NCBI GenBank assembly: GCA_903813345.2
Contig: CAIIXF020000006.1
Location: forward strand, 26,047,936-26,111,935
Direction: 5' to 3'
Source: Owenia fusiformis
Lineage: Eukaryota; Annelida; Polychaeta; Sabellida; Oweniidae
DNA: 64,000 nt
Part shown: in pieces, positions 1-64,000 of the stretch
Layout: each line of letters starts with the position of its first letter
Numbering within the stretch: position 1 is the first letter of the stretch
Translations under genes and position numbers: made by a program
The notes under the pieces: model-generated
Databases searched by the model: none
What the model was told of the DNA's origin: nothing
The model's input: the letters and a program-made list of their open reading frames with translations, nothing else

Positions 1-362
1 AATCACAGGATATGGATTCTGCTTCTTCAGATAATAGTTGCGGAAATTCACTGACTCAAACGTGTAGTATCCAGGGAACCATTGATCAGTTCTGAGGGTA
101 AATGTTGCATCATTAACGAAAATATGAGGGTTTCGTGATTCGTCGTAATGCTCTATATTTAGCCGGTAGTTGTAGTGTCTTATGTATGAGCCTCCATATT
201 CTCCAGACTCCAGGGAAACAGTGTTGTTCTCAGAAGTGAGACCGGGAGTTACTAAGTAGAACGGGTGGAAGTTGGTAGAGCTGAAGAAAACACGTTGTTG
301 ATAGTCGATTCCGAGCCTTTGATTTGGATGACTCTTAGGGGAAAGATAGACGGGTCCTTGTT
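1..362 (-). CDS. Exon E46: AbfB3, cut by window edge
   Basis: Acceptor TTTTCAG|AA, then [58 protein letters not shown], open to base 1. About 120 residues are seen; the domain's end and the rest of the gene lie outside. Confidence 0.88.
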
Positions 363-3300
363 CTGAAAATTAAAGTTATATTAGTGGGCTATTTAGGCCA
401 AAAAGACATCATGATTTTAAATCTTAGGTTTAGTTACCTGTATTTTACACAACAAAATGTAAATCCCTTTAAGAGAGAGCCATCTATCTAAGAATCTCAA
501 CAAAAATTTATTTAAACAATTCAATGGGTACAGCCACCAATGTTACATGATATACTGGTATGTTGATGAAAATTGCAATTCATGTATTCAAAAATACGAT
601 CAATGTAACATTCTCAAGAAAGAAATGTTCCTTACGCTGGTGACAATCAGGATGTGCGACATCTCTATAGACCTTCCAGCTCCCCCCAGATACTGTGTAA
701 GAACCTATCCCTACATAGCTGATAGGCACAGGTGCGGGGTCCGACCACGTCATGAAGCTGTTGATCCCGGGACACAAGCCCTTTCCAGCTGATATGACCA
801 TATTAGGACCACTTCTCATCCAGCTTACCCAGAACTGACGATATTCATTACACTTTAAGATTCTCGGAGTGTCCACATAGATTTTCTTAGCACCATTTTG
901 ACCCATTGCAATGAACGATTTTTTATTGTTAGTGCCACCTATTTCCACATGGTAAACACCTGAGAGGTCGGCAGTTTCTGATTGGCTGAGATAGATCATA
1001 GCGCCCCGACAGGTCATGACCTCCAGGCGTATATAAGTATGGCCACTGAGTATTGTAGGATTGGCAACATAATACGCTCTGTAATCTGGAGGTGTTTCAA
1101 CGTGAATCACCTGCGATGTATTTCCTGAAAATTTATTGAACATGTATATTTTCACTTCACATATTTGTTTCAATGTCTTGATAAGTTTCTTCATGACTAG
1201 GCAATACATGTGTTGAATCCCAAGCAAAATTTTTCAGTTCACCCATATAGCTCAGCGGAGCATGTACAAATTACGCATAGGTCCCAGATTCGATCCCAGT
1301 TCAGGCACTTTGCTTGTTGCATTGAGTAATTCACGGTGTTTGACTGAGTGGTTCGTGCCTCGTAAAAAGGTGTGTACGGTGTGCTGTTACTTGTATGGCT
1401 ATGTATCAGTGCACATAAAAGAACACAACACTTCTCTAAGGATGGGTTTCTGGGTCTGTCAGGATTATCTACATGAATTACGACGAGATACATATATGGG
1501 ATAAACCCAAGCGGTATCGCTCACCTTCAAACAAAATACAATACATTACAATATCATACCTGATATCCCCTCATCCGGTAGGCCACACCAGTCTAGATTA
1601 CATTGGGTCCATTCAGCATCGTGGGGAGTGTCCTTGGGGTAGGACTTGCCCCCCATGTCACGACATTCCTTCCCCTTCATCTCGATACTCCCCACCCCTG
1701 TGCGGGTATCATCCGGACATGTACCTACAGATACCAAAATATTTTGATATATCTGATCATGTAATCTTTCCAATGATATAATTTGTGAGATGACTGCTTA
1801 TGTTCTTATATGAAATATCTGATCAATTGACATGTCAATGTGTAGCTTTCAAATGGTATCATTTGTGAAATGAATATTTATGTGCTTATGTATGCTGCTT
1901 TTGGATGGATAAAATGGAATATAACACTTTTAGTTTATCGCAACCATTTTCAGACTAACATTAAGGTATGATGCTGAAACTTCAGGATATAATAGATAAC
2001 ACTTAAATTGCAATATACACAAAATTTCAGTTGTAACAAAGAATATTAAAGAAAGTTAGAGCATATAGTGCATTACTTCTGGGACAACCCTCATATTCAT
2101 AAACTCACCAATGGTTGCAGGAACGTATTGGAAGCCATTTGATTTATCAGTAAAGCACCAATCTAGGTGACAATCTGTCAAGTCCTCGTTGGATGGGTTC
2201 CCATTGACACGTCCACCAAGGTTCTTACAGCTCGTGAATGGCATCTGCATTGTGCCATACGCCTTCCTTGTGCCAGCGGGACAGAAACCAGGCTGAAGAA
2301 AGAATGTGAAAAAATGAGGTTAGCAATATAGAAGAAATTCCAGTCCTCAAGTATTATGGCCTCCTGACAAGTAGAGGTAACTACTAACTAAAATGGAAGA
2401 GTTGTACTACACTTTAAGCTGCACTATACTTAATTTAGAAGAAAAAATAAAAAAGTAATCATTGAAACGTGTTACTCACACACTAGCTCAAATATGACAC
2501 AAAGTTTGATTTGCTTTAATATTGAACCAAGAAAAAAGTAACTCACAAAGAAAAAAGCATTTGTAGTTCAGAGATCATTAGACATGCATGCACATGTTAA
2601 ACAAAGTACATGTTTTAAATTACTATTGATTTAAAAGATGGCGACACTTCTATAAAAATGAATGTATCATGTAATACAAACAACTCTGCTATCTTTCAAT
2701 GACATTGATAAAAACTTGATATATAAAGCTTGACAGATCGAAAATGTTTTTTGATAATTTATTGTAAGCTTTGATGTGGTCCATTTGAGCTGTTGTTGGT
2801 GTCAAATGAAAGATAAGGTTCTCATCAACACATTGGACATATTATGAAATTTAAATGTTAGTCTTTATTTTGCCCAAAAATGTTGAAAATTCCCAAAGTG
2901 CGCCTTTAACTGTATATCACTTTATAAATCAATGATTAGGGGACCATGATTGGCAACAGGACTGATTTAATTTACACATGTTTGAATGATCAATTTTATC
3001 CTACTTTCATGCAGTCCCTTATTTTTCAATGTGGTATCTGTATGTCATCATTTCCATTCCTTACCAAACTATGGACCCATTTGTTACAGTTTTTATTCAG
3101 GAGCAACTCCAGACTTTTCTGGAACTTAAGCTTAAAAATATAAATACCAATAGAAAGAAAACCACTGCTCAACTTACCCTAGAGGGTACAAGCCCTGGCC
3201 TAATTCCCCAGCTGTCTATACGACACCAGTCAAAGTGACACTTCACCCAGTGGCTTGGTGATGGCTGACCATTCCATGCTCCCCCGATTCCTGAAATGTT

Positions 3301-6300
3301 AAAAAATACATCAGATGATGAGCAAGCTTAACGTTATAGATAAAATTCAAATGATTCAAAATGACACTAAGATTGTACATTCACTCATCTGAACAAAACC
3401 TGTACATTTAATAATCTGTACAAATCACTTATTTGAACATTCAAACACCTGCAAATTCACACACCTGCACAACTCACCTGTACATTCACTCCTTTGTACA
3501 TATACTCACTTGCACATTCACTCACCTGTACATTCACTTACCTGTACAAATCACTCATCTGAATCTTTACTTTTATGTACATTCACTCACCTGTGTATTT
3601 ACCCACCTGTACATATGTATACGCACCTGTTCATTCACTCACTTATACATATATTCAGCTATACATTCATGCACATGTACATTCACTCATCTGTACATTC
3701 ACTCACCTGAACATTCACTCAACTCAACTGTACAGTTATTCATCTATACCTTCACTTACCTGTGTATTAACTCACCTGAAAATTCACTCACTTGAACACT
3801 CACCCAACTGCACATTCACGCACCTGAACACTCATTCATCTGCACATTCACTCACCTGAACATTTACTTACCTGTACATTCTTCCATCTTCATGCTGACA
3901 ATACCATAGCCTATCCAGGTATCACCGAAACACTTCCCTTTCCCAGCACCAATGAAGAAGCTAGACTCTGAAACAGGAAAATGATTGGCAAAATTAAGTT
4001 TTGGTATATAACCTATATATAAAGAGAAGAAACCCAGAAGATCTTAAACTCAATTAGTCAATAGCTTCACATTTTTTCAAACAAGAAGTCCTTCAAAATT
4101 AACTTATTGAGATCAAATTGAAAATTTCCACATAACACTAAGAACTATGATATACATGTAAGCTAAAGTAGTTTAAACTTTATATCTGGCCTTTTTTGTA
4201 TACCGTATACTAATCTAGTATTTGTATATAAATAAATAATTTCAAACCCATAAAATATAGATAGAATGTGCGATGTCTACTTACTTTCCTCAGTGAATGA
4301 AGCCTGGAGTGCAAACAACATTTGTCGAGCATTAGCACGTTTAAAATCCACAGTAATACCAACATTTATGTCTTCTCTGAAAACTGGACCACCAAGAACA
4401 GTATTCAGCTCTTCTGCTGCGACCTCATCACTTGGACCATCAGCATTTGCAATAGCTGATAGCTTCTCCTGGTTTCTGTAATGGATTCCCATAACGTCAC
4501 CAGTTTTTACACTAAGCCTTGTGCTCAAGGGTACAGTCTGTAAGGTACCTAATGAAATGAAATAAATGAAAAGAATGATAAATAAAAATCACACAGTTAA
4601 CTCTCCTATACAGAAATTCAAGATTATCCTGAATTCCCTATTATCCTGAATTCTCCATCCTGATCCAATCAATTTTTATTATCTTGAATCCTATCATCCT
4701 GTTGATATGAACTGTATTATCCTCAACAAAGTTATCCTAAGCCTAACATGAACCCTATTATTCTGAACCCTCCTACCCTGAACCTAATGTAACAGAAAAT
4801 GTATGAAACAGCAAGTTAACTCTCTTCATTGTATAGAAATACAAGAAATCTAAAACTCCATTTGATATTTGAAAAGCAGAAAATAAAAAATACATCATTA
4901 AATCAACATTGAAGCAGATGACTAAATTGTTACCTGGGGTTGAGGCAGGAAGTGATGTCAGGGACATGAGGGTGTAGTTGGACTGACCACCCCCTGGTCG
5001 CCAGATTCCAATAAATGGAGTACTACTTGAGTCATCACGGAAAAAGCTATAAACAAGGCATAAAGAGAACCTTTTATCAAGTGAGAAAATTAGAAATTAG
5101 TACCTGAGCTCATCAAAAGAGGTCATACATATAGTTAAGGTCACCAATGCCGAGTCTGGGTCCAATGTAGAAATTTGTTTCACAGATGAATATATTAAAA
5201 TATAACATTACGAATATATTAAATCACTAGGGCAGAGCATTTGTACTGAAAGGAGTGTTTTCAGTACAAATATGTACTGAAAAATGTACTAGTTTTGTTT
5301 CAGTACAAATTTAAGTATATTTTTGTACTGAAAAATGCAATGAATTTTTTTCAGTATATTTTTCAGTACAAATTCATGTACTGAAAAATATACTGAATTT
5401 TAAGTACAAATTTAAGTATAAATATGTACTGAAAAATGTACTGAATTTTAAGGACAAATTTAAGTGCAAAAATATACTGAAAAATGCACTGAAAATTTAA
5501 GGATAAATTTAAGTACAAATATATACTGAAAATGTACTGAAATTTAAGTGCAAAAGTCAGTATAAAAATGTACTGAAAAATATACTGAAATTTAAGGATA
5601 ATTTTAAGTATAAATATATGCAATGAGAAATATTTGTGCCCAATAATGGAAATAAGAGAAAATGTAAATGTAAGGCAAACTTTATAAACTCTAAATCACT
5701 CAAAAAGTTCTTAGAATGGTGAAAAAGTGCATGATTTTAAAAGAATTTTTGGCCGGGGGGGGGGGGGTTTGCTTGGACCCCTGAAACCCCCCCAACAGGA
5801 ATGCTATTACATTATGAAATTATTTTGGATGCTTCTTTTACAGCATCCTTGAACCCAACTTAAAAGAGTCTCTCTGTAATCAGGTTTGTTTTGCCCTGTC
5901 AAAATATTTTGTTTTGTTAGTGGATTAATAAAGTTTCTTTAGACACATCCTTTAAAGCAGACTCTAATCAAACTGGAGAGGCTAGGTTTACTGTAATCAA
6001 GTGATTTCTTTTTTAGAAGTTATGTTTATGGATTTATTAAAAATGGCCCAAATCACTCAAAAAGTTCTTAGAATGGTGAAAAAGTGCATGATTTTAAAAG
6101 AATTTTTGGCCGGGGGGGGGGGGGGTTCGCTTGGACCCCTGAACCCCCCCCCCCCAGCCCCCCCCCAGGAATGCTATAACATTATGAAATTATTTTGGAT
6201 GCTTTCTTTACAGCAGACTTTAACCAAACTTAAAAGAGTCTCTCTGTAATCAGGTTTGTTTTGCCTTGTCAAAATATTTTGTTTTGTTAATGGATTAATA

Positions 6301-9300
6301 AAGTTTCTTTAGACACATCCTTTAAAGCAGACTCTAATCAAACTGGAGAGGCTAGGTTTACTGTAATCAAGTGTTTTCCTTTTAATGTAAGTTATGTTTT
6401 TGGATTTAACTATTCAAGACGCATCCTGTAATAATATCTGATTGCATTTTCTCCATCAATAAATTTATTTTTAGCCCGATCAAACCTATCAAATATAATG
6501 CATATATAAGGGTTATGTACTGGGAGGTTTTGGATACCCATATTTCCTGAGGGATAAACCCTTTATTTAAAACTGATCGTACACAACATGTGTATTCCAT
6601 ACCTTTTGAGGTTTCTAGATACATTCTACCTTATTAAGTTCTAAAATTCAAAAACATTAAAGGTACGAATTTTCTCAGTCTTAAAAATAAGTTTTTCATG
6701 AGATTTTCACTCATATTGCTTGAGCAAATTAATTAATTGATATCAAAATTAAAATATATAACATGAACATAGAACCTCATTTGTTCGAGTATAGCAAAAT
6801 CCATGGTATAGATGTCAAAGTCAGGAAGATGTCGTAATTCAAAATCTAAGTATATTTTTCAGTATAAATTTACACTTAAATATGCCCTTAAATTTCAGTA
6901 TATTTTTCAGTACATATTTGTACTTAAAATCACACTTAAATTTCAGTATATTTTTAAGAACATATTTGCACTTAAAATCACACTTAAAATTCAGTATATT
7001 TTTCAGTATAAATATATACTGAAAAATGTACTTAAAATTTCAGTACATTTTTCAGTACATATTTATACTGAAATTTGCACTGAAATTTTAAGTATATTTT
7101 TCAGTACATATTTATACTGAAAAATATACTAAAAAATTCAGTACATTTTTCAGTACATATTTGTACTGAAAACGCTCCTTTCAGTACAAATGCTCTGCCC
7201 TAGTGAATATAACATTACCTAAAAAACACAATTTAGAGTTTTGCTACGACGTAAAATGAATGTTACAAACTCATGAGCAATATTATGTAGTGCATAATGC
7301 AGTAATTTTTCTAAAACAAACATGTATTCTGAAAGGATATATATGTACACCATCTGTAGCCTTGATCCCTCATTAAGAGAGTTGAGATGAATTACCTAAC
7401 ACTTACCTAAAGCTGTTCACGAAGCCATCACATCTGAAGGGAATGCCTACAAGTAACTTTGCATGGTTGCCTCCCTGTCTGGGGAGATCTCTGGGATCCA
7501 AACCTACTTTAGCTGGGCAGAAACCTAAAAGTACAAAATGTACATACATGTCAGGCCCGTAGCCAGGATTTGCCAAGGGGGGGGTTCAGTTTTCAAATAT
7601 TTCCAGGGGGGTCCACATTTGACAATTTTGGCCCAAATATGGCTAAAATCACTTGAGAAGTGCTCAAAATGGTGAAAAACTGCATGATTTTGAAAGAATT
7701 TTTGGCCAGGGGGGGGGGGGGTTTCCCCAAACCCTGCGAACCCCCCTGGCTACGGGCCTGCATGTGGCTAAAGAGAGGAGGAAATACCCCAGATTTCATA
7801 CATGGACCTATCTCTACACTGTCATTATATGGAGAGAAGTTCAGCTATGAATTCTGGGGTATTCCAGCCTCTTGTGGATAAATGTTCTATGGTTCAGTTG
7901 CATCTACATCTGTGAAAATAACATGGAGAAATAGGAAAAATCCTTAGATTGAGAGACTTGGTTTGGGAACTGTTTACATACCTGGGGGAAAGGTACCAGG
8001 GGCTGCTGTTGTCTTGCCACTGGGGTAGTAACCATACAGCTCTGGAAATAGAATATTGAAGATCAGCATAAAATAAATAAACGAGGCATTAACATGCAAA
8101 ATTGTCACCACCTGCCATTTGTTACAGATGCTATCCACTGAATGCAGTTACAGATGCCAAACACTATTACAGATGCCAAACACCAACTGCTGAACACCAT
8201 TCACAAAGAAATTGAAGACAATAGCGTGTCAGTATTTCTAGCGGTGATATAAAATCTACATATTATAAGACTACACTTTATAAAGCCGTTTAAACATTTT
8301 TGGGCCCTTTATTTCAGGATATGAAAGCTAGAATTGGAATACCTTTTGAAATATTTTGGATGGATGCATGATAAAATTTTTTTTTATAAACTTAGTCCAA
8401 AAGATCTGACCTTTTTTACAAACCTAGTCCAACAGTTCTGAATTCATTTTACATTCATTGCCAAGTCTCACAAATTAGTAATAGCTCATAGTTTACCATT
8501 CTATGTTCAAGACTGACAGTCATCATAATTTATAAAAAGCTTTTTAATTGTCGTTTTTTTAAGATACACAACCTTGGATATTTTAATATGAAACAAATAC
8601 AAGGGTTAAATTCACTGGTCAGTCCATTTAATGGCTATATAAATAAATCTATGTTTATTGACAGTTGTCTAATGTATGCATGTTAAACTGGAGCATCAGA
8701 TTACAGTCAGCGACATAGTCAGGCTTAAGTTATTGATTTGCCAAACATATACAAATAGAAATACGCATTTTCAACTGAAACTTGAGCAACTGAAAGTTGA
8801 AGTCAATGATAGTACATGTAGGCATGGGCTTCCAATTCTAATTGAATTTATATAATATATGGCATCTGTTGGCAAAGACTACCCCCTTAGAATTGTGAAA
8901 ATTTGATTTATCTAGAAACGGCACATGATCTGTACAAACAAACAAACAAGTAACAAACAAACAAACAAGTAAACCTACCACAGTATGGCACAGTACAGTA
9001 CTGCCACCTTGTTTCTCTATCAGTAGTATAGCACCATGGACCATTAGGCTTGGCCTGAGGCCCAGTGGGGTTGCGGCAATAGTTATTGGCGTCAAGTACT
9101 GTGTTGTCTGGGAAGTTACTAGCCTTGTTTTGTCCATGTTTGTGTGGAAATTGACTGTCCCATCTCTGACATGTTAGGCCACCAGAGGTCTCTGATATCA
9201 TCCCCTGGTAGGAGTGTCCTCTCTTATCCTGCTTGCACTCTGAAGATAAAAACTTGCATTATCCAAAATCCTCACTGGCTAGCCCCACATAGGTTATTTA

Positions 9301-12300
9301 CCATTTTTGTGGTTGGGCAAAGTCACTTGCAAAAATTTGTAAATAGGCGTGTGTTGTTCTTTCATTCACAAATTAGCAACAATTTGCTTTTGGTATGCAT
9401 GAAGGTATTTTTTGAGAATTTTTGTCAACAGTAACTCATAGCAAGCTGAGACCAACACTATACGTCTAATACTATTTAACTGTTGTTGTCAAAAGTGTAA
9501 TATTTGTGGAAAATAAGGCATGTGTAGTAGCTGGGACCAATGGTGTAAATTACTAGATATAGCATGTACCCCATAAAAATTGGTATGAGCATGAATTCAA
9601 ATGAATGGCACTTTTTTTGTTGAAACCTTATTGATGGATAGAAGGTCAGATGGACAGACAAAGCAAATACATGGTGACATCAATATTTCACCAGTTCTTT
9701 AAAGAGTTTTTAACCTTTACAAGAAAGTAAAATATAGGACAGGCATGCCCGTAGCCAGGATTTGCCAAGGGGGTGTTTGCTTTTTGAAAAATTCCAGGGG
9801 GGTTCACTTGTGACAATTTTGGTCCAAAAATGGCCAAAAGTGCTCAGAATGGTGAAAAACTGCATGATTTTGAACGATTTTTTGGCCAGGGGGGGGTGCT
9901 CCAACCCATTGAACCTCCCCTGGCTACGGGCCTGATAGGCCTGGAAAAATAACCACTTAAGTGAGCTAAAAAGCACTGTTCAATTTAAAGATTGAACATT
10001 ACTGAATTACTGAAAAACTAAAACCATACCACATAATTTAACATCACAGTACTCCAATATGGTTGCAGGATCAGTGGTGTAACACCAAGGACCATTCGGC
10101 CTCCCATCAGGGTTCCTACATTTGTTGGCAACAGCTGTTAGGTTTCTCTCAGGGAAATCTGTAGGGCTGTAAGGAGGGTGACTGTGGGGCCACTGGGAAT
10201 CCCAGCGCTGACAACTCTTCGATGATGCTGTTGATGTTCTCTCGCCATTGTATTCTTTACCTAACGTTGTGATCTTGCAATCTAGAATATGATGAGACAT
10301 TTTTTATAAAGTCTCATGTTATATGAATTAATTTCAGTGTTAATGTTACAAAATGCTGATAACAATAATAAGCATGTACATGTTTTACATGTATATGTCT
10401 CTGGTTAAGACTGCTGCTTAATGTGGTGCATTGTAAAATAAAATAAAATAAAAAAACTTCTAGGATGAATACACTAACGTAATATACAGAATTCATAAAA
10501 TGTAGCCAGAGCCAATAATTCAAGCTAGATGCTTTCTGTTGAAAGCCCATGGTTCAAAAGTAAAATTTGAAACCAATCGGGAAATATGGGCATTCATCAT
10601 GAACCTGGCATGGCTAACTTTCTGCAATCAACAGACTAATACCCATCTTTCTAAAAATGATAAAACAAAGCTTAACGCTACATACCACACCATTGTATAT
10701 CGCAATACTCCCAGCGGGTGCCTGGCTCCATTGTATAGCACCAGGGTCCATCCTCTTTGTTGTCTGGGTTACGGCAATAATTGTTAGCATGCTTTAATGT
10801 ACGATCAGGGAACAGGCTAGGATCGTTACGGTCATGTTTATTTGGAGTCTGGCTGTCCCATCGTTGGCAGAGTTTCCCAGTTCTTGTGCGAGCTAGTTTT
10901 CCCATATATTCTTTACCAAGGTTTGAATATTTACATTCTAAAATCATACATTTATTCATGTCAGGTAATAGTCTTTATAATAAAGAATGGGCAATTCTAA
11001 GGACTTCCTTTTTAACATTGAAATGTATATACCAGTACATACATTTTTCATTTCTGGCGTTTCAGTATTTCAAAATAATAAATGTACATGTATTATCAAT
11101 TTTCAAAAGGTTTATCATTTATCATTTAAAGCAGGTCTTAAATGATAGAAAATCAAAGATACACATTCAACATTGCTAAACTGTGAGGTTTTTTAGCAGA
11201 TTCTTTCACATACCATCTCTCCCTGGGGTGACAGGGCTTATTGTTGAGGGTGGAATTGGGGGTCTGGTCCCAGTGCCTGCAAGGTAAAAAATGATTACTG
11301 CAAATATGGATGAAATGTCCTGCAACATTAAGTTTTCATTATCTAATGTCATAAGTTTATACATTAGGTAGATTAATTTTTTATGCTACTATTATTTAGT
11401 TTAAGTCATTTACAAGAATAACTGTAAGCACAGAAACTTTTCTAATCTACATTTTCAGTTTAAGTTATTTGCAAAAATTACAGCACACATTGAATGTTTT
11501 TTCTGCTACTTAATTTAGATTTTTAGACATTTACTAAAATTACTGAAACAAGGAAAAACTTCTTTGTTTTGATTAGTAGTATTTTCAATTGTTTCCACTT
11601 CAATATATAGAATTATACAGAAATGTCAAAATATTATTTTAAAATATAATAATAACAATAATGGTCCAGTGATTTACCTGTAAAATGTGCCCTGACAGCA
11701 TGTGTGCTTCTGATGATAGAATATGCTGCAAAATCTATAGGTACGCCTTCAGTGAAGTCTTCATCATACAATGGGGCATTAAGCGTCCTAAAAATGAAAA
11801 AATAGATAAAACTGTACCAATCACATCTATACCCATCTTCGCACGCTCGGTCTTCACTGCATTCATCGACCGACGGGAGCCGAGTGAACGAAGATGATCT
11901 ATACCTAAATATTTATCATAATGTAAGCACAAGCGCCATAAGGTAAATGACAAAAAGTACAACAAAAACAGATAGAAAAGGAACATTTAAGAGCATAACT
12001 ATTCATAAAATAAATCTTGAGCACCTCTCAAATTATTATCTAGCATATGAAGACATTTTTTGGTTGTATTTACCTGAACAATTCTGAGTATTCTACGACA
12101 CCATCCAGCCCTCTGGAGTTAGGTACTGCTGGCTTGGTGTCATTCTTTGCATAGTGTATACCTATATAGTCTCCTATTTTCACCTAGAAACAACACGAGA
12201 TGATCAAGTGAGGTCCAATGATGCTGCGCATATAAAGCTGCATTCTCCTACAGCTGTATATTCTAAACTGCACAATTTTCCTTTCACCTATTTTCTTCTT

Positions 12301-15300
12301 CACAATCATCCAAAATCAGGGTGCAATTGGAAGTATGAACTAAGAGTACATGTACATAGAGGTCACTTCATGTAACTTTGTCAATTTCATTAATATTAAT
12401 CTTATTATTATGTATCTTAGTATTTTTGTGGATTAATTGGCTCTATTAAAGTTGATAGTTTGATTTCTCAGTTTTTGTCCATACAGTAGATAGTCTAATT
12501 AATTATCTTTGAAATACTTCAAATAGTTGTTTGTGTTACTTCTTACAAACATAAGGATTATGCTTTCCTTCATGTATTAGAATCACATACAATATCACTC
12601 TACTATACATGTACCTTGCATTTAGTGTTCATGAGCAACCCATTTGGCTTATTAGTAATGATTATGTATTTGTTTTTATTTGTCTGTTCCTTATTAATGG
12701 TTTATCGGAAGACTGTTCATGTTAATAAGGTACTTGCAAAATATACTAAACAATACAATTAGACAAACAGAGTGTCTTATGCATTTCTAGGGGTTAGGTA
12801 TAATAGAGTAATATACAGTAAACAAACAAGTAAATTCAAATACAAAGTAAACATCAACTTACTGGAATGGGTGGGTCTATGGCCACTATGTGAAACCCTG
12901 GTGTGTTAGGCGGGATCAAGGTCTTACCCACAAGTACATCCATGCTCCCTCCAGCGTATCTCCAAACACCAAAATATACCTACAAGAATTGTGTTAGATT
13001 AGAAAAGTAGAGAGTTAAAAATGTAGGAAGCAATATTTTCAAAGTTTTCTTCACAATCATAATTTTATATTCTGAAAAAAAATATTGATTGAGATGTCTC
13101 ACTAATGCTAGTATTACATGCAAACATGTCAAAGTTAATTCGTTGAAAATTGAAAAAAGGACCTGAACTGCCAGATAGTTACAATGTAACTCTCAGAATC
13201 GATGATTATAAAGTCAAAAACATTTTTTTGAAATAGACATAAATACCATGGATGAAACGAAGATCAGAGCGATACATTTGTAAAATCATGAGAATTTTTT
13301 TAAAACAGTCTTCAGAACATTCTCTCAAATAATATATAAGCAGTATAAACAAGCAACCAATCACATAAAACCAAACAAACAAACTTACTTTGGTGTCAGG
13401 TGTAGATCTCTGGTACTCCCATGCTGTTACATAACCATCACAGGGGAACTGATTGTCCACCATTAGATGAGCCCAGTTGCCTCCACGCCTAGGTAGCTCT
13501 GTAGCAGGCCTCCCCACCTTACTGGGGCACACCCCAGGGTACAGAGGGGTAGTGGGGGAGGGAGGAGGTGGTGTCACATTTGCTGAAAATATATCAACAT
13601 GTTAATTTTATGAAGAAATGATTGTCATTATTTTTACTTTATTTCAATTTATTTTTATATCATCAAATTATGACAATCATTTATTTACTGATGGCATCAC
13701 TGTCCATCATTGTATACACTGGGGGTACACAATTTTGCCAGTCCACCTCCAAATGGTTCATTGATTATATGTAACTTACGACAGTATGGGATGTCACAGT
13801 ACTGCCAGCGTACTTCAGGGTCTGTAGTATAGCACCATGGTCCACCTGGTTCCCCATCAGGATTACGGCAATAGTTGTTGGCATCGGACAGAGTGAGGTC
13901 TGGGAAGTTATTGGGGTCAGTCTTGCCATGGGAATGTGGTGTCTGTGCGTCCCATCGTTGACAGAGGAGACCATATTTGGTCTGGGCAACTTTCCCAGTG
14001 TAGTCCCTGCCTTGCATACTGTCTTTGCATTCTGGGATTTAAAAAGTATTTATGTATTAAATTGAAAAGTAAATGCAAAGATTCTCATTTAATAAACATA
14101 AAACTCTACAATGTGTTATTCCTGTGGCCGTCAAACTAAAATGTTGGATTGTTGGAAAAAGCTTTTGTCATCTTTTTCACTTTTAAATAAGTTGGTCATT
14201 TCTGCATCTTAAATACTCAATGACTTCTATATTTGATCAAATGTCTCAAATTGTTATTCAGATTACATTAAGGAATTATAAGGGAAACACAGGAATAGCT
14301 TTTCTCTTGTAAAGGTTGCTTCCCAGATTTTGAACTCCCAGAGTCTATATCATTTGTTGCCACTTTAAATTGGCCATACTTTATATCTATATCATTTGTT
14401 GCCACTTTAAACTGGCCATACTTTGTATCTATATCATTTGTTGCCACTTTAAACTGGCCATACTTTGTATCTATATAATTTGTTGCCACTTTAAATTGGC
14501 CTAACCTCATATCTATATCATTTGTTGCCACTTTAAATTGGCCATACCTTGTATCTATATCATTTGATGCCACTTTAAATTGGCCTAACCTCATATCTAT
14601 ATCATTTGTTGCCACTTTAAATTGGCCTAACCTCATATCTATATCATTTGATGCCACTTTAAATTGGCCATTTTAAATTGTATCTAACATGTATATCATT
14701 TGTTGCCACTTTAAATTTGTCATACCTTGTACAATCCTAAAGCTTGCATCCATTCTAAACAATCCACTGTCTTGGTATTTACTGATCTTCAGGCGGTAAT
14801 TTTGATGTCTAATGAAATGATTTGGATAATTCACAGACTCAAAGTCTACATATCCTGGGTACCAATTGTCCTTTCTCATTATAAATGTGGCATCCTCGTA
14901 GAATATTTTTTCATTTCTAGGATCATCGTTGTGCTCTAGGAATAACAGGTAACCATAGTGACGAAGATAGAATCCTGGGAATTCAGATGACTGAAAGGAG
15001 ACGGTGTTGTTCCCAGCAGCACTTAGGCCTGGTTCAAGAGTGAACCATGGGTGCTGTTCTCCTTTGAGAAGATATGCCTCTTTTCGTTCATTGTAGCCAA
15101 AGTAGTATTCTGGAAAGTTCTGGGATTGCAAGTAGAAAGGACCACTTTCTGAAAAGTATAAACAATATGATTTTTAAAAGACGCCATTATTTGTAAAGTG
15201 AAAAACTTTTACAAGCTGTATCTCTAGTTCAAAAATCATGATAATACGAATTATTTCTTCTCAGGAGTTAAATGTAGATTTACAATAGGAATCTTCACGT

Positions 15301-18300
15301 GGACTGATTTCATGGCATTCTGGTTTACCCCAGGTTTACCAGACCCCCCACTTATGTGTCCTTTGCAAGACATCCACTTTAAAAAGATCACGACAAAACA
15401 GTGCAGTTATTGCGATGATTTCATGTTACTTACTGACATGGCAATCAGGGTTGACCAGATTTCTGTAAAACTTCCAATAGCCTCTAGCACCCAGGTATGA
15501 TCCGAATCCAACTGAGTTAACATACACTCCCTCTTGGAATGTATCAGGATCAGTCCATGTCATGAATGTATTAACTCCTTGACACAGTCCCTCTCCTGCA
15601 CTGATCTACAATAAACAATACAAAATAAGCATTTCAATTATAAGATGAGAAGATACATTGAATATTGCAAAATTAGGCAATGTATTCAAAGGTGTTGAAT
15701 ATAAAGTTCATAGAGTAGTTCTAAAATGTCATACTTTCAATTATTGACATTTTTCAATCATCATTTTTTGTGAAAAGGGGTTAAATCAGCAATGAAATAC
15801 AATTACAGTAATTCTAGATTGTAAAGAAATACTAGGGAATAAGGACCTTATGAGGAAAGGTTCTCACAAACTTACCATTAGACCCTGTGTGGTAGGTACC
15901 CATGATACCCAGAACTGTCTGTATTGGTTACAATCCACAATGTAAGGTGTCTTGACTACAACCTTTCTGGGATATGTGTTCTGTCCTTTGGCTATGAATG
16001 ACTGAGTGTTTCCAGCGCCACCTATTTCTACTTGGTAAACCTGTAAGCATAGGGGTTCAGATGTTGTAAAGGGTGTAGAGGTTCATGTAAAGGGTGTAGA
16101 GGTTCATGTAAAGGGTGTAGAGGTTTATGTAAAGGGTGTAGAGGTTTATGTAAAGGGTGTAGAGGTTCATGTAAAGGGTGTAGAGGTTCATGTAAAGGGT
16201 GTAGAGGTTCATGTAAAGGGTGTAGAGGTTCATGTAAAGGGTGTAGAGGCTTATGTAAAGGGTGTAGAGGTTTATGTAAAGGGTGTAGAGGTTCATGTAA
16301 AGGGTGTAGAGGTTCATGTAAAGGGTGTAGAGGTTCATGTAAAGGGTGTAGAGGTTCATGTAAAGGGTGTAGAGGTTTATGTAAAGGGTGTAGAGGTTTA
16401 TGTAAAGGGTGTAGAGGTTCATGTAAAGGGTGTAGAGGTTCATGTAAAGGGTGTAGAGGTTCATGTAAAGGGTGTAGAGGTTCATGTAAAGGGTGTAGAG
16501 GTTCATGTAAAGGGTGTAGAGGTTCATGTAAAGGGTGTAGAGGTTTATGTAAAGGGTGTAGAGGTTTATGTAAAGGGTGTAGAGGTTCATGTAAAGGGTG
16601 TAGAGGTTCATGTAAAGGGTGTAGAGGTTCATGTAAAGGGTGCAGAGGTTCATGTAAAGGGTGTAGAGGTTTATGTAAAGGGTGTAGAGGTTTATGTAAA
16701 GGGTGTAGAGGTTCATGTAAAGGGTGTAGAGGTTCATGTAAAGGGTGTAGAGGTTGGTGTGTACCAATAAAACACAAGATTTGCAATAAAATCACTGTTT
16801 GAACTTTTTTATGTGATGAGTGCAAAAGCTGATGACTATAAAAACCTTTGTACATCATGTCATACTCCAAGGACTCAATAATGACATTTCTGGCATCGTC
16901 AGCAAAGACTATCAAAAACTCTTCTTGAATATTTTTCAAATAATTTCTTCAGCTCATACCTGGGTGTAGTTGGTAGTTTCCTTGGGCGCAAGATAGATGG
17001 AGCCAGCTTTGCAAGTTTTCAGCTCAAACAGTATATAGTTGCGTTCTCTTAGGTCCAGCCAATCAGTGATCCAGTATACTTTGTTATCATTGGGGGTCTC
17101 CGTTTCAGTGAATGACTCCCCTGAAACATTTACATGTGTCATTGTTATATGGGGTGCCGTTATCAAGGATCTACCATTTATTTTTTATCTATTCAGCAAA
17201 AGTATATATGCATAATATAAGAGTCAAGTGTAGACAAGGCATCGAAAATGTCACCACCTGCCATTTGTTACTTACACCGGACACTGACCACCAAAAGCCA
17301 AATGCAGATTGCCGACCACCAAAAAAGAACTTGATCATTAATGTGTATATCTCAGTGTATTTACTTACGCATATCTCAGTGTATTTACTTACGCATATCT
17401 CAGTGTATTTACTTACGCATACATGTATGTGTAAAAATTAAACATTAACTTGCATCATACTTTCCTTAGCAATAACATCCCAAAAGAAGCGAGACATTCA
17501 GAATTTACAGTCTTTGAAAAAGTACCATGTAAAGGCAGAATAAGCCAAATGAACAATCAATATTTAGATTAACTATTATTACATGGTATCACCTGTAAAG
17601 TTTTTTCAAATCTGGAAATTTTTTCTGTATCTATTTAAAAACAAAAATAGGATCTATTGTATGTTTAAGCCAATATAAAGATGGCAGTATAATCTAAACA
17701 GGATGATTTTATTGCCATCTTTCTATAAAAACTTAAAACACACATAACCTCTAGTATCAAACTTACCTTGAAACATAGCTCTTATTGCATATGTACTCTT
17801 TATCACTTGAAATCGTGCTAGGTTAAATGTGGTTCCTACTTTGGCCTGTGCATCATATAGCGCTCCATTGATTGTCCTGAACAACTCTGTGGGACCAACT
17901 ACATCATCCCCACCCCTAGAGTTGGGAATTGCCACAGACTTAGTGGCAGCATCATAATGCACACCTAGAAATATGTTAAGAAGTACTATTCAACAAAAAT
18001 TAACTTTAATGCAAGCCTTATTATAAAGAATATTTTTAATTTTTTTATTCTGTATTAAGAATTAGGTACATATAGCCCCTCTCCCACCTACCTCATTCTT
18101 TCAATAACAGGTAACAATTATATGTATCATATCATAGAGATCTGGAAAGGTCAAAGATCTGGAGAAGTTAGACATGGGGGAGGAGATGGGGATCTGGAGA
18201 GGTCAGAGATGTGGGTTGGGGTCAAAGATCTGGAGAAGTTAGACATGGGGGAGGAGATGGGGATCTGGAGAGGTCAGAGATGTGGGTTGGGGTCAAAGAT

Positions 18301-21300
18301 CTGGAGAAGTTAGGCATGGGGGAGGAGATGGGGATCTGGAGAGGTCAGAGATGTGGGTTGGGGTCAAAGATCTGGAGAAGTTAGACATGGGGGAGGAGAT
18401 GGGGATCTGGAGAGGTCAGAGATGTGGGTTGGGGTCAAAGATCTGGAGAAGTTAGGCATGGGGGAGGAGATGGGGATCTGGAGAGGTCAGAGATGTGGGT
18501 TGGGGTCAAAGATCTGGAGAAGTTAGACATGGGGGAGGAGATGGGGATCTGCAGAGGTCAGAGATGTGGGTAGGGGTCAAAGATCTGGAGAAGTTAGACA
18601 TGGGGAAGGAGATGGGGATCTGCAGAGGTCAGAGATGTGGGTTGGGGTCAAAGATCTGGAGAAGTTAGACATGGGGGGGAGATGGGGATCTGCAGAGGTC
18701 AGAGATGTGGGTAGGGGTCAAAGATCTGGAGAAGTTAGACATGGGGGAGGAGTTGGGGATCTGCAGAGGTCAGAGATCTGGAGGGCTCAAAGAGGTCAGG
18801 GCTGGGGGAGGGGTCAGAGATCCGAATAGATCAGAGACCTGAGGTTAGAGATTTGATGGGCAAGACTATCATAACCTACCTATATAATCCCCTTTCTCTA
18901 CTCTTACAGGTGTAGTAAGTGTTTGTACACTTGGTCCAAGAGGTCCAGGTTGCATTGCAGTCTTGGCTATTAGAGTGTGATTCTCAGATCCAGGTGTTGG
19001 CCTCCATATTCCTATAAATGCTATAGAGTCGGTGTTGATGCGGAAATATTCAAACCCAGTTACAACCCCACCGCACGGGAACCTGAAAATATATATAAAT
19101 AGTGATGAGTATATGAGGTCAGGCCCGTAGCCAGAATTTCCCAAGGGGGGTTCACTTTTCCAAAAAATTCTAGGGGGTTCACTTTGGTAAATTTGGCTAA
19201 AAATCACTCAAAAAATAGTCAGAATGGTGAAAAACTGCATAATTTTGAAAGAAATTCAGGTTCGCCTGAACCCCCCGAACCCCCCCCTGGCTACAGGCCT
19301 TGAGGTATACTGTACCTACAGTAGATTAAATATAATAACATGGTAATACATCACTGACATTCAAAATTCACATTTTACAGCCTCTAGATCATATAAAAAT
19401 TTACAAAATATTAACTGAAAAAAATGAGTATTTGTAACTTCTGCAAATAGCAGATGCATAGATTCACAAATGGGTAGAAACATTGATTCTGAAACCATGG
19501 TGACATCGAAATCGAGGTCAGAGAAGACATCACAAATATCTTTCTTGCTTACCACCTTCATTTGCCAAATCAAATCAAATCTACCATCTAGATTCTGAAT
19601 GCCAGACATGAACTTGATGTTGCAATCAATGGAAACATATTCCTTAAATTGAATTGAATTGAATAATTTGGAGGCATGACTTCTAAATAAAAACTGACAC
19701 AGGTAAGCCAATTTGCATTTAATGGTGACCTTATGAGATTGTGAGGAATATAAACAATGAATAATAAAACAAATATTCTATTTTCAGTGAATACCTGCAG
19801 TTTAATATACTCCTAACCCTCCAGGCAGGGAATATAATATTGCTTATATAAAGATGGACATGTATTCATCTCAATAGAATAAAATATTTGTCTAATATCC
19901 AGGCCCATAGTCAGTTTTTGCTAAGGGGGTTCACATTTCAAAAAATTTCAAATGGTTCACATTTGACAACTGTGGCCAAAAATCACTTGAAATGTGCTCA
20001 GAATGGTGAAAACTGCATATAATATTGAAAAATTTTGGGCCTAGACTACGGGCTTGTTATTATTGATAAATATATCAAAATTTAATATTAAATTATTCGA
20101 AGAGTTTTTACAAAATTTTGTCATTTGACCAATCAGTGTTGAGGGTCATTTCTATATAATTTTCCATTTAAGAGTCATCTTTGAATTATGTACCCTGCGT
20201 GCAGAGTCTAGTTAAACTACACTCTGCCTAGTAGAGACCATATTACAGTAAGTAGCCCCGCCCCCACGACGGGTACTGGTGACAGTTTCGGTATATCACT
20301 TTTGACCTACGCGCTAATCAGCGAGCTTGAAGAAACATACGCCAAATGCGTTCTAATTAAATATGCGCATGTCATTGGTCAATTCCGGGCTCAACGATGA
20401 TGTCAGAAGGAATGACCATATAAAGAACGTCGGTCAAATTTGGCCGACGAACACTGATTGGCGCGGTGAGTTCACAGGTTTATTTTAGTTTGAAAGAGTG
20501 AAGACGAAGCTCTCTTTTAAGAAGTGAAGTCAAACGAATGCAAAGGGTATGAATTATGGGGGTTTCCTTCCTCTTATTTGTATTTATTAGGATTGGTATC
20601 AATATGGCGAATTGAATTGAACACATGTTTCTCTTGAACCAGTCATCAAATGTTCTGGAAAAAAAATTGAACAGATCATCAAACTAGTGATCATCTTTTG
20701 AATGGTAATTTTGAAAAAGTATATATACCTGTACTTCTCTCTATATTTTTTTAGAAAGCACATTAGACACTTCTTTTGTTCTTGGTATCATATATTCGGA
20801 ATGAAACAAAACATCTATCTGAACCTCAATGGAACAAAACGACAAAAACACAATGTGTTTAGATCTTTCAATATTGTAACTGTACAAAGGAAAGTTTGGT
20901 TGATTTAAAAAAAGTATCTTGTTAATGACATAAAAGGTTTACTTTAACTTTTATCTATTTTTAGGGTTTTTGTTTTAATTTTTTAAACACTTTTTGTTAA
21001 ATCAACCAACTTTTCCTTTGTATAACTATATTGAAAGGTCTAAGAAAATGCGACTGCACTCATCACACCACCCTACCCCTGGCTACGCCCATGATATTTT
21101 ATATTTTATTGACATATTATAGTATCAAAACATGATTCAACATAACATGATAATAAAAAAATACATGTTTATTAAAATATAATGTTTATGTTTAAATGGT
21201 AGCCATTGATTATAAATCAATACATTATTGTTGGGAATCAAAGTGACATCCAAGTGTCGAGAAATGGAGAAACATGAAAACTGTTCATTTTGGATAAAAT

Positions 21301-24300
21301 TATATCATTAGAATTGATTGATAAAATATATAATCCATATGTACTGTATAACTATTTCTTTTTACAATTTTTTTATTTCACTCGTGCTTAGTAGTGATAT
21401 GCATAAAATCAAACCATAATGGTTTCACTTATGAGCAAAATCTCTCTTAACTGACAGTTTTCATTGATTAGTAGACCATTTCTTCACTTTTTTAAGAATA
21501 AAGACCTACATTTTCCGAATGTTTGGAATAAAAGAAGATTTTAATATAAGACCTTCTTGTATAACGGTGAACAGTATATTCTCCCTATTATGATAACTTT
21601 ATGACCACTCCTTCTAAAACTAGATATATAATTGAATGGTAATCTATTGAATTAATCTCAAAAGGGCCAGGATTCCACATGTTCACATATAAGGTCTTTT
21701 AAATGTGTAATAACTTATCCTCTCTATCACGATATCTTTATAACCACCCCTTCACTGAAAACTTCATACACTATCAAAATTCAGTCTGTTATCTCTTGCA
21801 TACTGATAAAACATGATAGTGTCTCAAGGAGTGAGGTACATATGTATTCTTACTGTACATGTACGTATTTCAGACACACGTAAGACTGCAGCAAATAACG
21901 TAAATGTGAGTAGGTAGTTACTAGGTTCATCACAAGGTGGCTCATTCGGGTCAGATAGCATGGCGGGTATAGTAGAAAGTTCCATTTAACTTAAATTACA
22001 TCTGTTTCAGTAGTTCAATTTTCACATTATTTTTATGCCCAGTGTTTATTTTGTAACATGGTGTCTATGGGGAATCTCTTAGAAACTAGAAGTCACATTT
22101 TAAAAAAAAAAATTTCAAAGTTGATAAACAATTTTTGAAACCAAGAGTTATGAGAAAATCAGTCAGCAAATGTTTTACTAAAATTGCTCTTGTTTGAACA
22201 ATTTTATTCCAGTATACACAAAAATTGTTTTAAAATGTATAGAAATGATCTCTGCCATCTAATTTTACTATGTTGATCATCTAAAGTTGTACAGGTATGT
22301 AGTAAAACGTCAAAAGGTGGCAAAAATGAGATTATTCTCTGTTCCAACAGATTTTAGAGCCTTATTGGATTCAAGAGGTTAAGGTCCAAAGGTGTATTTG
22401 CAAAACAGTTTCAACAAGAAATACCATGTAATATTATATAATCCATCTATTGCTAATGTGTTTAGCAAACATTTCTGTCAGTTGGTGTAAGTTTGTGATA
22501 ATTATAATACAAATATATACAGCAAAAGTGTCAGTTAGGATATAAGAAATATACAATGAGTAGATATATTTGATAAACAGCAGTATTTATGAGTGCATCT
22601 GGAGAACTCAGTAAGTACACATACTTTAAAATCAAAGCTCTTAATATTCGTATTTTTGAGAAAATTTCTATATCTGACCGTTTGGTTTTCTCTCAGAACA
22701 TACAATTTTAAATTGAGTTGAAATCAAACCATGGCTCTTTGTTATATGTTAAGATTTCAATTACATGTATATTCTATTCAAATTCTATGGATGTTAAACT
22801 ATATACTCTAAAACACTTTAAATTCGCGGGAGCAGTTTTCGCGAATAAGTTAATTGTCGAATTGCATTGAATTATGATAAGAAATAAAACCTGTTTCGGA
22901 AAATATTGAGTGCACTTAGATATGATTGTTTGGGATTATTACTCTAATTGGCCATTTCTAAGGGTATTATCCTGTTAATTAACTAGTCATGATTGACACC
23001 TGTTGTTTTTTGATTGAAATAAAACTCGGGAGAGATTAATTATAAAAATAATCCTAGAAATAAACTTACAAACTTTCTTCTCATGAGTTAATACCTGTTG
23101 ATTGGAATGTGTGAATGGAGGAATCAGAGGATATAAGTCCCAATGGAAAGAACAATTTTAACATTTTAACCATGACGCATCTTAACAAAGTGCAGTATTT
23201 AAACTTTATCTTTTTACTTAAACTTAAATGACAATTATGACGATTTTATGATTTATAATGGTATATTAAAACAACAAACGCTGTTTTTAACTAACCTTAT
23301 ATTGTACATGTTTTATTGTTTAAAACATACTATGTTGTATTGAAATAAACAAATATATCTTAACATGACTTCTAAATTAGTTTTCACGATGTTTGTTTTA
23401 TAATTGCATACACAACTTGAATAAAATAGAAAAAACACATTAAGAAATACTATTATATTCAATTCTTCATTCACGTTACTCAGGTAAAAATTGTGATGTC
23501 CAATTTTAAATTCGCGGGATCCCGAATTCGCGATTTTACACTCACACGTATTAGAGATGCTCGTGAATTTAACATGTTTTACAGTATCTGCTCTAAAGGG
23601 CCCATTTGTCTTGCAGATCATTGACATAGACAATGATCTGCCTAATGTTATTTATTGGATCAAAGTAAAGAATGAAGACATGGAAGTATTTACTTATCGA
23701 GTTGTCACACTTAGGCTATTTGAGTATGTGCGCTCACCGTTCACCATCGTGTGAATACTCGGGGGAAGACATAAGGGCATGGCATGGATACACGGTGGGC
23801 AAAACAAATAGTTTTACAGCAAAATATCGATTAACCAATTAGAAATTAATCAATAAACCGATTCAATTAAAAATAATTAAAAACCAGAACAACGGCAACC
23901 CCAAAGCGTAGCGAATCCCATCGAACAGCCATGGATGGCATTTTTACAAACAAAGTATATAGCAAAAATGGCAGGCATTTTTCAAAATGGCCGCCTTCTA
24001 CCAAAAGTGTCATTAGACCATTTGCCATACTTATAGTATTCACATACCAAATATGAACAAAATCGCTCTACTACTTTTCGAGTTATAGTAAAATACGTTA
24101 AAATGGCGGCCATTTTGAAAAATGGCCGCCTTCTACCAAAAGTGTCATTAGACAGTGTGCCATGCTTACAGTATTCACATACCAAATATGAACAAAATCG
24201 CTTCACTACTTTTCGAATTATTAAAAAATACATTAAAATGGCGGCCATTTTTCAAAATTTTTTTCAAAATGCCCACCTTCTACTTAAAGTGTCATAGGAT

Positions 24301-27300
24301 AGTGTGTCATGCTTTTAGCATTCACATACCAAATATGAACAAAATCGCTCCACTACTTTTCGAGTTACAGTAAAATATGTTAAAATGGCGGCCATTTTGA
24401 AACCTTCTACCAAAAGTGTCATTAGACAGTGTGCCATCCTTATAGTATTCACATACCAAATATGAACAAAATCGCTTCACTACTTTTTGAGTTATAGTAA
24501 AATAGGTTAAAATGGCGGCCATTTTTCAAAATGGTGGCCATTTTTTAAAATGGCCACCTTCTACCAAAAGTGTCTTTAGACAGTGTTCAATGTTTATAGT
24601 ATTCACATACCAAATATGAACAAAATCGCTCCACTACTTTTCGAGTTACAGCAAAAATCGTAAAATAACGAGTAAAGGCCGCCATTTTTCAAGGTGGCTG
24701 CCATGTGCTTCTTTAATATCTACATTTCTAGCTTTATTAATGTCCTATATAATTTTTTTACATCTAAAACATATTGCTATTCAGGGGCGTAGCCAGCTTT
24801 CAGTCAGGGGGGGTGCGATCGCCGAAAAAATTTCAGTTTTCGGTCAGGGGGGGTGCGATTTTTGCATAAGCAACACAAAAAATTAAGATTTCTTTTGAAT
24901 TTTACAAAAATTGATGCAACTTCCTTCAAAATTGAGCTAGAAGCTTCAAATAAAAAGCATTTTAAAGCTCTGTTCTTCCTCTATCCAATGGTCATATTTT
25001 CAAAGGTTATGGGGGGGGGTGCGATCGCACCCATCGCACCCCCCCTGGCTACGCCCATGCTATTACAGTTTTACATATTGCACCAAAATTACTGTAAATT
25101 CGGCACTAAAATGGCCGCCATTTTGAAATGAGCGGCCATTTTGAAAATTGGCTTTCGAGCAGAACTTCTACCGCCATAGGGTATATGTGTACAAAATATG
25201 AACAAAATCGGGCCAACGGTATTTGAGTTATTGCCTGGACGGACGGACGGACGGAGGTGTTCCCTATATCTAGAGGCTGACGGTAATTCCGGTTATACGG
25301 TTTCGGTACGGAATTGAGCATTTACCGGTATTGAAATTATTAACCGGTTAACCGACGATAACTCCCCGGGGAAATAAAAGACACGTCGTTTTTTATTATT
25401 TCGTTTAATTTCCACTTTCACGATGCGTACATTTACATAGACATTAAGATGTCCATGTTTGGCAGTTCAGGAGTGATTTCCATGTTTGGCAATTCAGGTG
25501 TGATGTCCATGTTTGGCAGTTCGGGTGTAGTAGCTTCATGCTCAGGCTCAGATTTGGTTGTAGTTATGTCCGGTGTAGTTGAAGTGTCAACGTCAGATCC
25601 AGAAACTGAATTATGTTTGTAATAGTCATTTACGAACAACAAGGCATTGACAACCTCAGGTTGAAGTCGTGCCCGTTTGGAAGTGATGGTGTTGCCAGCT
25701 CACTGAACTGACGTTAACTTGACACAGATGACGCAGGAATAGCATATGTTTTTACCTACCCCACTACCCAATGGTTTGAAATGTGTAATACATTTAATTT
25801 AAAACTAAAAATACATCTTGATTCGTAAGATACAGTAGTTACATACTATTTCGTGAAGTTCATCAGTATGGTTTCAAATCGGTCTTGCACCATGTATGCA
25901 TATAGACATGAGAAGCTACGGAGAGAGTTAGGAACAAAGTGGGGGTGGCAGCGCATTGGCATTTTATCTTACATATTTTTACCGGTATTTCGGTAACGGT
26001 ACGGTTATTAGCGTGACGGTTACCGGTACTGGTTTTCAGTACCGTTGCGACCTCTACCTATATCCCTCCGAACTTCGTTCAAAGGGATAAAAATGAATGC
26101 CCAAAATTACGCACATGGGGGCGAATGGTGAGCCAAGATGGTGTCAAATGTTGAGCCTTAACACGACTTATGTGACAGCTACTTAGAGTTTTGGTTTTCT
26201 ATTCTCTTTGACAATACATAATATATTAGTCTGACAATTTGGCATTGTGTTTCAGATTGCACCACTGGAAAGCTTATAACATACAAACAAGTGAAACAAT
26301 CGACAAAGCTTGCAGACAAGACATTGGTATCCATGAGGCACCTCCGGGAGAGTCAAAATCACACTACAGTGAACTCCGTCAATGATGAAGATAATGATGT
26401 TAATGAAGCCTTCTTCCAAAATCAGGCACAGAATACTGACAACAACAGCCAAAGTAGCTCTGAAAGTAAACAGATTGTTGTATCATTGTGCCCACTGGAG
26501 ATACAAAACTGGTTGGAGAATCGCAATGAAACATGTCCTGTATTGAAGTGTAAGGTTAAACACAATCATGAGGAAAGATGCTTAAAATGTAATACACATT
26601 TTACAAGGAGATTCTTACTACTGAAAGACAATGAAGGAGAAGAGCGAATTCAATCCATTACTAGGAAAACACACAAATGTAAAATCTGTTCTAAAACATT
26701 AAGTTCAAAGAGCCAGCTTACTTCACACATGTTTATCCATAAAAAGAAAAAACTCTTTAAATGTGAACTCTGCCTTCAAGAATTTACAACGAAAGGTTCC
26801 CTCATAACTCATACAAAAAATAAGAACCACAATGGATATAAATGTGAAGTATGTTTTAAAACATTTGCCAGGAAGTTTGACTGCACTGTTCATATGCGAG
26901 TTCATAAGCCAGATCATTGGGAAAACAGAGAAAAACCATTCAAATGTGATATCTGTTTAAAGGCCTTTGTAACAGAACAATACCTCCATACACACATCAA
27001 ATCCCACACTGGAGAGTATGATTTTAAGTGTGACATCTGTATGAGAGAATTCAGTTCAAATTCAAATCTTGTCAACCACATGCGGATCCACACAGGAGTA
27101 AGACCTTTTAAATGTAAAATATGTTCTGCTGGATTCACACAAACATCTAATCTTAAAAGGCATATAAATACCCACTCAAGGGAAAGGACATTCAAATGTG
27201 AAATATGCTTAAAGAAATTTAAAACAAGAGATAGTTTGAAATCTCACTTACTCATCCACAGGGAGGAAAGACCATTCAAATGTGACATGTGCAGTATAAC

Positions 27301-30300
27301 ATTTAAATTCAGCTGTAAACTCCAACGTCACAAGAAGGTTCACACAGGTGAAAAACCATTCAAATGTGAAATCTGTTCCAAAAGGTATACTGAGAAGGCA
27401 TATTTGATTAATCATTCTAAAATTCATACTGGAGAGACCAGAAAACGTTTCAAATGTGACACATGTTCGAAGACTTTTACAGAAAAAGGCAACTTGCGGA
27501 GGCATATCAGAATCCATACTGGTGAAAAACGATTTATATGCAAAATTTGCTCGATGAGATTCAATGCAAAAGCAGACTTAATTTCACATGAAAACCTCCA
27601 CAAAGGAATAAGACCCTACAAGTGTAAGTTATGCCCCATGTCATATCCAAGGCGTTCTGCTCTTGTAAGACATGTTCATACTCATGATCCAGTAGCTCTA
27701 AAATGTGGCATTTGTCAAGAGGCCTTTACAACGAAATTTAGGATAATAGGACACATGAAGCGCATGCATGCTGGAAAATAACTACCAAAGTTAGAATAGG
27801 CTGGTGACTTCTATATATCCCTCACGAACTGCGTCTAGTGGGAAAACTAGTGGTAGAGCACTATCTAAGAGATTTCGCAACTCACTTATAGCGTGTTAAT
27901 ATTAAGAATTTTGAAAATAAAAAATAAAACACTGGCCTTGTATCGAAACCCATTTAAGCTTTTCTTGTGTATGTATGAGGGGGTCTAACACATAATTTCA
28001 ATCAATTTCTTATATTTGTAATAAATAAATTTCGCTGCTCTTTTCACTGAAATTATCTTTTATGATGTTCAATTGATTAAAAATTATTTTTGTGTTATTG
28101 AAATGCATGCAACATGAAATGAATGTATATTTCTACTTTGGTTCAGCCTTCGTAGTAGTTTGCAAGAATAACTTTTAGATTTGGTGCCAGATTAACTCTT
28201 GGCACAAGGTTCATGCATGTGAAAATTGTGGTCATATGACCCCAAAAAGTTTGCGAAAAAACAGTATTTCAGAGTTTGACACAAAGGGTTTGACACCCAG
28301 GGTTTGACAATTTCGTCTTAATTAATCCTGTTTTGTAGGGATATATCACAAGCTTTGTAGTTAAAATAACAAAAGAGTTGTTCTATATGCTAAGTTTAAG
28401 CTAATAAGAAATTTTGACAATGGTTTAAGTACAGGTTTAAAAGGCCATACAACTCTATTGACTTAGTAAAAGCTATAAGCTAATAAGAGATTTTGACAAT
28501 TGTTGAAGTACAGGTTTAAAAGACCATACAACTTTATTGACTTGGAGTTAAGTACATTATTACATAGTGTTCCATCAGTATAAGGTCAGATCAAGGTTTA
28601 AAAGTTCCACAACAGTACACAAGAAAGGTAGTAGAATTGCCAAGACTTTTGAATTGTCTGTAAAACATAAGCTGGAGAGGTCTTTCACTGACACACAGAA
28701 GGGGTTTTCTCGAAAATCCTTTTTGAACGACTCTATCTTAAGCCCAGTTGTGTTAAGGTTCAAGAATCGCTTAAGTTGTGTATCATCATATAAGAGCAGT
28801 TTTAGGCATGAACTATTTCTTCTAGAGCCAATCGAATGAAAGGATTATTCTTGAGATATGAGTGACAGACAATGATATATGAATTCAACTAATGTGAAAT
28901 TCTGTAGTTTAGTTGAAATGAAATGGCATCATCTTGAAGACTGCAAATTTCAGGTAAGCAAAGTAAAAAGCGATTAAATTTAAAGACCTGGAGTACAATG
29001 GACCAAAACATCAATATTGCTGTATAATGCTTTTCAAATGTTTATACCTTTATTATCTAAATCACATTTTATGAATATTTGTATACTTTTTAGGGTGAAA
29101 ATTTACTTATAAATATGTGTTTCGGACATAAATTAGATAATGAATTAAATTAGATAATTAGATTATACATCAAGAGTTCATGAGACAAGGCTCAGAGGTT
29201 TTGTCTAGACATTCCTTTCCCACCAAAATCTTCCAAATTCTCAGATTCTCAGTAAACATTCAAGCTTTGTGGGCAGAAAATCATCACTATTTCTTATTGA
29301 CATTTTATAAAATTAAACATTTATTTTTAGGCCAATTTTAGTTAATGGGATTTCCTAATATTTTATTGGATAAGACCTCTTATTCTTATCCCTATTTCTA
29401 TAGCTGGTATATTGTGGGGTGGGTAGGGTAGTGATATACCAGGGCTTGGTGAGAGATCCTAGGGGTTACAGGTCTTAAATTTTCACAATATTTTTTCTTT
29501 GCGAGTATTCTCAGTAAACACCTTTCAATAAGGGATAAACTATGAGTATTGGGTTAGGATAAATAATATTTATTCTCCTAAGACACAAACGAATGGTTAA
29601 TCCAACTTGACTCTTATGAAAGATAAATGGTCCATGATCCAATTTTAAGAAAAATTGATTTTTTGAATTGACTATGTATTGAGAAGTCCGTGGGTGTAAT
29701 TAGTTCAGCTTCAGTACACTGCATGTAACAGGCCAGGTACAGTATATTTGATTTCTTTTGTGTTTACTTTTCAAATATTCAATAGGGTAAACTTAGTTCA
29801 GCTTAACTACACGCCATGCGATGGTAAATCATATTTTGTGCCACACTGGTTTTGGACAGCTTGCCAAGTTTATATTCTTTAAAAACAATAGAAAAAGAAT
29901 GTACTCCTCTTTGTTACAGCTCTATAATCTTTAAAATAGACTACAGTTCATTCTATTGCGTTGAAACCTTAAGAGTAAATAACACCTAGTAAATCTCTCA
30001 GTTAATAACTATCTCAATGATTGAACTCCCCTAATGAAACACAACTCAGTAAAAAATCTCTTCTGTTAAACACCTTTCTTTAAGTTAACAATTCCACCAG
30101 TGAATACATCAATGAAAGCTCTGTGCAGTAAATAGTGGTATAACAACTAGTCGAAAAGTTCACAACAACTTGTATTTCACTGAAAGTCGACTTCAAATTG
30201 AATGTTGAAAATCGAATCCCCGGGAAAATTAATAATGGAAAAAAATTCAAAGTTACATGTTCAAACATTATTACTGAAAAGTAGGAGAAGTCGACTTCAA

Positions 30301-33300
30301 CTCAACTTTTGTGCCTCAATTAGTCAACTTTGATTTCAAGAGTTGGTTCTACCACTAGCAGTAAACATCTACTTCAGTGAACACCTTTTTGTGATTCCAA
30401 AGGTATTTACTGTAGACATACTTTACTGTACAAATGGTGCATATGCATATTCTTTCAGATTGTCTACTTGAACCATCCAGGTTAAAAGATCCATAAACTG
30501 TGGAATACATCTGCATTAGACACAGCAAATACCCTAGTTATGGAGCAACTTCCACTGAAGAAACAATGCACTGATGTAATTTCTCAAAATGGAGACCAAA
30601 CTGACAACATTTTAAAAATTAATGAGAACATTGATATCATTTCACAAAGCGATGATAAAAATAACAGTTTTCCTCAAAATGTTAAAAATGATCAAAATGA
30701 AAAAGATATTGACTGTATATCCGAAAATGATCAAAATGAAAAAGATATTGACTGTATATCTGAAAATGATCAAAATGAAAAAGACGAAGGGTGTGTTTCC
30801 AAAATGGATAAAGATAAAGACTATACGTTAAGAAATGGGGATAAATGGAGCTTTCCCCTAAATGATGAGGATGGTGATTGCGGGGATGGAGAAAATGATA
30901 AATATGATAATGACATTTCCAAAAGTAATAATCCAGGAATCTCTGAAAGTAAACAAATTGTTGTATCACTCTGCCCACTGGAGATACAAAACTGGAGGAG
31001 ATATCACAGGATATCCTCAACAGGGAACGACACTACCATTGCCACATTTTCGTGTCCTGTATTTAAGTGCAAGAACATGCATAATCCAAAGGAAAAATGC
31101 CTGAATTGTAAAACGCATTTTACAAAGAGATCTTCAATGTCATTTAATTCGAGGTTTCCAACATGCACTAAAAGATACAAGAACACTCAATCCAACACAA
31201 GATATAATATGTTGACCTACAGAGAGGAAAAAATGTTTCAATGTAAGCTTTGCTCAAGCAAATTTAAAACATTTAAATCATTAAAGAAGCATAAAAAATG
31301 GGTGAAACATGGTGAACTTAAATGTGAAATATGTTTTAAAGTGTTTGTCAAGAAGTTTGATTACACAGTACACATGCGTGTCCACACTGGGGACAAATGG
31401 GACGAGAGAGAAAAACCATTCAACTGTAATATTTGTTCAAAGGGATTCACTTCAAAGTCATACCTTCTTTGGCACTTGAAATCCCACACTGGACAACAAA
31501 CTGATGTTAAGTGTGACATCTGTATGAGAGAATTCAATTCAAATTCAAATCTTGTCAACCACATGCGGATCCACACAGGAGAAAGACCTTTTAAATGTAA
31601 AATATGTTCTGCTGGATTCACACAAACATCTAATCTTAAAAGGCATATAAATACCCACTCGAGGGAAAGGACATTCAAATGTGAAATATGCTTAAAGAAA
31701 TTTATTACAAGAGATAGTTTGAAAACTCACTTACTCATCCACAGGGAGGAAAGACCATTCAAATGTGACATGTGCAGCCAAGCATTTAAATTCAGCAGTA
31801 AACTCCAACGTCACAAGAAGGTTCACACAGGTGAAAAACCATTCAAATGTGAAATCTGTTCCAAAAGTTATACTGAGAAAGCACATTTGATTAATCATTC
31901 TAGAATTCACACTGGAGAGAAAGGAAAATGTTTTAAATGTGAAACCTGTTCTAAGACCTTTACTGAAAAAGGCAACTTGCAGAGGCATATCAGAATCCAT
32001 ACTGGTGAAAACCAATTTATATGTAAATTTTGCTCAATGAGATTAGCTGACAAAGTAAATTTGACTGCACATGAAAACCTCCACAAGGGAATAAGACCCT
32101 ACAAGTGTAAGTTATGCCCTATGTCATATCCAAATCATTCTGCTCTTGTAAGACACATTCGTACTCATAATCCAGTAGCTCTAAAATGTGACATTTGTCA
32201 AAAGAACTTTAAAACAAAGTTTAGGATAATAGGACACATGAAGCGAATGCATGGTGGGAAATAACCAACTAGGTTAAAAGGGTCAACTTATCCATACCCT
32301 TACTTGGGCATACCCAGGAAGGGGGGGGGGGGGCATCCCCATATCCTGATATTCTCGAACTGTGTTATTTAAAAGATAATATGAGTTTGGATGTCTCCTA
32401 TGTCATATAAGCTGAGATAGCCACCTGGAGGATAAACTGATATTACATACTAGCACCACTGACTAGCACCACACCTAGGTAATTGACATCTGAAAGAATG
32501 AAAGCTGAAAAGAATACTGACATTTACAGATTCCCATCTGTTTTGACTTTCAATGACATGTTATTTGGTCACTAAATCAACTAAAAAATAAATAAATAAA
32601 ATAGGATTTTCCAAGGAGGGGGGGAAGTGTAACCACATCTGAAAAATAAAAATCATGTCTTGCACTTTAGCTTCTCCACCTCTTTCCCAGAGCACATTGC
32701 TCTTTCCTCCGAGTCTCCTCTTCCTCAGCACCAAGAAAATCCATGGGAATAAGTAAAATAGACTAACAATGGGAGGGGTGGTTGTACCTAATGCCCCCCC
32801 CTTCCTGGGTATGCCAAAGTAAGGGTATGGATAAGTTGAGCAGTAGATTCAGCTCATTTTAATACTGCTGAGGTACTGAAAAGAAATATGCATATTTGAG
32901 CATATGTGGCACTCTCCCTCTATATATTAACACTTAGTATATACATGTAGAATATAAGATGGGGGGTGACTTACTCCCAGTGCTATGTACTGAACATGAG
33001 CTACATGTACATGTATGTATAATACTGCAATAAATACAATATAATAGAACAAACCTAGGTCAAAAGAATGATGCTATTTACTCTGAGTTAATACACTATT
33101 GGAAAGGTGAGACTATATGAGTGTGTATCAATGTGAGTGTGTATTGGAACCTGTCATCATTTATTTTGCAATGAGGAAAGCAGCTTTGAGACTCTATAAT
33201 TTGCAGTTTGTGAAGTTTCATCTGATCTGATTAATTTTTGGTATTAAGGTCAATAAAAATACATTAATGAAAAATTTCAATTGTTTTCTTTTTTCTCACA

Positions 33301-36300
33301 ATATTTTTATTTCAATTTAAAACCATTTTTCCAGAAGTTTTGTTTTCAAATAATTTTGAGGTTTCAATTCCTGTGCTGTTTCCTGGCCCAAAAATGGTCA
33401 AAAGTACTTGAAAAGGGCTTAAAATGTTGAAAAACTGCATGATTTTGAAAGAATATTTGGCCATGGGGTAGGGGTTCAGACTTCTTTGAAAGAGCTGGAG
33501 TTCCAAGGAGCTTTCCATAATGAGAAAACAAACAATATCAAAGTTCAGTCTCTCCACCTAATCAAATCGATAAAGACTAATGAATGCCTCTCCTTTGCTG
33601 TAGTGACACCCTGTATGTAATACTAGCCTCTGTATTTCTGGAAATCTGAATTAATTCTCTTGAAAGACACTGACCTCAAAAAAAGAAAATTTATTTATTT
33701 ATATTTATTTATTTTAGGGATTGCAGAGAACATTTAGCATGTAGAAGACTATAATAAACAAACATTGAAAGATGAGTTAAATCTATAAAAAAAGTTCAAA
33801 AGAGTTGTATAATGAAACATAACTGTAAGGGTTGACATTTTGTGCAAGGTGAGAGTAAAGAGACACATAAACAATAACAGATGTTTAAGGTACAGCTGGA
33901 AAATAACATTTTGGTAAAAATTATACTGGGGTTCGTTTTTCGTACGATCGTAACTTACGATTCCGAGAAAACCATTTGTCTCTGTTTTGATGAACAATGA
34001 CTTGCGACCAAATCGTAAGTTACGATGGTTTCAAAAACGGACCCCAGTATCTGGTAAGAGGTCAATGGAAACTCCAGGAAATTCTGATATTTCACACTTT
34101 CTATTTTTTCAAATTTTCTTTCAAAGTTTCCAGACAACACATGAGCTACCATTGACCTGTTTCCAGGTTAACTAAAAGTAGACAATGTAATGATACTTTC
34201 CTGAAAAAATGCAAGGAAATATACACGTGCCTTCATACTAAATTTTGTACCAGAAAATAACATGTGCAGGTATAGCAATTTTTTACCAAAATGTTACTTT
34301 CCAGCTGAACCTTAACCAGAGTTCTCTAGTTTTTTTCATCTTAGGTTACAAACCCAAGTGCATACAGGGTGGGCCAATAAAAACTGGAACATTTTTCTAT
34401 TAATTCTATTTCCTTTATTTTTGCAGTTCAATCCACAAAAATTCAGATACTGGTAAAATGATTATTTGTGAAAATGTTAAAGATAAAAATATGTATGTAC
34501 ATGTATGATTAATTGTTGTCCAGTTGATTGTTGTGAAGTTAGAGAATAGAATACTGATATTTACAAGATTCCCAACTGTTTTGACTTTCAATGACATATG
34601 TTATTTTAAGAATTTGATTCCAAAACTGAACTATAACTATCAGCACTCATTCTGATTTATCAGTGCCCCTCTTTACCTAACGCTTTTGAGAGAACTATTC
34701 CAAAAGGATAGTAAAGGCTGCAGATCCCACAATGATCAGCACTGGATTGCCTACAAATTATTTCTAACTCACTTACTTATCCTAAGATGTAAAAATATGG
34801 TTTCTGGGAAAAAAAATATGAAAATACACCCACATACATTACATTGTACCAGGAAATAACATGTACATGTATAGCAGGTATGGCAATTTTTTTTTGAAAA
34901 ACATACTATTAATTGAACATGTGTCCAATTAATAGCTTGTTTGATCCAGATAGGACTTTTATGTTATGTATGCAGAATGTTACAGATACATTTAACAAAT
35001 ATACATAAAACAACACGAGGGCTCCCTAAAAGGAGGCCATGAGTCACTTTTAAAATTCCAAAATTGTCATTTGTCACATTTAAGATTTACTTGTCATATT
35101 TTGCCAGATTTATTCCTTTATAGTCAGTCAAAGCATTTAATGCAACAAATGGTCTGTTATATTCCATTGTTTGATTACTGGTTAGAATAAGTCATATTTA
35201 CTTGCATCCCAGAGCCGTATGGAGAGGGTTTGTGCAAACCTCCCCCAAAATCTTGCCTAAAAATATTCGAACCCATCTTTCTGGCATTATGTGAAACACA
35301 CCCCAAGATTCTAGTTAATAGTTTGCTGCATTTCAGTAATTTATTGTTTTTTGATTATCTATGATATTTGATGTACTTATGTAAAGATGGAAATGTGCGA
35401 GATTTAAAACGTTGTCTTGAGCAAAAAAAGACTGAAAAAATGATCTATTTTGATATAGGCAATATTAAGTTTGCATGTATTTCAGGCCTGAAATACTGAT
35501 CTAATCCAGGGATCTAATAATACTATCAAAATGAATTCAAAAGTACAAATAAAGCATAATTTAATCACCGAGTTGAAACTGTCTGATCATGGTATAATCT
35601 CAAAGTAGTCTGATTTATGATATACTGTAAATCAGAGAATTTTGAACATGTGAAAGTTCAGTGATGCAATGCACGTGATGCAACAAAGTTCTGAACGCTA
35701 GAATACTCATCCTAAAATGTTCTTACTTTTTAATACTCTTATTAGACCACAAACCTACAGTAATTACATTATCTACTACTTTTTTCAAGGCCTGACTTCG
35801 TCGCTAACATGCTAAATATAAGAGTTAGCTGACGTTTGGGAGTCTGACTTACCTTCTAAAGGTTAGAACCCGAATCTTAATGAAACCATATCACCTTTGT
35901 TCCGTCAACCATGGAGCATTTGCCACAACATCCAAGAGGTAAATCATGGACCGAGAAAATGAATGATTTCCTTGTAAGTTCCGGAAGTTTCAATACGAAA
36001 AATTACCGAACATATATGAAAACCGAATATTTGTTCGTTGTTTTCACGATTTACAGGTTCGTATGTATGTTTTGGTCTAAATTATAAAGCATCACCAACA
36101 GGTCTTACTCTATTAATCGACTAATACAGCAGACGGCTCATATTTCTACGTAGCATTTCGTTCAGACAAATAGTGGGACTGTAGATCACGCAGTTTCGTT
36201 CGTTGCATACTTCACTTGAAATTGGTAATTTTAAATATTGGCTACTTCACTTAGCTTGGCGGATGTAGAACATTGCTTAATATTCTTTTAATTTTCACAC

Positions 36301-39300
36301 CAGACATGCTTTGTTGTCCAGTTGATTGTTGTGAAGTTAGAGAATAGAATACTGATATTTACAAGATTCCCAACTGTTTTGACTTTCAATGACATATGTT
36401 ATTTTAAGAATTTGATTCCAAAACTGAACTATAACTATCAGCACTCATTCTGATTTATCAGTGCCCCTCTTTACCTAACGCTTTTGAGAGAACTATTCCA
36501 AAAGGATAGTAAAGGCTGCAGATCCCACAATGATCAGCACTGGATTGCCTACAAATTATTTCTAACTCACTTACTTATCCTAAGATGTAAAAATATGGTT
36601 TCTGGGAAAAAAAATATGAAAATACACCCACATACATTACATTGTACCAGGAAATAACATGTACATGTATAGCAGGTATGGCAATTTTTTTTTGAAAAAC
36701 ATACTATTAATTGAACATGTGTCCAATTAATAGCTTGTTTGATCCAGATAGGACTTTTATGTTATGTATGCAGAATGTTACAGATACATTTAACAAATAT
36801 ACATAAAACAACACGAGGGCTCCCTAAAAGGAGGCCATGAGTCACTTTTAAAATTCCAAAATTGTCATTTGTCACATTTAAGATTTACTTGTCATATTTT
36901 GCCAGATTTATTCCTTTATAGTCAGTCAAAGCATTTAATGCAACAAATGGTCTGTTATATTCCATTGTTTGATTACTGGTTAGAATAAGTCATATTTACT
37001 TGCATCCCAGAGCCGTATGGAGAGGGTTTGTGCAAACCTCCCCCAAAATCTTGCCTAAAAATATTCGAACCCATCTTTCTGGCATTATGTGAAACACACC
37101 CCAAGATTCTAGTTAATAGTTTGCTGCATTTCAGTAATTTATTGTTTTTTGATTATCTATGATATTTGATGTACTTATGTAAAGATGGAAATGTGCGAGA
37201 TTTAAAACGTTGTCTTGAGCAAAAAAAGACTGAAAAAATGATCTATTTTGATATAGGCAATATTAAGTTTGCATGTATTTCAGGCCTGAAATACTGATCT
37301 AATCCAGGGATCTAATAATACTATCAAAATGAATTCAATAGTACAAATAAAGCATAATTTAATCACCGAGTTGAAACTGTCTGATCATGGTATAATCTCA
37401 AAGTAGTCTGATTTATGATATACTGTAAATCAGAGAATTTTGAACATGTGAAAGTTCAGTGATGCAATGCACGTGATGTAACAAAGTTCTGAATGCTAGA
37501 ATACTCATCCTAAAATGTTCTTACTTTTTAATACTCTTATTAGACCACAAACCTACAGTAATTACATTATCTACTACTTTTTTCAAGGCCTGACTTCGTC
37601 GCTAACATGCTAAATATAAGAGTTAGCTGACGTTTGGGAGTCTGACTTACCTTCTAAAGGTTAGAACCCGAATCTTAATGAAACCATATCACCTTTGTTC
37701 CGTCAACCATGGAGCATTTGCCACAACATCCAAGAGGTAAATCATATGGACCGAGAAAATGAATGATTTCCTTGTAAGTTCCGGAAGTTTCAATACGAAA
37801 AATTACCGAACATATATGAAAACCGAATATTTGTTCGTTGTTTTCACGATTTACAGGTTCGTATGTTCTTCAATGTTTTGGTCTAAATTATAAAGCATCA
37901 CCAACAGGTCTTACTCTATTAATCGACTAATACAGCAGACGGCTCATATTTCTACGTAGCATTTCGTTCAGACAAATAGTATGACTGTAGATCACGCAGT
38001 TTCGTTCGTTGCATACTTCACTTGAAATTGGTAATTTTAAATATTGGCTACTTCACTTAGCTTGGCGGATGTAGAACATTGCTTAATATTCTTTTAATTT
38101 TCACACCAGACATGCTTTGTTGTCCAGTTGATTGTTGTGAAGTTAGAGAATAGAATACTGATATTTACAAGATTCCCAACTGTTTTGACTTTCAATGACA
38201 TATGTTATTTTAAGAATTTGATTCCAAAACTGAACTATAACTATCAGCACTCATTCTGATTTATCAGTGCCCCTCTTTACCTAACGCTTTTGAGAGAACT
38301 ATTCCAAAAGGATAGTAAAGGCTGCAGATCCCACAATGATCAGCACTGGATTGCCTACAAATTATTTCTAACTCACTTATCCTAAGATGTAAAAATATGG
38401 TTTCTGGGAAAAAAAATATGAAAATACACCCACATACATTACATTGTACCAGGAAATAACATGTACATGTATAGCAGGTATGGCAATTTTTTTTTGAAAA
38501 ACATACTATTAATTGAACATGTGTCCAATTAATAGCTTGTTTAATCCAGATATGACTTTTATGTTATGTATGCAGAATGTTACAGATACATTTAACAAAT
38601 ATACATAAAACAACACGAGGGCTCCCTAAAAGGAGGCCATGAGTCACTTTTAACATTCCAAAATTGTCATTTGTCACATTTAAGATTTACTTGTCATATT
38701 TTGCCAGATTTATTCCTTTATAGTCAGTCAAAGCATTTAATGCAACAAATGGTCTGTTATATTCCATTGTTTGATTACTGGTTAGAATAAGTCATATTTA
38801 CTTGCATCCCAGAGCCGTATGGAGAGGGTTTGTGCAAACCTCCCCCAAAATCTTGCCTAAAAATATTCGAACCCATCTTTCTGGCATTATGTGAAACACA
38901 CCCCAAGATTCTAGTTAATAGTTTGCTGCATTTCAGTAATTTATTGTTTTTTGATTATCTATGATATTTGATGTACTTATGTAAAGATGGAAATGTGCGA
39001 GATTTAAAACGTTGTCTTGAGCAAAAAAAGACTGAAAAAATGATCTATTTTGATATAGGCAATATTAAGTTTGCATGTATTTCAGGCCTGAAATACTGAT
39101 CTAATCCAGGGATCTAATAATACTATCAAAATGAATTCAATAGTACAAATAAAGCATAATTTAATCACCGAGTTGAAACTGTCTGATCATGGTATAATCT
39201 CAAAGTAGTCTGATTTATGATATACTGTAAATCAGAGAATTTTGAACATGTGAAAGTTCAGTGATGCAATGCACGTGATGCAACAAAGTTCTGAACGCTA

Positions 39301-42300
39301 GAATACTCATCCTAAAATGTTCTTACTTTTTAATACTCTTATTAGACCACAAACCTACAGTAATTACATTATCTACTACTTTTTTCAAGGCCTGACTTCG
39401 TCGCTAACATGCTAAATATAAGAGTTAGCTGACGTTTGGGAGTCTGACTTACCTTCTAAAGGTTAGAACCCGAATCTTAATGAAACCATATCACCTTTGT
39501 TCCGTCAACCATGGAGCATTTGCCACAACATCCAAGAGGTAAATCATGGACCGAGAAAATGAATGATTTCCTTGTAAGTTCCGGAAGTTTCAATACGAAA
39601 AATTACCGAACATATATGAAAACCGAATATTTGTTCGTTGTTTTCACGATTTACAGGTTCGTATGTTCTTCAATGTTTTGGTCTAAATTATAAAGCATCA
39701 CCAACAGGTCTTACTCTATTAATCGACTAATACAGCAGACGGCTCATATTTCTACGTAGCATTTCGTTCAGACAAATAGTGGGACTGTAGATCACGCAGT
39801 TTCGTTCGTTGCATACTTCACTTGAAATTGGTAATTTTAAATATTGGCTACTTCACTTAGCTTGGCGGATGTAGAACATTGCTTAATATTCTTTTAATTT
39901 TCACACCAGACATGCTTGGTTGACACGTCAACAAAGTAAAGTTCAAGGGTCAATGCGTTATTTCGTGATAACTACAACGCCTTCCCGAAAGTCAACATTG
40001 ATGAAAAATGAAAAAGTCGGAAAAGCATTTACACTAATTTCTATCAAATGCTATGTTTATGCATCATCATCGACGCAACAAAGGTGATATGGTTTCATTA
40101 AGATTCGGGTTCTAACCTTTAGAAGGTAAGTCAGACTCCCAAACGTCAGCTAACTCTTATATTTAGCATGTTGGCGACGAAGTCAGGCCTTGAAAAAAGT
40201 AGTATGCCTGAATTAGATTTGGGAGGGGGGAGCTCTATGTCTTATAATTTCTGTAAGTTTGTGGTCTGTTATGGCCTTGAGCTATTTATTTTTCTGACCT
40301 ATGCAGAAAGTGGTTAAAACTTAAATGGATTTAAATAGGACTTTGTTGAAAGATGTTCTAGATTTTTGAAAAAAGGGTCAAAAAAAGTTATACCTTTAAA
40401 TGTTCCAAATGAGCGAAAATGGTCAAAAGTCGGAATATTTCACCCATGTTTTTGCTTTTACCATTGTTTGGCATTAAGGTAAAACTTAAAGAAAATTTGG
40501 ACTTTGGTAAAAAGGACGATTCTCGGTATGGAGAACGAAGTTCATCAATCTAAATGAGCATTATCCCTGCTTTGGACAAATTTGATTTTTTTTTACATAA
40601 TATAGATTTGAATGTCTTCTTTTGAATAGTCATAATTTAATTTGGGTAATATTTCTAGATTTTTCGCAAAAAGATATTAGTGCAGTACACTGATGAACTT
40701 CTTTCCCCAAATCAAGACTTGTATTTTATTGAATCGGTCTAATTGAGCGTTACCCCTGCTTCAGACCAATTTGTTATTTTTACATCTTGTAGATTCAAAT
40801 GTCCTCTTTTGAATATTCATAGTTTAATTTGGGTAATATAATTTTCATGAAAAAAATTATTAGCCCAGGAGACTGTTCTCCAAACCGAGAATCATCCTTT
40901 ATAAGACTTAATGGCCCCCTCATCCAATAAATAAATTGAACCCTAAATTAGAATTGCAGTCACAGAAGTTAATGCCTATCCTTTTAGCTTCTGTATTTCT
41001 GGTTAGTCTGAATTAATCCTCTTGCAAGATCCCTGACCTCAAAACTGTAGATTTACTTCTCAAATAAGAAGGAGGGAGGGGGAAGGGATGAGAGAACACT
41101 TAGCTTTATATAAAAAACGTTAATATAGACTATAATTTAATGAAAGGACAAATACAATCTATTAAAACAAATTCCAAAGCAAAATTCCTGTAACAGCTGT
41201 GTATGACTTGGATGAAGTATAATTGCAAGGGTGGAGGTTTGGTGTAAGATATACATAAATAGACTGCAAACAGATGCCACTGTATGTTTGTATGCTATAT
41301 TGCTCACCGAGGCTCACCAGTACAGTCAGTACACGCTTATTCTGTCTAGGAAGAACTGTTCTTGCTTTTGGTTGATCAGGTGTGATAACATTCTGAATGA
41401 GACCCTGCGCTGCAGCAATATTTAGGAGTAAGAGTAAGTGAAAGTTAGCATTTTGTTTGGATTCATAATTTTGTTTAGATTCATAATTTTGTTTAGATTC
41501 ATAATCTTCAACATGTAAAAAGAGTCTACCAGATGGTACATAATTATTGTGAGAATTCAGAGATGGATACAAATTTCAATGGAGATCCATATAGAGGTTC
41601 AAATGACGGAAGCTGACAAAAAGAAAATGGTGGATTCAAAATTTTGTGAAAATATTTCGAATAATACAATATAATTTCTGGAGTGTTTACTAATATAACT
41701 AGACTTTGGAAATTGAACGAAGTTCAATTTCAGACTCCAGATCTAGACTTTTTTTAAGCCCAGTCATCTAAAATAAGCCAAGTCATCCAGAATAAGCTGA
41801 GTCATCCAAAATAAGATGGATGTTTAAAATAGGAAGGTAGGATAGGATAGAATGGGAAGGAACGATAGGATAGAATGAGAAAGAAGGATAGGATAGAACA
41901 GAATAGGAAGAAAGGATATGATAGGAAAGGATAGGAAGGAAAGGATACAAAGGAAGGATAGATAGGAAGGATAGGATAGGATCAGATAGGAAGGATGGAT
42001 GAATTTTTCAATATTTTCTTCTCTACTCTTGACTTTCTATCAGGATACCATCAGATCGATTTCCCGAAATTTCAAAACGCCATAACTTCCGAACCGGAAG
42101 TCGGATCTAAATTTGATTTAAAGATTTGGATTCCTGACAAAGTTCTACCCCTTATTCATAAATCATACGTTAAATTTGGCGAATTTTTATTTTGACCTAC
42201 TTTTTGGACACGCCATAACTTTGGAACCGGAAGTCGGATCGAAATTTGGTTTGCAGATTCGGATTTCTGAGAAAATTCTATTCTTAATTCATAACTCAAA

Positions 42301-45300
42301 CATTAAATTTGGAGAACTTTTTTTTTGACCTACTTTTCGGACACCATATCTCAAAACTGGGGCAAAATACTTTCTGACGGCAAAAGGCTAACACTATTAG
42401 CACACTCTTGGCTACATGTATACAAAATTTCGAAGAATATAATTAATTTGTAGTGTCAGAATCGCAAAAATAATGAAAAACTTTGAATTTGACCTAGATT
42501 TTGACCTAGGCATTTTGTTGTCCAAATTTTAAAGCTAGATGGCTTTTGAGGTCCCATTCTTTTAAAAGCTTTCATTATATTTAGCTGAACTCAGTCTATA
42601 TTTCGTATTTTTGACTTCAAAAAAATCTTTTTTTCCAATTGACTTAAGGACAGGGTGCATGTTGGGAAATTTTCTGCATTCCTCAATTGAATCACATGTT
42701 ATTTTTCAAACAAGAATAACTCCTTCCCCATATTGTCTACATGTTCCAAGTTTGCACAAAGAGTGCACTTATGTGCCTAGAAAAGCCTTGTGAGAAGGTT
42801 TGTTTTGTAAAATGTATGAAAAATGAGAAAATTAGTTGAAAAAAATTTCTGAAAATTTTCTGATTTTTTTCACTGAATTTTCTTGTTTTTCATACACTTT
42901 ATCAAAACATTCTTCTCACAAGTCTTTTCTAGGCACATAAGTGCACTCTTTGTGCAAAACTGGAAGATATAGGCAATGTGGGGAAGGAGTGATTCTTGTT
43001 TGAAAAATAACATGTGACTCAATTGAGGGATGCAGAAAATTTCCCATCATGCACCCTGACCTTAAAGTAATGTGGAATGGATGAAATGTTAGTTCAACCT
43101 ACATATGAATAAGAAAAACTGAATCCCAAAGCACATTGGTACATATAAACATCGTTTTTACTGACCTTGGTTGTGTTTTGACTTCACAATTCAGCGTTTT
43201 CAACAGAAATAAATTTGCTCACACTTGCACATTGTTTGGGATTCCCTAGTCAAATGTCATGTGACTAATAATCAGAACGAGGCTATGACCTGTGAGCTAT
43301 TCCAATTGAGAGGTTAGGAGAATTTTTTCATATTCTAAGTTCCACTTATTTCTGACGGTTTTCTATACAATCACTGAATCTCTTTCTTGCAAAAGAATAA
43401 CTATTATATCAGGAACACATAATTAATAAAACATTATGTAATCACTATGTACAGAACACGAAAATCACTCTTTTCAAAAGTAGGTCACATTTTCTCCCAA
43501 GTTTTATATGCAATATTGCTCTGAACGAAATGCAAGAAAATGTGTAAACAAACATACTTTGGTGACGTCATCAACTTGAGTGCAAAATTCGAAGTGGACG
43601 ATGTGAAATCAAATTCAATGTACCCACTTCAATATGAGAAATCTCCGCTATCCTTGAGTAATATGAGCTGAAGTTACCCCAGTAGCAAGGTAAGACATTG
43701 CTCTTCGTGTGATATTCAATAGATTTTGCTAAAAATGCCTTAAACGAAGGCCATATCACTTTAACATGGGCACCAAATTTAGCAATTTTTGAGCTTTCAA
43801 AACGCCATAACTTCCGAACCGGAAGTCCGATCCAAATTTGATTTGCAGATTCGGATTCCTGAGATCATTCTACACTTATTTCATAACTCACATGTTGAAT
43901 TTGGAGAACTTTTTGTTCTGACCTACTTTCCGGACGCCATATCTCAAAATCGGTAACAGTAATCAAAAATCTGATGGCACACTTATGAAAGGGCTGTTTC
44001 TAAGCTACATGATGAAAAAAAGACAAAGTTGTTTTGATAAATAACGACGAAGATAATAGACAGAAGGTTGAAAATTTAAGATTTGACCTAGTTCTTGACC
44101 TTTGACCTAGATAAAAATTTGACCCAATTTCCGAGGAACTAGATACTGGAACTGAATTGACCATATACAGGACTTGACTCAATGTCTTCTAGTTATTGAG
44201 AAAACGTGTAGAGAAAAATAACTAGATTTTGGAAATTGAACGAGTTCAATTTCAGACTCCAGATCTAGACTTTTTTTAGCCTAGTCATCCAGAATAAGCC
44301 AAGTCATCCAAAATAAGCTAAGTCATCCAGCAAAAGATGGATGGATAAAAAAGGAAGGAAGGATAGGATAGAATAGAAAGGAACGATAGGATAGAATAGT
44401 AAAGAAGGATAGAATAGAATAGGAAGAAGGGATAGAATAGGAAGGATAGGAAGGAGAGGATACGAAGCAAGGGTAGATAGGAAGGATAGGATAAGATCAG
44501 AAAGGAAGGATGGATGCATTTTTCAATATTTTCTTCTCTACTCTTGAATTTCTATCAGGATACCATCAGATTGATTTTTCTTGAAATTTCAAAATGCCAT
44601 AAGTTCCGAACCGGAAGTCAGATCGGAATTTGATTTACAGATTCGGATTCCTGACAAAATTCTACCCCTAATTCATAACTCATACGTTAAATTTGGAGAT
44701 TTTTTATTTTGACCTACTTTTCAGACACGCCATAACTTCCGAACCGGAAGTCGGATCGAAATTTGGTTTGCAGATTCGGATTCCTGAGACAATTCTATAC
44801 TTAATTCATAACTCAAACGTCAAATTTGGAGAACTTTTTATTTTGACCTACTTTTCGGACACCATATCTCAAAAGTGGGTCAAAATACTTTCTGACGGCA
44901 AAAGGCTAACGCTATAAGCACACTCTTGGCTACATGTATACACAATTTCGAGGAATATAATTAAAGTGTAGTGTCAGAATCGCAAAAATAAGGATAAACT
45001 ATGAATTTGACCTAGATTTTGACCTAGGGATTTTGGTGTCCAAATTTTGAAGTTAGGTAGCCTTCGAGGTTCCCTTCTTTCATAGGCTTTCATTATTTTA
45101 AGCTGTACTTAGTCTATATCTCGTATTTTACACTTCAAAAAATCCTTTTTCCCATTGACATAACATGGGGCACCAAATTTAGCGATTTTTGAGCTTTCAA
45201 AATGTCATAACTTCCGAACTGGAAATCGGATCGAAATTTGGTTTGCAGATTCGGATTTCTGAGAAAATTCTATACTTAGTTCATAACTCACACGTTAAAT

Positions 45301-48300
45301 TTGGAGAATTTTTTATTTTGACCTACTTTTCGGACACCATATCTCAAAAGTGGGGCAAAATACTTCCTGACGGCAAAAGGCTAACACTATTAGCGCACTC
45401 TTGGCTACATGTATACAAAATTTCGAAAAATATAATTTATCTGTAGTGTCAGAATAGCAAAAATAAGGAAAAACTTTGAATTTGACCTAGATTTTGACCT
45501 AGGCATTTTGGTGTCCAAATTTTGAAGCTAGATGGCTTTTGAGGTCCCCTTCTTTTAAAAGCTTTCATTATATTTAGCTGAACTCAGTCTATATTTCGTA
45601 TTTTGCACTTCAAAAAAATCTTTTTTCCCATTGACTTAACATGGGCACCAAATTTATCGATTTTTGAGCTTTCAAAACGCCATAACTTCCGAACCGGAAG
45701 TCGGATTCGAATTTGAATTTCAGATTCGGAATCCTGAGAAAATTTCCTATAAGACCAATATCCTAGACATTTGATTCGGAGAATTTTTTTTTGGACCTCG
45801 TTTTCGGACACTGATATCTCGAAATCGGTTTGAGATATCAACAAACTAAATCGACCCTAGATTTCCTACTTTTTTATGAGGAACACAATGAAAAAAATTC
45901 GGATCAAAAATATTGAAGGATGACCGAGAAAATCGAATAAAGTGACAAAGTACTGGATTTGACCTAGTTCTCGACCTTTGACCTAGATAAAAATTTTACC
46001 AAATTTCCGAGGAACTAGATTCTGGACCTAAATTGACCAAATGACTGACTTTACTGAAAACCTTGTCGTTATTGAGAAAACTGGGTTAGAATAAGAATAA
46101 AAAGAATAATAAGAAGAATAAGAAAACTGACGAAAACAATAGACTCCAGATTTCATCTGGAGTCTAATAATAAAGAAGAAGAAGAAGAAGAAGAATACTG
46201 GCAAAAGTAATAGACTCCAGATTTACATCTGGAGTCTAATAATAAAAGGTAAGTCTGCATGTTCAGAATTTTGCTGCAATCCTCAGTTGATGTTATTTTT
46301 CAAATAGGAATCACTCCTTCCCCACATTGTCTTTCAGTTTTGCACAAAGAGTAATTTCCTATTGAAAGCCCATGTACAGATTAACCTTAATCACATCGAG
46401 ATCACATACATATTACAGTGAGCCGCTTGTGACATCTTTTATTCAAGTAAAAGTGTAAAATTCATTTTGCATGGCGAGATTACAACTTCATGTTTCATTT
46501 TATTGGTATATGCAAATTATGATTTTCCATCAAAAAATAAAAAAGTTATAATATTTTTTTACAAGTGGTGCTTTTTGGCTCAACCTGTATATAACTTTTA
46601 TTTAGTTGCCGGGTAGTTGGTCAAAACATCTATATCTGATGTCCTTCATCGTTTTAGAATGCATACCCCCTTATGCTTGGTAGATGTTCGATCACAGGTC
46701 TCGCAACAGAAAAATCTCTTAGTAATTATCTTGCTCAGTAATACCACTCAATAAAACCTCTCTCAGTGAACACCAATTCTATCTCAGTGAACACCTCTCA
46801 TGGAACACATCTAAGTAAAGACTACTTGGTGAACACCCATCTAAGCAAAACCTCTAAGTGATCCTCTCTTTCAGTAAATGCCACTCTCAGTAAACAACTC
46901 TCAGTGAATACCTGCCTCACTAAACAATCTTAGTGGACAGATCTATCAGTGAACACCTCTCCTGGTAAGCTTCAGTGAAAACCTCTCAATGAACACCTTC
47001 CAGTAAACACCCTACCCAGAGAACCTCTCTCTCAGTAAACACAATTGCTTTAGTATACTCTATTAATTTCTGTATAAAGTCCTCTGCAGTAAACACCTAC
47101 TTCAGTGAACAATGGTATTTACTGCACATATATTTTACTGTACAAATGATGCATATGCATATTGTTTCAGATTGTCCACCTGAACCATCCAGGTTAAAAG
47201 ATCCATAAGCTGTGCAATACATCTGCATTATCTGCATTAGACACGAAAATACAATGGTCATGGAGCAACCTTCACCGAAGAAAGAGTGCACTGATGTAAT
47301 ACCTCAAAATGATGACCAAACTGACATTACAGAAAAGGATGAGAACACTAACATCATTTCACAAAGCAATGATAAAAGTAACAGTGTTCCCGAAAACATT
47401 AAAAATGATTGTAATGAAAATGATAGATTGATAGTTTCCAAAAATGAGGAAGACATTGACTGTATATCTAAAAATGATCAAAATGAAAAGGATGGACGGA
47501 ATGTTTCCAAATATGAGGAAGACAATGACTGTATATCCAAAAATGATCAGAATGAAAAGGATGGATGGAATGTTTCCAAATATGAGGAAGACAATGACTG
47601 TATATCCAAAAATGATCAAAAGAACTGTGAAGATGGATTGAGTTTTTCTCTAAAAGATGGGGATGGTGACTGCCACATTTCTGAAAATGATCAAAATAGT
47701 GACAATATTAATGGATATATTTCCCAAAGTGATGAGGAAAATGACAGTGCTTCAGGAAATGATAAATGTAATACTGACCTTCTCAAAAGTAATAATCCAG
47801 GTATCTCTGAAGGTAAACAAATTGTTGTATCACTCTGCCCAATGGAGATACAAAAATGGAGGAGATATCACAGGATATCCTCAACAGGGAATGACACTAA
47901 CATTGCCACATTTTCGTGTCCTGTATTTAAGTGCAAGAACATACATAATCCAAAGGAAAGATGCTTGAATTGTAAAACACATTTTACAAAGAGATCTTCA
48001 ATGTCATTTAATTCGAGGCTTCCAACTTGTACTAAAGGAGACAAGCAAACACAGTCCAACATGCTGTCCTATAGAGGGGACAACAGGTTTAAATGTGAAC
48101 CTTACTCAAGCAAATTTAAAACATTTGAATCTTTAAAGACCCATAAGCAACAAGTGAAACATGGTAAACTTAAATGTGAAATATGTTTTAAAGTGTTTGA
48201 CAAGAAATTTGATTACACGGTTCACATGCGTGTCCACACTGGGGACAAATGGAACGAGAGGGAGAAACCATTCAACTGTAATATTTGTTCAAAAGGATTC

Positions 48301-51300
48301 AGTACAAAGTTTTATCTTGTTTTACACATGAAATCTCACACTGGACAACAAAGTAGTTTTAAGTGTGACATTTGTATGAGAGAATGCTGTACAAACTCGA
48401 GACTTCTCAACCATATGCGGATCCACACGGGAGCAAGACCTTTTCAATGTAAAATATGTTTTGCTGGATTCGCACAAAAATATAATCTTAACGATCATAT
48501 GAATACCCACTTAAGGGAAAAGACATGCAAATGTGAAATATGCTTAAAAACATTCACAACAAAAAGGCTTTTGAAAACTCACTTACTCACACACAGTGAC
48601 GAAAGACCATTCAAATGTGACATGTGCAGTAAAGCATTTAAACTCAATGCAAAACTCCAGCGTCACAAAATGGTTCACACAGGAGAAAAACCGTTCAAAT
48701 GCCAAATCTGTTCAAAACGTTATACTGTGAAAGCATATTTGATAAATCATTCTAAGATTCACACTGGAGAGACCAGAGAATATTTCAATTGTGCCACATG
48801 TTCCAAGTCTTTTACTGAAAAAAGCAACTTGAAGAGGCATATCAGACTCCACACTGGAGAAAAACACCATGAATGCGAAATCTGCCCCAAGAAGTTCAAT
48901 AGCAAAACAGACTTGATTCAACATGAAAACTCTCACAAAGGTATCAAACCCTACAAATGCAATTTGTGCCCCAAGGCGTATTCACACACTGGATCTCTTA
49001 GTCAACACAAACTAACCCATGCTCCAGCTATACAATGTGACATCTGCAACGAGACATTTCCATCAAGGTTTACATTCAATGGACACATGAAGCGTATTCA
49101 CAATCGATAAGAATATTTATCACTACTACCTTGGTTATATCGCTTAGGGAATTAATCTGTTTAGATTAAATTATTCAGGAACTGTTTATTCAGCTCAGCA
49201 GTCTTGAACTAGGTCTCAATTACCTTTGTATTTAAACACTTCAGGAACAGTTCATGAACTAAAGCAAGGGGAACTTGAACCACAAAAGGAAGATAGGTTG
49301 GAACATTATGTCCTTATTAAGTCAGATGTCAAAAATCAGGAATTTCATGTGTGGCAATTTTGCTTGCCAAGAATGGTTAATTTACAACATCAGAATGGAG
49401 CAACGGCATATTTTTACAATATTAATGATCTGGATTATTAGGGAGTTTACGGTTTCATTATTTCCACTGTTGGATATCAATCTAAAGTTTTACCTTATGT
49501 TTTTAATTTCAAGATAGATCCTCATTTTTCGGGTTAAAGTCATGAGAATAAGTTTTTCTAAGAAATATCAATAAAACCTGATTATTTTACATTTCATCCT
49601 AAGAAAATTACCTGCACCATGCACATGATGTAACAGGTAAATCATTTGCATGTAACACTCGATTCTGTTTAACTGCAAGCTAAGAGTTAACAAACATGCA
49701 AAATCTCTCCACCTGCCATTTGTTACAGTGGCCAAATGTGGCTATGTAGTATGTTACCACTTCTGGTAGTGACATAATAAAAAGTAGAAAGTCCTTGATT
49801 AGAATGGTATCCCTTTCATGGGCATAAAATATAGATGTCCCTACCTGTTCTCAACCATAAGATGTGCCCATATGCCTCCCCGTCTAGGTAGGTCTGTGGG
49901 GGGCCGGCCAACATATTGAGGGCAGGTGTCTGGCAGGGGAGTGGTTGGCGGACGTGTTGGAGCAGGTGTGGTAACATTATACATCTCTGAAAATATATTG
50001 TTGAATAAGATAGTTCCATAAGTTCAGAAATTTCAATGGATTCCTCATTGGAGTCCAAATTTTTTCAGGGACACATAACTCACTCCATACATGTACAAGT
50101 TAAGTTAAACATTGATTTATATTCCAGATACATAAAGCAGAAAATTTAGTGACCTATATTTTTGGTACTTTTAAAAAGTAGGTCACTAGCTGAACGAATG
50201 CAGGTGGTGTGAAAAATAGCTGAACTATCTTGTATAATGTACCTATATCATATCATGTTTGAATAAATAAATATTTGAAACAAATAATAAGTTTAATACA
50301 ACTATTGGAGATCACATCCTATCACATTGTCATGAAAAGCCATTGCAACACACAAAATGGTAACATTTCAAAATTTATCAAAATATAAAAAATCAACAAA
50401 AAAACTGTTTTAAAATGTATTTCAAAATATAAGCAATATTGCATGTGAAACAAACCACATAAGTTTTTAATAAAGAAGAGATGTTATTTTTCTGTGGTGC
50501 TGCAAAAAGTAACTCACACAGTCAACTCACTCAGTCAACTCACTCAGTCAACTCACACAGCTTCTATTGAATAAATATCAAGCTGAGAAGATTGCAGAAG
50601 TTAAGAGATTTGGTATCAGGGTGTGCATGGTTTTCAAACAATTTGTTTAATAGAAATTAACAATGAAATGGGTAGAAGGGTCCCATATACATGTACCCCT
50701 TTTTAAATTAGTTTCCCAAAATTCAACCTACCACAGTAAGGTATAGCACAATATTCCCATCTTTGTTGCTCATCCATGGTGTAACACCAAGGGGCTTTGT
50801 CGCCATCAGGGTTGCGGCAATAGTTGCTAGCCTCTGCTAAGGTATTATCAGGGAAGTCTGCGGGATTACGTCTGGTATGTTTATGTGGAGTCTAAAATTA
50901 TATTAACATTAGGAGTGATGATTCATATGTAAAAATGTTTTCAAAATTTTACCAATGTCCTGGTTTGTACATTTATATGAATGATACTACAATAAGAAAA
51001 GATCATCAATGTTTATAAAATTCAAAACAAATCTTGAAATCTTTTTGGCTCGCTCAAGTTATGCCACAATTGCACATCCCTGACTGAAAGCTGGCTACGT
51101 CCCTGTATGTGAGAACTCTAGTCTTGTATTTTGTGAGAACATTTACATTATACTACAATATTGACATCTTTACTTAGTCAGTAAGAGGCTATTATACATG
51201 TACCTGACTATCCCACCTCTGGCATTTCTTCCCAGTTACAGTCTCACTAGTTCTGCCCTGGAACTCTGCCCCCTGTGGGCTCTTCTTACATTCTATAAAC

Positions 51301-54300
51301 ATTAAACAAATACAGACATTCTAAATTATGATAACTGCATTAGCTATCTATCTTACAAGTTCTGTCCTGACATATATTGTATGTGACCCCTTCTTACATG
51401 TCTTACATTCCATAACTAACACAGACATCAAACAGATGGCCCTATTAAAATATTCATTGATTTCCAATCAGAGTGAAAGAGTATGGAGAGGGGGTTTGGA
51501 CAAGACTACAGTATATATAGCAAGTAAAATGAATAACTTGAGAGAAATACAGGTACATGTACATGTGATTACAATTGTCTTTTTGAAGTTAAATGTTGTT
51601 TACCGGTATATTGTACACTGTAGTGGCCAATATGTCATTATTATTCACTGATATCAGAGAGACAATAAAGGAAATATCAAAAAACATACCACAAAAAGGC
51701 ACTTCACAGTAATCCCAAACTGGCTCTGGAGCTGTTGTATAACAGAAGGGGCCCTCGGATCTTAACTCAGGGTTCCTACAGAAGTTTGATGCTTCATTCA
51801 GAGTGTTGTCAGGAAATCTTGATGCATCAGTGTTTGGATGTGTATGGGGGGTCTGTGTGTCCCATCGTTGACAGGTGAAGCCTTGTTTGGTGCTTGCTAC
51901 AGACCCCTTGTATTCAGTGCCAAGATTTGTCAGTTTACATTCTGAAATAAAGTCACGAGTTTTACAAAAGATCATTATACAAGTCAGGCCCGTAGCCAGG
52001 ATTTCCCAAGGGGGGTTCACTTTTTGAAAATTTCAAGGGGGTTCACTTTTGAAAATTTTGACAAAAATGGCCAATATCACTTAAAATGTGCTCAGAATGA
52101 TGAAAAACTGCATGATTTTGAAAGAATTTTTGGCCAGGGGGGGGGGGTTCGCTCGGACCCATCGAACCCCCCCCCTGGCTACGGGCCTGCAAGTGCCAAA
52201 CAGAGTGCATGCAATAGAGCAAGAAATATGTAGAAAATAAGGGAGCATCGCCGGTTAGAGTGTACTCAATATGAACATGAGGCCAAGTATGATACATGTA
52301 TACACAGATCTACAAAGTATGGTCATATTACTTACAATGCATACATGTACACTGTATATTACAAAACAGAATCAGGCTTTTACATGCTATCCAGGGGGCT
52401 TTTTCTTGCCAAACTTATGTAGGGGGCAGGTAGGGGGTGTACAACAAAATAGAAAAGTATTTGCTCACCACACATTGGTATTGCACAGTACTCCCATTTG
52501 GTCTTTGTATCGGTAGTAAAGCACCATGGACCACTTTGTTTATTTTCTGGGTTGCGGCAATAATTCATTGCATCCTCTACTGATTGGTCAGGGAATTGAT
52601 CACCCGTGTAGCGGTAATGGGTATGTGGCGTTTGAGACATCCAGCTCTGGCATTGTTTCCCAGTGGCTGTTTGTGATACCTTCCCCTTGTAGTCCTTGCC
52701 ATTGACTGTCACTTTACATTCTAGAGAAATCAGCCAAAACAAAGGAGAAACATTATAAACCAACACAACACAACAAACCAAAACACAACACAACATAAAT
52801 ATTAAAGCTATGGATCGTAAACCAAGTGTCAAACCAAGGTGAAAAAAATGTTTGTTAGATAAAACATATTTATATTTGGAAAGTTTGATTGCAACAGTAT
52901 ATACATCTGATATTGTAAAGTCAATAGAGCCTGCCACATGAATGGGTCAGTCCTATAGTTTCATATCAGGCACTTTGTATTCTAATAAATTAAAACCAGT
53001 AAATTAATGTTTTAACGACTGTTTATATAGGTTGTTTTAAGGTCAACATCATGTTACTTAATCTTGTCAAATTTTTCAGATGTTCTTTTGTGTCTTGAAA
53101 TAAATAAGTTTTAAACCGTTTTGTATTTTATAGAAAATCCATCTGCCGAGAATTTCCATGGTTGTATTCAACAATAATTAATGAATTAATAATATATTTC
53201 AAAATTCAATACGGATATTTACACATGGTTGAATGCATCGTTTAAAATCAAAATATTCATATTGTAATGACATTTCCTCAAAGTTTTGTTTCCTGACCAC
53301 TGTATTGTTTTGCATAACTAACTTAACACATGGGCTTTCAATAAAATAAAAGCCCTTGCTTAACCATGCATTGTTACACCGGTAACTAACCTTTCGTCAC
53401 ATCAGGGAGGATAGGAGTTGTTGACACTGGCAGTCCAGTTGAAGGCACCCCTGAAGTGCAAATAGTGGAACAATATATACATGTAAATATATGTCATATT
53501 GAACCAATCCAGAAAATCTTGCTACCTTTTGGTAATGATGTCATTATAAACATTTCAATATATTACTTATTGCTAATTTTCAAAAGTTTCTAACAATTTT
53601 GCTACTCGCAAAGTATGACATCATACATTGTAAATCTACCAAAAATCCCTAGGTTCCTTATTTCACCAAAATGGGTCATGGTTTATTGGAGAGGTTATCA
53701 AGAATGAACTTGATTGATGCAAAAGCTTTCATTTGAACTATGGAAGAGACCTTCAAACTTGAAGATTCTGAAAAAATTACATGCAATAATTCAACCCATA
53801 GACATATACATGTACAACTATTTTTTATATGTCTGTCCAATTATAGTCACCCACCTGTGGACCATGCCCTGAGTGCAAATGTTGACCTCGTTGTCCCATA
53901 TTTGGAGAAGTCATGATTGGTTCCAAGTACTAGGTTCTCATGGTAGATTGGGGCATTTATTGTTGTGAACAACTCAGTTTTTCGCACCACACCATCATTG
54001 CCTGAATACAAATTTGGAATTGCAAAATACATGTAGTTAAAAACAAACAATTCAACTGGTCATTGTTCTCTAAAATATGTAAATACCAATAAAGCTAATA
54101 CTGTATAAGTTATCTATATTCTTCTGTTAAAATCCCTATCTTTCATACCTATTATACAAATAGACAAATTAAAATAAAATAATTGAAGAAAAAATGAAAT
54201 ATAAAATACTATACCTCTTGAGTTTGGAATAATTGCTACCTTGGTGTCACCATTCTGGGCATAGTGAATACCTAGTATGTCCCCTGTTAGGACAGCTAAA

Positions 54301-57300
54301 TTTGCAGCCTGGCGGAATATCCCGATTGGTCCAGGTTTTACCTCAGTTGTATAAATCAACTGTAAAACTCTTGGCCCAGAAGCTACAAGTAAATAATTGT
54401 TATTAGGTCATAATCAATTATATAAGATCCATTTCAATATTTTACAAGACAAATTGGCTACCATCAATACAAGAAAAATTTAATTTAAGTTTCATCTTTT
54501 ACTTCTCTATTATGCCTAAGTTTGTAAGGTCGGGTTGGCAACTTGGCTTTCAACATTGAGGGAGACCTATCTATTGCAGCAGTTATTCCTGGCATAACCA
54601 TTAGCATTTTGTTAACTTGGGCAAAGATCCTGGCATGACCATAGCAGTGCTATCATGAAAACCTGGCGCAACCATAGCCTTTATTTGACCTTTGACATAT
54701 TTAATCCTGATAGACAGAATGTGTTATTGAATCAAACGTTCTTGAATAAGAACAGAGAATATTTCTAAATCATTAATAATTTCCAGAAACTCTCCATCTA
54801 GTCTTATTCCAGAATGTTTGATTAAATAACACATACCGCTTCTATAAGGATTAAGTTACTCGAGTGTCTGGCCAATTCTTGGCTAGATGTTGTAATTCCA
54901 TCTGGAACACCGTGAACTATTGAAAAATTTCTAGTCCGAGTTCAGTAAATTTAAGTTATATTTTAAAAACCGTCATGTTAATATTTCATGAATTGAAATG
55001 GAACTGGCTGGGCTCCTTGATGAAATATTGCATGATTTCGTCAGGACTTCATCTACATGTAAAATTAAACAAAGGCTCCAAGAAAAATTGCGATATTTGG
55101 AAACTGGCACATGTCGTTAATGTCTGACATTAGTAACTGGCTATAAATTCTAAGTTAGCAATCCAGAAGATCAGATGTGAACTAATACATTGATCACACT
55201 ATAATGTGTGTTTTGGATTTTTGGTGAGGTAATGAGACCAAAACTCGCAATTCAAATTGTGAAGTGGAAAAATGGCGGACATTTGATTTCAAATTTTATG
55301 ATTATGACATGACCCGTATACAGCGACATGACTCACATCCAGCAGAGTAAGAAATAAGCAGGGATTTACATGTATCTTTGGACGAAGGCCACGATATAGT
55401 GGCCTTAGAAGAGGGTAAGGATGTCAAAGACTCAAAGGTCATGACAACACTGCAACAGTCGTGCCAAGACCATTGTGCAAGTTAATATGCTCATGGTTGT
55501 GACAGGAATAACCATTGCGAAGAACAGCAAATGAATTGAGGCTGTAGCCAAGACCCGGGAGCCAAGACCAACAAAGGGTGGCTGAGAACGGGCCTGAGAG
55601 AAAGATGAGATTCTTTCCTCTGGTCTAACTTGATCGAAATCACAGTGTTAAACAGGAATATTGGTTTTATTCTCAGACTGCTCTGGTTAATAAAATCACT
55701 TTCATTCACGTACAGTTGGGGACAAAAATAAATGACAGGTCGATTTTCGATCACCATTTCCTAATTATGGTGGTCTGAAAGCCCATAACTTCCAATATTG
55801 TCTAGATACATATCCCTTAAAATTTGTATATTTTACATTTTGTATAATCTCATCCACTGATGTATGGCCTCTTGTAAATTCTCTTATTTTTAACATGGGA
55901 AATCCTCACTTCAGCAAATCCACCTGTCATTTATTTATGTCCCCAACTGTAAGTTGACATCCCTTATCATTTCTTATTGAACTTCACTTTTTGAATACTC
56001 GTTCAAATGACTATATATTGACGTTTGTCAAGCCTAACATATTATCCCAAAATATTCACAAATAACCCTGTAAATGTACAAAAATAGAGAGTTTCTCACA
56101 TTTCGCTGACTTTTCCAAAACAAATATGGCGGGCTAAAGGGTCAAGGTCACGCTCGCAGGTATTCCCCTTCTGAGTAAAGGGGAATTCCCTTTTCTAAAA
56201 GTAAACAAAACCCACGTGATATTTTCGAAAGTGAAACCGGAAAAACTTACTTGTTTTCCTCCAAATATCAATGTAGACGGTCCCGCTTGCTTGGATTCTA
56301 CGATATTCGAACGCATCAATGACTCCATCACAAGGGAAAATATTATCGGTCATTATATGGATCCAAAGACCACCCACCCTCGGGAGATTCGACATTTCGC
56401 GGCCAATCCACAGAGGGCATGGACCTGGGACTGGTGTAGTAACTGGTGGTTCTGTAGGAATAGTTGCTTCGTCTGAAAATTAACATGGGCAATATTAACC
56501 TATATGGAGAAAGAACTTCAACAATATGGACAGTACTGTATTGTAACCCCATTCATCTTACTGTTCAAGCTTATGGTAAATTGATTCAAATGGACCATTT
56601 TTGTTTTTTTCGGACAAAGTCACTCCTTACCACAATAAGGAACATCGCAATACTGCCATCTTATCTCCTCGTCCATTGTATAACACCATGGTCCCTCAGG
56701 TTCATTGTCAGGATTTCTACAATGCAACAATTCAAAATTTGCTACAATATCCATTGCAAGAGTGTACTTAAGTACAGATATCACATACCCCCTCTCTGTT
56801 AATATATGATTGACAAGGAGTACAATGAGTTATCTCTTTTATTCAAATCCAATCAGGAACAGTGAGGGTTCAGTAGAAGAGTGACAACTACATGTATGTT
56901 CACAGGACACTATATTTTTGTCACGGGTAAATTAACATATATCACAGGGGCATGTATAATCTAGAAAGCCCACGAAACATGAACAGACATGAACGGTGAT
57001 AGTATCAGATAAAATACCTGCAATAATTGTTCGCATCTGCCAGTGTTTTATCCGGAAAGTTGCTCGGGTCCTTTTTACTGTGTGAATGGGGTGTCTGGGC
57101 GTCCCAGCGTTGACATTGGATATCATCGTGGGTCTCAGAAACTCTTCCCATATACTGTTTACCAAGTTTTTCTAGCTTGCATTCTACAATGGAATTATTG
57201 ACAGTGCCACGGAGTATGGAATTTTTATACACTTTATTGAAGTGGACATGCCTCCATTTCAATAACGATGGTAGTTCAAAGTCATGGAATATTAAAAATG

Positions 57301-60300
57301 CCGATTTTTAACAAAGATCACATTCGTTAAAAAGTAGTAAGAATTTTATTGCATGTAATTTATTTCACATAATTTATTACTCGAAATGGGACTTCTTCAA
57401 TGATGGCGAGGAGTCGGAGACAAAACACTGTATTTTGATATGTAGGGTCTATTTATGGCAAAGAATATCACCCTTTACGATACGTTTGAGGTGTTGGCCC
57501 ATTTAATGTTTTTCATAATCAAACTATAATTGTGCAACTGAATCCGACAATATGTTGTGAAAACTTTTTTACTAGCGATAAATAGTTCCATTTACCATGT
57601 ACAAGTTTGAAACTGGCATCCTTTTTGAATTGGTCAGTGTTTTCAAACTTAGATATTTTCACTTGATAGCCCTGATGCCTGATGTATTGGCCACGGTAGT
57701 TAACTGACTCAAAGGTTAAGTATCCAACAAACCACTGATTCTTTTGTATTCTGTTAAGAATAAATATAAAATAAATTAATGAATATAGAATAAATAACAG
57801 TTTATTATAGTTTGCGTCACACTTAGTAACTATCTACCACACATTGTACACTGTGGTTTTCCAAGGGAGAAATGAAATGAAACCACTGTATCCGGATGTG
57901 ACTGAATACAGATGTTTTATGTTGTGACCCATCCTCCGAGCACGGGGCCCAGAATTTGTCCTTCTTCCATGGAAGAAGGAAGAAGGAAGGAACTTATTGG
58001 ATGATGTTTTGAACCATGCGTTCTGAGAATGATTGTGACCTAACATTGATCGAATTAAATTTATAAGGACCAGTATGAGCCACAAAGATGGGATTGTTAT
58101 ACCAGGGAACAGCAATACTTCACTTAATATCTAATGAATAAATGGTAGAAAGTAAGAGCATCTCAGAAACCTGAAAGTCGAGTCGAGTGCAAATATTTTC
58201 GAATTCCTCTTTTCGGGATGTTCCAAATGAAGATTTGACTTAAGATGTCTGAGATAGTCGCCTTCCTCGCTGTGTGACTCAAATGAGACCGTCTCATTTT
58301 CGGATGTGAGGCCCGGTTGCACCATGTCAAACCTATGTCCCCCTCCTTTGACGATGTACAATTCTTTGTTAGCGTTGATGCCCCATTCGTGTGTCGGGTA
58401 GTTGAGAGATTGAAGATAGTATGGTCCAGTGACTGTAAGAATATGAAACATTATAGTATATAACAGTCAATTTGAGAATACATGGATCAGCAATTACCTA
58501 ATTGACATGTTATGGCGTGGTTCAAAATCCAATTGAAGTAACAGAAAAGTGTCACAATTGTCTATCAATTTGGTAGTCCTACTATTCAAACTCATTTTCT
58601 AAAACTTTTTGACCATCAAATATCACCGATGCTCGATCTTTATATACCTTAACAACACAAACCCTCCCCTCGAAAAGTAATGAAAGCAAACTCTTGTTAA
58701 TGTTAATACCTACCTATGTTTGGGGATTAACATAAATTTACCATCTTTTCGTTTTTCTAATTCAATTGAGGAAAATGATTCAAGCTTAGACCATCCAATG
58801 AGAGAAAAGTGCTAGATACGATACCTCTGTGACAATCCTCATGTGCGATGGTCTTGTAAAACCTCCAGCTAGCATGTGCATTGTAATAAGCGCCAATTCC
58901 TATGTTATTTACGTTCCAAATGTTTGATGTATCCGTCCATTGTAGAATCTGATTGAGCCCAACGCACAGCCCGGTTCCTGCAGCGATGGTCAACGTTCGA
59001 CGCCCCTTTGTCCAGCTCACCCAAAACGGTTGATACTCATCACAGTCAACGATACCGGGTGTATTTATTTGTAGTTTTCTCGGCCATGTTCCCTTCCCTT
59101 TATTGATGAATGAATATGTGTTGCCTCCACCCCCGAAGTGCACCTGATATAGAAAAACGCATTTCATCAAATTGCGTACGCTCATGTGGTAGGGGCTCGA
59201 TGGGGCATTGCAGTAAGTGGGATTTTGTGCGTAATGACGTTGGGCTTAATACCATTGATGCAACTATTTTTTTCTTTGTCTATTTCTACATGTAAAATAA
59301 ATGAAATATACGTGTGTTAACTGGTAACAGAGTATTGGGCAATAAAATACTGGAAAAAATATTTAACAGATTTTAATCTAAAGATTTTACCTGATACAAA
59401 AGCGTGTAATTCCTTGTAGGCTGTGGGCCCATATAGACAGAGGCTCCTTTGCATGTCTTCAATTCAAACCGTACATAATTCTGTCCTTTCAGGTCATTCG
59501 TATTTAGTACATAATGAACTTTGTCGTTGTTAGGAGTCACAACATCAATATGCTCATTTCCTAGAGGAAAATGAAATAAGTTTCTTACCAAAATGAAAGC
59601 ATTATAAACAATAGATGTGGTAACTATAACAACAATCTCACAAATAATTCGTGCATGAATGTATCATTCATCTCATTGTAGTGTATGTTATCGCTGATAA
59701 TAACTCAATTATGGTGAAAAATCTCGTTTTGAAGGAAATCATACTTGTATATTTTCTTTCTTTCTATTTTTTACATGAATTAACATTCATAAAAGTCGCA
59801 TTCAAAGGCAATGCATGAAGGCATCACCTTGATATGTATCCCAAAGGCCTTCGATCCTTTCATCGTCCAGTCTCTTATCCCAAAAGATCAGTTCATCAAT
59901 GACAGCTTGACCATACTTTGTCTGGGCATTATTTGGGCGTCCCATTGTGATGTCATTCCATTTTGTAGTTTGGACATTACGTGCCGTCGCTAAAATCGAA
60001 CAATGATATAAACTTGAATCATTTCAGAAAGTTATCTTGTGACACTCCTGAAAGACATTGGAATGATGTTTCAGTGAGTAATATCACAAAAGCTGTGCGT
60101 GATAACGTGTAGTCCCTATCATGAGACGAATCATTTCAGAAAGTTATCTTGTGATACTCCTGAAAGACATTGGAATGATGTTTCAGTGAGTAATATCACA
60201 AAAGCTGTGCGTGATAACGTGTTGTCCCTATCATGAGACGAATCATTTCAGAAAGTTATCTTGTGATACTCCTGAAAGACATTGGAATGATGTTTCAGTG

Positions 60301-63300
60301 AGTAATATCACAAAAGCTGTGCGTGATAACGTGTTGTCCCTATCATGAGACGAATCATTTCAGAAAGTTATCTTGTGATACTCCTGAAAGACATTGGAAT
60401 GATGTTTCAGTGAGTAATATCACAAAAGCTGTGCGTGATAACGTGTAGTCCCTATCATGAGACGAATCATTTCAGAAAGTTATCTTGTGACACTCCTGAA
60501 AGACATTGGAATGATGTTTCAGTGAGTAATATCACAAAAGCTGTGCGTGATAACGTGTAGTCCCTATCATGAGACGAATCATTTCAGAAAGTTATCTTGT
60601 GATACTCCTGAAAGACATTGGAATGATGTTTCAGTGAGTAATATCACAAAAGCTGTGATAACGTGTTGTCCCTATCATGAGACGCAAGCTGATATCCCAA
60701 AATCATTCATCAATTTTCGCTAGGACATCGATCGATGCACCGCAACCAAAGAAGTCTAAATCACGAAGATGGCCGAAGATGCTTAAGGAACCAATCAAAT
60801 TACTTGAAGGGTCAAGGTTAGAACTTGGGCCATATTCGGTTTCGGTCCAAAAAGCGTTACCCATTTACATGTAAGTTCATTCATTGGGCAGTAAGCTTAG
60901 GTGCTGAATCCCTATTTCCCTAGCTAGACATTCTAAAACATCTAAATATAACAAGACATGAACAACAGTTCAGGACCTTAAACTAATGAGACGAAAAGCG
61001 TTTATTTAAGAGGTGGGACACATACGTTCTGCATCTTCAGCCACTTCATCTCCGTCCACCCATAGATGGAGCTCATTATCCCGGTTCCACGTGAGTACCA
61101 CGTGATGCCATTGGCCTTTCATCTGTCCGTCATATTTCACCGTCCAAATCTTGGTCCTCGTGCTAAACCTGACATCGAGCTTCCCTTTCAGCCAATGGAG
61201 GGTTATTCCATACGATGATCTTGTCTGTCCCCCACTGGAGAAATAATACATCTCAGGGGCGTTCTTTGGTCCAACCTTTAGCCACATGGACAGCGTATAA
61301 CCATGTGGACACATTTCCAAATTCCCTGAAAACATACAAGAATTACATCACTGGACGCTGGATCTGCGTTATCTGGCATTTTAATAGGGAGTTTAAGCTT
61401 GCATATAAAATCGAAACGCCGAGCTTTACGTATGACCAATCGCCCATACAAATGTATCGCTTAAATATTTTCCGTTCACGTTTAGGTTGTGAAAAACATT
61501 GCAAGCTTAAACTCCCTATTCTCCCATTCAACGTACAAATGGCGAAAATGAAACTTTAACATATTGTCAAAACAATAGAATGTCATAACTACCAAAACAT
61601 TCGTCTCTATGTTGTCCGAGATCTATCCATTGATTCCTGCCATCTAAGTTTATCCCTTGGCCGATCTTTCCCTCTATCAAACTGGCGTTGTTGTAAACTC
61701 TACCATTGAGTCCCGAGCCGACCAAAGTGTCTCCTCGTCTCTCTTCCATAGGCATGTAGTATATGTGGTCTGCAAAGGATAGCATACTAGATGCATGTCT
61801 TAAAATTATCAGGTTACAATCTATATTGTATGACACACAAATAGGACACATAGGCCTAAAAGCTATATGTGTACAATTTAAGCCTAAAATCTATACACGT
61901 ACCCCTCCGTACGTGGACATGTGTGCTTCCACTGGGCTAGAACCGTTTATCATTAACAAGACTCGTGCGCACTTGTCTGAGTGGGTAATAATGAATGTCT
62001 TTGATTGTTCAAGAATGTATCTGAATGGTCCAGTCCCTGAGTAACATACCTGCATACATGTTATAAAGGCGTTCGGCAAACTCAAATCCATGATGGTCAT
62101 TCCAGAACATTAGCTCATCAATGATTACCTCACCAAAGTTGGACATTGCATTGTTTGGCCTCCCGAGGAAGATGTCGTTGTAGAGCTGGGGCGGGGCGGC
62201 CCGATTGTCCGCTGGAAGTGAAAGAACTGGATGTTCAATGCAACTTGGTGTTACTGATACGAATAGGGGGGGGGGGGGTATTCTAGTCATCTACTAGACA
62301 GCTGCGATACCCTACTTGCACTTACAATGAAACATGTGCAGCAAAACCTGTATATACGAGCACCTCTATAATCTATACACTGCTCAGTGTGACCCCTTTT
62401 TGCTGCTCACACTCTGCTTTATATTTTTTGTTAATTAACCTTGTAATGTGAACACTTGCCAATACCAACACCTTTGGCCTGCTCCAGGGGTGCTGGGATG
62501 AAACAGGTTTTACTATTGTTATAAGAACAAGTATAGTGAAACCTGTGAATTTGAACACCCCTAGTAGAGGTGGAACACTTTTGAGAATACCAATGCAAAT
62601 TGACTTAATGCTAAATGAACCTGTATAAGTTGAATACAAGCGGCACACTTTTTATTGAGTTACCAAAGTTGTTCCACTTAGACAGGTTCTAGTGTAGGTA
62701 TATAAAACTTATTCTCACGTTCTTCATCTTCATCAACTTCGACTCCATCAACGTAGAATTGCATCTCATTAAGGTCTTTATCCCAGGCAAGGATTAAATG
62801 GTGCCATATTCCCTTCACTGGTTCATCCCATGATGTCTTCCACCACTTTGTAGTGGTACTCATCCATGCAAGCAGCTTCCCGTTTTTCCAAAGTACAGTT
62901 ATGCCGTGGGATTTTTCCGTTTGGCCTCCGCTTGAGAAGTAATACATATCCGATTTTGAGTCCTTGGAGCCAATTTTCATCCAAAACGATAGCGTTGCTC
63001 CGCCCTCCTCACACTTTTCTAGGTCACCTGAAATATAATTTGTAGAGATATGGTCATCAGTGTCCGCATCGACACATTTTATATGAATTTTATAAAGGGT
63101 ACTCTTGTAATATTATTTCAGTAGTCTATAATGGTCTCGACTTGTTGGTCGACTTATTGGCCTTTTTAACACTACAGTTGTCAGGAATGCAACCACGCTA
63201 TGATTTTGGACTGCTCCAGTGCTTTTCTCGGGGGAAATAGACCCATGTGTCATAAAATACTAAATAAATTCATGGACGTCTTTAATTTGATAAATCTAAA

Positions 63301-63704
63301 TATTCATAACATCAACATTTTAGAACTTTTGATTTACATTATATACTTACCAAAACAATCTTGCCTGAGGTCCGCAAACGGATTAAATAAGTTAACATAT
63401 TGGTTTATTCCATTCAACGAAATTCCTTTCCCCACTCTTCCCTTTACGGTTACTGGGTTGTTATAAACAGTCCCAGATAGACCAGCCCCTGGGATAGTAT
63501 TCCCACGAACTTCCTCCATAGGCGCGTAATACGCCAGACTCTCCGAGAAGACATCGAAGAACGCTTCGATGAAGTCCCCATGCTTCCAAGAATCCCAAAA
63601 GAAGAGCTCATCAAATACTGCCTCGCCGTAATACCCAAGTATGTCGTTAGGTCTGCCAAGCACGACTTGGTGTTTAGGTTTCGGGGGACCTGGGCGGCCA
63701 GTTC
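1..63704 (-). CDS. Giant mosaic extracellular protein gene: LamG / FAMeT / AbfB / kringle / X / DWC modules (46 exons, both ends outside window)
   Basis: Seen: 46 minus-strand exons totalling about 9,011 nt (about 3,000 residues), each bounded by AG and GT, with consistent phases throughout; most domain borders are phase 1, as in shuffled extracellular modules. Domains N to C: LamG (end), LamG1, LamG2, FAMeT1, AbfB1, Kr1, X1, linker, Kr2, Kr3, Kr4, linker-X2, FAMeT2, AbfB2, Kr5, X3, linker, Kr6, Kr7, Kr8, linker, X4, DWC1-3, FAMeT3, AbfB3 (cut). Known: kringles and LamG-like folds are extracellular binding modules; the AbfB fold (CBM42-like beta-trefoil) binds sugars; the FAMeT name is historical and implies no methyltransferase. 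Inference: a secreted or cell-surface adhesive/matrix protein; no catalytic domain, signal peptide or membrane segment lies in the window. Alternative: two neighbouring genes meeting at the 30.8-kb intron, made unlikely by the split X2 domain that joins in phase. Confidence 0.85.
636..1124 (-). CDS. Exon E45: FAMeT3 (single exon)
   Basis: Complete FAMeT domain in one 489-nt exon: [77 protein letters not shown]. Neither intron of FAMeT2 is present. Confidence 0.9.
1240..1310 (+). repeat. tRNA-like / SINE-type sequence in intron E44-E45
   Basis: TAGCTCAGCGG at 1248 fits a pol III A box, and GATTCGATCCC near 1287 is close to a B box, at tRNA-like spacing. The T-stem does not pair well, so a SINE relic or tRNA pseudogene is more likely than a working tRNA. 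Confidence 0.4.
1560..1724 (-). CDS. Exon E44: DWC module 3
   Basis: Encodes [50 protein letters not shown]. Acceptor CTGTAG|GT, donor TCAG|GTATG, phase 1-1. Confidence 0.8.
2109..2292 (-). CDS. Exon E43: DWC module 2
   Basis: Encodes [47 protein letters not shown]. Four cysteines spaced as in modules 1 and 3. No family name recognised. Confidence 0.8.
2293..3177. other. Intron E42-E43, no recognised element
   Basis: AT-rich intron; I see no gene, clear repeat or TIR in it. Confidence 0.5.
3178..3290 (-). CDS. Exon E42: DWC module 1, second half
   Basis: Encodes [21 protein letters not shown], then RPGLVPSR. Phase 1 start, phase 0 end (AGG|GTAAG), which fits E43. Confidence 0.78.
3364..3880. 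repeat. Minisatellite of donor-like 14-16-bp units, flush with the E41 splice donor
   Basis: Degenerate repeats of CTCACCTGTACATTCA. On the gene strand each unit reads CAGGTGAGTGAATGTA. CTCACCTG occurs at 3473, 3521, 3586, 3702, 3771 and 3851; CTTACCTG at 3537, 3755 and 3867, the last being the true donor. Confidence 0.85.
3872..3967 (-). CDS. Exon E41: DWC module 1, first half
   Basis: Encodes [31 protein letters not shown]. Its donor ACAG|GTAAG is the last member of a minisatellite made of donor-like units. Phase 1-1. Confidence 0.75.
4285..4548 (-). CDS. Exon E40: X4, last exon (diverged)
   Basis: Encodes [19 protein letters not shown], then [15 protein letters not shown] and [12 protein letters not shown]. 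The PNSRG motif of X1 to X3 is replaced by ANADG, so this copy is the most diverged. Donor GAAA|GTAAG. Confidence 0.83.
4934..5046 (-). CDS. Exon E39: X4, second exon
   Basis: Encodes [40 protein letters not shown] is identical to X2. Separated from E38 by a 2.4-kb intron filled by an inverted-repeat element. Confidence 0.82.
5224..7206. mobile_element. 2-kb element with long stuttering terminal inverted repeats
   Basis: The left end (CTAGGGCAGAGCATTTG, then TACTGAAAGGAG and repeated CAGTACA words) is the reverse complement of the right end (CAAATGCTCTGCCCTAG) for more than 60 bp. The arms continue as about 400 bp of imperfect 'cagtaca/tttttcagta' repeats. No transposase is seen. It occupies most of intron E38-E39. 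Confidence 0.8.
5693..6406. repeat. Direct duplication (about 350 bp x2) inside the TIR element
   Basis: Two copies offset by 357 bp, each starting AAATCACTCAAAAAG, passing a poly-G/poly-C stretch and ending near TACTGTAATCAAGTG. The first part of each copy resembles the inner part of the 'CAGGCCCGTAGCCAGG' MITE. Confidence 0.8.
7407..7524 (-). CDS. Exon E38: X4, first exon
   Basis: Encodes [29 protein letters not shown]. Acceptor TTTTAG|GT, donor TTTAG|GTAAG, ending phase 2. Aligns to the CPxxVGR ... PCDG start of the other X copies. Confidence 0.82.
7552..7760. mobile_element. MITE of the CAGGCCCGTAGCCAGG family
   Basis: Ends CAGGCCCGTAGCCAGG and CCTGGCTACGGGCCTG are inverted repeats. The inside holds poly-G, TTCACATTTGACAATTTTGG-type sequence and poly-C. 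Confidence 0.85.
7982..8041 (-). CDS. Exon E37: short linker before X4
   Basis: 60-nt phase 1-1 exon: [20 protein letters not shown]. Acceptor TTCCAG|AG, donor CCAG|GTATG. Support rests on splice sites, phase and position only. Confidence 0.68.
8042..8978. other. Intron E36-E37, no gene seen
   Basis: AT-rich. Near 8105 it holds the word CACCTGCCATTTGTTACA, also found near 17261 and 49711 (small dispersed repeat), and a (CAAA)n run at 8936-8970. Confidence 0.45.
8979..9239 (-). CDS. Exon E36: kringle 8 (single exon)
   Basis: 261 nt, slightly longer: [57 protein letters not shown]. Three extra residues follow NPTGP. Six cysteines. Confidence 0.92.
9743..9934. mobile_element. MITE of the CAGGCCCGTAGCCAGG family
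   Basis: GCCCGTAGCCAGG start and CCTGGCTACGGGC end, inner sequence as in the copy at 7552. The left end is slightly changed. Confidence 0.8.
10030..10281 (-). CDS. Exon E35: kringle 7 (single exon)
   Basis: 252 nt: [56 protein letters not shown]. Six cysteines. The usual W/Y before the fifth Cys region is Ile-Leu, a deviation from its neighbours. Confidence 0.92.
10686..10937 (-). CDS. Exon E34: kringle 6 (single exon)
   Basis: 252 nt: [55 protein letters not shown]. Six cysteines, phase 1-1. Confidence 0.92.
11214..11276 (-). CDS. Exon E33: Pro/Thr linker between X3 and kringle 6
   Basis: 63-nt phase 1-1 exon, [20 protein letters not shown]. Acceptor TTGCAG|GC, donor GATG|GTATG. Same place and size as E16 in unit 1. 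Confidence 0.75.
11678..11787 (-). CDS. Exon E32: X3, last exon
   Basis: Encodes [33 protein letters not shown]. Starts phase 2, ends phase 1. Aligns to the TINAPIY ... RSTFALRA end of X1. Confidence 0.84.
11830..11905. repeat. Short imperfect palindrome in intron E31-E32
   Basis: CATCTTCGCACGCTCGG faces CCGAGTGAACGAAGATG across about 35 bp; a small hairpin of MITE type. Confidence 0.4.
12074..12183 (-). CDS. Exon E31: X3, third exon
   Basis: Encodes [35 protein letters not shown]; carries the X core motif. Acceptor TTCTAG|GTG, donor TTCAG|GTAAA, ending phase 2. Confidence 0.84.
12863..12979 (-). CDS. Exon E30: X3, second exon
   Basis: Phase 0-0, 117 nt: [28 protein letters not shown]. Acceptor TTGTAG|GTA, donor CCA|GTAAG. 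Confidence 0.82.
13389..13582 (-). CDS. Exon E29: Pro/Thr linker and start of X3
   Basis: Linker [16 protein letters not shown], then [31 protein letters not shown] and [14 protein letters not shown]. Donor AAA|GTAAG, phase 0. Shows X can be uninterrupted through the point where X2 carries its 30.8-kb intron. Confidence 0.87.
13780..14031 (-). CDS. Exon E28: kringle 5 (single exon)
   Basis: 252 nt, phase 1-1, six cysteines: [55 protein letters not shown]. The NPDGE acidic motif is kept. Equivalent of kringle 1 in unit 1. Confidence 0.93.
14330..14725. repeat. 42-bp minisatellite flush with the AbfB2 splice donor
   Basis: About nine units of 42 bp (CATTTGTTGCCACTTTAAA plus a variable part). 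The unit contains the donor-side sequence of E27: CATACCTTG occurs at the true donor (14721) and again at 14543; other units carry CATACTTTG or TAACCTCAT variants. Confidence 0.85.
14726..15148 (-). CDS. Exon E27: AbfB2 (single exon)
   Basis: Complete AbfB trefoil in one 423-nt exon: [76 protein letters not shown]. The donor CAAG|GTATG sits at the edge of the 42-bp minisatellite. Confidence 0.9.
15434..15605 (-). CDS. Exon E26: FAMeT2, last part
   Basis: Encodes [41 protein letters not shown]. Acceptor TTGTAG|ATC, donor GTCA|GTAAG, phase 0 to 1. Confidence 0.85.
15876..16040 (-). CDS. Exon E25: FAMeT2, middle part
   Basis: Phase 0-0 exon: [28 protein letters not shown]. Its acceptor CTTACAG lies 24 bp from a 21-bp minisatellite filling most of the upstream intron. 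FAMeT1 and FAMeT3 lack the intron at its left end. Confidence 0.87.
16064..16755. repeat. 21-bp minisatellite with higher-order pattern, next to the E25 acceptor
   Basis: About 33 units of GTGTAGAGGTTCATGTAAAGG. Units ending TTCATG or TTTATG alternate in blocks of four (once six) and two, giving a 126-bp higher-order repeat. On the gene strand the array is pyrimidine-rich and fills about three quarters of the intron. Confidence 0.92.
16960..17120 (-). CDS. Exon E24: FAMeT2, first part
   Basis: Encodes [18 protein letters not shown] and NYTQ. Starts phase 1, ends phase 0 at the same point as FAMeT1 E7. Confidence 0.85.
17340..17425. repeat. Short tandem repeat, 24 bp x3
   Basis: CATATCTCAGTGTATTTACT repeated three times in intron E23-E24. 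Confidence 0.8.
17767..17964 (-). CDS. Exon E23: X2, C-terminal part
   Basis: Encodes [45 protein letters not shown]. Acceptor TTCTAG|GTG, donor CAAG|GTAAG, phase 1-1. Confidence 0.86.
18125..18860. repeat. 72-bp minisatellite in intron E22-E23
   Basis: About nine to ten units; GAAGTTAGACATGGGGGAGG recurs every 72 bp from 18163. Purine-rich on the plus strand. Later units change GGAGAGG to GCAGAGG, showing local homogenisation. Confidence 0.9.
18880..19082 (-). CDS. Exon E22: X2, middle; acceptor of the 30.8-kb intron
   Basis: Acceptor TTTTCAG|G completes AG|G (Arg) with E21 and continues X2: [37 protein letters not shown]. In X1, X3 and X4 the matching MxDNxFPCDG block is in a single exon. 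Donor ATAG|GTAGG, phase 1. Confidence 0.85.
19120..19302. mobile_element. MITE of the CAGGCCCGTAGCCAGG family
   Basis: Ends CAGGCCCGTAGCCAG and CTGGCTACAGGCCTTG; lies 38 bp into the 30.8-kb intron. Confidence 0.8.
19900..20056. mobile_element. Decayed MITE of the CAGGCCCGTAGCCAGG family
   Basis: CAGGCCCATAGTCAG start and CTAGACTACGGGCTTG end with the usual middle (GTGCTCAGAATGGTGAAAAC), poly-G lost. Confidence 0.65.
20253..20445 (+). promoter_or_regulatory. Probable TATA-type promoter inside the host intron, plus-strand orientation
   Basis: GC box GCCCCGCCCCC at 20255, reverse CCAAT (ATTGG) at 20374, CRE-like TGATGTCA near 20396, and TATAAAG at 20419, in that order and at typical spacings, within a locally GC-richer stretch. 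It points towards zinc-finger gene A, 5.8 kb downstream. That link is inference. Confidence 0.55.
20446..20546 (+). other. Candidate untranslated first exon of zinc-finger gene A
   Basis: From about 27 bp after the TATA box to a donor-like AAAGG|GTATGA at 20547. Would splice to the acceptor TTTCAG at 26255. No coding match is seen; needs transcript data. Confidence 0.35.
20547..23965. other. AT-rich intronic stretch
   Basis: No convincing gene. Two copies of AAATTCGCGGG (22825 and 23509) suggest a small dispersed repeat, and 21066-21090 (CCTGGCTACGCCCATG) is the end of the second MITE type. Confidence 0.45.
23966..24700. repeat. Tandem array of about 135-bp units bounded by GGCGGCCATTTT
   Basis: Five units, each with CTTCTACCAAAAGTGTC, ATTCACATACCAAATATGAA and CACTACTTTTCGAGTTA. 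GCGGCCATTTT and its complement recur at each border. Confidence 0.85.
24782..25059. mobile_element. MITE with CAGGGGCGTAGCCAG / CTGGCTACGCCC ends
   Basis: Inverted ends plus GGTGCGATCGC near both ends and poly-G/poly-C tracts. Related in style to, but distinct from, the CAGGCCCGTAGCCAGG family. Confidence 0.75.
25090..25270. repeat. Fragment of the GGCCATTTT repeat with a GGAC tail
   Basis: AAAATGGCCGCCATTTTG palindrome, then ACAAAATATGAACAAAATCG as in the array upstream, then (GGAC)n. The hAT element inserted at its end. Confidence 0.7.
25271..26056 (-). mobile_element. Non-autonomous hAT transposon with exact 8-bp target duplication
   Basis: Begins TAGAGGCTGACGGTA and ends ...CCTCTA, i.e. 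TAGAGG inverted ends. It is flanked on both sides by CCTATATC (25263-25270 and 26057-26064). Both subterminal parts are rich in ACCGGTA/TACGG words. A transposase remnant lies inside on the minus strand. Confidence 0.88.
25433..25709 (-). pseudogene. hAT transposase C-terminal remnant
   Basis: Minus-strand reading gives [17 protein letters not shown] followed by [11 protein letters not shown], the hAT dimerisation motif (AGN ... KR.RL.PE.V..L.F...). A single-base deletion separates it from an upstream FS in another frame. After the motif comes a TPELPNMD triple repeat. Catalytic parts are absent, so it is inactive. Confidence 0.75.
26256..26332 (+). other. 5' part of the coding exon of gene A before the first ATG
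   Basis: Begins after the acceptor GTGTTTCAG. In genes B and C the matching exon starts with ATTGTC(T/C)AC after the same kind of acceptor (30459 and 47171), so all three share this exon border. Confidence 0.6.
26333..27781 (+). CDS. C2H2 zinc-finger gene A (13 fingers), nested antisense in the host intron
   Basis: 482 residues from the first ATG. The frame stays open upstream to an acceptor at 26255, so a coding upstream exon is possible. N-terminal region has [18 protein letters not shown], then a CPVLKCK ... CLKCNTHFT cysteine pair shared with genes B and C. Thirteen C2H2 fingers follow, from HKCKICSKT to [10 protein letters not shown], with TGEKPF-type linkers (partly SRERTF, REERPF). 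Known: tandem C2H2 arrays bind DNA in the nucleus. Inference: transcriptional regulator. It lies wholly inside the intron splitting X2 of the minus-strand gene. AATAAA signals follow at 27916 and 27923. Confidence 0.88.
   Translation: MRHLRESQNHTTVNSVNDEDNDVNEAFFQNQAQNTDNNSQSSSESKQIVVSLCPLEIQNWLENRNETCPVLKCKVKHNHEERCLKCNTHFTRRFLLLKDNEGEERIQSITRKTHKCKICSKTLSSKSQLTSHMFIHKKKKLFKCELCLQEFTTKGSLITHTKNKNHNGYKCEVCFKTFARKFDCTVHMRVHKPDHWENREKPFKCDICLKAFVTEQYLHTHIKSHTGEYDFKCDICMREFSSNSNLVNHMRIHTGVRPFKCKICSAGFTQTSNLKRHINTHSRERTFKCEICLKKFKTRDSLKSHLLIHREERPFKCDMCSITFKFSCKLQRHKKVHTGEKPFKCEICSKRYTEKAYLINHSKIHTGETRKRFKCDTCSKTFTEKGNLRRHIRIHTGEKRFICKICSMRFNAKADLISHENLHKGIRPYKCKLCPMSYPRRSALVRHVHTHDPVALKCGICQEAFTTKFRIIGHMKRMHAGK
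27916..27928 (+). terminator. Polyadenylation signals for gene A
   Basis: Two AATAAA hexamers at 27916 and 27923, about 135 bp after the stop codon. Confidence 0.6.
28397..28545. repeat. 76-bp tandem duplication between genes A and B
   Basis: Two copies of TAAGCTAATAAGAAATTTTG ... CATACAACTCTATTGACTTA. Confidence 0.75.
28546..30458. other. Region between genes A and B, with a degenerate AGTGAACACCT repeat before the gene B exon
   Basis: No convincing coding sequence. From about 29990 to 30400 short words such as CAGTAAACACCT and CAGTGAACACC recur, as they do before gene C (46730-47110). The last 70 bp before the acceptor (TTTACTGTACAAATG, ATGCATATGC-like) are conserved between B and C. Confidence 0.55.
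30540..32264 (+). CDS. C2H2 zinc-finger gene B (12 fingers), nested antisense in the host intron
   Basis: 574 residues. Start ATG at 30540 ([10 protein letters not shown]) follows an acceptor at 30458 and an in-frame stop, so the start is firm. Residues about 30-110 are acidic and Asn/Asp-rich with three [13 protein letters not shown]-like repeats. Then [18 protein letters not shown], the CPVFKCK ... CLNCKTHFT block, and 12 C2H2 fingers. Fingers 4 to 8 are nearly identical to gene A at DNA level, against a more diverged N-terminus. Only 18 bp after the stop a TIR element begins, and the first good AATAAA lies inside it. Confidence 0.9.
   Translation: MEQLPLKKQCTDVISQNGDQTDNILKINENIDIISQSDDKNNSFPQNVKNDQNEKDIDCISENDQNEKDIDCISENDQNEKDEGCVSKMDKDKDYTLRNGDKWSFPLNDEDGDCGDGENDKYDNDISKSNNPGISESKQIVVSLCPLEIQNWRRYHRISSTGNDTTIATFSCPVFKCKNMHNPKEKCLNCKTHFTKRSSMSFNSRFPTCTKRYKNTQSNTRYNMLTYREEKMFQCKLCSSKFKTFKSLKKHKKWVKHGELKCEICFKVFVKKFDYTVHMRVHTGDKWDEREKPFNCNICSKGFTSKSYLLWHLKSHTGQQTDVKCDICMREFNSNSNLVNHMRIHTGERPFKCKICSAGFTQTSNLKRHINTHSRERTFKCEICLKKFITRDSLKTHLLIHREERPFKCDMCSQAFKFSSKLQRHKKVHTGEKPFKCEICSKSYTEKAHLINHSRIHTGEKGKCFKCETCSKTFTEKGNLQRHIRIHTGENQFICKFCSMRLADKVNLTAHENLHKGIRPYKCKLCPMSYPNHSALVRHIRTHNPVALKCDICQKNFKTKFRIIGHMKRMHGGK
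32283..32839. mobile_element. 557-bp TIR element abutting the gene B stop codon
   Basis: Left arm: TCAACTTATCCATACCC, then GGGCATACCCAGGAAGGGG. Right arm: CCCCTTCCTGGGTATGCC, then GGGTATGGATAAGTTGA. The inside contains TTTTGACTTTCAATGACAT, shared with the 1.8-kb tandem units, and AATAAATAAATAAAATA. Confidence 0.82.
33370..33480. repeat. Inner fragment of the CAGGCCCGTAGCCAGG MITE
   Basis: AAAACTGCATGATTTTGAAA and TTTGGCCATGGGG without the terminal repeats. Confidence 0.55.
33590..33790. repeat. Copy 1 of a dispersed repeat flanking the 34.5-40-kb block
   Basis: CTCTGTATTTCTGGAAATCT ... CTGACCTCAAAA ... AACATTTAGC is similar to 40985-41165 (TTCTGTATTTCTGGTTAG ... CTGACCTCAAAA ... AACACTTAGC). 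Confidence 0.6.
33883..34316. mobile_element. TIR element with a second MITE nested inside
   Basis: Outer arms GTACAGCTGGAAAATAACAT and ATGTTACTTTCCAGCTGAAC, extended by TTTGGTAAAAATT / TTTTACCAAA. Confidence 0.75.
33924..34049. mobile_element. 126-bp nested palindromic MITE
   Basis: TACTGGGGTTCGTTTTTCG faces AAAAACGGACCCCAGTA. The inner arms ATCGTAACTTACGAT and ATCGTAAGTTACGAT make a strong hairpin. Confidence 0.8.
34513..39917. repeat. Three tandem 1.8-kb units (recent triplication)
   Basis: Unit starts (TTGTTGTCCAGTTGATTG) at 34513, 36311 and 38117; lengths about 1798, 1806 and 1801. Only scattered substitutions and a few short indels separate them. Each contains ATGGAGCATTTGCCACAACA followed by a donor-like AGAG|GTAAAT. 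No transposase is recognised. Confidence 0.93.
40065..40275. repeat. Inverted partial copy of the 1.8-kb unit
   Basis: Reverse complement of the unit part around 35735-35910: AAGGTGATATGGTTTCATTA ... AGTCAGGCCTTGAAAAAAGTA. More diverged than the three direct units, so older. Confidence 0.85.
40276..41697. other. Intronic stretch with dispersed repeat pieces
   Basis: Internal similarity between 40560-40680 and 40760-40870 (TAATTTGGGTAATAT, CCTGCTT..GAC) and copy 2 of the dispersed repeat at 40985-41165. ATTCATAATTTTGTTTAG repeats at 41455-41505. No gene seen. Confidence 0.5.
41698..46245. repeat. Composite repeat, two tandem copies of about 2.5 kb and 2.0 kb
   Basis: Copies start at 41698 and 44219 with TTGGAAATTGAACGA then CAGACTCCAGATCTAGAC, each followed by an AGGATAGGAAGG-rich block (41840-42000; 44350-44515). 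Then come modules with CATAACTTCCGAACCGGAAG (about 42085, 42220, 43805, 44605, 44745, 45215, 45685). Ends with the hairpin AGACTCCAGATTTCATCTGG. Confidence 0.82.
42646..43075. mobile_element. 430-bp fold-back element inserted in the composite repeat
   Basis: The left arm (AGGGTGCATGTTGGGAAATT ... GCACTTATGTGCCTAGAAAA) and right arm (TTTTCTAGGCACATAAGTGC ... AATTTCCCATCATGCACCCT) are inverted over about 170-200 bp. A third partial arm lies at 46250-46350. Confidence 0.88.
46730..47115. repeat. Degenerate CTCAGTGAACACCT repeat upstream of gene C
   Basis: Words such as CTCTCAGTGAACACC and CAGTAAACACC recur irregularly about every 20-25 bp; the same type occurs before gene B. Confidence 0.65.
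47254..49110 (+). CDS. C2H2 zinc-finger gene C (11 intact fingers plus 1 degenerate), nested antisense in the host intron
   Basis: 618 residues from ATG 47254; a second in-frame ATG at 47260 ([10 protein letters not shown]) matches the gene B start and may be the real one. Acidic N-terminus with about 24-residue repeats ([20 protein letters not shown]). Then [24 protein letters not shown] ... CLNCKTHFT and the fingers. The first finger reads [10 protein letters not shown]: its second zinc-binding Cys is lost. In another, MRECCTNS, the core Phe is Cys. DNA-contact positions differ from A and B in several fingers. AATAAA at 49570. Confidence 0.9.
   Translation: MVMEQPSPKKECTDVIPQNDDQTDITEKDENTNIISQSNDKSNSVPENIKNDCNENDRLIVSKNEEDIDCISKNDQNEKDGRNVSKYEEDNDCISKNDQNEKDGWNVSKYEEDNDCISKNDQKNCEDGLSFSLKDGDGDCHISENDQNSDNINGYISQSDEENDSASGNDKCNTDLLKSNNPGISEGKQIVVSLCPMEIQKWRRYHRISSTGNDTNIATFSCPVFKCKNIHNPKERCLNCKTHFTKRSSMSFNSRLPTCTKGDKQTQSNMLSYRGDNRFKCEPYSSKFKTFESLKTHKQQVKHGKLKCEICFKVFDKKFDYTVHMRVHTGDKWNEREKPFNCNICSKGFSTKFYLVLHMKSHTGQQSSFKCDICMRECCTNSRLLNHMRIHTGARPFQCKICFAGFAQKYNLNDHMNTHLREKTCKCEICLKTFTTKRLLKTHLLTHSDERPFKCDMCSKAFKLNAKLQRHKMVHTGEKPFKCQICSKRYTVKAYLINHSKIHTGETREYFNCATCSKSFTEKSNLKRHIRLHTGEKHHECEICPKKFNSKTDLIQHENSHKGIKPYKCNLCPKAYSHTGSLSQHKLTHAPAIQCDICNETFPSRFTFNGHMKRIHNR
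49111..49844. other. 3' flank of gene C and end of the host intron
   Basis: Holds the gene C poly(A) signal at 49570 and a CACCTGCCATTTGTTACA word near 49711. The small open frames here show no recognisable domain. Confidence 0.5.
49570..49575 (+). terminator. Polyadenylation signal for gene C
   Basis: AATAAA, 460 bp after the stop codon of gene C and before the host exon E21. Confidence 0.55.
49845..49986 (-). CDS. Exon E21: Thr/Pro linker and start of X2; donor of the 30.8-kb intron
   Basis: Linker [16 protein letters not shown] followed by X start: [25 protein letters not shown]. Ends in the middle of a conserved block, donor ACAG|GTAGG, phase 2. A second possible acceptor 2 nt inside would give an early stop, so 49986 is chosen. 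Confidence 0.85.
50515..50565. repeat. Short tandem repeat AACTCAC(T/A)CAGTC
   Basis: CAGTCAACTCACTCAGTCAA-type repeat, about four units, intron E20-E21. Confidence 0.75.
50732..50891 (-). CDS. Exon E20: kringle 4, second part
   Basis: Starts phase 0 with TPHKHTR, then [39 protein letters not shown]. Keeps NPDGD, the acidic pair seen in lysine-binding kringles. Donor TGTG|GTAGG. Confidence 0.9.
51204..51292 (-). CDS. Exon E19: kringle 4, first part
   Basis: 89-nt exon: [26 protein letters not shown]; kringle cysteines 1 and 2. Acceptor TATAG|AA, donor CAG|GTACA, ending phase 0. Confidence 0.88.
51690..51941 (-). CDS. Exon E18: kringle 3 (single exon)
   Basis: 252 nt, phase 1-1: [53 protein letters not shown]. 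Six cysteines. PWCY has become PFCY and the NPDG acidic residues are missing. Confidence 0.92.
51985..52189. mobile_element. MITE of the CAGGCCCGTAGCCAGG family
   Basis: Full-length: CAGGCCCGTAGCCAGG and CCTGGCTACGGGCCTG ends, poly-G and poly-C blocks, middle as in the copy at 7552. Intron E17-E18. Confidence 0.87.
52469..52720 (-). CDS. Exon E17: kringle 2 (single exon)
   Basis: 252-nt phase 1-1 exon with all six kringle cysteines: [54 protein letters not shown]. The usual NPDG is NPEN, so the acidic lysine-binding pair looks lost. Confidence 0.92.
53391..53450 (-). CDS. Exon E16: Pro/Thr linker between X1 and kringle 2
   Basis: 60-nt phase 1-1 exon, too short for simple ORF finding: [20 protein letters not shown]. 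Acceptor CTTCAG|GGG, donor AAAG|GTTAG. The counterpart in unit 2 is E33. Confidence 0.75.
53855..54001 (-). CDS. Exon E15: X1, C-terminal part
   Basis: Encodes [19 protein letters not shown], then [12 protein letters not shown]. Acceptor TTCAG|GC, donor CACAG|GTGGG, phase 1-1. Confidence 0.82.
54215..54382 (-). CDS. Exon E14: X1, middle
   Basis: Encodes [12 protein letters not shown], then the X core [15 protein letters not shown] and IIPNSR. Phase 1-1. Its intron positions (after WRKT and after NSR) are not used by X2, X3 or X4. Confidence 0.82.
54700..54849. mobile_element. 150-bp palindromic MITE
   Basis: TAATCCTGATAGACAGAATG ... GAATCAAACGTTCTTGAATAAG faces CTTATTCCAGAATGTTTGATT ... TATAAGGATTA. 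Confidence 0.75.
54850..55710. other. Intron E13-E14, central part
   Basis: I see no gene or repeat structure here. Confidence 0.4.
55711..55951. mobile_element. 241-bp MITE with 29-bp TIRs and TA flanks (Tc1/mariner type)
   Basis: TACAGTTGGGGACAAAAATA at the left; TATTTATGTCCCCAACTGTA-like at the right. TA at both ends fits Tc1/mariner target duplication. Confidence 0.85.
56251..56472 (-). CDS. Exon E13: Thr/Pro linker and start of X1
   Basis: Starts with a Pro/Thr linker ([13 protein letters not shown]), likely flexible and O-glycosylated. Then X-domain start: [36 protein letters not shown] and YIDIWRKT. Donor CAA|GTAAG, phase 1. Confidence 0.82.
56631..56716 (-). CDS. Exon E12: kringle 1, second half
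   Basis: 86-nt exon: [29 protein letters not shown]; supplies kringle cysteines 4 to 6. Acceptor TTGTAG|A, donor TGTG|GTAAGG. Its phases fit E11 and E13 exactly. Confidence 0.9.
57018..57183 (-). CDS. Exon E11: kringle 1, first half
   Basis: Encodes [39 protein letters not shown]; kringle cysteines 1 to 3. Phase 1 start, phase 2 end between NNYC and R. Confidence 0.9.
57596..57750 (-). CDS. Exon E10: AbfB1, C-terminal part
   Basis: Too short to stand out as an open frame. Encodes [29 protein letters not shown] and [10 protein letters not shown], the last trefoil of AbfB, matching AbfB2 ([16 protein letters not shown]). Acceptor AACAG|A, donor ATG|GTAAA, phase 2 to 1. Confidence 0.85.
58171..58432 (-). 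CDS. Exon E9: AbfB1, N-terminal part
   Basis: AbfB (CBM42-like beta-trefoil) domain: [34 protein letters not shown] and DSTFRF. Ends phase 2. AbfB2 and AbfB3 have no intron here. Confidence 0.85.
58825..59143 (-). CDS. Exon E8: FAMeT1, second half
   Basis: Acceptor ATCAG|GTG (phase 0), donor AGAG|GTATC (phase 1). Encodes [37 protein letters not shown] and [14 protein letters not shown]. The cysteines align with those of FAMeT2 and FAMeT3. Confidence 0.87.
59391..59560 (-). CDS. Exon E7: FAMeT1, first half
   Basis: Farnesoic-acid-O-methyltransferase-like (Methyltransf_FA) domain, first strands: [17 protein letters not shown]. Phase 1 start, phase 0 end after LLYQ. FAMeT2 has an intron at the same place. 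Confidence 0.85.
59828..59989 (-). CDS. Exon E6: LamG2 C-terminal part
   Basis: Acceptor TTTTAG|CG, donor CAAG|GTGAT, phase 1-1. Encodes [23 protein letters not shown] and ends near DTYQG. The 1-kb intron between it and E5 is mostly the 112-bp tandem array. Confidence 0.85.
60016..60686. repeat. 112-bp tandem array, six copies
   Basis: GAATCATTTCAGAAAGTTAT recurs at 60016, 60128, 60240, 60352, 60464 and 60576; the last copy lacks 4 bp. Few differences between copies, so recent. In intron E5-E6. Confidence 0.95.
61026..61325 (-). CDS. Exon E5: LamG2 central part
   Basis: Acceptor TTTTCAG|GG, donor GAAC|GTATGT. Encodes [42 protein letters not shown] and LWVDGDEV, the same strand order as E2. 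Confidence 0.88.
61383..61520. mobile_element. 138-bp MITE with perfect 21-bp TIRs
   Basis: AATAGGGAGTTTAAGCTTGC and its exact reverse complement at the right end; intron E4-E5. Confidence 0.85.
61593..61769 (-). CDS. Exon E4: LamG2 N-terminal part
   Basis: Phase 1-1 exon encoding [38 protein letters not shown] and ending ECFG. Parallel to the second half of E1 (YYAPMEE ... DCFG). Confidence 0.86.
62050..62211 (-). CDS. Exon E3: LamG1 C-terminal part
   Basis: Acceptor CCAG|CGG, donor CAG|GTATG, phase 1-1. Encodes [11 protein letters not shown], then [12 protein letters not shown], closing the LamG fold. Same length (162 nt) as the equivalent exon E6 of LamG2. Confidence 0.86.
62719..63027 (-). 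CDS. Exon E2: LamG1 central part
   Basis: Phase 1-1 exon. Carries the LamG core strands: [40 protein letters not shown] and FYVDGVEV. Strongly similar to E5 of the next LamG, in particular the YYFSSGGQT motif. Confidence 0.88.
63351..63704 (-). CDS. Exon E1: end of a LamG-like domain plus start of LamG1
   Basis: Acceptor TTTAG at the right end, donor G|GTAAGT at the left, phase 1-1. The first half is the C-terminal part of a LamG-like (concanavalin-A jelly-roll) domain whose start lies beyond 64000 (motifs VVLGRPND and DELFFWD). The second half starts the next LamG ([20 protein letters not shown]). The equivalent pieces downstream (E3 and E4) are separate exons, so an intron between them is missing here. 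Confidence 0.85.
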
Positions 63705-63850
63705 CTAAATTAAAACATTTAACCAATTGATCAATACATGGAATAGCAGGTACAATCAGAATAGGAACACTAAAAACAAAAAGTCACAAGTTAATGAAAA
63801 GTAAACCCCAATATCCAAACCAATATTGTGTTCTCACAACAAAGAAGTAC

Positions 63851-64000
63851 AGCAGAGACAAATTGACAGAGCACACAGCCCTCCCTACTGTTCTACAACA
63901 ATTAAAGTACAAGTAATTCAAAACCACAAGCCATTGAAATCACAGCAGAGACAAACTGACAAAGCACACAGCCCTCCCTACTGTTCTTCAACAATTAAAG
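63851..64000. repeat. 92-bp tandem repeat, cut by window edge
   Basis: CAGCAGAGACAAATTGACAG starts at 63851 and, nearly identical, at 63943; the second unit runs into the edge, upstream of E1. Confidence 0.8.

Follow-up and report, generated by a model that had tools for sequence, protein, structure and literature searches.

What is the domain that recurs four times in this stretch of the Owenia fusiformis genome, and what kind of protein does it build? The preliminary description of the 64-kb window (the whole stretch of DNA analysed) proposed four copies of a domain, here called X, and X is indeed a real domain in the window, with all four copies (A to D) on the minus strand. Splice models assemble them from 13 exons with GT-AG borders, each copy joining in frame and without a stop, and the outer borders given earlier (56472/53855, 49986/17767, 13582/11678 and 7524/4285) coincide exactly with the acceptor that opens each model and the donor that closes it. 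Copy A comprises exons at 56251-56472 (CPLWIGR...IWRKT; profile match 1.1e-20), 54215-54382 (1.2e-5) and 53855-54001 (2.5e-7); copy B, exons at 49845-49986 (4.4e-9), 18880-19082 (2.1e-19) and 17767-17964 (2.3e-16); copy C, exons at 13389-13582 (1.1e-21), 12863-12979 (0.0062, weak alone), 12074-12183 (1.4e-8) and 11678-11787 (2.4e-6); and copy D, exons at 7407-7524 (7.1e-11), 4934-5046 (9.9e-7) and 4285-4548 (1.3e-17). In every copy the last exon closes with a donor instead of a stop. Counted from the first Cys the copies are 159-163 residues long, with pairwise identities of 32-48%, and X has two conserved cysteines. The common motif pattern proposed for them is shared only in part, since copy D departs from it, with CPAKVGL and neither NSRG nor RST, and the full ELFxTINAPIY occurs in A only. 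The tree of the copies has no starred branch and joins A weakly with B (81/41). It shows no sign of the A-C and B-D pairs that duplication of a whole block would have left.

The profile values come from a test profile of 15 members, all from outside the window, that was run against the 2043 window ORFs of at least 20 residues. It recovers exactly the 13 exons, at E values from 1.1e-21 to 0.0062, and gives no further match among these ORFs at E<=0.01. With the same profile, 20 triplet-shuffled windows gave best E values of 0.008 to 4.2 per shuffle. The score of the second exon of copy C alone thus barely beats the best shuffle, and this exon is accepted because it lies between its neighbouring exons and splices in frame. 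The least secure join is that between the first two exons of copy B, because they are separated by a 30.8-kb gap that contains three C2H2 zinc-finger ORFs on the plus strand.

Four copies is the right count for the window and an undercount for the genome: a tblastn search of the same genome returned 59 candidates, of which 55 matched at E<=1: 43 outside the window, and 12 that are exons of the window itself. Eleven of the outside matches are near-complete, covering at least 146 of 162 positions within one open frame. Four clusters account for most of the matches, with 13 of the 55 falling elsewhere, and distant relatives, sought with a profile built from draft exon joins, are also present on other contigs. 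No kringle was found at the three non-cluster loci read (C1:56.28, C1:29.41 and C12:2.88 Mb).

Does X belong to a known family? Profile searches of Pfam, NCBIfam, PHROGs and PDB sequences gave no significant match, and the earlier remark that X fits no named family holds for these libraries. In Pfam-A no model reached its cut-off with any of the 4 window copies, 14 copies or 18 rows of X; the best stray E was 0.018 (DUF7265, 1/14 members). In NCBIfam and PHROGs no match fell below E 0.03. Against PDB sequences the best E values were 0.17, 0.15 and 1.5 for the profiles of 4, 14 and 18 rows, the 4-row and 14-row searches, here as in Pfam, having used draft exon joins of the window copies that were partly wrong; the 18-row searches, like those of NCBIfam and PHROGs, the hydrophobic pattern, the tree, the identities, the window profile test and the hhalign comparison, were made with corrected window copies or with no window copies at all. 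Copy B alone, in a draft form with two extra residues, reached 0.059, with viral proteases, and one distant relative alone found nothing at E<=5. These strays (viral proteases from E 0.059, ZC3H12C at 0.15, a Mg2+ transport protein at 0.17) were judged to be chance. Scans of viral and genome contigs, made with an alignment of 3 of the 14 rows and with patterns from two short stretches each, reached close relatives only: of 38 pattern matches in viral contigs and 122 in genome contigs, 0 were confirmed in either case, and within this reach X as a viral or bacterial domain is rejected. Among the matches listed in a literature search with general terms, no title concerned domain X. Taken at the level of sequence, the results support the view that X is undescribed within the families of Pfam, NCBIfam, PHROGs and PDB sequences.

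X might nevertheless be a drifted lectin or other beta-sandwich of a known superfamily (galactose-binding-like, CUB-like or DUF4082-like), serving to bind carbohydrate in immune or mucus proteins, and we regard this as a real possibility that falls somewhat short of even. X accompanies SUEL lectin, CUB, laminin-G-like and AbfB domains, and the alternating hydrophobic runs noted in the preliminary description are present as hydrophobic strands would be, a pattern that is only consistent with a beta-sandwich. DUF4082 was touched by 1/14 and 1/18 members at E=0.087, below the cut-off; a DUF4082 search of the genome found no match anywhere, its controls included, and is hence uninformative. Against such an origin, no member of X reaches any Pfam cut-off, the PDB profile searches are without a significant match, and hhalign of X against alignments of the neighbouring domains from the same genome (kringle, AbfB, Methyltransf_FA, laminin-G and LDWC) returns probabilities of 0.1-0.3%, so that X is rejected as a drifted form of any of these.

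The modules around X give a first indication of the proteins that carry it. All lie on the minus strand; our own kringle, AbfB, Methyltransf_FA, laminin-G and LDWC profiles are largely derived from the window, and their hits there are partly circular, so that Pfam provides the independent evidence. Close to its N-terminus the series has a laminin-G-like domain (Laminin_G_3) at 62690-63028 (Pfam 8.9e-12), followed by another at 61009-61326 (2.8e-12). A two-exon Methyltransf_FA domain (PF12248) occupies 58829-59555, with Pfam 4.4e-11 for 58829-59188; its other exon, 59385-59555, has no Pfam match alone and was found by our own profile, partly built from it. Then come a two-exon AbfB domain (PF05270) at 57594-58427 (1.5e-9 and 6.3e-12) and, upstream of copy A, a two-exon kringle at 56626-57184 (1.7e-12 and 8.1e-11). 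Between copies A and B are kringles with phase-1 borders at 52464-52721 (2.3e-26) and 51685-51942 (2.9e-23), and upstream of B a two-exon kringle at 50727-51293 (4.2e-17 for 50727-50891; the other exon by our own profile only). Beyond B, a three-exon Methyltransf_FA domain at 15438-17109 has Pfam 5.3e-8 for its middle exon, the first exon having no PF12248 match alone and both outer exons coming from our own profile, partly built from them; it is followed by AbfB at 14724-15143 (4.7e-28) and a kringle upstream of copy C at 13775-14032 (4.7e-27). Copies C and D are separated by kringles at 10681-10938 (1.5e-25), 10025-10282 (5.8e-23) and 8974-9240 (4.7e-23). Past D lie three copies, one partial, of a small unnamed Cys domain (..CxLDWC) at 1579-3288, Methyltransf_FA at 640-1113 (1.2e-22) and an AbfB domain that runs off the window at 10-357 (2.8e-15). 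Along contig C6, which carries the window, the order Methyltransf_FA, AbfB, kringle, X, three kringles, X repeats, with the laminin-G-like domains at the start.

The borders of X are those of a mobile extracellular module. All four window copies are entered and left in phase 1 and, among the single-frame copies from elsewhere in the genome, phase 1 is the phase of the top-scoring acceptor in 10/10 and of the top donor in 8/10. A phase-1 acceptor and donor are available for all six kringles and the one AbfB domain checked in the window, although a phase-2 acceptor outscored the phase-1 acceptor of kringle 10681-10938 and a phase-2 donor tied with the phase-1 donor of kringle 10025-10282. Genome-wide, in a neighbourhood scan whose X profile was built from draft joins, X occurs near kringle, AbfB, Methyltransf_FA, laminin-G, SUEL-lectin, CUB, Sushi and LDL-A domains and with a Ser/Thr stalk plus transmembrane segment. 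Of these, SUEL, the stalk and, at one locus, AbfB lie in the same open frame as X; the rest are encoded by exons of their own on the strand of X. At C1:56.28 Mb, for example, a SUEL lectin shares the frame of X, and farther along the same strand are CUB, Sushi (just at cut-off), a Ser/Thr-rich stalk, a transmembrane segment and a tyrosine-rich frame. With phase-1 borders and several different contexts X has the properties of a class 1-1 module, and it appears to have been shuffled among large cell-surface proteins of Owenia fusiformis.

How are these proteins held at the surface? In three X clusters, including that of the window, an exon encoding a membrane-spanning segment and an FDNPxY tail lies downstream of X. 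The tail reads FDNPVY on C6, where the exon, with a short tail, is ~105 kb beyond the window, FDNPTY at C2:26.47 Mb and FDNPAY at C2:16.77 Mb; in the latter two clusters the exon is 0.8-1.2 kb past the last X and its borders fit a phase-1 acceptor. All three F.NP.Y matches in the 30 loci read have a transmembrane segment upstream, whereas 20 triplet shuffles of these loci gave 0-5 matches each and none with such a segment. The transmembrane scan returned eight candidate frames, four of which were taken as receptor tails. Contigs that carry other kringle or Methyltransf_FA exons hold three more similar tails; those on C4 and C3, detected by weak similarity, are FDNPxY tails, and the third relative, at C1:32.37 Mb, is without the F. 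The tail search was weak, giving the tail at C2:26.47 Mb an E of only 0.2 and missing that at C2:16.77 Mb, and at the kringle/X cluster C1:51.72 Mb no exon with a transmembrane segment and F.NP.Y was found within the 10 kb read. The evidence that X belongs to a set of membrane-anchored modular surface proteins with FDNPxY tails comes from beyond the window and cannot be read from the window itself. The F-D-N-P-x-Y form is typical of LDL-receptor relatives.

Our preferred reading, which we consider about as probable as its negation, is that X, itself undescribed, binds ligand as one module of large, modular type I receptors that are probably endocytosed. X would then be an extracellular, mobile and probably beta-rich domain, with a putative beta-sandwich fold. 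On C6, the exons would form one transcript running from the laminin-G-like start to the membrane-spanning exon with FDNPVY; X, the kringles and the lectin-like domains might bind one ligand jointly; and the FDNPxY tail, as a candidate uptake signal, could then engage PTB-domain adaptors, with receptor and cargo entering via clathrin-coated pits. FXNPXY/NPXY signals are described as binding the PTB domains of Dab2 and ARH (PMC3522622, PMC4389405).

X could also be mainly a secreted module, with C6 comprising several genes that are mostly secreted and the membrane exon belonging to the last only, which we consider unlikely. Just downstream of the window, at 26,032,194-26,047,887, about 15.7 kb contain no exon recognised by our six own profiles, a stretch that could be a gene border, and several X loci have no membrane exon in the stretch read. 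The last exons of copies A-D speak against this, since all end in a donor and not a stop, as does the membrane exon so close behind the last X in two other clusters. The window exons may nonetheless belong to more than one gene, since the part of the C6 cluster that was read excludes 47.5 kb (25,944,501-25,950,000 and 25,980,001-26,022,000), for which kringle matches are nevertheless listed.

Since NPXY motifs are found in integrins too (PMC4389405), the tail could serve adhesion instead of uptake. The X proteins would in that case be integrin-like, with NPxY anchoring the cytoskeleton via talin-like PTB domains and X binding matrix, in favour of which stand the length and modular build of the array, with its laminin-G-like and kringle domains; the recurrence of the specific form F-D-N-P-x-Y in three X clusters and in the two weakly similar tails argues against it, and we think this quite improbable. 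That the four copies are chance motif likeness or a repeat artefact, a reading in favour of which we found nothing for the domain, only the interrupted copy B and the weak exon of copy C being less secure, is practically excluded for the domain, the first join of B apart, by the independent recovery of all 13 exons and nothing else, the in-frame splicing and the homologues across the genome.

If the receptor reading is right, animal surface receptors are built in part from a domain that is blank in the searched libraries; a name for it could make other 'uncharacterized' proteins readable, and the FDNPxY tails would indicate a kringle-based uptake pathway. We can also envisage, though we find it doubtful, that X represents a new animal domain superfamily, with a proposed core of hydrophobic-x-C-x-G-x-V-x-x-W/F-x-Y ... 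WRP ... Y/F-x-L-[IV] ... GD-x-[IL]-G, and that its kringle-linked branch forms undescribed giant endocytic receptors, LRP-like but built on kringle and X instead of LDL-A and propellers.

Several known systems invite comparison. Pfam holds a model for ApeC, whereas X has no Pfam match to any family; ApeC, described as a recently discovered domain of aquatic invertebrates (PMC8361754), resembles X as another newly found invertebrate domain. Plasminogen-type proteins share with the X arrays their tandem kringles, the kringle being described as a mobile domain spread by shuffling (PMC3927612), but differ in that no trypsin domain was recognised here among the chosen set of exons scanned with Pfam. 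Kremen1/2 are type I kringle receptors internalised by clathrin (PMC3522622) in which kringles stand beside non-kringle domains, in the composition kringle-WSC-CUB (PMC3927612). X, however, matches neither WSC nor CUB in Pfam, the X arrays have many more modules, and the Kremen1 signal is an atypical dileucine with no typical tyrosine-based one (PMC3522622), compared with FDNPxY in three X clusters. The LDL-receptor/LRP family shares with the X proteins a modular ectodomain, a single membrane pass and an FXNPXY tail, and such a tail after a single transmembrane segment is what is present downstream of the three X clusters. The tail motif of LDLR itself is FDNPVY. Pattern scans, as distinct from profiles, of the window and the C6 pieces read gave no LDL-A or calcium-EGF match and only two matches to YW[TS]D, both on the opposite strand; the ectodomain of the X proteins is filled by kringles and X.

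The four minus-strand copies of domain X reported in the preliminary description, X-A to X-D, are real. Rebuilt from exon translations, with their splice borders checked, they comprise 13 exons with AG/GT at every border; the reading frame is open throughout in each copy, each is entered and left in phase 1, and the outer coordinates first reported coincide, to the base, with splice borders. A profile made only from 15 X copies outside the window, run against all 2043 window ORFs of at least 20 residues, recovers all 13 exons and has no other hit at E ≤ 0.01; the best value from each of 20 triplet-shuffled windows lay between E 0.008 and 4.2. The weakest exon, the middle one of X-C (E = 0.0062), is accepted on its place and in-frame splicing, since its score alone is insufficient. 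The first join of X-B, between exons at 49845..49986 and 18880..19082, is the least certain. It spans 30.8 kb in which the plus strand carries three C2H2 zinc-finger ORFs (26291-27781, 30540-32264 and 47212-49110), and a nested-gene arrangement would explain the split. The same intron carries three near-identical stretches in minus reading, at ∼38.9, 37.1 and 35.3 kb (spacing ∼1.8 kb). X-gene introns also contain two tandem arrays, one with a short unit (∼16.1-16.8 kb, reading HPLHEPL) and one with a 71-base unit (∼18.2-18.7 kb, reading WRGQRCG), and an interspersed intron element, with a reading that includes ARSQGG (14 further protein letters not shown), occurs at ∼52.2, 9.9 and 7.8 kb and at locus L010.

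By sequence comparison, X is unnamed with respect to Pfam, NCBIfam, PHROGs and PDB sequences, as the preliminary description had supposed. No row in sets of 4, 14 and 18 rows exceeded the Pfam cut-off, NCBIfam and PHROGs gave stray weak matches only, and no PDB sequence was matched significantly by profile or by single sequence. Comparison with the alignments of its neighbour domains rules out X as a drifted copy of one of them.

In the same genome (498 Mb in 525 contigs), a tblastn search with X-B gave 55 matches at E ≤ 1 from 59 candidates, counted per exon, 12 being the window's own exons. Four clusters, at C6:25.96-26.10 Mb (C6 being contig CAIIXF020000006.1, of which the window takes up 26,047,936-26,111,935), C2:26.40-26.47 Mb, C2:16.77 Mb and C1:51.72 Mb, account for 42 matches, with 13 elsewhere; 11 cover 146 or more of the 162 positions within a single, stop-free open frame. 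The tblastn lists and other seeds also yielded more distant relatives. At ten such loci the best E per locus with the X profile is 3.7e-14 to 5.6e-4, second exons being weaker (up to E 0.16), and all five tested by hhalign matched X with 95.7-98.2% probability. One, at C1:46.03 Mb, combines in a single open frame a domain resembling X, a stalk rich in Ser/Thr and a transmembrane (TM) segment.

From its N-terminal side, the window series reads laminin-G (two), Methyltransf_FA, AbfB, kringle, X-A, three kringles and X-B; then Methyltransf_FA, AbfB, kringle, X-C, three kringles and X-D; and finally three small Cys domains, Methyltransf_FA and AbfB. The domains other than X and the small Cys domain are named by Pfam, exons without their own Pfam match being placed by our own, partly circular, profiles. 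Another laminin-G exon (Pfam 1.5e-12) is located 1.2 kb outside the window and includes a hydrophobic stretch, possibly a signal peptide; the 8 kb past it gave no domain exon with our six profiles (kringle, AbfB, Methyltransf_FA, laminin-G, small Cys and X). The small Cys domain is a second unnamed module, of ∼47 residues with the pattern CP...C..GG......CxLDWC, present on the minus strand at 3288-3214 (partial), 2283-2146 and 1719-1579. It reached no Pfam cut-off and has 9 genome matches at E ≤ 1, C9 and C5 included.

Elsewhere the company of X differs. At C1:56.28 Mb (L021) a SUEL lectin shares its open frame, followed on the same strand by CUB, Sushi, a stalk rich in Ser/Thr, a TM segment and a frame that contains several tyrosine motifs, a locus suggestive of a signalling receptor; at C1:29.41 Mb, X adjoins LDL-A. 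Outside the window, phase-1 borders are found for X at 10 of 10 acceptors and 8 of 10 donors; of the two misses, one copy has no good donor within range and the other continues in frame into a SUEL domain. With these borders and varied neighbours, X carries the marks of a mobile extracellular module. Kringles are numerous, with at least 150 matches genome-wide (150 of 198 candidates scored), and the six checked in the window all have a phase-1 acceptor and donor available, with one higher-scoring phase-2 acceptor and one tied phase-2 donor. A dense Methyltransf_FA cluster lies at C9:19.946-19.961 Mb (best E 9.9e-34), with no kringle among the matches listed.

How might proteins carrying X be held at the cell? 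A single exon encoding a TM helix and short tail lies 3' of the last X in the two C2 clusters, with tail motifs FDNPTY and FDNPAY, and another, with FDNPVY, closes the C6 series. In 236,435 bases from 30 loci, chosen for holding X or kringles, F.NP.Y matches three times, each with a TM segment upstream; in 20 triplet shuffles the pattern occurred 0 to 5 times per shuffle, never with a TM segment. F.NP.Y alone is therefore at chance level, and F.NP.Y after a TM segment above it. That X is mainly a module of secreted proteins is a less probable reading than the receptor proposed below. A single transcript for C6 is presumed from a cluster read but for 47.5 kb, and in the 15.7 kb after the window our six profiles recognise no domain. 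The C6 tail, used as a similarity query, retrieved 7 matches at E ≤ 10, including itself, the C2:26.47 Mb tail (E 0.2) and matches on C11 and C7, and missed the C2:16.77 Mb tail. Three were further TM exons (E 0.006 to 0.09), at L043 (NNPLY), L044 (FDNPAY) and L045 (FDNPVY), whose nearest Methyltransf_FA or kringle matches are ∼19, ∼27 and ∼15 kb away, with no X nearby among the matches listed. The FDNPxY-type tail may thus belong to a wider receptor set.

In clathrin uptake, FXNPXY/NPXY signals are described as bound by the PTB domains of the adaptors Dab2, ARH and Numb (PMC3522622, PMC4389405). Integrins carry NPXY too (PMC4389405), and a role for X proteins in adhesion is a further reading, which we consider slightly less probable than secretion. 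Judged from sequence, X is most likely a binding module of an endocytic surface receptor: it would be one such module within a very long protein, whose tail would recruit a PTB adaptor, the receptor then carrying its cargo into the cell. What the sequence shows is the domain with its borders, its neighbours and the membrane/tail exons; the fold of X, its ligand binding and this uptake are all presumed. Given its lectin-like company, glycans or microbial surfaces are a fair first guess at the ligand, and no more.

Two known systems invite comparison. Kremen1, like the proposed X proteins, is a kringle-containing type I receptor taken up through clathrin, but its uptake signal is described as an atypical dileucine (PMC3522622), whereas the tails of the X clusters have FDNPxY, and its composition, as listed, has WSC and CUB where X proteins have X (PMC3927612). 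LDL-receptor relatives have the tail in common with the X clusters; unlike them, the window and the C6 pieces read gave no LDL-A pattern in a pattern scan. On the features tested, the X system would work like parts of Kremen1 and of the LDL-receptor relatives while being a member of neither.
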